Below, one piece after another: positions 1-61,364 of a stretch of 61,364 nucleotides of DNA. Numbering within the stretch: the stretch's first letter is position 1; each line of letters starts with the position of its first letter. The position numbers and the translations under genes are program-made. This stretch comes from Muribaculaceae bacterium (GTDB lineage Bacteria; Bacteroidota; Bacteroidia; Bacteroidales; Muribaculaceae), in contig JAFVCX010000145.1 in the NCBI GenBank assembly GCA_017478855.1, forward strand, positions 1 through 61,364, given 5' to 3'. The notes beneath the pieces were generated by a model that worked only from the letters and a program-made list of their open reading frames with translations, searched no databases and was not told the DNA's origin.

Positions 1-549
1 CTTGAAATAAATGTATTCGCCAAAAATGCTGAAATAAGCGCGATATTGCTCAGCACCGGAGAAGAAGGGGTGCGCTCCCCACTTATTACCCGTTTCTGGA
101 TCAATGTCGCTGATTGACACAGGAACCCGGTCGATTTTAAGGAATGATTGTGCCAACCGGCCAATTTGGCCAGATGAAGTGATTTCGCCTGTGCTTGAGC
201 CTTGTGTGGCAAGGTCGAGTTGTGGTGAATTGAGGGAACGGCCCACCATTTGGTCATCGGGGAGTTGGAGTAGTTGCGCTTCGAGCACTGATCCGGCCGC
301 CGAACGCAATGGGTGCAAGTCGGCCTCGGTAGTTTGGGCTGGATTGAGGGACAACAATTGCACGGCTGACATGTCGGTGATGCCGTTTTGCGTGTTAGCA
401 ATGACGTTCATTGCGCGTCCATTTGCGCTGATGACTCGGTAGTAACCGGGGCCGTAGAATTGGCTGTTAAAGGTGAGTCCTTGTGCGAGCGCGGTGACTG
501 CCATCAAGGTTGCAAACATGAACAGGGCGGTGAGCCGTGAAGATTTCAT
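1..549 (-). CDS. Exported protein of unknown function, N-terminal part
   Basis: An open frame runs from an ATG at 549 to the left edge without a stop (183 codons), so the C-terminus lies outside the window. The first residues (MKSSRLTALFMFATLMAVTALAQ) form a clean Sec signal peptide: two positive charges, a hydrophobic stretch, then an A-L-A cleavage site. The mature part opens with a segment reading GYYRVISANGRAMNV, which faintly resembles the start of carbohydrate-binding ricin-like repeats, followed by a polar region rich in Leu, Gln and Ser. I do not recognise the family. Codon use and GC look like the neighbours. It is separated from the salvage operon by 321 bases and the operon's terminator hairpin, so it is probably its own unit. 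Confidence 0.75.
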   Translation of the reverse strand, partial: MKSSRLTALFMFATLMAVTALAQGLTFNSQFYGPGYYRVISANGRAMNVIANTQNGITDMSAVQLLSLNPAQTTEADLHPLRSAAGSVLEAQLLQLPDDQMVGRSLNSPQLDLATQGSSTGEITSSGQIGRLAQSFLKIDRVPVSISDIDPETGNKWGAHPFFSGAEQYRAYFSIFGEYIYFK

Positions 550-663
550 TGCTATGAATGTTTTAAGGGTGTGTAAGTGAATAATTCGTAAGTTATGTGC
601 ATGCGAGATTCCCGTAACTTCCTGATATTCAGGGGGGGTAGTTGGAATGGTGCAAAATCGTGC

Positions 664-671
664 CAAAGTTA
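664..671 (-). promoter_or_regulatory. Possible -7 element (TAACTTTG) for the gene at 1-549
   Basis: The minus strand reads TAACTTTG, matching the Bacteroidetes TAnnTTTG -7 consensus. The leader to the ATG at 549 would be about 105 bases. The nearest upstream TTG is only 12 bases away rather than about 20, so the -33 half is not convincing. Confidence 0.35.
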
Positions 672-819
672 GTGAATTTGTGCCAAACGGCCATCATTTT
701 TTTGTGGTTTTTTCGCGTTTGGCCCAAGAATTTAACGAAAACAATGAGCGGACGGATGCAATTTGCCGGGGTAGGCGGGGTGGTGCATCTCCGACGCACG
801 GTTTCTCTTTCGATAGAAG

Positions 820-843
820 AGAAGGGGCAAGAATGCCCCTTCT
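820..843 (-). terminator. Hairpin terminator of the salvage operon
   Basis: Perfect 10-bp inverted repeat (GAAGGGGCA with TGCCCCTTC plus one further pair) around a 4-base loop, lying 27 bases past the stop of the last operon gene. On the minus strand it is followed by a pyrimidine-rich TCTTCT rather than a pure T run, so termination may be moderate. Confidence 0.6.
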
Positions 844-870
844 GGATGAGATGCCGCTTTTGCGCGGGGG

Positions 871-1527
871 TTATTTGGCGTAGGGCTTGATGGCATCGCG
901 CCAAATGAGGTAGCCTTCGCCCACAAGGTGCAGGCCGTCGTTGGTCAGCTCGGCCCGCAGGTGTCCGTTGTCGTCCACGAAGAGGGGGTAGAGGTTGATC
1001 CACGTGACTCCGCGGCGGCGTGCCACGGCCTCAAGGGCGCGGTTGCCGTCGACCACCACTTGGTCGCGCCCCACGAGGTATTTCCACTCACGCACGTCGT
1101 TGTTGAAGGGCAGCATGGACTGGAGGTAGATTTTGGTGCGCGGGGAGCGGGTCTGGATGAGGGTGATGAGCTTCTCCATGGCGCGGCCGATGCTGTCGCC
1201 ATCGACACCATGCGACACGTCGTTGACCCCGCTGAGGATGAAGATTTTCTTGGGCTGTCCTTTGAGGATGGGCTCCATGCGCTCGTAGAGGCCTTGCACG
1301 ATGTCGCCAATGATGCCGCGGTTTTTGACGTGGCGGTTGCCGAGCAGTTCGTTCCACTCGGCACCGTCGGTGAGGCTGTTGCCCAGCATGATGATGTCGC
1401 TTTTGCCCACGGGTAGGGTTTGGAAGTGGGTGGCACGCCGGGCGTAGTAGACATCTTGGTTGGCTTGCGCCATGCCGGCGGCGAAGCCGATTGCCGCCAG
1501 CAAGAGGGTGAGTGCGATTTTTTTCAT
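871..1527 (-). CDS. Secreted SGNH/GDSL esterase
   Basis: 218 residues with a signal peptide (MKKIALTLLLAAIGFAAGMAQA). The SGNH blocks are visible: GNSLTDG at 49-55 with nucleophile Ser51, a Gly around 71, SGVND with Asn102, and DGLH with Asp197 and His200. These give the full Ser-Asp-His triad and oxyanion-hole residues. The family includes carbohydrate O-acetylesterases. It is the last gene of a twelve-gene operon, 21 bases after murQ. Because bacterial MurNAc is often O-acetylated at C6, the same hydroxyl a MurNAc kinase must phosphorylate, removal of that acetyl group is a plausible role. That is inference; a sialate or xylan deacetylase would look the same at this level. Confidence 0.85.
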   Translation of the reverse strand: MKKIALTLLLAAIGFAAGMAQANQDVYYARRATHFQTLPVGKSDIIMLGNSLTDGAEWNELLGNRHVKNRGIIGDIVQGLYERMEPILKGQPKKIFILSGVNDVSHGVDGDSIGRAMEKLITLIQTRSPRTKIYLQSMLPFNNDVREWKYLVGRDQVVVDGNRALEAVARRRGVTWINLYPLFVDDNGHLRAELTNDGLHLVGEGYLIWRDAIKPYAK

Positions 1528-1548
1528 AACGCTATGGGGAAAAGGAGG

Positions 1549-2367
1549 TTAGGAGCGTCCTCGATAGGCATCTTCGGCTTTTTTGACCGAGCCGTGGAGC
1601 AGCAGGAGGCGTTTGGCCTCGTCGTAGCCCAGCCCGAGGTCGTCGACGAGCATGCGTGTGCCGCGGTCGACGAGCTTTTGGTTGGTGAGCTGCATGTTGA
1701 CCATCTTGTTGCCTTTGACGCGCCCCATCTGAATCATGACGCTGGTGGAGATCATGTTGCAGATGAGTTTTTGGCCCGTACCGCTCTTCATGCGTGAGCT
1801 GCCGGTGACGTATTCGGGGCCTACAATCATCTCGATGGGCACCTCGGCCACTTCGCTCACGGGGGCATCGGGGTTGCTGGTAATGGCGGCTGTGAGGCAG
1901 CCGTGGGCGCGAGCGTCGCGCAAGGCTCCGATCACACAGGGCGTGGTGCCTGAGGCGGCGATGCCGATGACGGTGTCTTTGTCGTTGATGCCAAACTCTT
2001 GCAGGTCTTTCCAGCCTTGCTGCAAGTCGTCTTCGGCGTTCTCAACGGCGTTGCGCAAGGCGTAGTCGCCGCCGGCGATGAGGCCGATGATCCAGCCCGG
2101 ATCCATGCCGAAGGTGGGGGGTATCTCGCTGGCATCGAGCACGCCGAGGCGTCCGCTTGTGCCGGCACCCATATAGAAGATGCGTCCGCCTTGCTTCATG
2201 CGCTCGACGATGCCCGTGACGAGCTTCTCGATTTGTGGAATCGCCTTTTGCACGGCATCGGCCACTTTGTGGTCTTCCTGATTGATTTCGGTGAGGATTT
2301 CGTGCACCGATTTTTTCTCGAGGTCGTTATAAAGCGAGGGTTGCTCGCTGATTTTTACAAAAGCCAT
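1549..2367 (-). CDS. murQ: N-acetylmuramic acid 6-phosphate etherase
   Basis: 272 residues. MurQ cleaves the lactyl ether of MurNAc-6-phosphate, giving GlcNAc-6-phosphate and D-lactate in the cytoplasm. The SIS-domain signature GAGTSGRLG is at 67-75, followed by LDASEIPPTFG with Glu81 in the place of the catalytic glutamate (Glu83 of the E. coli enzyme). A second signature region SNPDAPVSEVAEVPIE and GPEYVTGSSRMKSGT are also present. Length is slightly below the usual 290-300. It sits directly downstream of the kinase (21 bases) and upstream of the esterase (21 bases), and the D-lactate it makes is the expected substrate of the dehydrogenase encoded three genes earlier. Confidence 0.97.
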   Translation of the reverse strand: MAFVKISEQPSLYNDLEKKSVHEILTEINQEDHKVADAVQKAIPQIEKLVTGIVERMKQGGRIFYMGAGTSGRLGVLDASEIPPTFGMDPGWIIGLIAGGDYALRNAVENAEDDLQQGWKDLQEFGINDKDTVIGIAASGTTPCVIGALRDARAHGCLTAAITSNPDAPVSEVAEVPIEMIVGPEYVTGSSRMKSGTGQKLICNMISTSVMIQMGRVKGNKMVNMQLTNQKLVDRGTRMLVDDLGLGYDEAKRLLLLHGSVKKAEDAYRGRS

Positions 2368-2388
2368 TGGTGTTGAAAGGGGTGATGA

Positions 2389-3234
2389 TTAGTTGTTGCT
2401 GTGATACTTGATGAGGCCTTCCATGGGATTTTGGATGATGGTTCCCACGGTTACGCCGCAAGCCTCGGCTGCCTCGGTGAGCACCGAGCGGAAGTGGTTG
2501 GCGATGGAGCCAACGAAGTTGCATGGCAGTTCTTGGTAGTTTTTGTAGCTGGTCACGTTGCGTACGAAGAAGGCCTTGAAAGCGCGCAGCACGAGGTCGT
2601 GGATGGACGGTTCGCTGAGGTTTTCTTTGAGGAATGGAGCGAACTTGGCCAGATAACGGTTGGCTGCCGGCTGGCGATAGACGGCGTTGATGATGGCCGT
2701 GCGGTCGGTGTCGAACTGCTGGAGGAATTTCTCGCACAGCGGTTCGGGCAGTTGCTTCTTGAGCACATCGCCCACGAGCAGCTTGCCCATGACGGCGCCA
2801 CTACCTTCGTCGCCCAAGATGTAGCCCAGCGGCGACACGTTGTCGACCACGCGTTGCCCGTCGTAGTAGCACGAGTTGGAGCCGGTGCCCATGATGCAGG
2901 CGATGCCGGGCTGGCGTCCGCACAATGCTCGTGCGGCGGCGAGCAGGTCGCTTTCGACCTCGATGGTGGTTGCGGTGGGCATGTTGGCTTTGAGAGCGTT
3001 CACCACTTGATTTTTGATTTCGTCGTTGATGATGCCCGCGCCGTAGTAGTAGATTTCGTCCACTTTATAGCTCACCAAGTGGGGCATCAGTTCCTCATGG
3101 ATGCGCTCGGTCATTTCGTCCTGCGTGAGCAGCAAGGCGTTCATGCCGGTGGTAAAGATTTGAGCAATTTTCTCGTTTCCGTTAAGCAGGCACCAGTCAA
3201 TCTTGGTGGAGCCGCAATCAGCAATTAAAATCAT
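2389..3234 (-). CDS. murK: BadF/BadG-family MurNAc/GlcNAc kinase (MurK-like)
   Basis: 281 residues of the ASKHA sugar-kinase fold. The N-terminal phosphate-binding loop DCGSTKIDWCL is at about residues 6-16, a second acidic/Gly motif GTGSNSCYYDG is near 115-125, and GDEGSGAVMGKLL follows. This family includes eukaryotic N-acetylglucosamine kinase and bacterial MurK, which phosphorylates MurNAc and GlcNAc at C6. Position immediately before murQ and after the MurT-like protein matches the MurT/MurK/MurQ set known from Tannerella forsythia. There is no PTS MurNAc transporter here, so phosphorylation must follow uptake. A pure GlcNAc kinase cannot be excluded. Confidence 0.85.
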   Translation of the reverse strand: MILIADCGSTKIDWCLLNGNEKIAQIFTTGMNALLLTQDEMTERIHEELMPHLVSYKVDEIYYYGAGIINDEIKNQVVNALKANMPTATTIEVESDLLAAARALCGRQPGIACIMGTGSNSCYYDGQRVVDNVSPLGYILGDEGSGAVMGKLLVGDVLKKQLPEPLCEKFLQQFDTDRTAIINAVYRQPAANRYLAKFAPFLKENLSEPSIHDLVLRAFKAFFVRNVTSYKNYQELPCNFVGSIANHFRSVLTEAAEACGVTVGTIIQNPMEGLIKYHSNN

Positions 3235-3273
3235 AATATCAGTGTTTTTTAATAATTAATTCGGGATTGGTTG

Positions 3274-4419
3274 TTATATCTTGATGTAGATTTTCTTTTT
3301 ATAAAGAATGTAGCCAAAGAGCCAAGTGATGCACACAAAGGTGATGGCATAGAGGCACGATGCGGCCTCGGGGGTGGTGGTGACGGCACTCCATCCGTCG
3401 TAGATGAGCGAATGAATGGTGATGGGCTTATCGTCGCTGCCCATGCCCAGCCGCACGGTGCCAAAAACGATGGAGAGAATGGCGCCCATGAGGTAGCAGA
3501 ACAGAGGATTCACTCCGAACGACTGGAAGAAGCGGCACCAGCGGTTGTGACCTTTGACATCGATGAAATAGATGAGCATGCCCAAGATGCACGAGGCCAT
3601 GCCGCAGGTGATGAGCACGTAGCTGCTCGACCACATCTTTTTGCCACAGGGGATGCCATATTGCAGCAGCCAGCCCACGAGCAGCATCACGCTGCCCCAA
3701 AGCAGAGCCTTGCCCATGCGGGTGTTGTTGTCGCGAATGTCGATGAGCATCTTGCCCACCATAAAGCCAATGAGCACATGGGCAATGCAAGGCAGGGTGC
3801 TGAGCAGGCCTTCAGGGTCAAGGGCCAAGCCGTTGTCGTGATACATGTGGGCATCGCCCAGCACGCTTAGGTCCACACGCGAGAGAATGTTGTCGAGCGA
3901 GAACTCATAGCCGTTGCCTGTGCCGAGGATGATGGCATAAACAACCAAAATCAGGCCGATAATCCACGGGATGAACTTGGCACGGAAAGTCACGGCAATC
4001 ACCGAGCCGAAGAAATAGACCAAAGCCAAACGCTGGAACACACCGAGAATGCGCAGATGGCCAAACATATCGTCGAAAAACGAGCTGTCGGGGTTGTAAA
4101 GTCCGCGCAGCCACATGCCAAACCACTGCACCATCCAGCCAATGAGAAACAGAATGACGGAGCGGCGCACAATTTTCCACAACAAGCCGCCGTTCCAAGT
4201 GAAATTGAACTTGCGCAGCGAGAAATACATGGCCACGCCCATAACGAACATGAAGAAGGGAAACACAAGGTCGGTGGGAGTGAGCCCGATCCACTCGGCG
4301 TGCTCTAAAGGCCGGTAGAGATGGCTCCATGTGCCCGGATTGTTGACCAACAGCATGCCTGCTATGGTGATTCCTTGCAAAATGTCGACTGCGAGAAGCC
4401 GTTTGTTGTCTTTAGCCAT
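3274..4419 (-). CDS. DUF5009 / HGSNAT-like membrane protein, MurT-type MurNAc transporter candidate
   Basis: 381 residues with about ten hydrophobic segments. The start MAKDNKRLLAVDILQGITIAG and the block LTPTDLVFPFFMFVMGVAM are typical of the heparan-alpha-glucosaminide N-acetyltransferase-like (DUF5009) family, as is FGVNPLFCYLMGA near the C-terminus. A member of this family is, from memory, the MurT inner-membrane MurNAc transporter of Tannerella. The gene lies 39 bases upstream of the MurK-like kinase and 24 bases after the dehydrogenase, so import of free MurNAc for MurK is the favoured role. An acetyltransferase acting on a cell-wall amino sugar is the main alternative. Confidence 0.8.
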   Translation of the reverse strand: MAKDNKRLLAVDILQGITIAGMLLVNNPGTWSHLYRPLEHAEWIGLTPTDLVFPFFMFVMGVAMYFSLRKFNFTWNGGLLWKIVRRSVILFLIGWMVQWFGMWLRGLYNPDSSFFDDMFGHLRILGVFQRLALVYFFGSVIAVTFRAKFIPWIIGLILVVYAIILGTGNGYEFSLDNILSRVDLSVLGDAHMYHDNGLALDPEGLLSTLPCIAHVLIGFMVGKMLIDIRDNNTRMGKALLWGSVMLLVGWLLQYGIPCGKKMWSSSYVLITCGMASCILGMLIYFIDVKGHNRWCRFFQSFGVNPLFCYLMGAILSIVFGTVRLGMGSDDKPITIHSLIYDGWSAVTTTPEAASCLYAITFVCITWLFGYILYKKKIYIKI

Positions 4420-4443
4420 ATTAATTTGAGTTTGTCAAGAAAA

Positions 4444-7233
4444 TCAGTTAGGTTGTGTCACTTCATCAATGAGATAGATGAGCGACTGGTAGGGGATTCC
4501 GCTATGAGTGGTAAGTCCTATCTCACAAGTGCGGCTATTGCTGAAACCACGTTTTGCTCCTGATGCTTCAATGGCTGCCCGCAAGTGGCGCAGCGCATAA
4601 GCGTTGAGCTCGGGGTGAGTAAATCCTTTGTCGCCGGCAAAAGCGCAGCAGCCCACCCCCTCGGGCAGTACCACACGGGTGGAACAGCGACGAGCCAACG
4701 AGAGAATTTTGTCGTTTAACCCCATCAGGCGTGTGGAGCAAGTGAGATGCAGGGCTACGGGTTCGTCGGTGGGCTTGAACGTGAGTTCACCGGCCACATA
4801 GTCGTGGATGAACTCCATGAGTTCAAGCGGTTTCACTTGCTGCATGTGCTGGCGCATGCGGTGCAGGCAAGGACTCTGGTCGCACACAATGGGGTAGCGA
4901 CCATTCTCGGAAACTTGCAGCAGGGCGGCTTCGAGTTCGGCCGTTTTGCGCAAAGCCACGTCGGGCATGCCCTTGCTCTCCCAAATCATTCCACAGCACA
5001 AGCCGCTCATGCCTTGCGGGAAGATTACCTCCCAGCCACATCGTTGCAAGAACTCCACCACTTTGTCTACCAAGTCGGGCCGGGCCGCTCCGGCTGCGCG
5101 TCCCATAGTTTGGTTGAGGCAGCTGGGGAAATACACCACTTTTTTGCCCGACGCTTGGCGGTTGGCCGATAGTTTTGTTTTGCGGTGTGGCTTGGGCATG
5201 GCCGGAGTCCATTGCGGCAATCCCAAGTGATGCATGGTTTTTCCGATGGCGGTCACGGCTTTGTCGCCCATGAGGCTATGAGCCGCGTCGGCCACATAGA
5301 GCAACGATTTCAAACCATCTTTAATGATGGCGAAATGGCTGCCTGCAAAGTTGCCCACGCTGTGCGCCCATGTGCCGGGCCGATGCATCTCGTTGCGCAG
5401 GTCATGAGTCAGTTCGCCCACGTTGATGCCCATCGGGCACGAGGTGCTGCACAGGCCATCGGCTGCACAAGTCTGCTCGCCCAGATAGCGATATTGTTTT
5501 TCAAGCCGTGCCAACCGCTGCGGGTCTTCGCCCGTGGCACGCAGACGGGTCATTTCGCGTTGCACGATGATGCGCTGGCGGCTCGAAAGGGTGAAACCAC
5601 TGCTCACGCAATTCACTTCACAGAAGCCACACTCGATGCACTTGTCCACGTGGTCGTTGGTGAGTGGCATGGGCTTGATGTCGCTGATAAAACTGGTGGG
5701 ATCCTCGTTGAAGATGACACCCGGATTCAGTATGTTGCAGGGGTCAAAAAGACGTTTCACCTCTTGCATGATGGCATAAGCCTTGTCGCCCCACTCTTTG
5801 CGCACATAAGGAGCCATATTGCGTCCTGTGCCATGTTCTGCCTTGAGCGAGCCGTCGTATTTATCCACAACCAAATGCACAATTTCGTCCATGAGATTGC
5901 GATATCGTTCCACATCTTGGGGCGTTTCGAATGACTGCGCGATGATGAAGTGATAGTTCCCTTCAAGAGCGTGACCATAGATGCAGCTGTCGTCGTAGCC
6001 GTGCTGCTCAAGCAGGCGAGCCAAGTCCATGGTTGCGTCGGGCAGATCCTCGATGTGGAATGCCACATCTTCTATAATAACGGTAGTGCCCGGCGGCCGG
6101 GTGCCGCCCACGCTGGGGAATATACCCGAACGAATGGCCCAGTATTTTCCGTATTCAGCCGGGTCGCTGGTGAAACGTGCCGGCACATATAGCTCAAAGG
6201 GCCGCAAAACGGCGCTGATGACCGCGATGTTGGCTTCAAGCTCTTCGGGTGAGTCGGCAAAGGTTTGCACCAGCACGGCAGTGAGGTTCTTTCCTGTGGG
6301 GTCGTCCACGCTTTCGAGTGATTTGCGGTCGAGAATTTCGGCGCAATGCACCGGAGCCTGCCTCATGACCACAACGGCTTCGCAAGCTCGCCGCATTTCG
6401 GAGAAATAGAGCATGGCGCTGGCCCGATGCGGATATAGGTGGCCCGTCGACATGGTGAACTGACTGGCAAAACCCAACGTGCCCTCACTGCCCACCATCA
6501 GGTGTGTGATGATGTCGAAGGGGTCGGTATAGCGTACGAAAGGAGAAATATTCAGTCCCGTGACATTCTTGATGGCATATTTGCGCGTGATGCGTTCCAC
6601 CAAATCTTTGTCGGCCATCACTTGGTCGCGCAATCGCTCGATGCCCGCAATCACCTCCGGGTGCGACTGGCTGAAGGCGGCTCGGCTGCCGGCATCGCCA
6701 GTGTCGAGCACCGTGCCGTCGGCCATGACTATGCGCATGGAGCGCATCATGCGGTCGCTATTGGCATGCGTGCCGCAGCTCATTCCGGAAGCATTGTTGA
6801 TGACAATGCCACCCACCATAGCCGAGTTTTTCGATGCGGGATCGGGTGTGAAGGTGCGCCCTAACGGAGCCAATATCTTGTCGACTTGCGCGCCCACAAG
6901 CCCCGGCTGCAGAGTGATGGCTGAAGCGTCAGAGGAAATATGGTAGTCCTCCCAGTGCTTCCCTGCCACGATGAGGATAGAGTCGGTCACCGTTTGGCCG
7001 CTCAAACTGGTGCCGGCGGCACGAAAAGTGACGGGCAGACGCATTTCATTAGCGATGGCCAGCAATCGACTCACTTCGGCCTCGTTTTTGCTGCGCACCA
7101 CCACTTGAGGCAGGTGGCGATAGAAGCCGGCGTCGGTGCCCCACGCCAACAAGCGCAAATCGTCGGTATAGATGCGGTCGGCCGGAATGAATTGGCCTAT
7201 CCGTTTCACATATTGCTGATGTCGGTCGGTCAT
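4444..7233 (-). CDS. FAD-linked, Fe-S D-lactate dehydrogenase (Dld-type fusion)
   Basis: 929 residues. Order of domains: FAD-binding type 4 (about 40-260, with FRAAGTSLSGQ and NNASGMSCGTHANSD), FAD-linked oxidase C-terminal domain (to about 530, with EHGTGRN), two ferredoxin-like Cys clusters (CIECGFCEVNC and CAADGLCSTSCP, about 540-620), and a CCG-type cysteine-rich domain pair (CCGMIWES and CCAFAG, about 730-880). This layout is that of respiratory D-lactate or D-2-hydroxyacid dehydrogenases that feed electrons to quinone. Its location between namZ (9 bases) and the murT-like gene strongly suggests it oxidises the D-lactate set free by MurQ to pyruvate. D-2-hydroxyglutarate dehydrogenase (YdiJ type) is the alternative by sequence alone. 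No hydrophobic anchor was seen, so it is likely a peripheral cytoplasmic-face enzyme. Confidence 0.88.
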   Translation of the reverse strand: MTDRHQQYVKRIGQFIPADRIYTDDLRLLAWGTDAGFYRHLPQVVVRSKNEAEVSRLLAIANEMRLPVTFRAAGTSLSGQTVTDSILIVAGKHWEDYHISSDASAITLQPGLVGAQVDKILAPLGRTFTPDPASKNSAMVGGIVINNASGMSCGTHANSDRMMRSMRIVMADGTVLDTGDAGSRAAFSQSHPEVIAGIERLRDQVMADKDLVERITRKYAIKNVTGLNISPFVRYTDPFDIITHLMVGSEGTLGFASQFTMSTGHLYPHRASAMLYFSEMRRACEAVVVMRQAPVHCAEILDRKSLESVDDPTGKNLTAVLVQTFADSPEELEANIAVISAVLRPFELYVPARFTSDPAEYGKYWAIRSGIFPSVGGTRPPGTTVIIEDVAFHIEDLPDATMDLARLLEQHGYDDSCIYGHALEGNYHFIIAQSFETPQDVERYRNLMDEIVHLVVDKYDGSLKAEHGTGRNMAPYVRKEWGDKAYAIMQEVKRLFDPCNILNPGVIFNEDPTSFISDIKPMPLTNDHVDKCIECGFCEVNCVSSGFTLSSRQRIIVQREMTRLRATGEDPQRLARLEKQYRYLGEQTCAADGLCSTSCPMGINVGELTHDLRNEMHRPGTWAHSVGNFAGSHFAIIKDGLKSLLYVADAAHSLMGDKAVTAIGKTMHHLGLPQWTPAMPKPHRKTKLSANRQASGKKVVYFPSCLNQTMGRAAGAARPDLVDKVVEFLQRCGWEVIFPQGMSGLCCGMIWESKGMPDVALRKTAELEAALLQVSENGRYPIVCDQSPCLHRMRQHMQQVKPLELMEFIHDYVAGELTFKPTDEPVALHLTCSTRLMGLNDKILSLARRCSTRVVLPEGVGCCAFAGDKGFTHPELNAYALRHLRAAIEASGAKRGFSNSRTCEIGLTTHSGIPYQSLIYLIDEVTQPN

Positions 7234-7242
7234 CTTTGGGGA

Positions 7243-8475
7243 TTAATAGAGGTAGTATTTGGCCGATTTCAGGCGGAAGGCTTCGGCATCTTTCGTCCAA
7301 TATCCAATGATGTCTTCCACTTTATATCGCTTGGTGAAACGCTCGCGAATCTCTTTGGTGCCACACACTTTGTCGAACATGGCATAGCGTTTGGGATTTT
7401 GCTCAAAGATTTTCACATCGGGGTACAACTCGTGCATCACCTGTAAAAAATAGAATTGCGTGAGGGTGAGGTTGGCCCTATCCACATCGGTGATGTAGGT
7501 TTGCACTCCATGCACTTCTTTTTTCTCTTGGTTCACGTCCACGCTGGTGACAAAGAAAGGTTTCACATTGATGGGGCGGAACTCCAGCCCTGGCAGATGC
7601 AGCGCATTCCTGGCGTCGCACACCTTATCGGCATCGGCCCAAGTGGCGCAGAAAAGCTGGAAGGGCAGCGTGTAGCCAATGCCCGTATTGAAAATGTACA
7701 GCTCACCAATGATGCCGCTCAAAGGATAGAAAAATGCGCTTTCGGGCGAGGGAATCTGAGGTGAGGGCAGCACCCACGGCATGCCGGTGTCGCGAAACTT
7801 CATGTCGCGCGTCCAGCCTTGCATGGGAATCACCGTGAGGCGAGCTTTCTTGGCGGTGTGGCCTTCTTCATTGAGGAAACGTGCCAGCTCGCCCGGAGTG
7901 AGGCCATAGAGGTATGGAATGGCATATTTGCTCACGAATGAGAAATAGCCTTCTTCCACCAAATTACCCTCCACTTTGTTGCCTCCCAGTGGATTGGGGC
8001 GGTCGAGCACCATAAATTCCTTGTCATTCTCGGCGCAGGCTTCCATGCACACACCCATGGTGGCATAGAACGTGTAGCTGCGGCAGCCAATGTCTTGTAT
8101 GTCATAGACGAGCACATCAATGTCTTTTAGCATTTCGGGCGTGGGTTTGTGGGTTTTACCGAAAAGAGAATACATTTTGATGCCCGTCTTGCTATCAACC
8201 TCATCGCCCACAGCATCGCCGGCATGAGCATTGCCACGCACGCCATGCTCAGGGCCGTAAAGAGCCACCAGTTTCACCCCCGGAGCTTCATTGAGGATAT
8301 CGACGGTGCTTTTCAGATTGTTGTCGATACCGCTGGGGTTAGTCACCAGCCCCACGCGCTTGCCTTGCAACTGGGCAAAACCGCCATCGCGCAGCACTTC
8401 GATGCCGGGCTTAACCACGGCGCTGGCCACCACGGCCACCAGCGCAAGAGCCACACTCAATATATATCGTTTCAT
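7243..8475 (-). CDS. namZ: NamZ-type exo-beta-N-acetylmuramidase (DUF1343, GH171)
   Basis: 410 residues from the ATG at 8475, which places a signal peptide (MKRYILSVALALVAVVASA) at the N-terminus; an earlier in-frame ATG would overlap the preceding gene. DUF1343 landmarks: GKRVGLVTNPSGID, LYGPEHGVRG, YDIQDIGCRSYTF and LDRPNPLGG. The founding enzyme, B. subtilis NamZ (YbbC), removes terminal MurNAc from the non-reducing end of peptide-free glycan chains. Here the product would be free MurNAc in the periplasm, ready for the MurT-like transporter. It follows the AmpG-like gene by 19 bases. Confidence 0.92.
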   Translation of the reverse strand: MKRYILSVALALVAVVASAVVKPGIEVLRDGGFAQLQGKRVGLVTNPSGIDNNLKSTVDILNEAPGVKLVALYGPEHGVRGNAHAGDAVGDEVDSKTGIKMYSLFGKTHKPTPEMLKDIDVLVYDIQDIGCRSYTFYATMGVCMEACAENDKEFMVLDRPNPLGGNKVEGNLVEEGYFSFVSKYAIPYLYGLTPGELARFLNEEGHTAKKARLTVIPMQGWTRDMKFRDTGMPWVLPSPQIPSPESAFFYPLSGIIGELYIFNTGIGYTLPFQLFCATWADADKVCDARNALHLPGLEFRPINVKPFFVTSVDVNQEKKEVHGVQTYITDVDRANLTLTQFYFLQVMHELYPDVKIFEQNPKRYAMFDKVCGTKEIRERFTKRYKVEDIIGYWTKDAEAFRLKSAKYYLY

Positions 8476-8494
8476 CGGTCGAGAAGTTTTAAGA

Positions 8495-9820
8495 TTATTT
8501 TTTCCCATAAGAGGGGTCGATCTTTTTATCCACAAAGTAGGTCACCACCAATGTGGCCACACAGCACACCATCACCATCCAGAAGAAATTGACGTAGCCA
8601 ATGGCTTCTTGGATATAGCCGGCAACAAAACCGGGCAGCATCATGCTCAATGCCATGAATGCCGTGCAGATGGCATAATGCGACGTTTTGAATTCTCCCT
8701 CGCTGAAGTACATCATGTACAGCATGTAGGCAGTGAAGCCGAATCCATATCCAAACTGTTCGATGGCTACGGCGATTGAGATGACCCACACGTTGCTGGG
8801 CTGCGCCATAGCAAGGTAGACAAACGTAAGGCAAGGCAACGTCATGCATGCGGCCATGACCCACAATGATTTTTTCAGACCCACGCGCGAAGCGTAGATG
8901 CCGCCCAAAATGCCGCCAATGGTCAGCGCCAACACACCGCATGTGCCATACACTACGCCCACCGTTTCGGTGCTCAGTCCCAAGCCGCCCTCGGCGGTGC
9001 TGTGAACAAGGAATGGCATGCACAGCTTGATCAGGAATCCCTCTGGCAGGCGATAGAGCAGCATGAAAGCTATTGCCAGCAACACGGCGGGCTTCTTGAC
9101 AAAAGTGACAAACGAACTGACGAACTCGTTCAGCCCCGTTGCCCAGCTCACTTTTTCGTCGCTCACACGGGGCTTGTCGTCGGGGCTGTAGGGCATCGTA
9201 AAAGTGTGATAAAGTGTAATTAACAGGAAAATCACCGCGCTCACGCCCAACGTGATTTGCCACGACAGGGGGATATTGCCAGTTTTGGTTTCGATCAAAC
9301 CTGCAATGAGCACCAGCACACCCTGACCGAAGATGGATGCAATGCGATAGAACACGCTGCGGATGCCGATAAAGGCGGCTTGACTGCTGGTGCTATGTGC
9401 CAGCATGTAGTAACCGTCGGCAGCAATATCGTGGGTCGCGCTGGCAAATGCAGCGATGATGAATAGAATCAATGTGAAAGTGAAAATTCCTATCGGGGTG
9501 TGGCCTGACGCGATGGTGGCAGCGTCGGGCTTGGGCAGCGTGATGGTGAGCAAAACCAACATGGCAGTCATGAGCACTTGCATAGCCACAACCCACCAAC
9601 GCTTGGTTTTCACCACATCGACGATGGGGCTCCATAGTCCTTTTAAGAACCACGGGAAATACAAAAGCGTGGTGAAAAACGACATGTCGCCATTGGGGAC
9701 ACCCATCTTGGTGAACATCATCACCGAGATATTATTAACAACGAAGTAGGGGACACCTTCGGCAAAATACAGCGTTGGCACCCACCACCATGGGTTTTTG
9801 TAAGCGGTTTTCTCTTTCAT
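8495..9820 (-). CDS. AmpG-like MFS permease for cell-wall sugars/muropeptides
   Basis: 441 residues with about twelve membrane segments. The opening PWWWVPTLYFAEGVPYFVVN and the internal ATHDIAADGYYM correspond to AmpG-family signatures (compare the DIA-D-Y element of AmpG). AmpG imports GlcNAc-anhydroMurNAc muropeptides across the inner membrane. It sits between the SpoIID-like enzyme and NamZ, so its substrate is expected to be a disaccharide or anhydro-sugar released from glycan strands. That gives the operon two uptake routes: this one and the MurT-like protein. Substrate is inferred only from family and context. Confidence 0.85.
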   Translation of the reverse strand: MKEKTAYKNPWWWVPTLYFAEGVPYFVVNNISVMMFTKMGVPNGDMSFFTTLLYFPWFLKGLWSPIVDVVKTKRWWVVAMQVLMTAMLVLLTITLPKPDAATIASGHTPIGIFTFTLILFIIAAFASATHDIAADGYYMLAHSTSSQAAFIGIRSVFYRIASIFGQGVLVLIAGLIETKTGNIPLSWQITLGVSAVIFLLITLYHTFTMPYSPDDKPRVSDEKVSWATGLNEFVSSFVTFVKKPAVLLAIAFMLLYRLPEGFLIKLCMPFLVHSTAEGGLGLSTETVGVVYGTCGVLALTIGGILGGIYASRVGLKKSLWVMAACMTLPCLTFVYLAMAQPSNVWVISIAVAIEQFGYGFGFTAYMLYMMYFSEGEFKTSHYAICTAFMALSMMLPGFVAGYIQEAIGYVNFFWMVMVCCVATLVVTYFVDKKIDPSYGKK

Positions 9821-9836
9821 TATCTTGATTTTAAGG

Positions 9837-11195
9837 TTAATATTGCTTGTCGATGATGGCTCCGGGGAAGTAGTGAGCCAAAATTTGCCGGTAATTATAG
9901 CCTTTTGCTCCCATCACAGCGGCTCCAATTTGACACAGCCCCACGCCGTGTCCCCAGCCTGCGCCGCGCAGCACAAACTTGGCAGGATAGCCGTCGGCAT
10001 CCACGTCGTGTCGCTCGACTACGAAGGCCGAACTGTAGAGGGCTGTTTCGCTCAGCGCATATCGGATGGTGAGTTCTTTGCCTATGGTGCGAGTGAGTTT
10101 CTCGCCCACAATTTTCATTTTATATAGACGGCCACTCTTGCCGCGAGCTATGGGCTGCAGGTCGCGAATGCGGCCGTAGTCCACTCCCGTGCGCTTGGCA
10201 ATCAGAGCCGAAAGCTCGTTTTGTGTGTATTCAACCTTCCAGCGATAGAAATCGGTGGTTTCTTGGTCGTAATCGTTTAGCACTTGACTTAAAATGCCGG
10301 CATCGCGTGTGTTGCAGAATGCGTCGGGACAGGAAAGAATCCACTCCTCGGCCGCTTCTTCGCGGGTGAGGTCAGGGAAGTCGTTTTCGTCCTCTCCATC
10401 ACGTCGCGCTTCCAAGTAGTCGTAATGCGTGTCGTCCCAGCAGTTTTCAAATTCTTCCATCACACCGCCGCACGACTTGCTGAAACGTGCGTCGCACAAT
10501 GCGCCTTCGTGGGTGAGCACCTCGCCCCAAGTGGCCGCAATGGCTTGGCGCACGGTTTCGGTCGAGGCGCGGGTGATGCCCTGATAACGCTGGCAATGGT
10601 CGTCGGCGCACACGTCGAAGTTTACATGGTCGTCGCGACCCCACCACTTGATGGCCTCGTCGGCATCACCACCGCCCAAGTCGGGCTGCTCGTCGCTCAT
10701 GACCGAGCGGTTGCCATTGGCGGCCAGTTGTGCCGCGGCACGTTGTTCGTCGGTTTTGATTTGCGCCAGCAGCCAGCTGCGCGAAATTACGGCATGCGCT
10801 TTGAGCAGCTCTAATGAGGCGTGCGCACTCATTTCACTTGAAATCACACTCAACAAGTAATCTTCCACCGGAACGATGTTGATGGCCGTCACTTGGCCAT
10901 TTTCCACAATGAGGCGCAGCGCACCCTTGAAGCTTTGGTCTTCTTTGCGCCGCCAGTGAAAACTCACGCCTATGGTCACGTCTTTGATGGTGAAGAAATC
11001 TGTGTCGGGGTCTGAGGGCGAGAGAATCCATTCGGCTGTGCATTTGCCTTGTAGCAGCACATGATGGCCTTCGGTTCCGGCCTTGAAAACACCCGAAAAA
11101 ACTTCACCGTGACACTGATAGGAGCCATGTAGTTCAAACTCGATGGCCGGAGCGTTGACGATGCCCACTTGAACGGTTGGAACAGGGTTGTTCAT
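9837..11195 (-). CDS. SpoIID/LytB-domain glycan-strand enzyme
   Basis: 452 residues. The SpoIID domain is shown by VPVEDYLLSVISSEMSAHASLELLKAHAVISRSW (about 125-160; cited as VEDYLLSVISSEM and LKAHAVISRSW), the CQRYQG block and the C-terminal GAGWGHGVGLCQIGAA. SpoIID enzymes cleave glycan strands from which stem peptides were removed. The amidase at the head of this operon would make exactly that substrate. No obvious signal peptide precedes the domain (start MNNPVPTVQVGI), which is odd for an enzyme that should act outside the cytoplasm. An Asp/Glu-rich insertion lies around 170-290. Lytic transglycosylase activity is inferred from the family. Confidence 0.85.
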   Translation of the reverse strand: MNNPVPTVQVGIVNAPAIEFELHGSYQCHGEVFSGVFKAGTEGHHVLLQGKCTAEWILSPSDPDTDFFTIKDVTIGVSFHWRRKEDQSFKGALRLIVENGQVTAINIVPVEDYLLSVISSEMSAHASLELLKAHAVISRSWLLAQIKTDEQRAAAQLAANGNRSVMSDEQPDLGGGDADEAIKWWGRDDHVNFDVCADDHCQRYQGITRASTETVRQAIAATWGEVLTHEGALCDARFSKSCGGVMEEFENCWDDTHYDYLEARRDGEDENDFPDLTREEAAEEWILSCPDAFCNTRDAGILSQVLNDYDQETTDFYRWKVEYTQNELSALIAKRTGVDYGRIRDLQPIARGKSGRLYKMKIVGEKLTRTIGKELTIRYALSETALYSSAFVVERHDVDADGYPAKFVLRGAGWGHGVGLCQIGAAVMGAKGYNYRQILAHYFPGAIIDKQY

Positions 11196-11219
11196 GAGTG
11201 TGATGATAATTTGAAGGTT

Positions 11220-12182
11220 TTAATTGGAGGTTTTTATAAAATTGTCCATTATGCGAGCTATGCCGGTGTCGTCCACACATAGTTCATCATAGATTTGCTG
11301 CACAAGTGTGGCATTGAGCCGCTCAAAGTTGGCAGGTTCGGGCACGGCCCACACGCCGCCCATGTCGACCGATGCCGGGCTGATGAGCAACTGGTCCGCT
11401 CCGGGTCCAAAACATGCAGGACGATGCTTGCGGCGCGGAAAAACCGCCACATTGAGGTAATCTCCGTCGCGCCAAGCCAGCACATTAACCATAGGTTCCA
11501 GCTGTGAATCGGGCTGCGACATGCGCATCGCCAGTAGCAACCGGGAAAAATATAGGCTGGCCAGTGGCAAGCCGGCGGCGCGAATGAGGAAAACGGGGCG
11601 TCCCAAGCGGTGCGTATAGCCTATGAAGCCCTCGTCGCACACCTCCATTTGTGCCTCGGCGGGCCACAAGTCGGGTTCTGTGATTTCGTCGCATAACGGC
11701 AGAAAACCTTTGCATCCTGCTTGAAAATGCATGTGATCGGGAGCCGAGGCACCGCAACGAGCACCGTTGAAAAACACCACCCAATGGGGCAATTCAGCGG
11801 CAAGCTGCAGCATGTGGTCGATGCGTGCGAGGGGCCACAGTTGCTGTGGCGTGTGCTCCAAAGCCGAGATGGTGAGGTGGCGCGGGAAAATGGGGTAGGG
11901 ATTCACTTGAATCTTATAGTCACCCCACCTCACCATCTCTTGCTCTTTGGGCTGGTTGTGGCTGCACAAGAAACAAGGTCGGGCGGCCAATGAAGCGGCA
12001 TCGGTGCGTGCCGCACTTGAGCGACGGCGCACACTGTTACATTGTAGCACCACGGCGGCGTGCTCGAGCGCAATGTGGCGCAGCTGCACTTGCTCAAGGG
12101 CTGCAAAGTTGTTGCGCACCATGGGCCAATCGCGCAGCTGTCGTTCAAACAAAGCGTCGACTTCTTGTGCAAGATGTGTCAT
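11220..12182 (-). CDS. DUF4922 protein, HIT-like (GDP-sugar phosphorylase-related)
   Basis: 320 residues from the ATG at 12182 (10 bases after the glycosyltransferase gene). The HIT-type nucleotide-binding motif appears as DHMHFQAG, preceded by FFNGARCGAS; Cys pairs occur in RPCFLCSHNQ. This resembles the plant/animal GDP-hexose phosphorylase branch of the HIT superfamily. Substrate unknown. Its place between two glycosyltransferases and the SpoIID gene is unexplained by MurNAc catabolism; it may handle an activated sugar made or used by the glycosyltransferases. No signal peptide; cytoplasmic. Confidence 0.75.
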   Translation of the reverse strand: MTHLAQEVDALFERQLRDWPMVRNNFAALEQVQLRHIALEHAAVVLQCNSVRRRSSAARTDAASLAARPCFLCSHNQPKEQEMVRWGDYKIQVNPYPIFPRHLTISALEHTPQQLWPLARIDHMLQLAAELPHWVVFFNGARCGASAPDHMHFQAGCKGFLPLCDEITEPDLWPAEAQMEVCDEGFIGYTHRLGRPVFLIRAAGLPLASLYFSRLLLAMRMSQPDSQLEPMVNVLAWRDGDYLNVAVFPRRKHRPACFGPGADQLLISPASVDMGGVWAVPEPANFERLNATLVQQIYDELCVDDTGIARIMDNFIKTSN

Positions 12183-12192
12183 AAAAAGAGAT

Positions 12193-13668
12193 TTATTTCT
12201 TGTTAAGAGCAATGCGTGCTTGGAGTTCCCAAGTGCGGATGCGATCTTTATACAAGTTGTTGCGATTCATCTTTTCCACATCGAGGCTGGCATCGCTGTT
12301 GTCGTCCCAGCGGCGGCACAGATACACGGGTTCATACACGCGGCCAATCTGATAGATACGCGAGATATTCAATCCCAGCGCATAGTCTTCACCATAGCTG
12401 GTGTTAGGAATCTTCACATCGCGCAGCACGGGTGTGTAGAATGCGCGGGGTGCGCCCAGTCCGTTGATGCGCAAGGCATTGTTGCGGCCATTCTCAGGAG
12501 TCCACTCGCGGTGGTCGATGATGCCCGGCGCAATCATGTTGAGGTTGATGTCGGTCATCATATAGGTACCCACCACCATAGCCACGTTTTGCTTGTAGAA
12601 GGCCCGCACCATTGTGGTGAGTGTGTTTTCATCTTTGTACATATCGTCGCTGTCGAGCTGCACGATGAACTTGCCGGCTTTCTCGTGATGCGCCGCCAGA
12701 TTCCAATAACCGCCAATGCCCATGTCGTAATAGTCGGCAATGATGTGGATGAGGCGCGGGTCATCTTTATACTCATCGATGGCCTCGCGGGTGCCGTCGG
12801 TCGAGAAATTATCCACCACCATGAGGTTGAACTTGAAATCTGTTTTTTGACGCAACACGCTCTCGATGGCATCGCGAATGGTGCGGATGCGGTTGCGCAC
12901 GGGAATCATCACAGTGGCCTCAACCTCGAAGTTGTCTTCTCCAAACTCAATGTGTTTGAAGTTGGGTTTGCCGTCGATTTCGGGCACCAAGTATCCACCA
13001 ATTTCTTTCAGGTGCTCGGTGCAGGCAGCTTCCATCTCGATTTGGCGGCCACGGTTGCGCGGATCCACATAATCGAAGATTTTCTCGCCGCTCTTGCGCG
13101 TGTCAAGCTCCACATCGCTGTAAAGGAATTCGTTGATGTGGGTGATTTGGGCAAACTGGCTTAACTTAAGGCGCAGGTCATAGAGGCCGGCGAACTCGTA
13201 GTCGGCTTTCATGGCAGCGGCGGCCTTCTTGAAGCAGCAACCGCAGAAGAAAAGCACTGAGCCAAAGTCGAAGTCGTCGCGCAACGAGCCAAACTGATAA
13301 TCGATCACGGGAGCTTTGTCGGCACCTTTATCGGTCACGTTATAGTGGTCGGCATAGAGCATGCCGCTCTGTGTGTCATCGGCGAGTTTCACAAAACGCT
13401 CCACGGCAAAGGGGCCAAATTTGAGCGTGTCGAACTTGGTGTAGAGCATCACATAGTCGCTGTCGGCCTTTTCGGCAATAGCTTTGATGGTTGCGCTGGC
13501 TGTGAGATTCTTCACAGCAATCACTTCGCAGCCTTCAATAGGAGCCTCGGCATTTTCGCCTGCCAGCAGATAGATGTTGTTGACCAGTTCATTTGCCTTG
13601 AGGTTGTCAACGGTTTGTCCGGCCTGTTCGGCGTTGACAAACGGAATGAAGCAATTAATTCTTCCCAT
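12193..13668 (-). CDS. Family 2 glycosyltransferase, paralog A
   Basis: 491 residues starting at the ATG at 13668 (MGRINCFIPFVN). The GT-A core lies in the middle: VMIPVRNRIRTIRDAIESVL followed by VVDNFSTDGT, with the acidic metal-binding motif LDSDDMY. The N-terminal 200 residues (with MLYADHYN and GSLRDDFDFGS) look like a second, degenerate glycosyltransferase-like lobe. It is a tandem paralog of the next gene upstream, sharing [24 protein letters not shown] and many other blocks. No membrane segment, so a soluble or peripheral cytoplasmic enzyme. Acceptor unknown. Confidence 0.85.
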   Translation of the reverse strand: MGRINCFIPFVNAEQAGQTVDNLKANELVNNIYLLAGENAEAPIEGCEVIAVKNLTASATIKAIAEKADSDYVMLYTKFDTLKFGPFAVERFVKLADDTQSGMLYADHYNVTDKGADKAPVIDYQFGSLRDDFDFGSVLFFCGCCFKKAAAAMKADYEFAGLYDLRLKLSQFAQITHINEFLYSDVELDTRKSGEKIFDYVDPRNRGRQIEMEAACTEHLKEIGGYLVPEIDGKPNFKHIEFGEDNFEVEATVMIPVRNRIRTIRDAIESVLRQKTDFKFNLMVVDNFSTDGTREAIDEYKDDPRLIHIIADYYDMGIGGYWNLAAHHEKAGKFIVQLDSDDMYKDENTLTTMVRAFYKQNVAMVVGTYMMTDINLNMIAPGIIDHREWTPENGRNNALRINGLGAPRAFYTPVLRDVKIPNTSYGEDYALGLNISRIYQIGRVYEPVYLCRRWDDNSDASLDVEKMNRNNLYKDRIRTWELQARIALNKK

Positions 13669-13676
13669 AATGAGTG

Positions 13677-14981
13677 TTATTGATTGTTTTGATGAATAAT
13701 TCGGTTGAGTTGTTGCCGCGCTTGGAGTTCCCAAGTGCGAATGCGGTCTTTATACACATTGTTGGCGTTCTCACGCTCCAGAGTCAGGTCGCTATCGGTA
13801 TTGTCGCTCCAGCGACGTCCCAGCGTCATCACCTCCCACACGCGTCCCACTTTCCAGCGTCGGGAAATCATCAGCCCCATGGCATAATCCTCGCCATAAC
13901 TTGTGCCGGGCAGGCCTATGCTGCGATAAATGGGGGTGAAGAAGGCGCGGGGACCACCTATGCCATTCACGCGCAGCAGGTTGTTGCGTCCATTCTCATC
14001 GGTCCACTCTCGGTGAGCTATGATGCCCGGAGGAATTTCTTCGAGATTCTCGTTCACAATTTTATAGGAGCCTACCACCATAGCCGCACGGGTTTCATAG
14101 AACCGAGCTACCATAGTTTGCAGCACATGAGGGCCGGCAAAAAGGTCGTCGCTATCAAGTCCTATGGCAAAACGTCCGCAACGATTGTCGTAGATGGCTT
14201 GGTTCCAGCAGCCGCCAATGCCCAAATCGTCGCGATCGGGGATGATGTGCACAAGCCGGGGGTCGTGGGAGAACTCATGGATAGCCTCGGTGGTTCCATC
14301 GGTTGAATGGTTGTCCACGATGATGAGGTTATAGTTAAAAGGTGCCTCTTGCGTCAGCACGCTCCTGATGGCATCGCGAATGACGGTAACTCGATTGAGC
14401 ACAGGAATCACGACCGAGCACTCCACAGAAAAGTCACCTTGGGTAAGATCCACTTCTTCTTGCAAGGAGGGTTGCAGATAGGCTCCAACCTGTTTTAGGT
14501 GCCATGTGCACATGGCCTCCATCTCGCGCTGCGCCGCTGCCGCATCGGGAGCCTGATAGTCAAAGATTCGCTCACCGCTGCTGCGGTTGTCATGAGGGGT
14601 GTCGGTGTAGAGGAACTCTGGAATGTGGATAATCGCTCCCATTTGCGACAACGCTAACCTCACGCCATAGAAATTGGCATGCTCCAGCCGTCCAAAAACG
14701 GAATGAATCATTTCTTCGGCTTGTGCCAATTCACGAGTCCTTATGAGGGCTAACGAGCCGAAGTCGAACTCATCGCGCAGACTGCCTGACTGGTAGTCGA
14801 TGAGTGGATGCTTGACCAGCCTGCCGTCTTCTCCGCGAGTAAAGTGGTCAGCATAAAGCATGACAGCTCCCGTGTCGTGTGCAATCACAAGCATTCGCTC
14901 AAGGGCTTTATAGCCCAGCTCAAAGGGGGTGTCGCGCAAAGCAACAAGCGTATAATCGTCGGCCGTGGTGAGTCGTTTCAT
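13677..14981 (-). CDS. Family 2 glycosyltransferase, paralog B (shorter N-terminus)
   Basis: 434 residues. Aligns along its whole length with paralog A ([74 protein letters not shown]) but lacks about the first 60 residues of A. The 3-prime ends of the two genes are also close at DNA level, so this is a tandem duplication. 12 bases follow the amidase stop and 8 bases precede paralog A. The metal-binding acidic residues are kept in both, so both may be active; different donors or acceptors are possible. Confidence 0.83.
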
Positions 14982-14993
14982 GTCGCGTGGTGA

Positions 14994-17900
14994 TTACTTC
15001 TCAAAATAGTTGAGGGCGTTTTGCATCAGTTCCTGACGTGCCCGGGCGTCCATCACTTCGAGAGGTACTCCGGTGACAAGCGTGCGATAAGTGCCGCGGT
15101 CGCTCACGATACCAGCCGGGATGTTGTTTTCGCTATAACGCATGAAGGTGACACCCTGCTTGTCGCTGGCACGAATGGCATCGGGCGACTCGACGGCATA
15201 GCACTTGCCATTGAGTGTATTGACGAACGTCCAACGGTCGCCATCGGGCATCATTTGGTTAGGAGTGGGCACGGTATAGACTTCGCCACGCTGGGTAGCC
15301 ATTCCATCGACCCACTCAAAGCCCAGCACATTGCGGGCAAACGTGGTTTCCTCGCTATTGACCGAATCCTTGTCCCAAATGTCGCTGCCCACGTAGGCAC
15401 CGGTCACAATCAGGTTGCTGCCGCTCTCGGCGCTTGTTTGGAGGGCGGCCATCAGCGCGGGAGTGAACGCCTTGAAGCGGTTGGGCATAGCTCCACGGCC
15501 CGTGGGCACTTCTTTTTGCTTGCCTAAAATCAGATCGACCGCTTTGAAGCCGGTGAGTGTTGTGTGGCGTGCCTCGGCAGCCTGCACGCTGGTGGAAATG
15601 AACGAATATCCGGCCTGCATAATGGCCTCGCCGTGGGTGGCGGGATAATCGAAGGTGTTGCCGGCAATCACTTTGGTTTCGTGATTGCTGCGGCAAGCGC
15701 CAAAGCCCGGCGCATCGTCATCGCGCCACGGCAAGTTGCGGCGGAACTCGCGTTGCGAGCCCAAATAGTTGATTTGTTCCATATAAGGAACTCCGTGGTC
15801 TTTCTCATCATAGAAGCCGGCAATCTCACCGTTTTCGAACCAATCGGGGCCGCTCACTCGCGTGAATCCGTTCACAACCATCACGGTGCCTTTGCTGTTG
15901 GGCGCAATGCCCAACGAAAGCGTTTCGCTGGGGAAACTGCGTCCGCCATCGTTCAGGGCAATGATTTTGTAACTATGAATGTCATTGTCGGCGATAGTGA
16001 CCACATGGCATGGGTCTTCCACCACAGCCACTTCGCGGAAACCGCCGTTCAGTCCCACACGCTCACACACCACATACTTGGTGGGCATAGCACCGTCGGC
16101 ACTCAACTCGTCGCGAGTGGGTTGCCATGTGAGCAGGAATGAACCCTGTGTGGATGCTTGAGCAATTTCGAAAGAATTCACAGGCAATGGCTGCACCACA
16201 TAGTCGCGGTGGTCACGTTTGGCAATGAATTTCAAGATGCCTTTGTAGATGGCACGGCTCACGTCGAAGCGGAATCCCGGGTCAAGGCCGTATTTCATGT
16301 CGGCAAAATTCTGGTGCGAGAGCAACTCCATGAGCAGGGCGGGCACTTCGGGCACGCGGGCTTCATAGTAGGATTTGTCCCACATGCCGCGGCGTGTCCA
16401 GTTGGGCTCCCATTTGGCACGAATGTCGCCCACCACTTGACTCGAAACGATGTCGGCAAACTGACGTGACAGTTCGCGTGGCGTGCCGTCTTCATATTTT
16501 CCGAAACGCTTGCCGTTCTTGGTGGTGCAGTAAATGAGCAGCGTGCCAATGATGTCGTCGTTGGGCGTTGTGCCGGCATCGGTGTGCAGACAGAACGACA
16601 CGTCGACGGGAATGTTCAATCCTTTTTGCTTGGGCAGCACACTGCTGCCTCCGGCCAAATAGTTCACCCACTCGCCACGGCTGCGGTAATCGTCCACATA
16701 GTCGTTGATACCATCGCTGGTACTGTACACCTCGTGAGGAAATCCCGCCCACTGCAAATAGTAACGGCTGCCAATGTGGAACCACGGATGTTCACCGCTG
16801 CCCACATATTTGTAGTCGATACCCTCTTTGCCCAAATATCGCTCGTCTTTGTTTTTTGCTGCAATTTGTTTATTTTCTTCGGTGGGCAATGCCACACGGC
16901 GCACGATATTGCCCTTGCCGCCGCCCACACGAATTGCATCGGCCGTGATGATGCCATTTTTAGTGTCGCTGAGGTTGCTCAACGTCACCACGTCTTTATT
17001 CAAGCCCTTGGCCAGCTGGAAAGATCCGAGATACACCCAAACGCCACCTCCCATCGTTTGGTCTACTTTGAATTGCTGGCTGCCATTGAGCGACCGCACG
17101 GTGTAGAGCGCGTCTTTCACGCTGCCGGCCACTGTCTTGTAGCTCACATAGAGCGCAAAGGTACCCGCTTCGGGCATGTCGACACTCCATGAGGCCGTGC
17201 TCACTTTTTTCTTGTCTTTGGTGGCTTTCACTTGGCGGTAGGTCCCCTCGCCAAAGGGATTCTCAAAGTCTTTATATTCAGCGCGTGCATAGCTGAAACC
17301 GCTTTCTTTGCCGTTTTCCCAAGCGTTTTTTCCGTCGGTTTCGGCGTAGTGGGTTTGTGACAGGCCACCGTCGTTGTCCACGACCACGCCAAAGTTGTGT
17401 GTGTCGCGCTCACGAGCGTCCCACACATAAGCTCCGGCATTTTCCAGCATGGGCATGATGAAAGGAATCATATAGCTGTGTGTGTACATGTCCTCCACTG
17501 TTTGGAACATGCGGGCGCGTTGCCATTCCCATCGATTGAGCACCGGCTCGAAGTACCAACCGTGGCTGGGCCAAACGGCCACGATGTTGCCGTCAAGGGC
17601 TTTTTTGTAGTGGCGTGTGGGGTCGAGTTCGGTGATGAACGGAGCGTGGCGGCGTTTGTAGCCGGTGTCGAAGTTGCTAAAGTAGTTCTCGATGTCGGCT
17701 CCGGCTATGCTCAGTTGCACGTCGGCCTTGGCATATCCGGCACCTAAGGCAGCACGCATGTCGCGTTTCATCTCATCGATGGAGGCCACCGTAAACGGCA
17801 CATCGCCAAAGTTTTCGCTCAGATCCACCTTCAGCGTGTTGCCTTCGTAAGAGGCGCTGCGCACTTTTAGGGCTCCGATGCCCATGTGCTCAGGCAAGTA

Positions 17901-18020
17901 TTTTTGTGTTACTTGTTGTAAACTTTGTGTCTGTTCTTCGCTCAGGTTTTGTGCTGCCGTAGTCCCCCAAACCAAAAGGCCGGTTGCCAGCAAGGTGAGT
18001 GTTTTTTTCGCTATATTCAT
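14994..18020 (-). CDS. Secreted N-acetylmuramoyl-L-alanine amidase with golvesin-like insertion
   Basis: 1008 residues from the ATG at 18020, chosen because it begins a signal peptide (MNIAKKTLTLLATGLLVWG, cleavage near TAAQ). An Amidase_3 zinc enzyme that is split: candidate ligands/catalytic residues are His153 (PSHGW), Glu176 (TVEDM), His479 (CLHTDAG) and Glu565 (ALLMELLSH). About 300 residues separate the second and third; part of that insertion (about 205-375, ending ITADAIRVGGG) looks like a golvesin C-terminal-like beta-sandwich. A fibronectin-III-like stretch follows near 605-700 and a further alpha/beta domain fills the C-terminus. It heads the operon and would strip stem peptides to give SpoIID and NamZ their substrate. 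Proteins like this are often misnamed xanthan lyase. Confidence 0.85.
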   Translation of the reverse strand: MNIAKKTLTLLATGLLVWGTTAAQNLSEEQTQSLQQVTQKYLPEHMGIGALKVRSASYEGNTLKVDLSENFGDVPFTVASIDEMKRDMRAALGAGYAKADVQLSIAGADIENYFSNFDTGYKRRHAPFITELDPTRHYKKALDGNIVAVWPSHGWYFEPVLNRWEWQRARMFQTVEDMYTHSYMIPFIMPMLENAGAYVWDARERDTHNFGVVVDNDGGLSQTHYAETDGKNAWENGKESGFSYARAEYKDFENPFGEGTYRQVKATKDKKKVSTASWSVDMPEAGTFALYVSYKTVAGSVKDALYTVRSLNGSQQFKVDQTMGGGVWVYLGSFQLAKGLNKDVVTLSNLSDTKNGIITADAIRVGGGKGNIVRRVALPTEENKQIAAKNKDERYLGKEGIDYKYVGSGEHPWFHIGSRYYLQWAGFPHEVYSTSDGINDYVDDYRSRGEWVNYLAGGSSVLPKQKGLNIPVDVSFCLHTDAGTTPNDDIIGTLLIYCTTKNGKRFGKYEDGTPRELSRQFADIVSSQVVGDIRAKWEPNWTRRGMWDKSYYEARVPEVPALLMELLSHQNFADMKYGLDPGFRFDVSRAIYKGILKFIAKRDHRDYVVQPLPVNSFEIAQASTQGSFLLTWQPTRDELSADGAMPTKYVVCERVGLNGGFREVAVVEDPCHVVTIADNDIHSYKIIALNDGGRSFPSETLSLGIAPNSKGTVMVVNGFTRVSGPDWFENGEIAGFYDEKDHGVPYMEQINYLGSQREFRRNLPWRDDDAPGFGACRSNHETKVIAGNTFDYPATHGEAIMQAGYSFISTSVQAAEARHTTLTGFKAVDLILGKQKEVPTGRGAMPNRFKAFTPALMAALQTSAESGSNLIVTGAYVGSDIWDKDSVNSEETTFARNVLGFEWVDGMATQRGEVYTVPTPNQMMPDGDRWTFVNTLNGKCYAVESPDAIRASDKQGVTFMRYSENNIPAGIVSDRGTYRTLVTGVPLEVMDARARQELMQNALNYFEK

Positions 18021-18097
18021 TGTGCTCTGTTTATATTCTTGGTAGTGTGGTGGCACTGCACGTAACGGTGCGTTATTGCGCATAGTCATACACACTA

Positions 18098-18105
18098 CAA
18101 AAATA
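18098..18105 (-). promoter_or_regulatory. Candidate -7 element (TATTTTTG) of the salvage operon
   Basis: Minus strand TATTTTTG fits TAnnTTTG and would give a leader of roughly 70 bases to the amidase ATG at 18020. No TTG lies 18-21 bases upstream, so the match is only half a promoter; the operon may also be read through from asnS. Confidence 0.4.
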
Positions 18106-18212
18106 CAACAAACCTGCCATACTCGAAAACATTTGCCAACCGAAAGGCTAATATTAAACGTTTTTTAAGAATCAACCATATATTTTCAGTGTTGACGGCC
18201 TTGATGAACGAA

Positions 18213-18243
18213 AGGCACTCCCCACATCGAGTGAAGAGTGCCT
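18213..18243 (-). terminator. Hairpin after asnS
   Basis: AGGCACTC pairs with GAGTGCCT (8 bp, 15-base loop) 27 bases past the asnS stop. The minus strand continues TTTCGTTC, a weak U tract. Terminator or attenuator between asnS and the salvage operon. Confidence 0.5.
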
Positions 18244-18270
18244 ATGCCTGCCGCCATGCAAAGCGGTGTT

Positions 18271-19659
18271 TTAGAATTCGGCGTTGTTGGGTGTGCGCGG
18301 GAAAGGAATCACGTCGCGAATGTTCGACATGCCGGTCACAAACAGGATGAGGCGCTCGAAGCCCAACCCAAACCCGCTGTGAGGCACGGTACCAAAGCGA
18401 CGCGTGTCGAGGTACCACCACATGTCTTTGTCGGGGATGCCGCGACGCTCAATCTCACTTTGCAACTTGCCGAGGTTCTCCTCGCGCTCGCTGCCACCGA
18501 TGATCTCGCCAATTTGCGGAAACAGCACGTCCATAGCTCTTACGGTCTTTCCGTCGTCGTTCTGCTTCATGTAGAACGCTTTGATTTCACGCGGATAGTC
18601 GGTGAGAATCACCGGACGCTTGAAATGTTCTTCCACGAGGTAGCGCTCGTGCTCGCTTTGCAAGTCCACACCCCACTTGACGGGGAATTCAAACTTGCGT
18701 CCTGACTGCTCCAGAATCTTGATGCCCTCGGTGTAGGTGAGGCGCACGAAATCTTCTTTGAGTACGCCATGCAAGCGATCGATGAGCGTGTTGTCATACA
18801 TTTTGTTGAGAAACTCAATGTCATCCTTGCAGTGGTCGAGGGCATACTGCACGCAATATTTGATGAATTCCTCGGCCAAATCCATATTGTCGGTGATGTC
18901 ATAGAAGGCCACTTCGGGCTCAATCATCCAAAATTCGGCAAGGTGGCGCGGAGTGTTGCTGTTCTCGGCGCGGAATGTGGGGCCGAAGGTGTAGATGGCT
19001 CCCAGCGAGGTGGCACCCAACTCACCTTCGAGCTGGCCGCTCACGGTGAGGCTGGTGGTTTTGCCGAAAAAGTCTTTTGAGTAGTCGGTGCGACCATCTT
19101 CGGTTTTGGGAAGGTCGCCCAGATTGAGCGTGGTCACTTGGAACATGTCGCCCGCGCCCTCGCAATCGCTGGCAGTGATGAGCGGCGTGTGCATAGAGAA
19201 GAAGCCCTTGTCGTTGAAGAACTTGTGAATAGCGAAAGCCAAGTGATGGCGAATGCGGAACACGGCACCGAAGGTGTTGGTGCGCATGCGCAAGTGTGCC
19301 TTTTCACGCAAAAATTCCAGCGTATGGCCCTTCTTTTGCAGGGGGTACTCATCGGGGTCGGCGGTGCCATAGATCTCGATACTCTCGGCCTGCACCTCCA
19401 CGGTTTGTCCTTTGCCTTGAGAGGCAACAAGCGTGCCTTCAACATGCAGGCTTGACCCTGTGGTGATGGGTTTCAACTCTTCTTCGCTGAATTTTTCGAG
19501 GTCGATGACGATTTGCAGGTTATTAATCGTCGAACCGTCGTTCAGTGCCACAAATTGCACATGTTTGTTGCCTCGGCGGGTACGAACCCAGCCCTTCACA
19601 CACACTTGCTCGCCCACGAGTTCGGGCGAAAAAATGTCAACAATTTTTGTTCGTTTCAT
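18271..19659 (-). CDS. asnS: Asparaginyl-tRNA synthetase
   Basis: 462 residues. Charges tRNA-Asn. N-terminal OB-fold anticodon domain ([21 protein letters not shown], about 22-45; cited as [19 protein letters not shown]), then class II catalytic core with motif 2 region [21 protein letters not shown] (cited as [19 protein letters not shown]) and motif 3 [10 protein letters not shown] near the C-terminus. The Asn-specific form is supported by the [12 protein letters not shown] block and by the lack of the large insertion of bacterial AspRS. Follows the pseudouridine synthase by 73 bases that contain a strong hairpin. Confidence 0.97.
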
Positions 19660-19679
19660 TATGAGGTTTTCTTACGATA

Positions 19680-19712
19680 GGCTTGGAGAAGCGCGAATGG
19701 CCTCTCCAAGCT
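19680..19712 (-). promoter_or_regulatory. Strong hairpin between rluB-like gene and asnS
   Basis: GCTTGGAGA (19681-19689) pairs perfectly with TCTCCAAGC (19703-19711) around a 13-base loop. It lies between the stop of the pseudouridine synthase gene and the asnS ATG on the same strand. No T run follows, so it may be a leader structure or a processing/attenuation element rather than a simple terminator. Confidence 0.45.
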
Positions 19713-19732
19713 ATATGAATGGTTATTGACGT

Positions 19733-21232
19733 TTACTCAAAACTGCCTTCTTTCAGGAAGTTGACCTCCTCTTGTGTGAGGTAACGCCAGCGGCCTCGGC
19801 TCAGGTTTTTCTTGGTGAGGCCGGCAAAGTACACGCGGTCGAGCTTCACCACATGATAGCCCAGTGTTTCAAAGATGCGGCGCACGATGCGATTGCGGCC
19901 CGAATGAATTTCGATGCCTGCCTGTTTGCGGTCGGTGGGCGAAACATAGCTCACTGCATCGGCGTGGATGGGACCATCGTCAAGTTCGATGCCATCGGCA
20001 ATGCGCTGCATGTCTTCCTCGGTGATGGGCTTATCGGTCCACACCTGATAAATTTTCTTTTTCACATATTTGGGGTGTGTGAGTTTTGAAGCAAGGTCGC
20101 CATCGTTGGTGAGCAGAAGCACGCCGGTGGTGTTGCGGTCGAGCCGTCCCACGGGATAAATGCGCTCATTGCAAGCACCCTTCACGAGATCCATCACGGT
20201 TTTGCGGCCGTTGGGGTCGTCGCTAGTGGTCACACAGTCTTTGGGCTTATTAAGCAAGATGTAGCACTTCTTTTCTGATGCCACCACTTGGTCTTTATAC
20301 TCCACGATGTCTTTGGGGGTGATCTTCACGCCAAGTTCGGTCACCACCTCACCATTGACTTTCACTAAACCTTTCTGAATCAGGTCGTCGGCCTCGCGAC
20401 GTGAACACACGCCACTATTGGCCATGAATTTGTTCAGACGCACCTGCATGTTGGGATCGAGGATGGGCTCGTCGTATTCCACGGGTTGAGGACGCGGGGT
20501 AAAACGCATTTGGGGCTTGGGGCCTTGCGGGCGTTTTCCTTTGGGCTTGCGGAACCCGCCTTGTTGGAATCCACCTTGCTGGTAGCCGCCCTGCTGGAAT
20601 CCACCTTGTTGGAACCCCTGCTGATATCCACCCTGCTGATATCTTCTGGGCTGATAGCCGCCTTGTTGGCGCGGTTGATACCCACCCTGTTGGCGAGGCT
20701 GGTAGCCGCCTTGCTGGCGCGGTTGATACCCACCCTGTTGACGAGGCTGGTAGCCGCCTTGCTGGCGTGGTTGATACCCACCCTGTTGGCGAGGCTGATA
20801 GCCGCCTTGCTGTCGCGGTTGGTATCCTCCCTGTTGGCGGGGCTGATAGCCGCCTTGCTGTCGTGGTTGGTATCCACCCTGTTGACGGGGCTGATAGCCG
20901 CCTTGCTGACCATTCTCGGCATCTTCAGGGTTTTGCTGGCCGTGATCGTAATTCGATTGGAAACGAGGACGGTAGCCGCCTTGTTGATAGCCACCTTGAC
21001 GAGGTTGATAGCCACGTTGCTGATAACGAGGCTGGTATTCGCCGCGTTGCTGGTAACGGGGGCGATATCCTTCTTGGTAATCTGATTCTGCGTTCGTGGC
21101 TGCGTCGCCAGTGTTTTCATTTTTGATTTCCACCTTTTGGAAACGGCCTGATTCATTGTTGGGCTCTTCGGTAAGGCGTGACTCGCCGATGCGAGGACGT
21201 TTTGGTCTTTTCTCAAAATTTTCTTCCATCAT
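19733..21232 (-). CDS. S4-domain rRNA pseudouridine synthase with long repeat tail (RluB-like)
   Basis: 499 residues from the ATG at 21232 (MMEENFEKRPKRP). The N-terminal 245 residues are low complexity: Arg/Gln/Tyr/Gly rich with eleven tandem QQGGYQPR units and QQGG(F/Y) variants. The enzyme follows: S4 RNA-binding domain (RLNKFMANSGVCSRREADDLI), then the RluB/RsuA-type catalytic domain with GRLDRNTTGVLLLTNDG, where the Asp of RLD is the catalytic aspartate. Expected to modify 23S (RluB) or 16S rRNA. The tail resembles RGG/RNA-binding disordered regions and may aid rRNA binding; that is inference. Transcribed after purB with a 215-base gap carrying its own -7 element. Confidence 0.9.
   Translation of the reverse strand: MMEENFEKRPKRPRIGESRLTEEPNNESGRFQKVEIKNENTGDAATNAESDYQEGYRPRYQQRGEYQPRYQQRGYQPRQGGYQQGGYRPRFQSNYDHGQQNPEDAENGQQGGYQPRQQGGYQPRQQGGYQPRQQGGYQPRQQGGYQPRQQGGYQPRQQGGYQPRQQGGYQPRQQGGYQPRQQGGYQPRQQGGYQPRRYQQGGYQQGFQQGGFQQGGYQQGGFQQGGFRKPKGKRPQGPKPQMRFTPRPQPVEYDEPILDPNMQVRLNKFMANSGVCSRREADDLIQKGLVKVNGEVVTELGVKITPKDIVEYKDQVVASEKKCYILLNKPKDCVTTSDDPNGRKTVMDLVKGACNERIYPVGRLDRNTTGVLLLTNDGDLASKLTHPKYVKKKIYQVWTDKPITEEDMQRIADGIELDDGPIHADAVSYVSPTDRKQAGIEIHSGRNRIVRRIFETLGYHVVKLDRVYFAGLTKKNLSRGRWRYLTQEEVNFLKEGSFE
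20653..20912 (-). repeat. Tandem 24-base coding repeat (QQGGYQPR x 11)
   Basis: Eleven octapeptide units are encoded in tandem. Successive units alternate between two codon sets (Gly-Gly as GGCGGC-type versus GGGTGG-type, Tyr/Gln choices alternating), so the DNA period is effectively 48 bases. This points to expansion by duplication of a two-unit block. Unit number is likely to vary between strains. Confidence 0.85.
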
Positions 21233-21354
21233 CGTAGATTTGTTAGTGTAGTTGAATTTATTCACGTGATATACAGACCTCTCGGCCTTCTTTTCTCTCA
21301 ATGGTTATTATTGTGTGAGGGAATGAAATTACCCACGACACACTAAAGCATCTG

Positions 21355-21362
21355 CAAATTTA
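21355..21362 (-). promoter_or_regulatory. Candidate -7 element (TAAATTTG) for the rluB-like gene
   Basis: TAAATTTG on the minus strand lies about 120 bases upstream of the ATG at 21232 in the gap after purB. No clear TTG at the expected distance. Confidence 0.4.
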
Positions 21363-21446
21363 ATAACAATTCGGGTCATTCGTTGCCGGTGACCATAAAT
21401 TTTAGTTTTTTTTAATTGTTTGCTTTCGAATCGCCCTCGCGCGTCA

Positions 21447-22793
21447 TTAGTAGCCCAAATAATTGCTGGGGGTGATGGCGCGAAGTTCGTTTTTGACCGA
21501 TTCGGACACATTCAGTTCGTTGATCCACTCTGCCAATCGCTCGTGGGTGAGCACTTGGCCGGTGCGGGTGAGCGACTTCAGTGCCTCGTAGGGCGACGGA
21601 TATCCCTCGCGGCGCAAGATGGTTTGTATGGCCTCGGCCACCACGCTCCACATAGCAGAGAGGTCGGCTTGGATGGCTTCCTGATTCAATATGAGTTTGC
21701 CCAGCCCTTTCAGAGTGCTTTCGAGAGCTATCATCATGTGGCCAAGCGGAACGCCTACGTTGCGCAGCACGGTGCTGTCGGTCAGGTCGCGCTGCAACCG
21801 CGATATGGGCAATTTGTGTGACAAGTGCTCCAAGATGGCGACGGCTAAGCCCATATTTCCTTCGCTGTTCTCGAAATCAATGGGGTTTACTTTGTGTGGC
21901 ATGGCGCTGGAGCCTACCTCTCCGGCTTTGATTTTTTGCTTGAAGTAGTCCATTGAGATATACATCCACACGTCGCGGTCGAGGTCTATGATGATGGTGC
22001 AAAGTCGTTTCAGCGCGTCGAACAATGCGGCCATGTTATCGTAGTTGCTGATTTGAGTGGTGCAGTTTTCGCGCTCAATGCCCAAGCGGCTGCGCAAAAA
22101 GTTCTGGGCAAATTCCGGCCAGTTGATGGCGGGGTAGGCCACATGATGGGCATTGAAGTTGCCCGTGGCACCCCCTAACTTGCCTGTGATGGGCACGGTC
22201 GAGAGCAGCCGCAACTGCTCTCGCAACCTGTAAGAAAACACACGCAACTCTTTGCCCACGCGGGTGGGCGATGCCGGCTGGCCATGGGTTTTGGCAAGCA
22301 TGGGCACATCGTGCCACAACTCGGCATGTTCTTCAAGCCATGTGGCGACTTCTTCCACTTTGGGCAAAACCACATCGTGCAGCGCGTCGCGCAAACTCAT
22401 GGGCACTGAGGTGTTGTTGATGTCCTGTGAAGTGAGGCCGAAATGGATGAATTCCTTGTAGGGACCTAAGCCCAGTTCATCGAATCGTTCCTTCAGATAG
22501 TATTCCACGGCCTTTACGTCGTGGTTGGTTATGGCTTCGATGTCTTTCACGCGCTGCGCATCGGCCATCCCGAATCCATCGGCAATGGCGCGAAGCTGCT
22601 CACGAGCCTCGGGTGGCACGTTGGCAAGCTGGGGCAAGGGCAAGTCACACAGGGCGAGAAAATACTCCACTTCCACCCTCACGCGATAACCGATAAGGGC
22701 TGCTTCAGAAAAATAGTTGCTTAAAATGCGGGTTTTGGCATGATAGCGCCCGTCAATGGGCGATACGGCGGTGAGTGGGGTGAGTTTTTCCAT
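21447..22793 (-). CDS. purB: Adenylosuccinate lyase
   Basis: 448 residues from the ATG at 22793 (MEKLTPLTAVSPIDGRYH), the usual start in this family; an upstream extension would run through the promoter. Catalyses fumarate release from adenylosuccinate and SAICAR in purine synthesis. Signatures: SPIDGRY, HFGLTSQDINNTS, MLAKTHGQPASPTRVGKEL and GEVGSSAMPHKVNPIDFENSEGN (cited as GSSAMPHKVNPIDFEN), the fumarase/aspartase superfamily loop with the catalytic Ser. A good promoter lies 33-63 bases upstream. Confidence 0.97.
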   Translation of the reverse strand: MEKLTPLTAVSPIDGRYHAKTRILSNYFSEAALIGYRVRVEVEYFLALCDLPLPQLANVPPEAREQLRAIADGFGMADAQRVKDIEAITNHDVKAVEYYLKERFDELGLGPYKEFIHFGLTSQDINNTSVPMSLRDALHDVVLPKVEEVATWLEEHAELWHDVPMLAKTHGQPASPTRVGKELRVFSYRLREQLRLLSTVPITGKLGGATGNFNAHHVAYPAINWPEFAQNFLRSRLGIERENCTTQISNYDNMAALFDALKRLCTIIIDLDRDVWMYISMDYFKQKIKAGEVGSSAMPHKVNPIDFENSEGNMGLAVAILEHLSHKLPISRLQRDLTDSTVLRNVGVPLGHMMIALESTLKGLGKLILNQEAIQADLSAMWSVVAEAIQTILRREGYPSPYEALKSLTRTGQVLTHERLAEWINELNVSESVKNELRAITPSNYLGY

Positions 22794-22825
22794 TTCGATG
22801 AGATTGCTGTTATTTTTTAAGGCCA

Positions 22826-22856
22826 CAAAGTTACGACTTTTTTCCCAAGCCCGCAA
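22826..22856 (-). promoter_or_regulatory. purB promoter (TTG-N20-TAACTTTG)
   Basis: Minus strand: TTG at 22856-22854, 20-base spacer, TAACTTTG at 22833-22826. Both boxes and the spacing match the Bacteroidetes consensus. Leader about 25 bases. Confidence 0.75.
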
Positions 22857-22911
22857 CCGATGAGGCCTAAATGCATAAAAGTTAATTTCTGAAAAAAATA
22901 GGCATGAATCC

Positions 22912-22941
22912 TTGTGAAGTTGAAAAAATGTTGTACCTTTG
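22912..22941 (+). promoter_or_regulatory. Promoter of the tRNA-Val pair (TTG-N19-TACCTTTG)
   Basis: TTG at 22912-22914 and TACCTTTG at 22934-22941, 19-base spacer, ending 18 bases before the mature tRNA. Consensus fit is good. Confidence 0.75.
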
Positions 22942-22959
22942 TCGCGCTTTTCGCAATAA

Positions 22960-23034
22960 GGGTGCTTAGCTCAGCTGGTTTAGAGCGCATCCTTGACAGG
23001 GATGAGGTCACCTGTTCGAATCAGGTAGCACCCA
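22960..23034 (+). tRNA. tRNA-Val (anticodon GAC)
   Basis: 75 bases with complete cloverleaf: acceptor GGGTGCT/AGCACCC, D arm GCTC/GAGC, anticodon stem CATCC/GGATG with loop TTGACAG (GAC), T arm ACCTG/CAGGT with TTCGAAT. The 3-prime CCA is not encoded. Reads GTC/GTT codons. Confidence 0.97.
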
Positions 23035-23063
23035 CATTTTTTGTGATAGCGTATTGAAATTTT

Positions 23064-23138
23064 GGGTGATTAGCTCAGTTGGTTCAGAGCATCTGCCTTA
23101 CAAGCAGAGGGTCGGCGGTTCGAATCCGTCATCACCCA
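23064..23138 (+). tRNA. tRNA-Val (anticodon TAC)
   Basis: 75 bases: acceptor GGGTGAT/ATCACCC, anticodon stem TCTGC/GCAGA with loop CTTACAA (TAC), T arm with TTCGAAT. No encoded CCA. It lies 29 bases after the GAC isoacceptor and is probably cotranscribed. Confidence 0.97.
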
Positions 23139-23229
23139 CACAAACGGAGCGGCATCGCACAGAGATGTTGCTCCGCTTTTTTGTTTTGATGACGTCGCTC
23201 CCAATCGTGGCGTGGTGGTGCAAAAAAAT

Positions 23230-23260
23230 TTGTGCTGGTAAAAGATTTTTCGTAAATTTG
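23230..23260 (+). promoter_or_regulatory. Promoter of the nuo-atp superoperon (TTG-N20-TAAATTTG)
   Basis: TTG at 23230-23232, 20-base spacer, TAAATTTG at 23253-23260: a full match to the Bacteroidetes consensus. It gives a leader of about 137 bases before nuoA. Confidence 0.8.
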
Positions 23261-23266
23261 CGCCGA

Positions 23267-23403
23267 ATTAGTGCATAGCTCACTTGCGCAGCAAAACGGC
23301 ATAGCCGTTAACCTTGTGTGAATGAGTGGTATTTGCCATTTATGCGAGTGGCCTTATGCGGATGCTCGCAGTGTCAACCTGAAAACGAAAAAATAATAGT
23401 TTT
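23267..23403 (+). promoter_or_regulatory. Structured 5-prime leader of nuoA
   Basis: The leader holds a tight hairpin (AACGGC-ATA-GCCGTT, 23295-23309) and a second possible stem (GCGAG 23344-23348 with CTCGC 23365-23369). No known riboswitch was recognised. It may affect mRNA stability or translation of this long operon. Confidence 0.35.
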
Positions 23404-23778
23404 ATGGATTTATCAATATTCGGTATTCAAAGTACGACCTTGGCAATCACGGCCGCACTCACTGGTGTTTTGCTGGTGGCAGCGGCCTTGATTATTGCAT
23501 GGCTCATCGGGCCGCGCAGTTACACCGAGATGAAGGGCGAGCCTTATGAGTGCGGCATCCCCACACGAGGCGAGTCGATGGCACAGTTCCACGTGGGCTA
23601 TTACCTGTTTGCCATCCTCTTTCTCATGTTTGATGTTGAAACCGTGTTTCTCTTCCCGTGGGCAGCCATCTGCCGCTCACTTGGAACAGGCGCGTTGGCA
23701 GCCGTGGGCACATTCTTGGTTATTCTCGCATTAGGTCTTGCTTATGCATGGAAGAAAGGAGCGTTGAGATGGAAGTGA
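23404..23778 (+). CDS. nuoA: NADH-quinone oxidoreductase subunit A
   Basis: 124 residues, three membrane helices. The loop YECGIPTRGESMAQFHVGYYLFAILFLMFDVE (cited as YECGIPTRG and FLMFDVE) is the conserved NuoA segment with the Cys and acidic residues near the quinone channel. First gene of complex I; its end overlaps nuoB by 10 bases. The membrane-arm base protein. Confidence 0.97.
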   Translation: MDLSIFGIQSTTLAITAALTGVLLVAAALIIAWLIGPRSYTEMKGEPYECGIPTRGESMAQFHVGYYLFAILFLMFDVETVFLFPWAAICRSLGTGALAAVGTFLVILALGLAYAWKKGALRWK

Positions 23779-24362
23779 AAATCAAAAGCATGAAGCACGA
23801 CGACTTCAAGAACAACGAATATATCGACGGACTGGTGGAGCAAATTCGCGCCAGCGGCACCAATATCGTGGTGGGCAAGCTCAACGACTTGCTTAATTGG
23901 GGCATCAGCAACTCGCTGTGGCCCTTCTGCTTCGGCACCAGTTGCTGCGCCATTGAATTTATGTGCTTGGGCGCAGCACGCTACGATATGGCTCGTTTTG
24001 GTTTTGAGGTGGCTCGCAATTCCCCCCGTCAGGCCGACTATATTATGTGTCAGGGCACCATCACTTATCGCATGGCACCCGCACTCAAACGCCTTTATGA
24101 GCAGATGGCCGAACCAAAATATGTCATTGCCTGCGGCAGTTGCACGGTGAGCGGTGGCCCATTCAAAAACAGCTACTGTGTGGTTAAGGGCATTGATGAG
24201 ATTATTCCTGTAGACGTATACATTCCGGGCTGCCCGCCCCGCCCGGAGGCATTCTTCTATGGACTGATACAACTGCAACGCAAAATCAAGGTACAGAAAT
24301 ACTTTGGTGGCGTGAATCGCAAGGAAAAAAAGATGGAATATGTGCCTGATGGCAAAGAATAA
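23769..24362 (+). CDS. nuoB: NADH-quinone oxidoreductase subunit B
   Basis: 197 residues from the ATG at 23769 (MEVKIKSMKHDDF), inside the end of nuoA. Carries the N2 [4Fe-4S] cluster: FGTSCCAIEFM, CQGTI, CGSCTVSGG and GCPPRPE supply the tandem Cys-Cys plus two further Cys. Peripheral arm subunit next to the quinone site. Confidence 0.97.
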   Translation: MEVKIKSMKHDDFKNNEYIDGLVEQIRASGTNIVVGKLNDLLNWGISNSLWPFCFGTSCCAIEFMCLGAARYDMARFGFEVARNSPRQADYIMCQGTITYRMAPALKRLYEQMAEPKYVIACGSCTVSGGPFKNSYCVVKGIDEIIPVDVYIPGCPPRPEAFFYGLIQLQRKIKVQKYFGGVNRKEKKMEYVPDGKE

Positions 24363-24404
24363 ATCCCACCACATTCATTTAGCAACGCATATACCTTAAT
24401 ATAT

Positions 24405-26051
24405 ATGGCAGACTTACAACAACAAATTGCCGCACTTTGCCCCCAAGCAGAATTTGACAGCACAGGTGAATTTCTGCTGGTGACGGTTCCCGACGCACAG
24501 TGGCACGCACTGGCGAGAGCCTTGAAAGAACAACTCGGTTTTGACTATCTCACAGCTCTGGTGGGTGTGGACTGGAAAGAAACGCTTGGCGTGGTGTACT
24601 ATATCACCAATAGTGACACGCAAGAAATGATTCACGTTAAAGTCACTACCGACAATCGCGAGCAACCCATGTTGCACTCGGTGAGCGATATTTGGGCAGT
24701 GGCCAACTATCAAGAGCGTGAGGTCTATGACTTCTATGGCATCATATTCATCAATCACCCCGACATGCGCCGCTTTTTCTTGCGCAACGACTGGGTGGGC
24801 TATCCTTTGCGCAAAGACTACGATGCCAGCGAGAAGCTCAATCCCTTGCGCCTTGAAGACGAGCAGAACGAAGACGACACTTGCAGTTGGGTGGAGGATG
24901 AAAAAGGCAATGTGGCCCGAGTGGCCGGCAAGGTCTTTGACGACGATGAATATGTGATTAATGTGGGACCTCAGCACCCATCGACCCACGGAGTAATGCG
25001 TTATCGCGCCTCGCTCGATGGCGAAATCGTGAAGAAAGTGGATGTGGTGAGCGGATACATTCACCGTGGCATTGAAAAAATGTGTGAAAGCCTCACCTAT
25101 CCGCAGACGCTCCTTTACACCGAGCGCATGGACTACATGGCTGCCCACATCAACCGCCACGCGCTTTGCTTGTGCATAGAGAAAGCCATGGGGCTTGAGG
25201 TGCCTCGTCGCGCTGAGCTTATTCGCTTGATAATGGATGAATTGATGCGTCTGTCTTCGCACCTGCTCAGCTATGGTTGCCTCACAATGGATCAGGGCGC
25301 AACCACAGCGTTCTTCTATGGCTTCCGCGACCGCGAGCTTATTTACGACATTTTCGACCGCACTTGTGGCGCTCGCATGTCGATGAGTTATGCCACAATT
25401 GGTGGTGTGGTGGCCGATGTTCATCCTGATTTCATTAAGGACGTGCGTCATGCCTGCGATGTGATTGAGAAAAACCTGAAAGAATATCATAAACTTTTCA
25501 CCGGCAATGTTATTGCGGTGAACCGCATGAAGGGTGTGGGCGTGCTTGACCGCGCTGATGCCCTTAACTATGCCATCACCGGCCCGAGCGGTCGTGCCAG
25601 CGGCGTGCATTGCGATGTGCGCAAAACTCATCCTTATTCGCTTTATAACGAATTTGACTTTGATGAGGTGATTCGCACCGAAGGCGACTCGATGGCTCGC
25701 TACAAGGTGCGCATGGACGAAATGGTGCAAAGCATTAAGATTTTGCGGCAGGCTTGCGACAAGTTTGAGGCCGAAGAAGGCAACGAATATATCGCAAAAG
25801 TGCCCAAAATGATAAAATTGCCTGCCGGCCACTGGTATCAACAAGTGGAGGCCAGCCGTGGCGCTTTCGGCGTGTATCTTGAAAGCGACGGAGATCCCAA
25901 ACCTTTCCAGAAACCTTACCGCCTGCACTTCCAGACACCTTGCTTCAATCTTGTGGGCATTGTGGACCTCACCTGTAAAGATAATATGATTGCAGACCTG
26001 ATCACCATCACGGCCTCTATTGACTATGTGATTCCCGATATTGACCGATAA
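24405..26051 (+). CDS. nuoCD: Fused NADH-quinone oxidoreductase subunits C and D
   Basis: 548 residues. NuoC-like part (about 1-155, with YDFYGIIFINHPDMRRFF) joined to NuoD (about 180-548, starting NVGPQHPSTHGVMR, with GYIHRGIEKM and the C-terminal DLITITASIDYVIPDIDR end; cited as ASIDYVIPDIDR). NuoD forms the quinone-binding cavity with NuoB. The C-D fusion is common in several bacterial groups. Confidence 0.96.
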   Translation: MADLQQQIAALCPQAEFDSTGEFLLVTVPDAQWHALARALKEQLGFDYLTALVGVDWKETLGVVYYITNSDTQEMIHVKVTTDNREQPMLHSVSDIWAVANYQEREVYDFYGIIFINHPDMRRFFLRNDWVGYPLRKDYDASEKLNPLRLEDEQNEDDTCSWVEDEKGNVARVAGKVFDDDEYVINVGPQHPSTHGVMRYRASLDGEIVKKVDVVSGYIHRGIEKMCESLTYPQTLLYTERMDYMAAHINRHALCLCIEKAMGLEVPRRAELIRLIMDELMRLSSHLLSYGCLTMDQGATTAFFYGFRDRELIYDIFDRTCGARMSMSYATIGGVVADVHPDFIKDVRHACDVIEKNLKEYHKLFTGNVIAVNRMKGVGVLDRADALNYAITGPSGRASGVHCDVRKTHPYSLYNEFDFDEVIRTEGDSMARYKVRMDEMVQSIKILRQACDKFEAEEGNEYIAKVPKMIKLPAGHWYQQVEASRGAFGVYLESDGDPKPFQKPYRLHFQTPCFNLVGIVDLTCKDNMIADLITITASIDYVIPDIDR

Positions 26052-26094
26052 TCGCGGAGGCTCACTACGTTTAACGACACAATTTTCCCGAAAT

Positions 26095-27180
26095 ATGAAA
26101 GAAACTTTTGATTTCTCAATCGTCACCACTTGGCTGCACCAACTTCTGTCAGGCTGCATGCCTGCATGGTTGGCCACAACTACCGAGTGTGTGATTATCG
26201 CTGTGGTGCTGCTGGCGGCCTATTCTCTCATCGCTATGGCCTACATCATGTATGAACGCTGGGTGTGTGCTTGGATTCAGTGCCGCTTGGGACCACGCCG
26301 TGTGGGCCCATGGGGACTGTTGCAAGTCTTTGCCGACGTCATCAAGATTCTGCAAAAAGAGCTCATTACTCTGTGGAAAAGCGATAAATTCTTGCATAAC
26401 CTTGCTCCCTATCTGGTGCTGGTGGCTTCAATGCTCACCTTTGCCTGCCTGCCGTGGGGCAGAGGACTGCAAATAATCGACTTCAATATCGGCGCTTTCT
26501 TTATTATAGCCGTTTCTTCGATAGGCGTGCTGGGTATTCTGCTGGCAGGCTGGTCGAGCAATAGCAAATACACCCTTATTGGTGCCATGCGCTCGGGCGC
26601 ACAAATGATTAGCTATGAACTGTCGGTGGGGCTTTCCGTTCTCACCGTTGTGTGTCTTGCCGGCACCATGAGCATCACAGGCATCGTTGAGACGCAGGCC
26701 GACGGTTGGTTCCTGTTCAAAGGACACCTGCCGGCCATCATCGCGTTCATCATCTATGTGGTGGCCGCTAACGCCGAGAACAATCGTGGTCCCTTCGACC
26801 TCCCGGAAGCTGAGCATGAGCTTACGGCCGGTTACCACACCGAGTATTCGGGCATTCACTTTGGTTTCTTCTATTTGGCCGAGTACCTGAACTTGTTTAT
26901 TGTGAGCGGCATTGCTGCATTGCTGTTCCTCGGAGGCTGGCAACCGCTGCACGTTCCCGGATGGGAAGGCTTCAATGAAATGATGAATTGCATCCCGTCG
27001 CTCATTTGGTTCTTGGGTAAAGCTTTCTTCATGACTTTCATTTTCATGTGGATTCGCTGGTCGTTCCCGCGCGTGCGCATCGACCAAATGCTTGCCCTTG
27101 AGTGGCGCTACCTCATGCCCATTGGCTTGGTCAACCTTGTGCTGATGGCCATTGTCGTGACACAAGGATGGCACTTCTAA
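26095..27180 (+). CDS. nuoH: NADH-quinone oxidoreductase subunit H
   Basis: 361 residues from the ATG at 26095, 43 bases after nuoCD. About eight membrane helices; family marks are YERWVCAWIQCRLGPRRVGPWG (cited as QCRLGPRRVGPWG), the charged loop NNRGPFDLPEAEHELTAGYHTEYSG (cited as GPFDLPEAEHELTAGYHTEY) and WIRWSFPRVRIDQ near the C-terminus. Links the quinone cavity to the antiporter subunits. In most genomes nuoI follows; here atpD follows after 47 bases. Confidence 0.97.
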   Translation: MKETFDFSIVTTWLHQLLSGCMPAWLATTTECVIIAVVLLAAYSLIAMAYIMYERWVCAWIQCRLGPRRVGPWGLLQVFADVIKILQKELITLWKSDKFLHNLAPYLVLVASMLTFACLPWGRGLQIIDFNIGAFFIIAVSSIGVLGILLAGWSSNSKYTLIGAMRSGAQMISYELSVGLSVLTVVCLAGTMSITGIVETQADGWFLFKGHLPAIIAFIIYVVAANAENNRGPFDLPEAEHELTAGYHTEYSGIHFGFFYLAEYLNLFIVSGIAALLFLGGWQPLHVPGWEGFNEMMNCIPSLIWFLGKAFFMTFIFMWIRWSFPRVRIDQMLALEWRYLMPIGLVNLVLMAIVVTQGWHF

Positions 27181-27195
27181 TGAATCAGATAATAC

Positions 27196-28733
<1,538 letters not shown>

Positions 28734-28825
28734 GTTCTCTTGATGTGGACTTGTGGTGACGTTTTCTCCAAAAAGACATATCCGCAAATCTCATCGCCGT
28801 TTTTATTATTTATCATTAAAACCAA

Positions 28826-29062
28826 ATGACACTCAAAATCATATCGGCTCAGCAAATCGAGTTTGAAGGTGAAGTGACTTCCATCACTTTGCCGGGAGCT
28901 ATGGGACAATTCCAAGTGCTCAAAAACCATGCCGCCCTCATTGCCGCGCTCGCACAAGGCACTGTGACCTACGTCACTGCCGAAGGGGAAACCCAGTCGC
29001 GCGACATTGCAGGTGGCGTTGCCGACGTCAAGAACAATGTGGTGAGTGTGTGCATGTATTAA
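28826..29062 (+). CDS. atpC: F1 ATPase subunit epsilon, short form
   Basis: 78 residues, only the N-terminal beta-sandwich (MTLKIISAQQIEFEGEV, LPGAMGQFQVLKNHAALIAAL). The two C-terminal helices that inhibit ATP hydrolysis in E. coli-type epsilon (about 135 residues) are absent; the stop is genuine in frame and atpB starts four bases later. Short epsilon is usual in Bacteroidetes. Confidence 0.93.
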   Translation: MTLKIISAQQIEFEGEVTSITLPGAMGQFQVLKNHAALIAALAQGTVTYVTAEGETQSRDIAGGVADVKNNVVSVCMY

Positions 29063-29066
29063 GGTT

Positions 29067-30131
29067 ATGAAAAAGGTAATCACTGCAATTATCACGCTGG
29101 TCATAGTGGCCCTTATGGTCTTTGGCTACTGGCGTGCTGCGCAGCACCACCATCAGAGTGGTCCCGTCAACCCCAAAGAGATCATCTATGAGCACTTGGG
29201 TGACGCCTATGGATGGGAAATTCCTTTCTCACACGACGTGCGCATCCCATTGCCCATCATTGTTAAAGGCACCGATGGCTGGCATTGCTTTTTGAGCAGC
29301 AGCATCACCGATGGCCAAACCTATGAGGGATATGCAATAGCTCACGGCGGCGACCATAACGGCAAAGTGGTGCAAGTGCTTGCCGATGGCTCGCAGGTGC
29401 GTCCGTGGGACTTCTCGGTCACAAAAAATGTGGCGGCCATTTTTGTGGCGGCTCTCATAGTGGCCTTGATGGTGTTTAGCGTGCGCAACTGGTATAAAAA
29501 ACATGGCATGAAGGCACCCCGCAAGGGCACGGCCCTGCTTGAGCTAATCGTTGATTATGTTTATACCGACACCATCCGCCCCATCATGGGCAAAGAGGCT
29601 CCTAAATATGCCCCCTATCTGCTCACGGTGTTCTTCTTTATCCTCACGATGAACCTTTTGGGTCTAATCGTGATTTTCCCGGGTGGCGCCAACCTCACGG
29701 GCAATCTTGCCGTGACGATGACACTGGCGGTCATCACCTTCTTTGTCATCAACCTCACGGGCACGCGCGAGTATTGGAAAGAAATCTTTTGGCCCGATGT
29801 GCCCCTCGCACTCAAGTGCCCGGTGCCCATGATGCCGCTCATTGAAGTGTTGGGAATGTTCACCAAGCCCATCGCCCTGATGATTCGTCTTTTTGCCAAC
29901 ATGATGGGTGGCCACATGGTGGTGCTCGTGCTCATGTTGCTCATCTTTATTTTCACAGGCATGTTTGGAGCAGCCATTGGCGGCGTGACCGCGGTGTTCT
30001 CGCTGGCATTCACACTATTTATGCTGGCACTAGACACACTGGTGAGTTTCATCCAAGCCTATGTGTTCACAATCTTGTCAACCATCTTCATCTCGATGGC
30101 CCATGTGCAGCCGCACCACGAGCATGAATAA
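29067..30131 (+). CDS. atpB: Fo ATPase subunit a
   Basis: 354 residues from ATG 29067. Longer than E. coli AtpB (271) because of an N-terminal extension: a membrane segment (about 4-22) then an exported stretch to about 115. The core has the conserved helix MFTKPIALMIRLFANMMGGHM with the essential Arg in IRLFAN, and the last helix FIQAYVFTILSTIFISMA. His-rich C-terminus. No atpI-type gene precedes it. Confidence 0.96.
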   Translation: MKKVITAIITLVIVALMVFGYWRAAQHHHQSGPVNPKEIIYEHLGDAYGWEIPFSHDVRIPLPIIVKGTDGWHCFLSSSITDGQTYEGYAIAHGGDHNGKVVQVLADGSQVRPWDFSVTKNVAAIFVAALIVALMVFSVRNWYKKHGMKAPRKGTALLELIVDYVYTDTIRPIMGKEAPKYAPYLLTVFFFILTMNLLGLIVIFPGGANLTGNLAVTMTLAVITFFVINLTGTREYWKEIFWPDVPLALKCPVPMMPLIEVLGMFTKPIALMIRLFANMMGGHMVVLVLMLLIFIFTGMFGAAIGGVTAVFSLAFTLFMLALDTLVSFIQAYVFTILSTIFISMAHVQPHHEHE

Positions 30132-30181
30132 TTCCACTCTTGCGGCGGCACAAATATAATCAGATTAAAAAACAAAAAAAT

Positions 30182-30448
<267 letters not shown>

Positions 30449-30460
30449 TCTTTCCAAACA

Positions 30461-30958
30461 ATGGAACTTTTCACGCCTGAATTTGGCCTGGTATTCTGGA
30501 TGTTTGTGGCATTTGCCTGCCTTTATGGCATCTTGGCAAAATTTGCTTGGCCCTTCATCATCAAGAGCATGGAGCAACGTGCTGACTTGATCGATAAAGG
30601 TGTGGCCTATGCACAAGAAGCCAAGGCACAACTCGATAACGCCAAAGCCGAAGCCGACCAGCTAGTGGCCGAGGCTCGCCAGCAACAGGCCGATATCTTG
30701 CGCGACGCAGCCAAAGTGCGCAACCAAATCATTGAGAATGCGCGTGGCGAAGCTGCCGTCGAGGCAAAAAAAGTTTCAGATGCAGCCCTTGTATCGATTG
30801 AACAAGCACGCAAAGAGTCGGAAAAACAGCTCCGACAAGAAGTGAGCGAAATCGCTCTGCAAATTGCCGAAAAAGTGTTGCGCCGGAATGTGAGCAACGA
30901 CGAGGCACAGCAAGAGCTCGTGGACATGTATCTGAAAGAGGTTGAGACTAAAAACTAA
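30461..30958 (+). CDS. atpF: Fo ATPase subunit b
   Basis: 165 residues: one N-terminal membrane helix (LVFWMFVAFACLYGILAKFAW) then a long charged helix rich in Ala, Glu, Gln and Lys (about 40-160), the peripheral stalk. Lies 12 bases after atpE. Confidence 0.96.
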   Translation: MELFTPEFGLVFWMFVAFACLYGILAKFAWPFIIKSMEQRADLIDKGVAYAQEAKAQLDNAKAEADQLVAEARQQQADILRDAAKVRNQIIENARGEAAVEAKKVSDAALVSIEQARKESEKQLRQEVSEIALQIAEKVLRRNVSNDEAQQELVDMYLKEVETKN

Positions 30959-30964
30959 TGCGCT

Positions 30965-31504
30965 ATGAATGACGGACTCATCCCAAAACGCTATGCAAAG
31001 GCTCTCTATAAGCTCGCACTCGAAAACGGTGACACCGATCAAATTTACGAGTTGCTTAAGCCATTGAGCCGAGGCCTTAAAGGCCTTGACGATGTGAAGC
31101 GAGTCTTGCTCAATCCCTATGTGCCTGCCGAGGACAAGGGACGAGTGATGATGCAACTCATCGGAGCCAAGCCGGGAAGCTCGCTCGACAAGTTCATGCT
31201 GCTCGTCATTAGGAACAACCGTGCCGAATATCTGCGCAAAATAGCGCTCTCTTATGTGAATCTCTACCGGCAGGAGCACAACATTGCCAAGGTCGAAGTG
31301 ACCACGGCGACCCAGCTTCCGCAGGCCGAAATCGACCGCATCGTTGACCTCGTGCGCAACCAAATGCCCGACACCACTTTTGAGGTGGAGCAGGAACTTG
31401 ATCCGGAGCTTATAGGCGGTTTTACCGTCAAGGTGGGCGACGTGCTGCTTGATGCGTCGATTAAGAATGAATTGAAACAAATGCGATTAAAACTTCACAG
31501 TTAA
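30965..31504 (+). CDS. atpH: F1 ATPase subunit delta
   Basis: 179 residues. OSCP/delta family: ten-residue start [17 protein letters not shown] and the C-terminal [21 protein letters not shown], both typical. Joins the peripheral stalk to F1. Follows atpF by 6 bases. Confidence 0.95.
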
Positions 31505-31515
31505 GTATATCAAAG

Positions 31516-33093
31516 ATGATTAACCCCAGCGAAATATCTGACATTCTGAAACAGCAACTCAGCGACATCGAGCGCAATGTGAGCTTCGAAGAAGTGGGCA
31601 CTGTGCTTGAGGTGGGCGACGGCGTGGCTCACGTCTACGGACTGACCAACGTCGAGGCCAACGAGCTCGTGGAGTTTGAGAATGGTGTCACAGGTGTGGC
31701 TATGAACCTCGAAGAAAGCGACGTGGGTGTGATTCTGCTCAATGAGGTGGATTCTATCGCCGAGAATATGCAGGTGCGCCGCACGGGTGAAATCGCCTCC
31801 ATCGAAGTGGGCGAGGGTCTGCTTGGCCGCGTCATCAATGTTCTTGCCGATCCCATCGATGGCCGTGGAACCATTGACGGCGAGCGCATTCGCCTGCCGC
31901 TTGAGCGCAAGGCTCCCGGCGTGATTTTCCGCCAGCCGGTGAACCAACCCCTACAAACGGGTCTGAAGGCCATCGACTCGATGATTCCCATTGGCCGTGG
32001 CCAGCGTGAGCTCATCATTGGCGACCGCCAGATTGGTAAGACGGCCATTGCCATCGACACCATCATCAATCAACGCCAAAACTACGAGGCAGGTAAACCG
32101 GTCTATTGCATTTACGTGGCTATTGGTCAAAAGGCCTCCACTGTGGCCGCCCTCGTCAATACCCTTAAAGAACACGGCGCAATGCCCTATACGGTGGTTG
32201 TGGCCGCCACAGCTGCCGACTCGGCCTCGATGCGCTACTATGCGCCCTTTGCCGGCGCAGCCATCGGCGAATACTTCCGCGACACCGGCCGCGACGCACT
32301 TGTGATTTACGACGACTTGTCGAAACATGCTGTGGCTTATCGTGAGATTTCGCTCATCCTGAAGCGACCTTCTGGCCGTGAAGCATATCCGGGCGACATC
32401 TTCTATTTGCATAGCCGCCTGCTGGAACGCGCTGCAAAAATCAACGATAACCAAGACGTGGCTGCCGTGATGAACGACCTGCCTGAAGTGCTCAAACCCC
32501 GTGTGAAGGGTGGCGGCTCTCTCACGGCACTACCCATCATCGAAACGCAGGCTGGCGACGTGAGCGCTTATATTCCCACCAATGTGATTTCTATCACCGA
32601 TGGTCAGATTTACCTTGAAAGCGCACTTTTCAACGCCGGCATTCGCCCGGCAGTGAACGTGGGCATCTCGGTGAGTCGTGTGGGTGGTAACGCACAAATC
32701 AAGTGCATGAAGAAGGTGGCAGGTACACTCAAGATTGCCCAAGCACAATATCGCGAGCTTGAGGCCTTCACCAAATTTGGTGGCGACATCGATCCTGTGA
32801 CGGCACGCACCATCGACACCGGCCGCAAAAATGAGCGTCTGCTTGTGCAACCTCAATATGAGCCTATGGCTGTGGAAGAGCAAGTGGCCATCATCTATTG
32901 TGGAGTGAACGGTCTTTTGCAAAAAGTGCCCATTGAACAGGTGGGTGAGTTTGAAAAACTCTTCATCAATTACCTGAAAGGCAAGCATCAGAGCGATGTG
33001 CTCGACGTGCTCAAATCGGGAAAAATCGATGATGACGTGATGGACAAGCTCAAAGCTGCCGCCAATGAGATCGCCGGCCAATTCAACGCTTAA
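31516..33093 (+). CDS. atpA: F1 ATPase subunit alpha
   Basis: 525 residues. Walker [16 protein letters not shown], the arginine-finger signature [14 protein letters not shown] and [17 protein letters not shown] confirm the non-catalytic alpha subunit. Full length. Confidence 0.98.
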
Positions 33094-33123
33094 TTCTCTA
33101 TAACAGTGACTTAAACTTGAATC

Positions 33124-34008
33124 ATGTCAACTCTGCGAGAATTAAAAAGTAGAATCGGCTCGGTGGCCTCCACGCAAAAGACGACCAGCGCCATGAAGAT
33201 GATTTCGTCGGCAAAAATGCGCAAAGCTACCTACCAACTGCAACGCCTGTCACCTTACAGACAGATGGTGCAGCATGTGATTAGCCACCTGCTCACTACC
33301 GACGAAGAATTCTCCTCACCCCTCATTGTGGAGCGTGATGTGAAAAATGTGGCACTTGTGGTCTTTGGCAGCGACGACGGCCTGTGCGGAGCGTTCAATA
33401 TCAACCTGTTCAAGCAGCTGCTCGTTACCATCAATCAGGTAAAAAAAGAGTACGGTGGCTCGGTGGGCATCACAGTTATTCCTGTGGGTAAAAAGCTCAC
33501 TAAAGCTGCCAAGAAAATCGCCGGCGACGGCCTTGCGGTGCAGAGCACAACGCTAAACACACGCAGCGATGCCGATGAGCTTAACGATTTCAACAATCGG
33601 CTGCGGGTTGATTTTTTGGATGGACGCTTTGATAGGGTTGATCTGCTCTACATGCATTTCAAGAGCACCAGTCGACAGCTGTTCACACGTGAACAGTTTT
33701 TGCCGGTGAGCTACCAGAGCATAGCTGAGCAACTCGACGCACGCCTTGCCGCGCAGCCTTGCCTTTTTGAGCCTGACGCCAACACTATCTTTGGCAGTGT
33801 GCTGCCATTGCACATGCGAGCCATGATGCAAGATGTGTTTACGGAAAGTGCTGCCAGCGAACAGGCTTCGCGCGTGATGGCTATGCAAACGGCCAGCGAC
33901 AACGCCAAAGAGTTGCTTGAGTCGCTCAACTTGGAATACAACAAGCTGCGCCAGCAAAGCATCACCACCGAACTGCTCGACATCTTGGGCGGACAGGTGC
34001 AACGATAA
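33124..34008 (+). CDS. atpG: F1 ATPase subunit gamma
   Basis: 294 residues. Long N-terminal helix STLRELKSRIGSVASTQKTTSAMKMISSAKM (cited as KSRIGSVASTQKTTSAMKM), DDGLCGAFN, and the C-terminal helix with NAKELLESLNLEYNKLRQQSIT. The rotor shaft. Last gene of the ATPase block; a hairpin and 81 bases separate it from nuoI. Confidence 0.97.
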   Translation: MSTLRELKSRIGSVASTQKTTSAMKMISSAKMRKATYQLQRLSPYRQMVQHVISHLLTTDEEFSSPLIVERDVKNVALVVFGSDDGLCGAFNINLFKQLLVTINQVKKEYGGSVGITVIPVGKKLTKAAKKIAGDGLAVQSTTLNTRSDADELNDFNNRLRVDFLDGRFDRVDLLYMHFKSTSRQLFTREQFLPVSYQSIAEQLDARLAAQPCLFEPDANTIFGSVLPLHMRAMMQDVFTESAASEQASRVMAMQTASDNAKELLESLNLEYNKLRQQSITTELLDILGGQVQR

Positions 34009-34020
34009 TCAAGCCGGTGG

Positions 34021-34049
34021 CGCGAGGCTCACCAGTAGGTGGCCTCGCG
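34021..34049 (+). promoter_or_regulatory. Hairpin at the atpG-nuoI junction
   Basis: CGCGAGGC (34021-34028) pairs with GCCTCGCG (34042-34049); an inner stem CACC/GGTG closes an AGTA loop with one bulged T. It is 12 bp in total and followed by CTCTTT rather than a T run. It could be a partial terminator or an RNA-processing barrier between atp and the distal nuo genes. Confidence 0.55.
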
Positions 34050-34089
34050 ACCATGAGGCTCTTTAATAATGATTTTAATTTAAGATGAA

Positions 34090-34665
34090 ATGAGCATTAA
34101 GGAGTATTTCGTTTCTCTTTTCACGGGCATTCATAGCCTGATAAAGGGTATGGAAGTCACAAGCAAAGAGCTTGTGACACCCAAAGTCACCGAACAGTAC
34201 CCCGAAAATCGGGCTACACTGCAAATTCCCGAAAGGTTCAGGGCCACGTTGCAGTTCATCTACGACGAGCAAGGCAATCACAAGTGCATCGCTTGTCGCA
34301 GCTGCGAGCGCAACTGTCCTAACGGAACCATTCATATCGACACTCGCATGGTCGATCTGCCAAATGGCAAGAAGAAAATGAAGCTCGACAAGTACATCTA
34401 CGACTTGGGCAGCTGCACTTTCTGCGACCTGTGTGTCACTTCGTGTCCCACCAACGCTATCGAATTTTCCAACGATTTTGAGCAAGCGGTGTTTCAGCGC
34501 GAGGTGCTCATCAAGCAGCTTAACTATTTGCCCGAAAAGGACGAACCTGCTCCTGCACCGGCTCCCGCGCCTCAACAACCGGCCGCTGCCGGTGGTGACA
34601 CGACGCAGGCCCCTAAGCCTGCCGGCACCGAAAATACACAAGAAAATAATGAAGTAAAACAATAA
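34090..34665 (+). CDS. nuoI: NADH-quinone oxidoreductase subunit I
   Basis: 191 residues with two [4Fe-4S] ferredoxin motifs, CIACRSCERNCP and CTFCDLCVTSCP (N6a/N6b). The C-terminus is a Pro/Ala/Gln-rich tail of about 40 residues (APAPAPAPQQPAAAGG), unusual for the family. With NuoE, F and G absent, these clusters would be among the entry points for electrons from an unknown donor. Confidence 0.96.
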   Translation: MSIKEYFVSLFTGIHSLIKGMEVTSKELVTPKVTEQYPENRATLQIPERFRATLQFIYDEQGNHKCIACRSCERNCPNGTIHIDTRMVDLPNGKKKMKLDKYIYDLGSCTFCDLCVTSCPTNAIEFSNDFEQAVFQREVLIKQLNYLPEKDEPAPAPAPAPQQPAAAGGDTTQAPKPAGTENTQENNEVKQ

Positions 34666-34667
34666 CA

Positions 34668-35183
34668 ATGGAATCAATAGGAAACATCATCTTGTATTTC
34701 GTTATTGCGCTCGCAATAATCGTCTTCTCGGTGCTGACGGTGACCACGCGCAAAATCTTGCGCTCGGCTACCTACCTGCTCTTTGTGCTTTTTGCCACAG
34801 CACTGGTCTATTTCCAGCTGGATTATCCTTTCTTGGGCGCAGTCCAGATTGCTGTGTATGCCGGGGGCATTGTGGTGCTTTTCGTCTTCTCGATTTTGCT
34901 CACCCATGAGCCGGGCAAAGATGCCGATGCGCTGGAATCGAAACGCCGCTTGCTGGGCATTATCGCCGCGGTGCTGGGTGTTGCTACCAGCGGATATGCT
35001 CTTTTGAGCTATGCGCGCTTCTGTGGCAAACAACTGACCGAGGCTCACAGTTTTACTGTGGAAGAAATAGGAAAATTCTTGTTGAGCACCGATAAGTTTG
35101 GCTATCTGTTGCCATTTGAAGCCATCAGCGTGCTGCTGCTGGCATGTATCATAGGTGGTGTCGTGATTGCGCGGCGCCGATAA
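34668..35183 (+). CDS. nuoJ: NADH-quinone oxidoreductase subunit J
   Basis: 171 residues, five membrane helices. The conserved third-helix block LGAVQIAVYAGGIVVLFVFSI (cited as QIAVYAGGIVVLFVF) is intact. Starts 2 bases after nuoI. Confidence 0.96.
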   Translation: MESIGNIILYFVIALAIIVFSVLTVTTRKILRSATYLLFVLFATALVYFQLDYPFLGAVQIAVYAGGIVVLFVFSILLTHEPGKDADALESKRRLLGIIAAVLGVATSGYALLSYARFCGKQLTEAHSFTVEEIGKFLLSTDKFGYLLPFEAISVLLLACIIGGVVIARRR

Positions 35184-35202
35184 GAAAGGAGGAATGACGG
35201 TT

Positions 35203-35514
35203 ATGAATCTTACCTTACTCATGTATCTCGTGCCCAGCCTCGTCATGTTTGGCTGCGGCGTGTATGGCTTTCTTACGCGCAAGAATATGATTGCCATCAT
35301 GATTTCACTTGAATTGATGCTCAATTCGATTGACATAAATTTTGTGGCCTTCAACCGCTATCTTTTCCCGGAACAGATGGATGGCATGATGTTTTCACTC
35401 TTTGCCATCGCCATTGCGGCTGCCGAAACGGCGCTCGCGCTGGCTATCATCATCAATGTGTTCCGCATTGCCAAGAAGGTGGATATTAACGAACTCACTA
35501 AACTCAAATTCTAA
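35203..35514 (+). CDS. nuoK: NADH-quinone oxidoreductase subunit K
   Basis: 103 residues from the ATG at 35203 (MNLTLLMYLVPS), chosen because AAAGGAGG sits 10 bases upstream and family length is about 100; earlier in-frame starts give a non-conserved charged extension. Three helices; the essential glutamates are in ISLELMLNSI and AAAETALALAI. Confidence 0.95.
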   Translation: MNLTLLMYLVPSLVMFGCGVYGFLTRKNMIAIMISLELMLNSIDINFVAFNRYLFPEQMDGMMFSLFAIAIAAAETALALAIIINVFRIAKKVDINELTKLKF

Positions 35515-35519
35515 CGCTT

Positions 35520-37514
35520 ATGCCTCTTAACTATACAATAGCGGTTATTGCAATACCCCTGCTCATGTTCTTCTTCTTGGGACTGGCAGGCGTGAAGATG
35601 GGCCGAAAAATGACAGGTGTGCTGGGTGTGCTGGGCATGCTCGTAACCACTGTTATCGCCTATGGTGTGAGTCTGACGTATTTCTTTGGTGAGGGACAAG
35701 GGCAGATTGCCGATGGCGTGCGCCAAGCCGTGGTGGTGTTTAACCCCGACTGGCTCTCGTTCACCAAGACGCTTGTGGTGCGCATGGGCATCATGCTCGA
35801 CCCCATCGCGGCCATGATGCTTATGGTCATCACCACAGTGTCGCTCATGGTCCACCTCTATAGCTTGGGCTACATGTGCGACCATCATGGTCATGCGGAG
35901 AAAGGTTTCCAACGCTACTATGCGTTCCTTGCTCTGTTCACATTCTCAATGCTGGGCCTTGTGGTGGCCACCAACCTGTTTCAGATTTTCATCTTCTTTG
36001 AGATGGTGGGTGTTTCTTCCTACCTGCTCATTGGTTTCTATTATACCTCGCCTGCGGCCATCCATGCCAGCAAAAAGGCCTTTATAGTGACGCGTCTTGC
36101 CGACTTGTTCTTCTTGCTTGGCATCATGATTTTGAGCTATTACACGGGCACGTTCGACTTCGACAAGCTGGTGTTTGGCCCCAATGGAGCCAATAGCCTT
36201 GAGGCGGCCGGCAGTGCCATTGCAAGTGCCGGTGGCGCCACGTTCTTGGGCTGCTCGGTGATGGCGTGGGCATTAACGTTTATCTTCATAGGCGGCGCGG
36301 GCAAGAGTGCTATGTATCCGTTGCACATTTGGCTGCCCGACGCTATGGAAGGCCCCACACCGGTTTCGGCTCTGATTCATGCCGCTACTATGGTGGTGGC
36401 TGGTGTGTTCCTTGTGGCTCGCCTCTTCCCACTCTATGTGCTTGAGCAGGGCGCGATGGAAATCATTTGTGTGGTGGGAGCCTTTACGGCATTCTACGCC
36501 GCCGCCATCGCTTGTGTGCAAAGCGACATCAAGCGTGCGCTGGCGTTCTCCACGATTTCTCAAATTGCCTTCATGATGACGTCGCTGGCCGTGAGCAGCG
36601 CCAACGGCGGTCTGATTGAGATTCACGGAGGTTATGGTCTGGGTTATATGGCCTCGATGTTCCACCTGTTCACGCACGCCATGTTCAAGGCATTGCTCTT
36701 CTTGTGTGCCGGTGCCATTATCCACGCTGTTCACAGCAATGAGAATAGCGACATGCACGGCCTGCACAAGTACATGCCCATCACGAGCTTCGCATTCTTG
36801 ATAGGCTGTCTTGCCATTGCGGGCATTCCTCCCTTTGCGGGCTTTTGGAGCAAGGATGAGATTTTGGTGGCCTGCTATGAGAAAGGACTCGGCTGGGGCC
36901 TTTGGATGAGCATGGTGGCCGGCATGACGGCATTCTATATGTTCCGCATCTATTTCCTCATCTTCCACTGGAAGAAGCATGAGGTGCACACCGAGCATAC
37001 CCCGGCCGACCAGCCGGGGACTATGACGCTGCCGCTCCTTATCTTGGCAACCATCTCGATAGTGGCCGGATTTGTGCCTGCCGGCAAATGGGTGACTTGG
37101 GATGGTGCTTCACTGCACACCCAGCTCAACTGGACAGTAGCCGGAACGAGTGTGCTCATCGCTTGCTTGGGAATAGGTCTTGCCTTCAAGATGTATTACA
37201 AGGAAAACGCGCTGCCGCAGCGCATGGCCGACAGTTGCCGTGGCTTGTGGACGGCAGCCTACAAGCGCTTCTATATGGATGAGCTTTACCAGTTCATCAC
37301 GCATAAGATTATCTTCCAAGCCATCTCGAAGCCTATTGCATGGTTCGATCGCACGGTTATCGACGGATTCATGAATGTGCTGGCCGATGCCACTTCGTTG
37401 CTCTCGTTTGGCATCCGCAAGTTGCAATCGGGCAGCATTCAGGCCTATGTGTATGTTTATCTTGTGGGTGCGCTCTTGCTGGCGCTCATCACAATGGTGT
37501 GTGTTCTCATTTGA
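35520..37514 (+). CDS. nuoL: NADH-quinone oxidoreductase subunit L
   Basis: 664 residues, largest antiporter-like subunit with a C-terminal lateral helix region. The proton-channel Lys is present in GGAGKSAMYPLHIWLPDAMEGPTPVS (cited as GAGKSAMYPLHIWLPDAMEG), and the Glu of helix 5 in FFEMVGVSSYLLIG. Full length. Confidence 0.97.
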   Translation: MPLNYTIAVIAIPLLMFFFLGLAGVKMGRKMTGVLGVLGMLVTTVIAYGVSLTYFFGEGQGQIADGVRQAVVVFNPDWLSFTKTLVVRMGIMLDPIAAMMLMVITTVSLMVHLYSLGYMCDHHGHAEKGFQRYYAFLALFTFSMLGLVVATNLFQIFIFFEMVGVSSYLLIGFYYTSPAAIHASKKAFIVTRLADLFFLLGIMILSYYTGTFDFDKLVFGPNGANSLEAAGSAIASAGGATFLGCSVMAWALTFIFIGGAGKSAMYPLHIWLPDAMEGPTPVSALIHAATMVVAGVFLVARLFPLYVLEQGAMEIICVVGAFTAFYAAAIACVQSDIKRALAFSTISQIAFMMTSLAVSSANGGLIEIHGGYGLGYMASMFHLFTHAMFKALLFLCAGAIIHAVHSNENSDMHGLHKYMPITSFAFLIGCLAIAGIPPFAGFWSKDEILVACYEKGLGWGLWMSMVAGMTAFYMFRIYFLIFHWKKHEVHTEHTPADQPGTMTLPLLILATISIVAGFVPAGKWVTWDGASLHTQLNWTVAGTSVLIACLGIGLAFKMYYKENALPQRMADSCRGLWTAAYKRFYMDELYQFITHKIIFQAISKPIAWFDRTVIDGFMNVLADATSLLSFGIRKLQSGSIQAYVYVYLVGALLLALITMVCVLI

Positions 37515-37542
37515 TAATAGTCCCGATTAAAACTACGATACT

Positions 37543-39081
37543 ATGATGGAAATTTTCAGTAATATCTTAATCTATTTCGTGATTGTGCCCCTGCTCACGC
37601 TCGCGGGCTTAGCTCTGTGCAGCAACAAGGGCATTAAAGCAATCAGGACTGTTGCCGTGGCCGGCGCAAGTGTGCTGGTGGTGTTGGCATGCTACTTGGT
37701 GGCTCTGTTTTTGCAGGCTCGCGCCAGTGGTGTGACCGACGAGATGATTTTGCGCACCGATGTCATGTGGTACGCTCCTTTCAACATCAAGCTCGCGCTG
37801 GGTGTCGATGGCGTGTCGGTAGTGATGATTCTGCTTTCGGCTTGCATCGTCTTTGCCGGCGTGTTTGCCTCTTGGAAAATGAATCCGCTTCCCAAGCAGT
37901 TTTTCCTGTGGTTCTATCTGTTGAGTACAGGTGTGTTTGGCTTCTTCATTTCGATTGACCTCGTCACGATGTTCATGTTCTATGAGGTGGCTCTTATCCC
38001 GATGTATCTGCTGATTGGTGTGTGGGGTAGTGGCAACAAGAATTACAGTGCCATGAAACTCACGCTCATGCTCATGGGTGGCTCGGCATTCTTGATGTTG
38101 GGTCTGATAGGCATCTACTTCCATTCAGCGGCCGATGGCAACCTTACCATGAATATCCTCGATATCGCTCATAACAATGCCATTCCCCAAAACTGGCAGC
38201 TATGGTTGTTCCCCCTCACGTTTGTGGGCTTAGGTGTGCTGTGAGCCATCTTCCCGTGCCACACTTGGTCGCCCGATGGCCATGCCAGTGCGCCCACAGC
38301 CGTGTCGATGCTTCACGCCGGTGTGCTGATGAAGCTGGGAGGCTACGGCTGTTTCCGCATCGCTATCTATTTGATGCCCTTCGCCGCTGCTCAGCTGGGC
38401 TGGATATTCCTTACGTTGACCGGCATCAGCATTGTGTATGGCGCGTTCAGTGCCTGCGTGCAGACCGACTTGAAGTATATCAACGCCTATTCGAGCGTGA
38501 GCCATTGCGGCATGGTGCTGTTTGCCATCTTGATGTTTAACACGACGGCCATGACGGGCGCTGTGCTGCAAATGTTGTCGCACGGCCTGATGACGGCGTT
38601 GTTCTTCGCGCTCATCGGTATGATTTATGGCCGCACACACACGCGCGACATCCGCGACATGGGCGGCATGATGCACATCATGCCTTATTTGGGCGTGGGC
38701 TATGTGATTGCCGGTTTGGCTTCGCTGGGCCTGCCCGGTTTGAGCGGTTTCGTGGCAGAGATGACGATATTTGTGGGCAGCTACATGCACAGCGATGTCT
38801 TCCACCGCGTACTCACGATTGCGGCCACTTGCTCCATCGTGATCACCGCCGTGTACATTCTGCGTGTGGTGGGCAAGCTGCTCTTTGGCGCTGTGCAAAA
38901 TGAGCATCACCGCGAGCTCACCGATGCCTCTTGGGAGGAACGCCTCTCCACGGCCACGCTCATTGTGGCAGTGGCTGTGATAGGCTGCTTCCCCAATTTC
39001 TTTGTGAACATCATCAGCGACAGTTTCTTGCCGGTGGTGGATGCCCTCAAAGAGTTTGTGCCGGCCGTGGCGAGCATGTGA
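37543..39081 (+). pseudogene. nuoM: NADH-quinone oxidoreductase subunit M with in-frame TGA
   Basis: One continuous frame of 512 codons before the final stop, the normal NuoM length, broken by TGA at 38242-38244 (codon 234). Upstream half: helices 1-7 including FYEVALIPMYLLIGVWG with the helix-5 Glu. Downstream half resumes at once in the same frame with AIFPCHTWSPDGHASAPTA, then AGVLMKLGGYG with the conserved Lys, and runs to the end without another stop. TGA serves as the normal stop of nuoL and nuoN, so it is not a reassigned codon. Options: sequencing error, a recent nonsense mutation (a Gly GGA codon changed to TGA would fit), or readthrough. The downstream part alone (from 38302) would lack the HTW loop. 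NuoM is essential to the membrane arm. Confidence 0.9.
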
Positions 39082-39121
39082 CGTGAAGTGTTAACCTAAA
39101 GAAAAGAATCAGAAAACAGAT

Positions 39122-40582
39122 ATGGATTATTCTCAATTTTTACTGATGCCGCAAGAGATAGGGCTTCTGCTCACATTCTTGCTTGTGTTTATCTACGACA
39201 CGTTCATGCCTGCCCGCATGGGCAAGCACCTGCCGGTAGTGGCTTGTGTACTGTTTGGCCTGTACACCGCCTGCTCGTTTGTGCCGTCGGGCTTCGGAGT
39301 GTCGTTTGGAGGCATGTTTGAGAGCAATGCCGCCACGTGGGTGATGAAAAACATCCTCAACATAGGCGTGTTTGTTGTGCTGCTTCAGGCAGTGAAATGG
39401 AGCAACAGCGACTTTGTGAGTGTGCGCCGTGGCGAGTTCTACGAGCTTATTTTGCTCACGCTCTTCGGCATGTTCCTGATGATTTCATCGCGTCATTTCC
39501 TTCTTTTTGTGATAGGTCTTGAAACCGCCTCACTGCCCATCGCTGCACTGGCCGCTTTTGAAAAGCGCTACTATGAAAGCCACGAGGCGGCTGCCAAATA
39601 TGTGTTCACGGCCATTTTTTCGAGCGCGATATTCCTGCTCGGCCTCTCGTTTGTGTATGGCATGACGGGCACGCTCTATTTCAGTGAGATTGCCACGCAA
39701 CTCGTGGGCAACGTCACTCCGCTGCTGGTGGCCTCGCTGGCCTTTGTCATTGCCGGTGTGGGCTTCAAGTTGTCGCTGGTGCCTTTCCACTTGTGGACTG
39801 CCGACGTCTATCAGGGTGCCCCCACGGCTGTCACGAGCTACCTCTCGGTGATCAGCAAGGGTGCTGCCGCGTTCTCGTTTCTGGTGATTCTGGTGCAGGT
39901 CTTCGGCGCTGCCTATGCGCAGGTGTGGGAGTGGATGCTCTATGCGCTCATCGTCCTCACCATCACGATAGGCAACCTTTTTGCCATGCGTCAGCGCAAC
40001 CTCAAACGCTTCTTGGCCTTCTCGAGTGTGTCGCAGGCCGGCTACATCATGCTGGGCATCATTGCCGCCAACGCTGTGGGCATGGCCTCGATGATGTATT
40101 ATGTGCTGGTGTATGTGTTTAGCAACCTTGCTGCATTTGGCGTGATCTCCACCATTGAGCGAGCCACCGGCAAGGTCACGATGGACGACTACAACGGCCT
40201 GTTCAAGACCAACCCGTGGCTGGCGTTCACCATGATGCTTGCCATGTTCTCGCTGGGTGGCATTCCGCCTTTTGCCGGTTTCTTCAGGAAGTTCTTCATC
40301 TTTGTGGGGGCGTGCAGCACCGGCAGCGTGGCCATCTATGCGCTGGTATTCATCGCGCTGGTCAATACCATCATCTCGCTCTACTACTACCTGCTGGTGG
40401 TGAAGGCCATGTTCATTCGTCAGGACGAGTGCGCTGTGCCTTACATCGACAGCCATTGGACCGAGGAGATTGCCATGACCATCTGTGTGCTGGGCATCAT
40501 TTTCGTGGGCTTGGCAAGCGGCGTGTATGCGCTCATGAATCAGGTGAGTGAGGCCGTGTCACCCATGTTCACCATGATTTGA
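39122..40582 (+). CDS. nuoN: NADH-quinone oxidoreductase subunit N
   Basis: 486 residues, about fourteen helices. Antiporter signature with Lys: GVGFKLSLVPFHLWTADVYQGAPTA (cited as FKLSLVPFHLWTADVYQGAP); helix-5 Glu in FVIGLETASLPIAAL. Last gene of the superoperon, ending in TGA just before a perfect terminator. Confidence 0.96.
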   Translation: MDYSQFLLMPQEIGLLLTFLLVFIYDTFMPARMGKHLPVVACVLFGLYTACSFVPSGFGVSFGGMFESNAATWVMKNILNIGVFVVLLQAVKWSNSDFVSVRRGEFYELILLTLFGMFLMISSRHFLLFVIGLETASLPIAALAAFEKRYYESHEAAAKYVFTAIFSSAIFLLGLSFVYGMTGTLYFSEIATQLVGNVTPLLVASLAFVIAGVGFKLSLVPFHLWTADVYQGAPTAVTSYLSVISKGAAAFSFLVILVQVFGAAYAQVWEWMLYALIVLTITIGNLFAMRQRNLKRFLAFSSVSQAGYIMLGIIAANAVGMASMMYYVLVYVFSNLAAFGVISTIERATGKVTMDDYNGLFKTNPWLAFTMMLAMFSLGGIPPFAGFFRKFFIFVGACSTGSVAIYALVFIALVNTIISLYYYLLVVKAMFIRQDECAVPYIDSHWTEEIAMTICVLGIIFVGLASGVYALMNQVSEAVSPMFTMI

Positions 40583-40611
40583 CTTCAATAGTTTTCATGA
40601 AATATGATTTA

Positions 40612-40645
40612 TTGCTGGCCCCGATTGTGGGCCAGCAACTTTTTT
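40612..40645 (+). terminator. Rho-independent terminator of the nuo-atp superoperon
   Basis: TTGCTGGCCC pairs with GGGCCAGCAA (10 bp, 7-base loop) followed by CTTTTTT, 29 bases after the nuoN stop. Textbook intrinsic terminator. Confidence 0.9.
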
Positions 40646-41048
40646 ATGACGCTCCCAACCGAAGTTATTCCGCCCCTCAAACCTTGCTTATCAGAGTGTG
40701 ATGCCGTCAATCGCCATCAAAATCAACCATAATCCCATTAAAATGCATCATGAAACTCACGAATTAACTAAATTTTATGCAAATTAATATGAATTAACAA
40801 ATTGGGGGGGTAGAACGGGGTTTTTTATTTAATTTTGCAAATATTCTCATTTAATTTGCAAAAACTGTAGTTTGGTGTGCAAAAGCTCCCACACGACCTG
40901 CCACAAACGATGGTTGACTGCGTAATAAATGCAATTCACTCACAGTAACCGAAACTGAATAAGCTCTATTCATGCAGATTCGCAATTATTGAAATTCGGC
41001 GACTAAGCTCTAATTAATTTGTAATAACTTTAACTTAATACTAATAAT
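40646..41048 (+). other. Intergenic region before the LRR-dockerin gene
   Basis: About 400 bases without a gene. It holds TAATTTTG at 40830-40837, a fit to the -7 consensus, with TTG at 40802-40804 set too far (25 bases). The remaining 200 bases to the ATG are AT-rich with repeated TTTGCAAA-like strings and form a long probable leader. No riboswitch or small RNA was recognised. Confidence 0.45.
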
Positions 41049-44000
41049 ATGATGAAAAAATCCTTACAATTTTTGCTCATGCTACTCACATTGAGCGCAT
41101 TGAGCATGCATGCCGCCACCGACTACGGTTTTTGGGTGGGCGGCGTGAAAGTCACCAGCGACAACGCGTCAAACATCACCGGCAGCAACATCAAGAGCGG
41201 CAAGGCGGTGTATGACCACAGCAACCGGACTCTGACGCTGACCAACATCAACATTGAGCGCGAGGGCAGTGGCAACAATGGCATCCACAACCAGTCGAAC
41301 ACCGGACTGACCATTGTCTTTGCCAGCAGTGGCACGCTCAGCAGTTTGAGGGCCGAAACTATAAGATGCGACGTGAAAACCACCATTCAAGTGAACTCGG
41401 GCGCCAAAGCGACCTTATATTCCCGCCAAACAACCGCTACCGGAGGCTTCCTTACGGGGCAGGTATGCATAGGCCTCGATGGTGCCGACTGTATCGTGCA
41501 GGGCGAGGGTACCATCGATATGAGTTCTTCGTATGACGACGCTGTTCGTGGCTATAATGGCACCGAAAATTTCACCTTGCAAATCAAAACGGCTTATATT
41601 ACAGGCTATATGGGAGCTTTTGAAAAATTAAGCTCGGTGACCATCAATCCTTATAACACGTCGGCCCGAAGCACCAATGTGCGGCTGAGTTCTTACTATA
41701 ACAGTTACAGCACCGTGCAGAACGTGAAGAAATTCACCCTTGGCACCAACATGGTGTTCGTTACTCCTGCGGGCACCACGTTCAACGAATCGACCGGTTA
41801 CCTTGAAAACAGCAATTTCGATGTTTCAAAATGGTCTAGAGGAAATATGGACTACGTCATCAGCGACGAGAATCTGACTACTGTTGGCAACTTCAAGTAC
41901 AGAGTGTCAAGCGGTGAGGCTCAGGTTGTGGCCCCCACCGCCTCGGGCGCGGCACAGTCGTCGCTGGTCATCCCCGGCTATGTGACCATTGGCGGCACGG
42001 CCTATCCCACAAGCATCAACAATAACCTTTTGGCCGGCAACACCAAGGTGAAAAACGTGTATATTTACTACGGCTGCGAGGACATAGGTGATCATGCTTT
42101 CTACAAGTCGGCTGTCGAAACGCTTGAGGTGCCCTCGAGCATAAAAACGATGAACGGATCATATTGCTTAAGGTCTGCGGAAAATCTGAAGTCGCTCGTG
42201 TGGAACTTGCCCGCAGCTCGGGTGTCGTTGGGACATGATTTAGAGGAATTGCCCTCATCAATGAAGCTCTATGTGCCCATGGGCGAAGTCACGGCCTATA
42301 AGACCCACCAATATTGGAGCCGCTTCAAAAACAACACCACTGCCGGAGCCTACGACTTCAGCACAACCTATGGTGCCATGACGGTGACCACGGCAGCCAC
42401 TACCACGGCCGAGGGCGCTATGAAAGTGGTGTATCGTCCGAATAACTCCACCACCTCGTGCGTCATCGGTGCCACTCAGCGCATCAATGGCCGCACCTAT
42501 CGCATCACTGCGTTGGGCGACAGCTGTTTCGCCGGTGCCACCTCGCTATCGAGTGTGACCTTTAACAGCAGCTGGACAGGTAAGCTCGCCGCTATTCCCC
42601 AAAGCGCGTTCCGCAACACCACCGGCCTGAAGAGCTTCCCCTTCCAAGACACACACACGAAAAACTCGGCACTGCCCATCGGGCATCACGCTTTCAATGG
42701 CAGCGCCATTAGTGGCACAGTGAACCTGATTGACGACACCTATGGCCGCGAAATCGGCACGATGGCTTTCTATGATTGCCCCAATTTGAGCGAGCTGATC
42801 ACCACCGGCACGCTTCCTGTTCACGCTTTCGGTGGCACCACTCTGCACAGCGGCTTTGTGTGCTATGTGCCGCATTATTCGCTGGGCTACTGCCGCAATG
42901 AGGCACAGACCACTTGGACCAATAACACCAACGCCTACAAGTACATTTATCCTTACTACATGCAGAAGACGCTCACTTCGGCCATCATGTCGATGCCCAG
43001 CTCGGGCACGGGTGCTGTGCCGGTGGTGCTGCCCACAACCTCTGCCGGCAGTGAACTGAAATTCTATGCCGTCACAGGCTTTACTACTAAGGATGGATGG
43101 ACATCGTTCACCACCAGCAGTGTGCGTGCCGGTAGCTCGCTGGCCGCGGGCGATGCAGTGCTGGTAACCGGCATTGTGCCCGGCAAGGTTTATCGCATGG
43201 GTGTTCCCTCGGTGTCATCGGTTTCGCCCATTAGCGGCAACAAGCTGGTGGCAGCACCCTATATGACCAACTCTACCGTCACTCCCGATGCCAATGCCTA
43301 CCTCTATACTTGGAACACCGCACAAGGTACTTTCCAGCGGCAGTACAACAGCTTCTCGGTGGGCTACGGCGGCGGGTATCTCAAAGATACCGGCCTCAAT
43401 AGCAATACGACCTACATCAACGCCGATGCCACAATGTATAAAATTAAAGTGAATGGCAATATCTTTAACCAAGCCAGCACCACTTATAAAGGTGCCAGCG
43501 GAACGGTGAGCTATGATGCCGGCAGCAATACGCTCACATTCGATAATGCTACCATCAATGCAAGTGGTATAACAGCTGTTTCGACAGACATTGAGGGGCT
43601 CACGATTCGCTTGCTGGGCAACAATGTCATCACGGTTACCAATGGTAACGGCTACACCGGTTTTTGGCTGACTGAAAGTGACGGCGTGACTTTTACCGGC
43701 GGTGGCTCACTTACGCTCAATCAGAGTGCCTCAGGTGCCTCCGGAAATTTGATGTTTATGAACACACGCAAGAGCACTTCGATGACCACCATCAAGGATT
43801 GCACCTTCATTGGAACGCCTTATGCCGACGACTACGAGGAAGGACTCACTGTGGACAATGCCACCGTGCGCGGCACAGGCATTGACGTGGGCGATGAGGT
43901 GATCCTCAAGAACTGCTACCTTGCCAAGCCGGCTGGCGGAACGTGGAGCAGTGGCGAGTTGAAAGTCAACGGACAATGGTATTATGGCGAGTTTGAAATC

Positions 44001-44201
44001 CTGCCCACCGGCAACTCCTACAAGCAGGGCGACGTGAACGGCGACGGCGAGGTGGACGTGAATGATGTGAACATCCTCATCAATATCGTGCTCGGCAACG
44101 ACGATGCCAGCAAGTATGGTGGTCGCGCCAACGTGGACGGCCGCGGCGATGTGGACGTGAGCGACGTGAACACGCTCATCAACCTCGTGCTGGGCAAATA
44201 A
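41049..44201 (+). CDS. Secreted BspA-type LRR protein with dockerin-like C-terminus
   Basis: 1050 residues with signal peptide (MMKKSLQFLLMLLTLSALSMHA). Region by region: an N-terminal beta-rich module (about 25-250, with VYDHSNRTLTLTNINI and GLTIVFASSGT); BspA/LRR_5-type repeats (about 300-620, with NTKVKNVYIYYGCEDIGDHAFYKS, cited as CEDIGDHAFYKSAVETLEVP, and TSLSSVTFNSSW); a linker domain; a second copy of the N-terminal module (about 785-960, with SYDAGSNTLTFDNATI and GLTIRLLGNNVI); and two EF-hand-like dockerin repeats (about 995-1050, GDVNGDGEVDVNDVNILIN and NVDGRGDVDVSDVNTLIN). Probably outer surface or exported. Function unknown; LRR surface proteins of this group bind host or bacterial partners. 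Confidence 0.85.
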   Translation: MMKKSLQFLLMLLTLSALSMHAATDYGFWVGGVKVTSDNASNITGSNIKSGKAVYDHSNRTLTLTNINIEREGSGNNGIHNQSNTGLTIVFASSGTLSSLRAETIRCDVKTTIQVNSGAKATLYSRQTTATGGFLTGQVCIGLDGADCIVQGEGTIDMSSSYDDAVRGYNGTENFTLQIKTAYITGYMGAFEKLSSVTINPYNTSARSTNVRLSSYYNSYSTVQNVKKFTLGTNMVFVTPAGTTFNESTGYLENSNFDVSKWSRGNMDYVISDENLTTVGNFKYRVSSGEAQVVAPTASGAAQSSLVIPGYVTIGGTAYPTSINNNLLAGNTKVKNVYIYYGCEDIGDHAFYKSAVETLEVPSSIKTMNGSYCLRSAENLKSLVWNLPAARVSLGHDLEELPSSMKLYVPMGEVTAYKTHQYWSRFKNNTTAGAYDFSTTYGAMTVTTAATTTAEGAMKVVYRPNNSTTSCVIGATQRINGRTYRITALGDSCFAGATSLSSVTFNSSWTGKLAAIPQSAFRNTTGLKSFPFQDTHTKNSALPIGHHAFNGSAISGTVNLIDDTYGREIGTMAFYDCPNLSELITTGTLPVHAFGGTTLHSGFVCYVPHYSLGYCRNEAQTTWTNNTNAYKYIYPYYMQKTLTSAIMSMPSSGTGAVPVVLPTTSAGSELKFYAVTGFTTKDGWTSFTTSSVRAGSSLAAGDAVLVTGIVPGKVYRMGVPSVSSVSPISGNKLVAAPYMTNSTVTPDANAYLYTWNTAQGTFQRQYNSFSVGYGGGYLKDTGLNSNTTYINADATMYKIKVNGNIFNQASTTYKGASGTVSYDAGSNTLTFDNATINASGITAVSTDIEGLTIRLLGNNVITVTNGNGYTGFWLTESDGVTFTGGGSLTLNQSASGASGNLMFMNTRKSTSMTTIKDCTFIGTPYADDYEEGLTVDNATVRGTGIDVGDEVILKNCYLAKPAGGTWSSGELKVNGQWYYGEFEILPTGNSYKQGDVNGDGEVDVNDVNILINIVLGNDDASKYGGRANVDGRGDVDVSDVNTLINLVLGK

Positions 44202-44258
44202 ATTTGCCCCCTTTTTGAGATGAATTAGAAGGTTTCTTTAACCGATTCATTATTTTAC

Positions 44259-44296
44259 AACGGATGCCACACGTGCGTGTGGCATCCGTTGTTTTT
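44259..44296 (+). terminator. Terminator of the LRR-dockerin gene
   Basis: A perfect 14-bp stem (AACGGATGCCACAC with GTGTGGCATCCGTT) with GTGC loop, then GTTTTT. It sits between convergent genes and could also act on the opposite strand, though that side lacks a T run. Confidence 0.9.
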
Positions 44297-44419
44297 ATGC
44301 GGTCGGTTGCAGGAATTAACTTCCACGTGATTGCACACATCAAGGTCGTTATTGCCTCACAAACAATAAAGAAAGGCGGCGAATTCTGCACCCACCGCAT
44401 CACTCTATGTGCGTGGAAA

Positions 44420-45868
44420 TTATAGGATGGGGGAGAGGAGGCGAGCGAGCGATTCGAGTGCCTTGGTGGTGACGGGCCTGCGACGCCAGTGACTCAGGAT
44501 GATGCGCGTGGATTGCCGCTGATCGTTCAGGAAAATCTCTTTCATGAGCCGGTTGAACTCAGCTCCATAGATGAGCGCATTGCACTCAAAATTGTGCTCA
44601 AAGCTCCTGAAGTCGAAGTTGGTGCTGCCTGTGGTGGCGAAGTCGTCATCGATGATCACAACCTTGCTGTGAAGCATGGCCGGTTCGTAGAAATAGATTT
44701 TGATGCCGGCCAGCAGGCATTCCTTCAGGTAGCTGCACGAGGCAAGGCGCAGCAGGCGGCTGTCGGGTGTGCGCGGAAGCATAACTCTCACATCTACCCC
44801 TGCCAGCGCGGCGGTCTGCATGGCCTTGAGCAGCGCGTCGTTAGGCAAGAAATAGGGTGTCTGAATCCAAATGCACTTCTTGGCCTCGGCAATGGCGTGC
44901 AACAGCACGAGCGCGATGTTGCTCCACTGCCCCGTGGGGCCGGCCGGAATGATCTGCACGCCCGTGGGGTCGCCGGGCTTCACATGCTCGTGATGCAGGG
45001 CGGTTTCGGTGAGGAGATTGCGGTTAGAGAAATTCCAATCGACCGCAAATGAGTATTCGAGAGCGGCCACGGCATCGCCGGTGATGCGCAGGTGGGTGTC
45101 GCGCCACGGCCGGTGCTTGCGGCTGCCGTACACATAGCGGTCGGCCACGTTCATGCCACCTATATAGCCTATGGCACCGTCGATGACGACGACCTTGCGG
45201 TGGTTGCGCCAGTTGAGCCGGTTGACCAGCTGGGTAAAAGTGACTTTGAGGAAAGGGTGAGCCTCGATGCCCGCCTTGCGCAACCGCTTGAAATAAGAAG
45301 CCTTGAAATGATAGGAACCCACATGGTCATACATGACCCGCACCTTGACCCCTTGACGCGCTTTCTCTTCGAGGATTTGCGCCAGTTCGCGACCTATGCG
45401 GTCGTCCTCAATGATGTAATATTGCAGGTGAATGTAGGTGTTAGCGGCCAGCAGGTCGGCTTTGAGCGCATTGAATTTCTCAATGCCGCTGGTGAAAATC
45501 TGAATGTCGTTACCCGGAAAATAGTGCGCTTGCGCCAGATTGTGGGTGAGCTTGATGTGCTGGCGACTTTCGGGTGAAAGTGGCAGAGCATCAAAATTGA
45601 TGGGCTGAAAAGTGCCCTGCCCGCGCAGCCGGCGACGCTGGGAGCGCGAAATCATGCGCACTCCCTTGAGGCTGCGTCCAAAAATGAAGTAAAGCACTAA
45701 GCCCACCACAGGCAGCAAGATGAGCACAGTGACCCATGCGAGCGACTTGACGGGGTTTCGGTTTTCGGAAACCACCACGGCAATCGTCGTGACAATGGTC
45801 AGGAAGTAAAGATAGGTCAATACATCGTAGACCACATTGGCATAGGGAAACAGCTCACCGAGAAGCAT
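44420..45868 (-). CDS. cls: Cardiolipin synthase
   Basis: 482 residues. Two N-terminal membrane helices (about 10-60), then two phospholipase-D catalytic motifs: NHRKVVVIDGAIGYIGGMN (about 220-238) and LHSKVVIIDDDFATTGSTNFD (cited as HSKVVIIDDDFATTGSTN). It joins two phosphatidylglycerols into cardiolipin at the inner membrane. It starts 21 bases after the metalloprotease stop, so the two may share a transcript although they have no evident functional link. Confidence 0.95.
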   Translation of the reverse strand: MLLGELFPYANVVYDVLTYLYFLTIVTTIAVVVSENRNPVKSLAWVTVLILLPVVGLVLYFIFGRSLKGVRMISRSQRRRLRGQGTFQPINFDALPLSPESRQHIKLTHNLAQAHYFPGNDIQIFTSGIEKFNALKADLLAANTYIHLQYYIIEDDRIGRELAQILEEKARQGVKVRVMYDHVGSYHFKASYFKRLRKAGIEAHPFLKVTFTQLVNRLNWRNHRKVVVIDGAIGYIGGMNVADRYVYGSRKHRPWRDTHLRITGDAVAALEYSFAVDWNFSNRNLLTETALHHEHVKPGDPTGVQIIPAGPTGQWSNIALVLLHAIAEAKKCIWIQTPYFLPNDALLKAMQTAALAGVDVRVMLPRTPDSRLLRLASCSYLKECLLAGIKIYFYEPAMLHSKVVIIDDDFATTGSTNFDFRSFEHNFECNALIYGAEFNRLMKEIFLNDQRQSTRIILSHWRRRPVTTKALESLARLLSPIL

Positions 45869-45889
45869 GGCGCGTGACCTTGATGGGGC

Positions 45890-47602
45890 CTATTCAGAGA
45901 GGATGAGGTTGATGAGCGTGTTCACATCGGCCACGTCCACATCGCCGCTACCGTCCACGTTGGCGCGGTCGCCATACTTGCCGGCTTCGTCGTTGCCGAG
46001 CACGATATTGATGAGGATGTTCACATCGTTCACGTCCACTTCACCATCGTTGTTCACATCGCCTCTCAGGTAACTCGCATGCATGTAGGTAAATGAAATT
46101 TGATTGCCTGTGCGTGTGATGGCGTGGATGGGCTGGTTCATGTAGGTGCCGGTGAATACCCGCGCGGCCGGCGAGGAGTTATTGGTGAGTGAATCAAGCC
46201 CATTGTAGGGCCAGAGGTCGCCGCTGGTGGAGTAGGTCGAGAGTACTCCGTCGGCAGGGATGGGAGTCATGCGTTGGTGCGACGCGGTGTTATTCACCTC
46301 ATTGATATCCCAAATGTATTCATCATAGTCAACGTGGGTAATGAGCATGCCGCTGGCGGCCATATAAGCGTCCCAGCCGGTTCGTTGCCTGTTTTCAAGC
46401 ACATAATATTCGTTGGGATTGAGGCTATTGACAATCTTGTAGGCTTTGCCGGTGTCGGTGTTAAGCGCATCGAGCGTGTAGGTGGTGTTTTGCACCGGTG
46501 TTTCGAGGGTGATCCAGCCCATGAAGTCGCGCTCATAAGCCGAATAACCTATGGGAGTGTCACCGTCGTCGTTATAGCATCCGCCATCAAGCAGACTCCA
46601 ATCGCCCATGCCGAAGTTGCCTGAATAGTCGGTATCATAAAAGTCGGGCAGGCCGAGGCAGTGTGAGAACTCGTGGCAGAAGGTGCCTATGCCATCGAGC
46701 CTTGTAGTCCTCTCGTTGGCGCCATACAGCTCGTTGAAAACGGCGAATTTGTCGATGTATTTGTTGCCCACTTGCAGTTTGCTGCCATACTCAGAATCAC
46801 TGAGTTCCCATTGGCAGGGCCACACAGAACTGGGGACGGTGCGATAGGCTTGCGCCTCGCCAACACCGGCATAAAGCGCAATCACTACATCTACCTCGCC
46901 ATCGCCATCGTTGTCGTAGGGCGAGAAATCTACTGTGGCTTTGAGCGAATCGCAGGCTTCGGCCACCATCAGCCCCACACCCTTGTCGTCGCCATAATAA
47001 TCGTTGCCACCATAATAAGCGCGTTCACGGCTCAGATTGATGGGACCATAGATGTCAAATTGAGGAGTGAATTTGCCGCGTGACTGGTCATAAAAATATT
47101 GGAAGCAGCTTTTGCCGCCCTCTTTGAATTGGGCCGTGAAAGCGGCCACAGGATCATCGCTTTTCATCTTCACGTCAGTGTAGTTGACGAGAATGATGGG
47201 AATGCGTGGTGAGCCGTTGTTGGGCACTTGTGTGGCCCGGCGACGCCGGTCGTTGCGTTTGGCCTTTTGGCTTGCCGCAGCCGGTCGAGTGGCTTGCAAA
47301 GTGAGGTTTTGCGCATGCTGCGCCACAAATGTTTGCTCGCTCGCCGGTCTGTCGCTCGGATTGTGCGCGAGCATTGTGGTGAGGCCACCGGCAAGGCGAT
47401 AATAGAAGTTTCCGTCGGGTGCTTGCGCCACGGAGAGGCCGTCGGTTGTGACGTAGCTGTGGTGCCACTCATCGCCCACCATGCGCAGGGTGAGTGTGGA
47501 GCCATCGCTCTGCGCGACGGTGTGTGTGCCGGGTTTTGCTGGCACGGCTCCGGCCATGAGGGCGAGGCAGGCGGCGCAAGCCAAAGTGAGAAGTTTTTTC
47601 AT
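45890..47602 (-). CDS. Secreted M6-family metalloprotease with dockerin-like C-terminus
   Basis: 570 residues from the ATG at 47602, which starts a signal peptide (MKKLLTLACAACLALMAGA). A basic linker with KAKRNDRRRRA (about 110-125) may be a propeptide cleavage site. The zinc site is HEFSHCLGLPDFYD, an HExxHxxGxxD motif; catalytic domain about 135-400, M6 (InhA-like) type. The C-terminus carries two dockerin-like repeats (GDVNNDGEVDVNDVNILIN and NVDGSGDVDVADVNTLIN) nearly identical to those of the LRR protein at 41049-44201, including long identical DNA. A promoter lies about 115-145 bases upstream. Confidence 0.9.
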   Translation of the reverse strand: MKKLLTLACAACLALMAGAVPAKPGTHTVAQSDGSTLTLRMVGDEWHHSYVTTDGLSVAQAPDGNFYYRLAGGLTTMLAHNPSDRPASEQTFVAQHAQNLTLQATRPAAASQKAKRNDRRRRATQVPNNGSPRIPIILVNYTDVKMKSDDPVAAFTAQFKEGGKSCFQYFYDQSRGKFTPQFDIYGPINLSRERAYYGGNDYYGDDKGVGLMVAEACDSLKATVDFSPYDNDGDGEVDVVIALYAGVGEAQAYRTVPSSVWPCQWELSDSEYGSKLQVGNKYIDKFAVFNELYGANERTTRLDGIGTFCHEFSHCLGLPDFYDTDYSGNFGMGDWSLLDGGCYNDDGDTPIGYSAYERDFMGWITLETPVQNTTYTLDALNTDTGKAYKIVNSLNPNEYYVLENRQRTGWDAYMAASGMLITHVDYDEYIWDINEVNNTASHQRMTPIPADGVLSTYSTSGDLWPYNGLDSLTNNSSPAARVFTGTYMNQPIHAITRTGNQISFTYMHASYLRGDVNNDGEVDVNDVNILINIVLGNDEAGKYGDRANVDGSGDVDVADVNTLINLILSE

Positions 47603-47718
47603 ATTCAAAGTGTTTTTTATTGTTTGCGGTTGTAAGTTAGGGGTTGTCATTAATCGCGTCCGTACAGGGCAGGGGACACATTTCCCAGAGCTCCTGCGCC
47701 GCAAAGGTTTTCATGCCG

Positions 47719-47747
47719 CAAATTTAAGCAAAAATATCCACCATGCA
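47719..47747 (-). promoter_or_regulatory. Promoter of the M6 protease gene (TTG-N18-TAAATTTG)
   Basis: Minus strand TTG at 47747-47745, 18-base spacer, TAAATTTG at 47726-47719. Slightly short spacer but both boxes fit. Confidence 0.6.
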
Positions 47748-47804
47748 AAATAAGATGGTGAATAAGAAAAAATTAGCGGTCGAACTTGTTCGTCCGACCG
47801 CTTG

Positions 47805-47879
47805 TGGTGGCGGGGGGAGGACTCGAACCTCCGACCTCTGGGTTATGAGCCCAACGAGCTACCACTGCTCCACCCCGCG
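47805..47879 (-). tRNA. Initiator tRNA-Met (anticodon CAT)
   Basis: 75 bases with encoded CCA. Initiator marks: unpaired 1:72 (C1 against C72), three G-C pairs next to the anticodon loop (GGG-CTCATAA-CCC), and A11:T24 in the D stem. T arm GGAGG-TTCGAGT-CCTCC. Confidence 0.95.
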
Positions 47880-47889
47880 ATTTGCGGTG

Positions 47890-47920
47890 CAAAAGTACTG
47901 CAAAAATTTGGCATGGCCAA
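47890..47920 (-). promoter_or_regulatory. Promoter of initiator tRNA (TTG-N20-TACTTTTG)
   Basis: Minus strand TTG at 47920-47918, 20-base spacer, TACTTTTG at 47897-47890, ending 11 bases before the tRNA. Full consensus match. Confidence 0.75.
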
Positions 47921-47997
47921 ACCAATGGGGTGGAATGGGGCGAGAATTAACATTTATTATCCTTTTGTGGCCGTTACCCTCGCCCCATGGTAGTGCT

Positions 47998-49641
47998 TTA
48001 CTTCATAGGGCAACCCATTGCAATTTTGGTGAAGAAGTCATTGCCCTTGTCGTCCACGAGGATGAATGCGGGGAAGTCTTCCACTTCAATTTTCCAGATG
48101 GCTTCCATGCCCAGTTCGGGATACTCTACGCACTCAATGCTCTTGATATTGTTTTGCGCGAGGATGGCAGCAGGACCACCAATGGAACCGAGATAAAAAC
48201 CGCCATGCTTCTTGCAGGCATCGGTGACGGCTTGCGAGCGGTTGCCTTTTGCAAGCATGATAAGGCTGCCACCATGCGACTGGAATTCATCTACATAGGG
48301 ATCCATGCGTCCGGCTGTGGTGGGACCCATAGAGCCGCAGGGCATTCCGGCGGGAGTCTTGGCCGGACCAGCATAGTAGATGGGATGCTCTTTGAGATAT
48401 TGTGGCATCTCCTCTCCGGCATCCAGCCGGGCTTTAATCTTGGCATGCGCAATATCACGACCCACAATGATGGTGCCGTTGAGGCTCAAACGTGTGCTCA
48501 CGGGATACTGGCTCAGCACCTTCAGCACTTCGCTCATGGGCTGGTAGAGGTCAATTTTCACTGCCTCACCCTCACCTGCGTTGCGCAGATGTTCGGGAAT
48601 CAGCCCGGTGGGATTGTCATCGAGTTTTTCAATCCAGATGCCCTCGCGGTTGATTTTGGCTTTGATGTTGCGGTCGGCACTGCAACTCACGCCCAAACCG
48701 ATGGGGCACGAAGCTCCGTGGCGAGACAGGCGCACCACACGCACATCGTGAGCAAGATATTTGCCGCCAAATTGCGCACCCAAGCCAATCTTGTGGGCTT
48801 CTTCGAGCAGTTGCTTCTCCAGCTCAACGTCACGGAAGGCGCGACCTGTTTCGTCGCCTGTAGTGGGCAATTCGTCATAGAAGTGGGTAGAAGCCAACTT
48901 GACGGTGAGCAAGTTCTTCTCGGCGCTTGTGCCGCCAATGACGATGGCGATATGATAGGGTGGGCATGCTGCCGTGCCCAATGATTTCATTTTCTCTACA
49001 AGGAACGGAATGAGTGTGCCCGGATTCTGGATGCGGGCTTTGGTTTCTTGATAAAGGTAGGTTTTGTTGGCACTGCCGCCGCCTTTGGTAACGCAAAGGA
49101 AACGATATTCCATGCCTTCGGTGGCCTCAATGTCGATTTGTGCAGGGAGATTGCATCGAGTGTTAATTTCCTCATACATCGACAGGGGGGCGTTTTGCGA
49201 GTAGCGCAGGTTTTCCTGTGTGTAGGTGTTGTACACACCGCGAGCGAGGGCTTCTTCGTCGCAAAAACCGGTCCACACTTGCTGGCCTTTTTCTCCGTGG
49301 ATAATGGCCGTGCCGGTGTCTTGGCACAGAGGCAGCTTGCCCTTAACGCTCACCTCGGCGTTGCGCAAGAAAGTGAGAGCCACGTATTTATCGTTTTCGC
49401 TGGCTTCGGGGTCGTTAAGAATCTTTGCCACTTGCTCGTTGTGTGTGCGGCGCAGCATGAACGACACATCACGAAAAGCCTGTTGCGAGAGCAATGTGAG
49501 GGCTTCGGGTTGCACTTTGAGGATAGGTTTCCCCTCAAATTCACCCACACTCACATAGTCGCTGGTGAGGTGATAGTATTCAGTCTTGTCCTCGCCCAGC
49601 TGGAACATGGGCGCATAGTTAAACTCTGGAATGTTTGCCAT
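47998..49641 (-). CDS. fumA: Class I fumarate hydratase (Fe-S dependent)
   Basis: 547 residues. Two fused fumarase domains (alpha-like N-terminal and beta-like C-terminal). Cluster cysteines are expected in [24 protein letters not shown] and the C-terminal half; the swivel domain has [20 protein letters not shown] (cited as [19 protein letters not shown]) and [14 protein letters not shown]. Interconverts fumarate and malate, in gut anaerobes mainly toward fumarate for respiration. Has its own promoter; oxygen-labile enzyme, fitting an anaerobe. Confidence 0.95.
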
Positions 49642-49686
49642 AGTGTTTTATTAGTTATAGTTGAGATGAATCACAATTAGTCACGG

Positions 49687-49717
49687 CAAAATTACTTAAA
49701 AAACGAGAGCTACACAA
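49687..49717 (-). promoter_or_regulatory. Fumarase promoter (TTG-N20-TAATTTTG)
   Basis: Minus strand TTG at 49717-49715, 20-base spacer, TAATTTTG at 49694-49687; leader about 40 bases. Consensus spacing. Confidence 0.75.
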
Positions 49718-49879
49718 AAGGAAAACTTGTTTTTCTTTGTTTAGCCGAGTGAAAGTAACTTCGGCACAGCCAACGCTTCGAAAAAACACGAGAAAACACC
49801 AAATTTATTTGAGCGATTTCCGGTGCAAGCGACTTCGACTCAGCAGGCGTGGGTGATGCTGTTATCATAGGTCAAGTAA

Positions 49880-52186
49880 TTAAGCCTCCGGTTTCGCTTT
49901 TAGTCGCCTGCCGCGTGGCCGTCTTGCCGAAAGCGTGATTTTACCTTGATGCAGGTGCAACTGCGCTTGCCCACCGCCCGTGAGTGCGCCAAAGAGCATT
50001 TCGCGCATGAGCAAAGTCTTGACGTGGGCGTGGATGACGCGATCCATTTCACGAGCACCATATTCGGCCGAAAACCCGAGGTTGACCAAGAAATCACGTG
50101 CGTCATCATCAAGTTTCAGTGTCACACGCTTTGCTGCGAGCTGTTGGTGCAGGTTGCGCATCTTTTTGTCGAAAATCAGCCCTGCCATGTGCTTGTGCAT
50201 ATCGTTGAAGGCGACAATGCCGCTCAAGCGATTGATAAACTCTGGCTTGAACAGGTTTTTCACCGCCGACCGCATAACGTTTCCCGTGGTGGCCGATGGG
50301 GCATATCCCACGGCGGCATGTCGCGCCGCTTGTGCTCCCGCATTGCTCGTCATGATGAGAATCACGTTGCGGAAGTAGGCTTTTCGACCTTTGTTGTCGG
50401 TGAGCGTGCCATAGTCCATCACTTGCAGCAGAATGTCGAAGACATCGTTATGAGCCTTTTCTATTTCGTCGAGCAAAAGCACACAGTCAGGGGTGCGGCG
50501 CACAGCATCGGTGAGCAAGCCGCCATCGTCATAACCCACATAACCGGCCGGTGAACCAATCAGTTTGGCTACGGTGTGCTTCTCCATATACTCACTCATG
50601 TCAAATCGCACCAGCTCCACTCCCAGCTGTTGCGCCAGCACGCGGGCCACTTCGGTTTTTCCCACGCCAGTAGGGCCCACAAAGAGCAGGCTGGCCAGTG
50701 GCTTATCGCCATCGGTAAGTCCGGCCTTTGCCATGAGAACGGCTTCTGTAACGTTTTTCACGGCTTCATCTTGGCCATAGATGTGCTCACCAATGCGCAG
50801 GGCAAGCGATTGCAGTTGCTGCTGGTCGTCGTTTCTCACGGCAAGCGCGTCCACTTTGGCTACCTTTGCAAGCACTTGTGCGATGAGCGGAACGTCCACT
50901 TTGCGTGACGCATTGGCCGGCTGCATTTGCAAGAAGGCACCGGCTTCGTCAATGAGGTCGATGGCTTTGTCGGGCAGACAGCGATCGGTGATGTGTTTCG
51001 CACTCATTCTCACGGCGAATTCAATGGCCTCGTCGTCATAAGTGACACCATGAAACTGCTCGTATTTGCCCTTGATGGCATGCAAGATGCGTGTGGCTTC
51101 ATCGATGGACGGCTCAAGGATGTCAATAGTTTGAAAACGGCGAGCCAATCCCTTGCTGCGCAAGATGTGCCGGTTATACTCATCGTGTGTGGTGGCACCG
51201 ATGAATCGCAAGTTGCCAGCTTCAAGATAAGGTTTGAGCAGATTGCCGGCATCCATTGAGCTGTTGCCGGTTTGTCCTGCGCCCACGATGTTGTGAATCT
51301 CGTCGATGTAAAGGATGGCGTTTTTTTGCCGGGCTATACCATTGAGCACTGTTTTGAGGCGGTCTTCAAAGTCACCTCTATATTGTGTGCCGGCAATGAG
51401 CGAACCCAAGTCAAGACTATAGATGCGGCATCCATTCAGTTTCTCGGCCACTTGGTGGCTCTCGATGCGGGCCGCCAGCCCATAGACGATGCTCGTTTTT
51501 CCCACGCCGGGCTCTCCCAAATGCAAAGGATTGTTTTTGTCCTTGCGGCACAACACCTGAATGGTGCGTTCCAGCTCTGCCTCACGCCCTATGAGTGGAT
51601 TGTGATGGTGCAGTTGGTCGTTGATACAGGTCACGTAGTCCATCCACCGTTCACGGGTTTCTTCTTGCACGCTTGCACTACGACTGGCTGGTGCGTCGCC
51701 CTGCGTCACGGGCTCAGGGGTGCGCAGGTCATATTCTTGGATGAGCTGGCTCAAAAATTCGGCTTTATCGTTGCCCACAGTCACCTCGATCAGTGTGGCC
51801 GCTTCAGAGTCTTCGAGCTGCATCATTGAGGCCACCACGCCCGGAATGCCCACAGTGGTACTGTCCGATAGTTGGGCTTGGAGAAAGGCGGTGCTCATCA
51901 TGAAATGGTATTGGAAAGAGAAATCGGGCATGAAATCTTCTTCCTCATCGTCGGTGGCGATAGCTTCCATCTTATTGACTGCCTGCTCGATGCTCTCGGT
52001 GAAAAATCGCATTTCTTCGGCTCCTACAATTTGTGTCAACGCATGAACAAAACCGGGTGTATCTGAGAGTGCCCACAAAAAATGTTCAGGTGTGAGGAAC
52101 TCATGGTTGAGTTGTGCGGCCCGCATCATCGCTGTGGTTTCAACTGCGAGCACGTCAGAGCTATATGTGATTTGATGATTTGGCAT
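49880..52186 (-). CDS. clpA: Clp protease ATP-binding subunit ClpA
   Basis: 768 residues. Clp N-domain (1-145), D1 AAA+ module (Walker A GEPGVGKTS, about 222-230), D2 module (Walker A GPTGVGKTE, about 507-515; sensor region MTSNAGAQ) and a C-terminal small domain. No middle coiled-coil, so ClpA rather than ClpB/ClpC. The ClpP-docking loop appears as VGY where E. coli ClpA has IGL. Lies 18 bases after clpS; the pair is an N-end-rule degradation unit. Confidence 0.95.
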   Translation of the reverse strand: MPNHQITYSSDVLAVETTAMMRAAQLNHEFLTPEHFLWALSDTPGFVHALTQIVGAEEMRFFTESIEQAVNKMEAIATDDEEEDFMPDFSFQYHFMMSTAFLQAQLSDSTTVGIPGVVASMMQLEDSEAATLIEVTVGNDKAEFLSQLIQEYDLRTPEPVTQGDAPASRSASVQEETRERWMDYVTCINDQLHHHNPLIGREAELERTIQVLCRKDKNNPLHLGEPGVGKTSIVYGLAARIESHQVAEKLNGCRIYSLDLGSLIAGTQYRGDFEDRLKTVLNGIARQKNAILYIDEIHNIVGAGQTGNSSMDAGNLLKPYLEAGNLRFIGATTHDEYNRHILRSKGLARRFQTIDILEPSIDEATRILHAIKGKYEQFHGVTYDDEAIEFAVRMSAKHITDRCLPDKAIDLIDEAGAFLQMQPANASRKVDVPLIAQVLAKVAKVDALAVRNDDQQQLQSLALRIGEHIYGQDEAVKNVTEAVLMAKAGLTDGDKPLASLLFVGPTGVGKTEVARVLAQQLGVELVRFDMSEYMEKHTVAKLIGSPAGYVGYDDGGLLTDAVRRTPDCVLLLDEIEKAHNDVFDILLQVMDYGTLTDNKGRKAYFRNVILIMTSNAGAQAARHAAVGYAPSATTGNVMRSAVKNLFKPEFINRLSGIVAFNDMHKHMAGLIFDKKMRNLHQQLAAKRVTLKLDDDARDFLVNLGFSAEYGAREMDRVIHAHVKTLLMREMLFGALTGGGQAQLHLHQGKITLSARRPRGRRLKAKPEA

Positions 52187-52204
52187 GAGGATAAATGTCC
52201 TTTC

Positions 52205-52516
52205 TTATTCGGGTTCACAAGTGATTCTCAGGGGAAATCCTTCGTCACGCGCCATCTTGATGGCTTTCTGAGTGCGCGTCATGGCCATGTCATAGGTGAA
52301 CAATCCCACCACGGCTTGCCCCTTGTGGTGCACCATGAGCATGAGCGCAATGGCCTCGTCGCCGGTTTTGTGAAACACAGTCACAAGCATGGTCACTACA
52401 AAATCCATTGTGGTGAAATCGTCGTTGTGCAAAATCACCCGGTATTGCCGCGGCTCGATGGTGCGTGTGCGTGTATCTTGTCGCGTGCCGGTTCCGTGCT
52501 GTGTGAGTTTGGCCAT
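52205..52516 (-). CDS. clpS: ClpS adaptor
   Basis: 103 residues from the ATG at 52516 (MAKLTQHGTGT); longer frames would cross the promoter. ClpS core: YRVILHNDDFTTMDFVV, with the Asn-Asp-Asp N-degron pocket, and the C-terminal FPLRITCEPE. Delivers N-degron substrates to ClpA. Confidence 0.95.
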   Translation of the reverse strand: MAKLTQHGTGTRQDTRTRTIEPRQYRVILHNDDFTTMDFVVTMLVTVFHKTGDEAIALMLMVHHKGQAVVGLFTYDMAMTRTQKAIKMARDEGFPLRITCEPE

Positions 52517-52540
52517 ATAGGTTAAAAATGAATGCGGGTG

Positions 52541-52548
52541 CAAATTTA
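52541..52548 (-). promoter_or_regulatory. -7 element (TAAATTTG) for clpS-clpA
   Basis: TAAATTTG on the minus strand, about 25 bases upstream of the clpS ATG. The -33 region has no clear TTG. Divergent from the ffh promoter. Confidence 0.5.
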
Positions 52549-52600
52549 GTATTTTTTCTTGGAGTGCTGCTTTGCGGTGACGCAAAACTTACTATAATAT

Positions 52601-52631
52601 TTGTGAGTTTTACGGCAGTTGAGTAACTTTG
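52601..52631 (+). promoter_or_regulatory. ffh promoter (TTG-N20-TAACTTTG)
   Basis: TTG at 52601-52603, 20-base spacer, TAACTTTG at 52624-52631; leader about 70 bases. Strong consensus match. Confidence 0.75.
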
Positions 52632-52707
52632 CAGCGATTTTTATAAAGAGAAGTATCATTAGCCGCATGGTGGCAAGAACACGTGTGGCACACAAAGAAT
52701 AGTCAGT

Positions 52708-54039
52708 ATGTTTGAGAATTTATCCGACAAACTTGAAAGATCGCTAAAAGTCCTGAAAGGACAAGGTAAGATAACCGAGATCAACGTGGCCGAAACCATT
52801 AAAGAGGTGCGCCGCGCTCTCATTGATGCCGATGTGAGCTATAAGGTGGCTAAAGAGTTTACCGATACGGTGCGAGCCAAAGCATTGGGTCAGAATGTGA
52901 TCAACTCACTCAAGCCTCAAGAGTTGATGGTGAAGATCGTGCACGACGAGCTGGTGCGACTCATGGGCGGCACCGAAGCCACATTTAACGTTGAAGGAAA
53001 ACCTGCGGTGATTTTGATGTCGGGTCTGCAGGGGTCTGGTAAAACTACTTTCTCGGGCAAACTGGCTAATCGCTTGAAAAATGACAAGGGGCGCACCCGC
53101 AAACCCATGCTGGTGGCTTGCGACGTGTACAGGCCTGCCGCTATTGAGCAACTGAAAGTGCTGGGCGAGAAAATTGAGGTGCCCGTATATAGCGAACCTG
53201 ATAGCAAAGACCCCGTGCAGATTGCCCTCAACGCCATAGAGGAGGCCAAACGCAACGGCAACGACGTGGTGATTGTGGATACCGCGGGTCGTTTGGCCGT
53301 GGACGAGCAAATGATGAACGAAATTGAGGCGATCAAGCGAGCCATCAACCCGAATGAAACTCTCTTTGTGGTTGACTCGATGACCGGCCAAGACGCGGTG
53401 AATACCGCCAAAGCGTTTAACGACCGCCTTGACTTCGATGGCGTGGTGCTCACCAAACTTGATGGCGACACTCGTGGTGGTGCGGCCCTTTCAATCCGCG
53501 CCGTGGTCAATAAGCCTATTAAATGGGTGGGAACGGGTGAAAAAATGGAGGCCCTTGACCCCTTCCGCCCCGCCGGTATGGCCGACCGCATTTTGGGCAT
53601 GGGCGACATCGTGTCGCTTGTGGATCGCATGCAGCAGCAGTATGACGAGGAAGAGGCTCGCAAGCTGCAGGCTAAAATCGCCAAAAACACATTTGATTTT
53701 AATGACTTCTTAAAACAAATTGGCCAAATCAAGAAGATGGGTAACCTCAAGGACTTGGCCTCAATGATTCCCGGAGTGGGCAAGGCAATTAAGGATATCG
53801 ACATCAGCGATGATGCTTTCAAGAGCATCGAAGCCATCATCTACTCGATGACCCCCTATGAGCGCAGCAATCCGCGCGTGCTCAATGGCAGCCGCCGGCA
53901 GCGCATAGCAAAAGGCAGCGGCACTTCGTTGCCCGAAGTGAACCGTCTTTTGAAGCAGTTTGAGCAAACGAGCAAAATGATGCACATGGTTCAGACGGCT
54001 AAGAATCCCATGAAGATGATGCGTGGTCGCCGCAAATAA
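52708..54039 (+). CDS. ffh: Signal recognition particle protein Ffh
   Basis: 443 residues. N domain (1-90), G domain with G1 [27 protein letters not shown]3 [11 protein letters not shown] and [13 protein letters not shown], and the C-terminal M domain (about 300-443) with the SRP-RNA/signal-peptide region [13 protein letters not shown]. GTPase that with 4.5S RNA targets membrane proteins. First gene of a ffh-folD-capA-like unit. Confidence 0.98.
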
Positions 54040-54061
54040 AACCACGATAAAGCATAAGAGC

Positions 54062-54946
54062 ATGCAACTCATTGATGGAAAAGCAATCGCAGCTCAAATT
54101 AAGCGTGAAATAGCGCAAGAGGTGTGTCTTATGAAAGAGCGGGGACTGCGTGCCCCTCACCTTGCCGGTGTGTTGGTGGGACATGATGGTGGCAGTGAGA
54201 GCTATATGGCCTCGAAAGTGAAGGCTTGCGAAGAGTGTGGATTTACTTCATCACTCATTCGCTTAGAAGAAGCCGCCACCGAAGAGGAATTACTTGACGT
54301 GGTGCGCCATTTGAATGCCGATGCAAGTGTGGATGGCTTCATCGTGCAACTTCCTTTGCCCGCCCACATGAATGAGCACCGTGTGATTGAGGCGATTGAC
54401 TACCGCAAGGATGTGGATGGTTTCCATCCCATCAATGTGGGGCGCATGTCAATAGGGCTCCCCTGTTTCTGTTCGGCCACTCCGGCTGGCATCATGATGC
54501 TGCTTGAACGTAGCGGCGTTGCCACGCAAGGCAAGCATGCGGTGGTGATTGGACGCAGCAACATTGTGGGCAAACCCGTAGCATCCTTGTTGTTGCAAAA
54601 ACGCAATCCGGGCAACTGCACGGTGACCGTGTGTCACAGCGGCACGCCCAATCTTGCCCAAATCACTCGTGAGGCCGATATCTTGATAGCTGCATTGGGG
54701 CACCCGGGATTTGTGACCGCCCAAATGGTCAAGCAAGGAGCCGTGGTGATTGATGTGGGTACTACTCGTGTGCCCGATGCGACGCGCAAGAGTGGCTGGC
54801 GGTTGTGTGGCGATGTGGATTTTGAGCAAGTGGCTCCATTGTGCAGCCATATCACTCCCGTGCCGGGTGGAGTGGGGCCCATGACCATCGTTTCGCTCAT
54901 GCGAAATACCTTGCTCGCGGCCAAGAAAGAAATCTACACCGATTAA
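54062..54946 (+). CDS. folD: Methylenetetrahydrofolate dehydrogenase/cyclohydrolase
   Basis: 294 residues from ATG 54062 ([14 protein letters not shown]), 22 bases after ffh. Catalytic [39 protein letters not shown]-binding [14 protein letters not shown] and [10 protein letters not shown]. Bifunctional one-carbon folate enzyme. Its TAA shares one base with the ATG of the next gene. Confidence 0.97.
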
Positions 54947-56007
54947 TGAACTTACTTTCGATACTCCTTCTCTCATTGGTGTCGCTGCTTGAAGGCGGCA
55001 ACACGGTGAACCTCACCTTTGTGGGCGACGCCATGCAACACACGCCACAATTGGTGGCGGCACGCACGGCGACAGGAAATTACGACTATTCGCCGTGTTT
55101 CAGATATGTGGAGGACGACATTCGTTGGGCCGATTATGCCGTGGTGAACTTGGAATGCCCACTGGGCGGTGCCCCCTACACTGGCTATCCCGCCTTCAGT
55201 GCGCCCGATAGCTATGCGGCACAACTCTATAAGAGTGGATTTGATCTCTTTCTCACAGCCAATAATCACTGCCTTGATCGCCGTGATAAAGGCTTGCGAC
55301 GCACCATATCCGTGCTGGACTCGCTGGGCATTCCGCACGTGGGCACCTATGTCAACGCCAATGCTCGTCATCGGCAAGTACCATTCATCACCACCATCAA
55401 GGGAGTGCGATTTGCTTTTCTGTGCTACACTTATGGCACCAACGGCATCCCTGTGCAAGGCGATGTGGTGGTCGATTTGATTGACCGCAATGTGATTGCC
55501 CGCGACCTTGAGGCGGCTCGTGCCGCTGGCGCACAGGTGCTGTGCGCATGCTTGCACTGGGGCATAGAATATCAGTTGCAGCCGGTAGAAAGCCAGCGCT
55601 CCCTTGCCGATTGGCTGGTGGAGCAGGGAGTGGACTTGATTATAGGAGGGCACCCGCATGTGGTGGAACCAATGGAGATGCGCCACAGCAAAACCTATGA
55701 TAAAGATGTGCTGTTGGTGTACAGTCTTGGCAACTTCATTTCCAACCAGCGCGACATTGATTGTCGTGGCGGCGCGATGGTGAAGGTGAGCGTGACCATG
55801 CTGGGTGGCAAACCTCGTGTGCACGATGCCCGTTACAAGCTGTTCTTTGTGCAGAAGCCCACTTATCGAGGCGAGAACTATGTGCTAATTCCGGAAAATC
55901 GGCCTGAACTTGTGCGTGCCGATAGCCGTGGCGAGTTCACGCGCTTCATGCAGCGCACCCACTCGCTCGTCACATCTCGCAATGTAGGGGTTTCCCAAGA
56001 ACTCTGA
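54946..56007 (+). CDS. CapA-family (PGA_cap) metallophosphatase-like protein
   Basis: 353 residues from the ATG at 54946, overlapping the folD stop by one base (TAATG), which suggests coupled translation; longer frames lie inside folD. A short hydrophobic start ([15 protein letters not shown]) looks like a signal peptide. PGA_cap landmarks: LTFVGDAMQH, VVNLECPLGG, LTANNHCLDRRDKG, CLHWGIEYQ and GGHPHVVEPME, a calcineurin-like metal site. In Bacillus, CapA acts in polyglutamate capsule; the role in Bacteroidales is unknown. Confidence 0.9.
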   Translation: MNLLSILLLSLVSLLEGGNTVNLTFVGDAMQHTPQLVAARTATGNYDYSPCFRYVEDDIRWADYAVVNLECPLGGAPYTGYPAFSAPDSYAAQLYKSGFDLFLTANNHCLDRRDKGLRRTISVLDSLGIPHVGTYVNANARHRQVPFITTIKGVRFAFLCYTYGTNGIPVQGDVVVDLIDRNVIARDLEAARAAGAQVLCACLHWGIEYQLQPVESQRSLADWLVEQGVDLIIGGHPHVVEPMEMRHSKTYDKDVLLVYSLGNFISNQRDIDCRGGAMVKVSVTMLGGKPRVHDARYKLFFVQKPTYRGENYVLIPENRPELVRADSRGEFTRFMQRTHSLVTSRNVGVSQEL

Positions 56008-56051
56008 AAATCCGAAAAAGAAGTTTTACGATGTTGAGCTGCGCGTGGCTG

Positions 56052-56735
56052 TCACTCATGTGCAACTTGGCGGGCAAGGTCTTGCCATAGCGCGTCGTTG
56101 GGCACAGGGGCTGTAACGTCAATCAATTCTTTTGATACCGGATGCACAAAACTGATGCGGTGGCTCTGCAACGAGATGCTGCCGTCAGGATTGCTGCGCT
56201 TGGCTCCATATTTAAGGTCACCCTTGATGGGGCATCCTATGGCCGCCAGCTGGCAGCGTATTTGATGCTTGCGCCCCGTGATTAACTCGACTTCGAGCAG
56301 GTGATAGCGTTCGCCGCTGGCCAGCAAGCGATAATTAAGCACCGAACGTCGTCCATCGGGAGTGGGAGTGAGCGAGGCATAAGTTTTGTTGTTGCGCTCC
56401 ACAGCTGTGAGATAGTGTGTGAGTGTGCCGCTCGATTGCGAGGGGCGTTGGCTCACGATGGCCCAATAGGTTTTGCTCACCTCACCCTTGCGAAACAGCT
56501 CATTCATGCGCTCAAGCCCTTTGCTCGTTTTAGCAAATACCACGAGGCCGCTAGTGGGACGGTCGATGCGATGCGTCACTCCACAAAACACATTGCCGGG
56601 TTTGTTGTATTTTTCCTTGAGCCACAACTTGAGGCGGTCAACGAGCGGCGTGTCGCCTGTGCGGTCGCCCTGCACCAGCTCGCCGGCCTGCTTGTTGACG
56701 ATAATCAGGTGGTTGTCTTCGTAAATGACTTCCAT
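56052..56735 (-). CDS. RluA-family pseudouridine synthase
   Basis: 227 residues. Catalytic motif HRIDRPTSGLVVFAK with the Asp at about 57; also GRKHQIRCQLAAIG and LQSHRISFVHP. There is no S4 domain, so it resembles the short RluA/TruC-type enzymes. Target (tRNA or 23S rRNA) not determined. Convergent with the capA-like gene. Confidence 0.93.
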   Translation of the reverse strand: MEVIYEDNHLIIVNKQAGELVQGDRTGDTPLVDRLKLWLKEKYNKPGNVFCGVTHRIDRPTSGLVVFAKTSKGLERMNELFRKGEVSKTYWAIVSQRPSQSSGTLTHYLTAVERNNKTYASLTPTPDGRRSVLNYRLLASGERYHLLEVELITGRKHQIRCQLAAIGCPIKGDLKYGAKRSNPDGSISLQSHRISFVHPVSKELIDVTAPVPNDALWQDLARQVAHE

Positions 56736-56773
56736 GCGGTAGAAAATAGTTCTTGAACGGTGAATCTAACTTG

Positions 56774-56801
56774 CAAAGTTACGGCATAAATACTGAATCA
56801 A
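56774..56801 (-). promoter_or_regulatory. Promoter of the RluA-family gene
   Basis: Minus strand TAACTTTG at 56781-56774 with TTG at 56801-56799; spacer 17 bases, slightly short. Leader about 30 bases. Confidence 0.55.
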
Positions 56802-56902
56802 CGTAATTTTTCTTGCAAAATAATGAAAATGTGTTTTTGCGCAGATTTTATGTGAAAACCATAACTTTTTTGCGACTTGACTTGCAATTTTAACATTAGA
56901 AA

Positions 56903-56933
56903 TTGCGATTTTCAGAAAAATTGTCTAACTTTG
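56903..56933 (+). promoter_or_regulatory. Promoter of the susC-susD operon (TTG-N20-TAACTTTG)
   Basis: TTG at 56903-56905, 20-base spacer, TAACTTTG at 56926-56933. The transcript would begin near 56940 and have a leader of about 180 bases before susC. Confidence 0.75.
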
Positions 56934-56986
56934 CCCCTTGAATACCATAGTTATGTTAACGAACTGCTAATCGAGAAACGACTAAG

Positions 56987-57073
56987 ATGATGAGAGCCAG
57001 CACCTTTTCCTATGGAACAAGGGGCGTTGTGGCTCGTATCTTCTCGCAGATGCATCTGGCGTGGCTGTGGTGA
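56987..57073 (+). CDS. Possible 28-residue leader peptide upstream of susC
   Basis: ATGATG at 56987 opens a frame of 28 codons ending in TGA at 57071-57073 (MMRASTFSYGTRGVV..., ending HLAWLW). It lies wholly inside the susC leader downstream of a good promoter. It could be a regulatory upstream ORF or chance; no homology is claimed. Confidence 0.3.
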   Translation: MMRASTFSYGTRGVVARIFSQMHLAWLW

Positions 57074-57119
57074 AACAAAGAGAAATTAACAATATAATAT
57101 AACAATTAAAACTGTACTT

Positions 57120-60100
57120 ATTAGTTTAAGAAAATTACTTTTGCTCTTAATGCTCTCGTTGGTAACGATAGCCGCAGGTGCCCAAGTGAAGGCCTCTGGT
57201 ACAATCTACGACGAGAACAATGAGCCGGTGATTGGAGCCTCTGTTGTTCAGAAGGGCAATCCCAAGAATGGCGTGGCGACAGATCTTGACGGTAAATTCT
57301 CTCTTAACGTGCCTTCGGGTGCTCATCTGCTCATCTCCTATGTGGGCTATGAAACGGCAGATGTGGTGGCCAAGAGTGGAATGACCGTAACCCTTGTTCC
57401 GAAAACCGATGGTGAGATGCTGAACGAAGTGGTGGTCACTGGTTACCAGCAGGTGGATCGCCGCCTCTATACAGGTGCAACCACCAGCGTGGATGCCAGC
57501 AAGGCCAAATTGGACGGTGTGGCCGACGTGAGCCGCGCCCTCGAAGGCCGTGCCGCTGGTGTGTCGGTGCATAACGTGACGGGTACTTTTGGTACTGCTC
57601 CGAAGATCCGTGTGCGTGGTGCCACGTCAATCTATGGCAACTCTCGTCCATTGTGGGTGGTGGATGGCGTGATTCTTGAGGACAACGTGGAAATCAGTGC
57701 CGACGACCTGTCGTCGGGCGACGCAACCACGCTGATTGCCTCGGCTATCGCTGGCCTGAATGCCGACGACATCCAGAGTTTCCAAGTCTTGAAAGACGGT
57801 TCGGCAACATCAATTTATGGTGCAAAAGCCAATGCGGGTGTGATTGTGGTGACGACTAAGACCGGTCGTCAGGGCCACACCTCTATTAATTATACGGGTG
57901 AATTCACCTACCGCCTCAAACCCAGCTACCGCGACTACAACATTACCAACTCGCAGGAGCAAATGGGTATCTACAAAGAAATGGAACAGAAAGGCTGGCT
58001 GGAGTTTGCTTCGCTGGCCAATAGCTCGCGCACGGGTGTGTATGGTCACATGTATCGCCTGATGAGTCAATACGACCCCGTGACCGGTGAATATGGCTTG
58101 GCTAACACTACCAACGCCAAGAATGCCTATCTGCGTGAGGCCGAGTTCCGCAATACCGACTGGTTCGACCTGCTGTTTAACGACAACGTGATGCAGAATC
58201 ACGCCTTGAGCATTTCGGGTGGTACCGACAAAGGCTCGTTCTACACCTCCATGTCGACCATGCAAGATCCGGGTTGGTACAAATCGAGCCGTGTGGAGCG
58301 CTACACATTCAATAGCAATGCCATCTATCAGCTCACCGACCATGTGCGCGTGAAGATTCTGAACATGGATAGCTACCGCAAGCAGCGTGCTCCGGGCACA
58401 TTGAGCCAAAACGTGGACGTGGTGAATGGCGAGTTCAACCGCTCGTTCGACATCAACCCGTTCAGCTACGCTCTTAACACTTCGCGTACGCTTGACCCGA
58501 ACTTGTTCTATCGTCGCAACTACACCGACTTCAATATCTTCCATGAGTTGGACAACAACTATATTGACATCAACGTGCTCGATGTGAAGTTCCAAGGTGA
58601 ATTGCAAATCAAACCCATCATCAAGCAAGACCAAACGCTGGAGTTCAACTTCTTGGGCGCTTACCGTTATAGCAACAGTGAGCAGAACCACTATGTGAAG
58701 GACAACAGCAACCAAGCGATGGCCTATCGCGTGGGTGTGGATCCCGAGGACGCTATCATTCGCGCCAGCAACACCTACCTGTATACCGACCCCGATGACC
58801 CCAACGCACTGCCCGAAACGGTGCTGCCTAAGGGTGGTATGCTCTTCTACAGCAAAAACGCGATTACCCAGATTGACTTCCGTGTCACAGCACAGTATAT
58901 GAAGAACTTCAATCAGGGCACACACCTCATCACGGCATTTGCCGGTATGGAGGCAAGCCGCGTCGACCGCTATGCACAGTCGTTTGAAGGTTGGGGCATC
59001 GTTTACTCTAACGGCAACCTGCCTTTCATGAAACACGACCTCTTCAAGCAAATGGAGGAAGAGAACGGTTCATACTTCAGCGATGGCCGCACTCATCGCC
59101 GCAATTTGGCTTACTTTGGTAACGTGAACTATAGCTACAAGGGCCGTTATGCTTTGAATGGCACTCTGCGTTACGAAGGCTCTAACCAAATGGGCGAAAC
59201 CCGCCAGAGCCGCTGGCTGCCCACTTGGAACATTTCGGGCGCATGGAACATCTATGAAGAAGACTTCTTCAAAGATTGGCAACAAAAAGTGTTGAGCTAC
59301 GCCAAGCTGCGTGCTTCTTACTCGCTCACCGGCGAGAGTGGCCCCACCAGCCGCGCCAACGCTGAGGCTCTCTATTATCCCACTCGCCCGTGGCGTCAGG
59401 AAACCGATGCTATGGAGATGGGTCTGTACTTGGCAGGCTTGGCCAACAGCGAGCTTACCTATGAAAAGAAACATGAGCTTGACATCGGTGTGGACGTTGG
59501 TTTCATCAATAACCGCATCAACCTTGTCTTCGACTGGTACAAGCGTAACAACTACGACCTGATTGGTCACCTCTACACCTCGGGTGTGGGCGGCCAAACG
59601 AGCAAATATGCCAATGTGGCCGAGCTGGCTTCGCATGGTGTGGAATTTATGCTCACCACGAAAAACTTCGATCCCGCTAACCCGATGGACTTCAGCTGGA
59701 CGACCGACTTCACTTTCTCGTACGCCAAGAACAAGATCACCAAACTGGTGTCGCGTTCGCGCGTGATCGACCTCGTGCCGGGCACGGGCTTCCCCTTGCA
59801 GGGCTATCCTGTGCGTGCCATCTTCTCGATTCCGTTCATGGGCTTGGATTCACACGGTGTGCCTCTGGCAATGAACGAGGACGGCGAAGTGACCGATCAA
59901 GGTGTGAACTTCCAAGAGTTCGACAAGCTCGACTACCTGAAGTATGAAGGACCGGTTGATCCTCTTTACACTGGTGGTTTTGGTAACAACTTCGGCTGGA
60001 AGGGCCTGCACCTGAATGTGTTCATGACCTACTCGTTTGGCAACAAGCTGCGTTTGAGCCAAGACTTCGCTTATGCTTACAGCGACATGGTGGCCATGCC

Positions 60101-60476
60101 CAAGGAGTTCAAGAACCGCTGGGTCATCCCGGGCGATGAGGCTTATACCGACATCCCCGTGATCGCTTCGCGTCGCCAGTCGAATGCCAACATCTACTTG
60201 AGCCGCGCCTACAACGCCTACAATTACAGCACGGCACGCATCGCCGACGGTGGCTTCATCCGTCTTAAAGAGGTTTCGCTCACCTACGACCTACCCATGC
60301 GCTTCATCAAGAAATTGAGTCTTAAGAGTGCTGCTGTGAAGTTGGCCGCTACCAACATCTGCCTGCTCTATGCCGACAAGAAACTCAATGGCGCCGACCC
60401 GGAATTCTTTAACAGCGGTGGTGTGGCTTCGCCCAACCCGAAGCAGGTCACCTTCACGTTGAGATTTGGACTTTAA
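57120..60476 (+). CDS. SusC/RagA-family TonB-dependent outer-membrane transporter
   Basis: About 1118 residues. Domains: CarboxypepD-regulatory-like (about 22-100, GTIYDENNEPVIGASVV), TonB box/plug (LNEVVVTGYQQVDRR, then IRVRGATSIYGNSRPLWVVDG and VLKDGSATSIYGAKANAGVIVVTTK), then the beta barrel to the terminal aromatic residue FTLRFGL. The start is a problem: codons from ATT at 57120 give (I/M)SLRKLLLLLMLSLVTIAAGAQ, a perfect signal peptide, but no ATG is there. The nearest normal starts, TTG 57141 or ATG 57150, lose the positive n-region. I used 57120. Forms a complex with the SusD-like protein 30 bases downstream; substrate unknown and no enzyme is visible in the window. Confidence 0.92.
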   Translation: MSLRKLLLLLMLSLVTIAAGAQVKASGTIYDENNEPVIGASVVQKGNPKNGVATDLDGKFSLNVPSGAHLLISYVGYETADVVAKSGMTVTLVPKTDGEMLNEVVVTGYQQVDRRLYTGATTSVDASKAKLDGVADVSRALEGRAAGVSVHNVTGTFGTAPKIRVRGATSIYGNSRPLWVVDGVILEDNVEISADDLSSGDATTLIASAIAGLNADDIQSFQVLKDGSATSIYGAKANAGVIVVTTKTGRQGHTSINYTGEFTYRLKPSYRDYNITNSQEQMGIYKEMEQKGWLEFASLANSSRTGVYGHMYRLMSQYDPVTGEYGLANTTNAKNAYLREAEFRNTDWFDLLFNDNVMQNHALSISGGTDKGSFYTSMSTMQDPGWYKSSRVERYTFNSNAIYQLTDHVRVKILNMDSYRKQRAPGTLSQNVDVVNGEFNRSFDINPFSYALNTSRTLDPNLFYRRNYTDFNIFHELDNNYIDINVLDVKFQGELQIKPIIKQDQTLEFNFLGAYRYSNSEQNHYVKDNSNQAMAYRVGVDPEDAIIRASNTYLYTDPDDPNALPETVLPKGGMLFYSKNAITQIDFRVTAQYMKNFNQGTHLITAFAGMEASRVDRYAQSFEGWGIVYSNGNLPFMKHDLFKQMEEENGSYFSDGRTHRRNLAYFGNVNYSYKGRYALNGTLRYEGSNQMGETRQSRWLPTWNISGAWNIYEEDFFKDWQQKVLSYAKLRASYSLTGESGPTSRANAEALYYPTRPWRQETDAMEMGLYLAGLANSELTYEKKHELDIGVDVGFINNRINLVFDWYKRNNYDLIGHLYTSGVGGQTSKYANVAELASHGVEFMLTTKNFDPANPMDFSWTTDFTFSYAKNKITKLVSRSRVIDLVPGTGFPLQGYPVRAIFSIPFMGLDSHGVPLAMNEDGEVTDQGVNFQEFDKLDYLKYEGPVDPLYTGGFGNNFGWKGLHLNVFMTYSFGNKLRLSQDFAYAYSDMVAMPKEFKNRWVIPGDEAYTDIPVIASRRQSNANIYLSRAYNAYNYSTARIADGGFIRLKEVSLTYDLPMRFIKKLSLKSAAVKLAATNICLLYADKKLNGADPEFFNSGGVASPNPKQVTFTLRFGL

Positions 60477-60506
60477 TTTTATTCATCCATTTAAGTTTTG
60501 ACTATA

Positions 60507-61364
60507 ATGAAACTATTAAATAGAATATTAATTGCGGCCTGCGCGGTAATGGCTCTTACTGCGTGCGACGACTATCTGGACGTGGTGCCCGACACGCGCG
60601 TGAAGCTCGAAACAGTGGAGCAGTGCCGCATGCTGCTCGTCACGGGCTACAACGACTACAGTTATAGTGCCATAGGCGAGTTGTCGAGCGACAACGTGGA
60701 CGACAACAACGCGCCTTCGAGCACAGGTGTGCGCTACAACCGTCCCTCCTATGCTCAAACCGACGACGAACTCTATGCTTGGCAAGATGTGAAGAGCGGC
60801 ATGGGCAGCGACACACCCTCCGGTGTGTGGACAGGCTGCTACGGTGCCATCGCTTGTGCCAACGCCGTGCTTGAAGCCCTCGACAAACTTGATGCCGAAG
60901 GCAAAGTGGCCGATACCGAGCGCGATAAGTTCAATGCCGTGAAAGGCGAGGCTCTGCTCATCAGGGCCTACCACCACTTCATCCTCACCTCCATCTTCTG
61001 CATGCCCTACAGCGGCCCCAACCAGACTGACCCGGGCATCACCTACATCACTTCGCCCGAAACGAAAGTGAGTCCGCAATACGACCGCGGCACGGTGGCA
61101 CAAGACTATGAGATGATTGAGAAAGACTTGCTTGCCGGCATCGACCTGATTAACGACAACTTCTACGAGATTCCCAAGTATCACTTCAATAAGCGTGCAG
61201 CCTATGCCTTTGCGGCTCGCTTCTTCCTCTTCAAGCGCGATTATTCCAATGTGCTGAAGTATGCCGACCTCGTATTCGAGGGCAACGATCCCCTTGCCAT
61301 GATGAACGACATCTGGGGCAAATCGTCGCAATTCTATGAAGTGGCCAACATTGGTAAATACTAC
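60507..61364 (+). CDS. SusD/RagB-family surface lipoprotein, N-terminal part
   Basis: Frame open from ATG 60507 to the window edge (286 codons, no stop). Lipoprotein signal peptide with lipobox LTAC followed by DDYLD, typical of SusD. SusD-family marks: DDYLDVVP at the mature start, a TPR-like segment with KGEALLIRAYHHFIL and KRAAYAFAARFFLFKRDY. It would bind glycans on the surface and lid the SusC transporter. Confidence 0.95.
   Translation, partial: MKLLNRILIAACAVMALTACDDYLDVVPDTRVKLETVEQCRMLLVTGYNDYSYSAIGELSSDNVDDNNAPSSTGVRYNRPSYAQTDDELYAWQDVKSGMGSDTPSGVWTGCYGAIACANAVLEALDKLDAEGKVADTERDKFNAVKGEALLIRAYHHFILTSIFCMPYSGPNQTDPGITYITSPETKVSPQYDRGTVAQDYEMIEKDLLAGIDLINDNFYEIPKYHFNKRAAYAFAARFFLFKRDYSNVLKYADLVFEGNDPLAMMNDIWGKSSQFYEVANIGKYY

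Follow-up and report, generated by a model that had tools for sequence, protein, structure and literature searches.

Known systems for peptidoglycan salvage

To our knowledge, few bacteria have been described as MurNAc auxotrophs; examples in print are Tannerella forsythia and Fidelibacter. In T. forsythia, the nine genes Tanf_08345-08385 (xanthane lyase, gtf, gtf, lytB, ampG, ybbC, murT, murK, murQ) form one transcript, as proven by RT-PCR (PMC5388701); import of GlcNAc-(anhydro)MurNAc by its AmpG has been published, and K1058, a slow MurNAc kinase, is encoded directly upstream of the cluster. Fidelibacter multiformis has no peptidoglycan synthesis of its own, uses muropeptides and has a shape that depends on their supply, and the D-lactate that its MurQ releases is oxidised by a D-lactate dehydrogenase (PMC11652737).

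The locus described here lies in a 61,364-nt window (the whole stretch of DNA that was analysed) of a Muribaculaceae genome (G000, 92% complete), whose genus we infer to be Sodaliphilus. Compared by gene name and order, with sequences compared for MurK and K1058 only, it has the same nine-gene order as the T. forsythia operon (PMC5388701; PMC7670621; PMC10465942), here with insertions: a dehydrogenase between NamZ and MurT, an explicit DUF4922 gene and a terminal GDSL gene. The dehydrogenase and GDSL genes are extra relative to T. forsythia, and the DUF4922 gene possibly so. The T. forsythia host also lacks MurA and MurB, and its second kinase, K1058, sits directly upstream of the operon as in many relatives within our gut and rumen genus, whereas in the source genome asnS occupies that place. 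Fidelibacter differs further in belonging to another phylum and in missing additional wall-precursor steps. We consider it probable that this locus is the form which the ampG-murTKQ peptidoglycan-salvage operon of T. forsythia takes in Sodaliphilus, here in organisms predicted to be auxotrophic for MurNAc. The first-pass annotation knew of no description of such an arrangement, but the nine-gene T. forsythia transcript already provides one.

Layout and conservation of the operon

The ORF list of the window contains twelve minus-strand ORFs running from 18020 down to 871 (Table 1). Measured from ATG starts at 18020, 14981, 13668, 12182, 11195, 9820, 8475, 7233, 4419, 3234, 2367 and 1527, the gaps between neighbours, eleven in all, measure 12, 8, 10, 24, 16, 19, 9, 24, 39, 21 and 21 nt, as had been read at first pass (8-39 nt). 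The twelve genes are a putative single transcription unit. There are 22 TAnnTTTG sites on the minus strand of the window, including the one in the region after asnS; we take this motif to be the Bacteroidales-type promoter consensus. Scans for sigma-70 promoters and terminators gave no more matches than in shuffled sequence.

Table 1 Features of the operon and its upstream region.
Feature	Coordinates	Strand	Supporting features
Probable promoter region, intergenic, after asnS	18021..18270	-	One TAnnTTTG element at 18105
Exported N-acetylmuramoyl-L-alanine amidase	14994..18020	-	Amidase_3 split by Golvesin_C insert; signal-peptide-like N-terminus
GT2 glycosyltransferase A	13677..14981	-	Glycos_transf_2; no signal peptide, no TM
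GT2 glycosyltransferase B	12193..13668	-	Glycos_transf_2; DxD kept in 58/58
DUF4922, HIT-superfamily-like enzyme	11220..12182	-	HxHxQ (H150, H152, Q154), CxxC
SpoIID/LytB-type enzyme without signal peptide	9837..11195	-	PF08486; Glu121, H200-C201-Q202
AmpG-like MFS permease	8495..9820	-	MFS_1; TIGR00901
NamZ exo-beta-N-acetylmuramidase, exported	7243..8475	-	NamZ_N + NamZ_C; N-terminus
FAD + 4Fe-4S + CCG 2-hydroxyacid dehydrogenase, proposed D-lactate dehydrogenase	4444..7233	-	FAD_binding_4, FAD-oxidase_C, Fer4_8
MurT/NagX/HGSNAT-family membrane protein	3274..4419	-	HGSNAT match; H40 = HGSNAT catalytic His297
MurK MurNAc kinase	2389..3234	-	T. forsythia MurK match
MurQ MurNAc-6-phosphate etherase	1549..2367	-	PRK05441
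Exported GDSL/SGNH hydrolase	871..1527	-	GDSL Pfam match; N-terminus

Gene order was compared in 47 same-genus loci, fetched around DUF4922 from the 58 same-genus relatives with a DUF4922 match, each locus being checked for the genes that it covers. No violation of order or strand was found; the whole run from amidase to MurT is present in 42 of the 47 loci, and the remainder end at contig ends. Gene order is thus conserved in the genus beyond chance.

Exported amidase and NamZ, an AmpG-like importer, MurK and MurQ together uphold the original reading of a peptidoglycan-sugar salvage operon. Among the families then named, SpoIID and NamZ exceed their Pfam cut-offs, while Amidase_3, DUF5009 and BadF fall below theirs and find other support (see below). 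The full set above Pfam cut-offs comprises SpoIID, NamZ_N/NamZ_C, Glycos_transf_2 (two genes), DUF4922, MFS_1, FAD_binding_4/FAD-oxidase_C, Fer4_8 and GDSL; the DUF4922 gene was absent from the earlier list of families.

Exported and uptake functions

Scoring of N-termini found an export signal in 92-100% of the amidase, NamZ and GDSL homologues. The amidase scores 19.8 bits to Amidase_3, below the Pfam cut-off of 27, its domain being interrupted by Golvesin_C. In its alignment H153 is present in 47/47 sequences (one row is truncated) and E176, H479 and E565 in 48/48; we take these to be the zinc-ligand and catalytic H/E/H/E residues of Amidase_3. By place, the gene corresponds to the one annotated 'xanthane lyase' in T. 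forsythia (PMC5388701, Fig. 2 legend). NamZ_N (284.7 bits) and NamZ_C (117 bits) are both over cut-off, and for the AmpG-like permease TIGR00901 is the best-ranked model, with 176.3 bits below its cut-off of 350. Judging from their families, the amidase would strip stem peptides and NamZ would free MurNAc from glycan ends, both outside the inner membrane; AmpG, like its published T. forsythia counterpart, would import GlcNAc-(anhydro)MurNAc disaccharides. The GDSL gene follows MurQ in 25 of the 47 genus loci (many of the remaining loci end before reaching it), and its product may be a peptidoglycan O-acetylesterase.

MurT, MurK and MurQ

The kinase gene scores below the BadF cut-off (20.6 vs 31.5 bits) and is supported instead by its match to the solved T. 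forsythia MurK, at 315.7 bits against 225.7 to the paralogue K1058. In relatives, the amidase gene is preceded by a kinase gene whose product best matches K1058 (331.5 bits, against 234.2 to MurK), a protein that PDB names NagK. MurQ passes PRK05441 (364.8 vs 168) and just misses TIGR00274 (300.7 vs 302). Inside the cell, MurK and MurQ would convert MurNAc to GlcNAc-6-P and D-lactate.

MurT may be a MurNAc importer, the role claimed for its T. forsythia counterpart, or it may acetylate sugars across the membrane. It scores 20.7 bits to DUF5009, below the cut-off of 25, and its support comes from HGSNAT, the acetyltransferase that is its best solved relative (E 2.7e-18); H40 aligns with His297, the acetyl-carrying catalytic histidine of HGSNAT, and is conserved in 45/45 sequences. 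Retention of this residue makes the earlier claim that sugars are imported by two routes insecure. The protein shares family and catalytic histidine with the NagX/HGSNAT transmembrane acetyltransferases (PMC9007349), but reaches only 119.6 bits to the NagX model NF046061 (cut-off 480) and stands in a MurNAc context rather than one of chitin or glucosamine. That MurT is no transporter but a transmembrane N-acetyltransferase whose substrates are de-N-acetylated wall sugars is a real possibility short of the favoured one: besides the histidine, NagX relatives are proposed transacetylases and T. forsythia MurT has been termed a distant relative of them (PMC9007349), yet an E. coli murP mutant was rescued on MurNAc when TfMurT and TfMurK were expressed together, as related in PMC5790795.

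The FAD/FeS dehydrogenase

The dehydrogenase carries FAD_binding_4, FAD-oxidase_C, 4Fe-4S, CCG, GHxxxGNxH and EHG motifs, and its metal-ligand motifs are conserved in 20/20 sequences. It probably consumes the D-lactate released by MurQ, which it would oxidise to pyruvate. Of 44 informative loci, 26 lack it in the operon, and inspection by eye showed no recognisable peptidoglycan gene beside five relocated copies in the genus. These relocated copies, together with solved relatives that include glycolate oxidase and D-2HG dehydrogenase, would suit an enzyme acting on another 2-hydroxyacid (D-2-hydroxyglutarate or glycolate) whose placement here is incidental. We regard this as unlikely, since the neighbouring MurQ yields D-lactate and since the dehydrogenase adjoins NamZ in three families in three arrangements, the genes overlapping in L187 and being divergent in L038.

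The glycosyltransferase-DUF4922-SpoIID block

Bare glycan strands had been proposed to be cut by SpoIID. The operon SpoIID is well supported as a family member (PF08486, 82.9 vs 23; TIGR02870 spore_II_D is below its cut-off, 112 vs 234.75), and Glu121 and H200-C201-Q202 are conserved across 56 sequences. However, only 1 of the 56 operon SpoIIDs passes the signal-peptide threshold, whereas clear signal peptides are present in 13/13 SpoIIDs from genomes without DUF4922, and the operon enzyme is thus probably cytosolic, which leaves the proposed cutting step unsupported. The sole sequence over threshold (L081, 2.25) shares the same N-terminal motif, has a weak uncharged stretch and is not a clear signal peptide. 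Export from an alternative start codon was considered and rejected, as P6, V10, G11 and I12 never vary and signal peptides are clear in homologues from genomes without DUF4922.

DUF4922 has a profile match to the Ap4A phosphorylase 4i5t (E 1.4e-5) and is a probable nucleotidyltransferase or phosphorylase; the literature found on it concerns plant GDP-galactose phosphorylase. A role as replacement for MurU was discarded, as a separate MurU-like gene exists and families with MurA/B also carry DUF4922. Glycosyltransferase A is probably cytosolic by its sequence, and a second glycosyltransferase occurs in only 9/47 genus loci.

SpoIID is linked to DUF4922, and AmpG comes after the pair in 8/13 loci outside the genus. 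The block would be a cytosolic module whose likeliest task is to trim or remodel glycan fragments after their import. A competing, tentative view sees in GT-(GT)-DUF4922-SpoIID a biosynthetic module in its own right, making a cytosolic oligosaccharide or glycoconjugate, on a shared promoter. It would account for the apparently cytosolic N-termini of all members, for the single DUF4922-SpoIID gene fusion (L045), and for the occurrence of the block with AmpG and no NamZ or Mur gene within the fetched stretch in L046 and, lacking the glycosyltransferase, in L053. It fits less well with the position of AmpG outside the genus, with the conserved residues that SpoIID retains, and with the transcript that gtf, lytB and the Mur genes share in Tannerella.

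Absence of MurA and MurB

The salvage function assigned at first pass stands, but the loss of MurA and MurB, which alters what the operon serves, had been missed. MurA (at least 379 bits) was found in 13 of 61 genus genomes and MurB in exactly these 13, the two genes lying side by side in 13/13; both are missing from 47/61, and one further genome has a MurA fragment only. Among the 31 genus genomes at least 90% complete, 22 have neither, including the source genome, in which no match to TIGR01072 (MurA) or PF02873 (MurB) was found, and the single-contig G060. Of the 48 genus genomes that lack full MurA/MurB, 47 have a PF00275 match, which in them is not MurA. MurC is present at full-length strength in 59/61. 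Outside the genus MurA was found in 39/40 genomes and MurB in 37/40. Across the sampled Muribaculaceae MurA was detected in 152/247 and MurB in 151/247; MurB is absent from 96/247, and from 61/171 at a completeness of at least 90%. On 48 tips, Fitch parsimony gave 8 changes of MurA/B state, which may partly reflect MAG gaps.

That these absences are artefacts of incomplete metagenome bins is very improbable. Most named matches are MAGs and presence is patchy among close relatives, but G060 is one 3.34 Mb contig without either gene and G005, rated 100% complete, also lacks both. Where present, the murB-murA pair is carried by contigs of 19.8-397 kb (12 of the 13 were fetched) and so is not on bin-shy fragments; nearly all of the genomes scored as lacking the pair do have MurC and a PF00275 gene.

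An AmgK-RapZ_C/MurU-like pair is encoded elsewhere in the genome in G000, G060, G010 and G011 (family matches checked in G000 and G060). The MurU-like protein scores 147.4 to NF045761, its best model, below the cut-off of 250, and its two best solved relatives include N-acetylmuramate alpha-1-phosphate uridylyltransferase. Its partner scores 36.9 (G000) and 64.7 (G060) to NF045759, below the cut-off of 550, with no solved AmgK among its structure matches. As in AmgK-MurU salvage (NF045759, NF045761), a C1-kinase-type protein and a MurU-type nucleotidyltransferase are encoded together in G000; here, in contrast, the kinase is fused to a RapZ C-terminal domain and both proteins are below the curated cut-offs. 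MurNAc escaping MurK would be turned into UDP-MurNAc by this pair. Because MurA and MurB are absent, MurC is kept and the AmgK/MurU-like pair is the only visible route to UDP-MurNAc, we predict that the operon serves as a supply line and that the organism is auxotrophic for MurNAc. Of the 13 genus genomes that do have MurA/MurB, however, 12 also have a DUF4922 match, so the operon is not bound to auxotrophy.

This shared locus, and the catabolic nature of MurK and MurQ, could point instead to ordinary recycling or catabolism, in which unrecognised enzymes make MurNAc and the operon serves only to reclaim turnover products of the cell's own wall or to feed on other bacteria. S. pleomorphus does grow on rich agar, a complex medium that may itself supply MurNAc. 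We judge this improbable: MurA and MurB are gone together, not singly, both in the genus and, by their near-equal counts, family-wide, and such joint absence is expected from loss of the step rather than from replacement of one enzyme.

Our overall reading, which we favour slightly, is that de novo synthesis of MurNAc has been lost in Sodaliphilus and in many other Muribaculaceae, which as MurNAc auxotrophs draw on neighbours' wall fragments through the operon and the AmgK/MurU-like route; that the SpoIID is of a cytosolic subfamily that goes with a HIT-family enzyme, forming a salvage step that we have not seen described; that the dehydrogenase recovers energy from the lactate of MurNAc; and that the companion need and odd shapes of S. 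pleomorphus reflect MurNAc limitation. If so, much of one of the main families of the gut relies on neighbours' peptidoglycan, which would help explain poor culturability and suggest a simple culture supplement, and wall turnover would be a public good in gut and rumen. Auxotrophic cells should be indifferent to MurA inhibitors, and the companion dependence of Sodaliphilus, so far unexplained, could be put to a direct test by feeding MurNAc. Published work on S. pleomorphus describes growth boosted by companions and pleomorphic cells, and loss of MurA/MurB fits both. G060, which we infer to be S. pleomorphus, has a sampled G+C of 54.5%, against 54.4% in print for that species.

Apparent loss of MurA and MurB and the predicted supply of MurNAc

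We searched 101 genomes, 61 from the genus (inferred to be Sodaliphilus) and 40 from outside it, for MurA, MurB, MurC and the PF00275 domain. MurB and MurA (at least 379 bits) occurred in the same 13 of the 61 genus genomes, as an adjacent pair in all 13, on contigs of 19.8-397 kb in the 12 that were fetched. Neither was found in 47 of the 61, and G053 retained only a MurA fragment (65 bits) without MurB. The weak MurA matches of 19-31 bits in some negatives were AroA-like, and the same place in G060, probably S. pleomorphus, is a PF00275 match. When only genus genomes of at least 90% completeness were considered, both enzymes were absent from 22 of 31, including G060 (one contig of 3.34 Mb) and the genome of the window, a 2.31 Mb draft that is 92% complete. 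Outside the genus, MurA was present in 39 and MurB in 37 of the 40 genomes. PF00275 matched in 100 of 101 genomes, among them 47 of the 48 in the genus that have no full MurA/MurB (the exception being G056), and MurC matched in all 101, at full-length strength in 59 of 61 genus genomes; recovery of both nearly everywhere shows that the search is effective and that these bacteria still build a wall. The joint absence of MurA and MurB predicts MurNAc auxotrophy for most of the genus.

The pair occurs patchily across the tree, where Fitch parsimony needs 8 changes. In a family-wide sample MurB was present in 151 of 247 genomes (110 of 171 at 90% completeness or above) and missing from 96, over-cut-off MurA was present in 152 of 247, and 18 of 30 genera held at least one MurB-bearing genome. 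The G053 fragment is a possible remnant, and in G025 a MurB of only ~225 aa with a recombinase-like gene (judged by eye) just upstream may reflect a disrupted murB. In the window's genome and others, an APH-RapZ_C kinase gene overlaps a MurU-like gene, both scoring below curated cut-offs; this is a candidate AmgK-MurU pair, with the RapZ part as a possible GlcN6P sensor domain.

The description of S. pleomorphus, whose name derives from loving a companion, reports slow growth on solid medium only, boosted on the plate by other isolates, irregular cells of up to 50 um, and a closed genome of 54.4% G+C (PMC7738495); G060 has 54.5% in a 200 kb sample and the window 52.97%. The terms 'MurNAc' and 'muramic' are absent from the main text of that paper, and among the matches listed in the open-access literature we found no report of MurNAc auxotrophy in Muribaculaceae.

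Organization and conservation of the operon

The predicted operon comprises 12 genes with intergenic gaps of 8-39 nt. Domain and profile matches bore out the gene families named in the first-pass annotation, which had left the DUF4922 gene unnamed.

Coordinates of the operon and associated features
Feature	Location	Coordinates	Remark
Operon	window (contig C48 of G000)	871-18020, minus strand	12 genes
asnS	window	18271-19659	followed by the operon
K1058-like kinase	L035	595-1452	similar places upstream of amidase in many relatives
DUF4922-SpoIID fusion	L045 (G068)	7903-10266	one 787-aa protein
MurA fragment	G053:C58	38676-38906	C-terminal
Short murB region	L178 (G025)	5435-7721
APH kinase-RapZ C-terminal fusion and MurU-like nucleotidyltransferase	L195 (G000:C73)	1429-3623	overlapping genes

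DUF4922 was present in 72 of the 101 related genomes searched, and we examined 60 loci around it, 47 from the genus (drawn from 58 same-genus relatives with a match) and 13 from other Bacteroidales families. None of the 47 genus loci violated the order amidase-(GT)-GT-DUF4922-SpoIID-AmpG-NamZ-[dehydrogenase]-MurT-MurK-MurQ-(GDSL), and 42 carried the complete amidase-to-MurT run. A single GT is the usual state, a second occurring in 9 of 47; the G060 operon has two amidase and two GT genes. Of the 13 loci outside the genus, 7 had an unbroken GT-DUF4922-SpoIID-AmpG run and 8 an unbroken DUF4922-SpoIID-AmpG run, counting the locus in which DUF4922 and SpoIID are fused (L045). AmpG homologues of 600-690 aa were seen in L034, L037, L067, L070 and other loci, far longer than the window's AmpG (441 aa).

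In Tannerella forsythia, RT-PCR has shown Tanf_08345 to Tanf_08385 to form one transcript, in the order xanthane lyase, gtf, gtf, lytB, ampG, ybbC, murT, murK, murQ (PMC5388701). The arrangement, presented as novel in the first-pass annotation, is therefore already known apart from its dehydrogenase and GDSL genes and, perhaps, DUF4922; genes were matched by name and order, with sequence comparison for the kinases only. The second, slow MurNAc kinase K1058 is described directly upstream of the T. forsythia cluster (PMC10465942), whereas asnS takes that place in the window. In many genus relatives the gene ahead of the amidase encodes a kinase that by sequence resembles K1058 most, the one tested (L035) scoring 331.5 bits to K1058 versus 234.2 to MurK. 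What merits further work is the predicted MurNAc auxotrophy together with how widely it extends, and also the seemingly cytosolic SpoIID-DUF4922 pair.

Two apparent subfamilies of SpoIID

Export was judged by a simple N-terminal hydrophobicity test rather than SignalP. The threshold was exceeded by 92% of 48 amidases, 96% of 50 NamZ and all 26 GDSL proteins, as against 1 of 56 SpoIID, while no GT and not one of the 60 DUF4922 proteins exceeded it; the SpoIID level is similar to the false positives among cytosolic controls (1% of 75 MurK-like proteins and 3% of 29 MurQ). The sole SpoIID above threshold (L081, 2.25) begins with the usual motif. With the G070 copy set aside, signal-like N-termini were found in the SpoIIDs of all 13 SpoIID-bearing, DUF4922-negative genomes and in the second copies of G067, G088 and G097, while four more copies from DUF4922-positive genomes were without one (one borderline, 1.9). 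Bacteroidales thus seem to hold two subfamilies (L241-L260), one exported and one linked to DUF4922 without a signal peptide, and the operon SpoIID seems to belong to the latter. Motifs seen in SpoIIDs of solved structure are conserved in it. The invariant HxHxQ of DUF4922 and its weak profile match to Ap4A phosphorylase would place this protein in the HIT/GalT branch. GlcNAc-anhMurNAc and GlcNAc-MurNAc are reported as AmpG substrates in T. forsythia (PMC7670621). We propose that the SpoIID-DUF4922 block may trim or remodel imported glycan pieces.

MurT and the dehydrogenase

The evidence for the published role of MurT as a transporter is a complementation experiment recounted in PMC5790795. 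Among solved proteins the nearest relative of MurT is HGSNAT, whose acetyl-carrying residue His297 (PMC9007349) aligns with H40 of MurT; all 45 sequences compared have this H40. MurT may be either a transporter or an HGSNAT-like acetyltransferase.

The dehydrogenase (FAD_binding_4, FAD-oxidase_C, 4Fe-4S and CCG domains) is related to lactate, glycolate and D-2HG enzymes, and in 20 sequences its metal motifs were invariant, as were 17 of the 18 cysteines beyond residue 500. Its gene lay between NamZ and MurT in 18 genus loci and was absent there from 26 (three loci were cut at that place); on a tree built from four proteins, with 48 tips (46 from the genus and two outgroups), it changes state twice. 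It also neighbours NamZ in two other families, as genes overlapping by 8 bases (L187) or as divergent neighbours (L038); against this count five relocated genus copies, which, like those of G062 and G079, were without NamZ-type neighbours when judged by eye. MurQ releases D-lactate. The peptidoglycan auxotroph Fidelibacter reportedly oxidises MurQ-derived D-lactate (PMC11652737). Our best guess is that this dehydrogenase acts on D-lactate.
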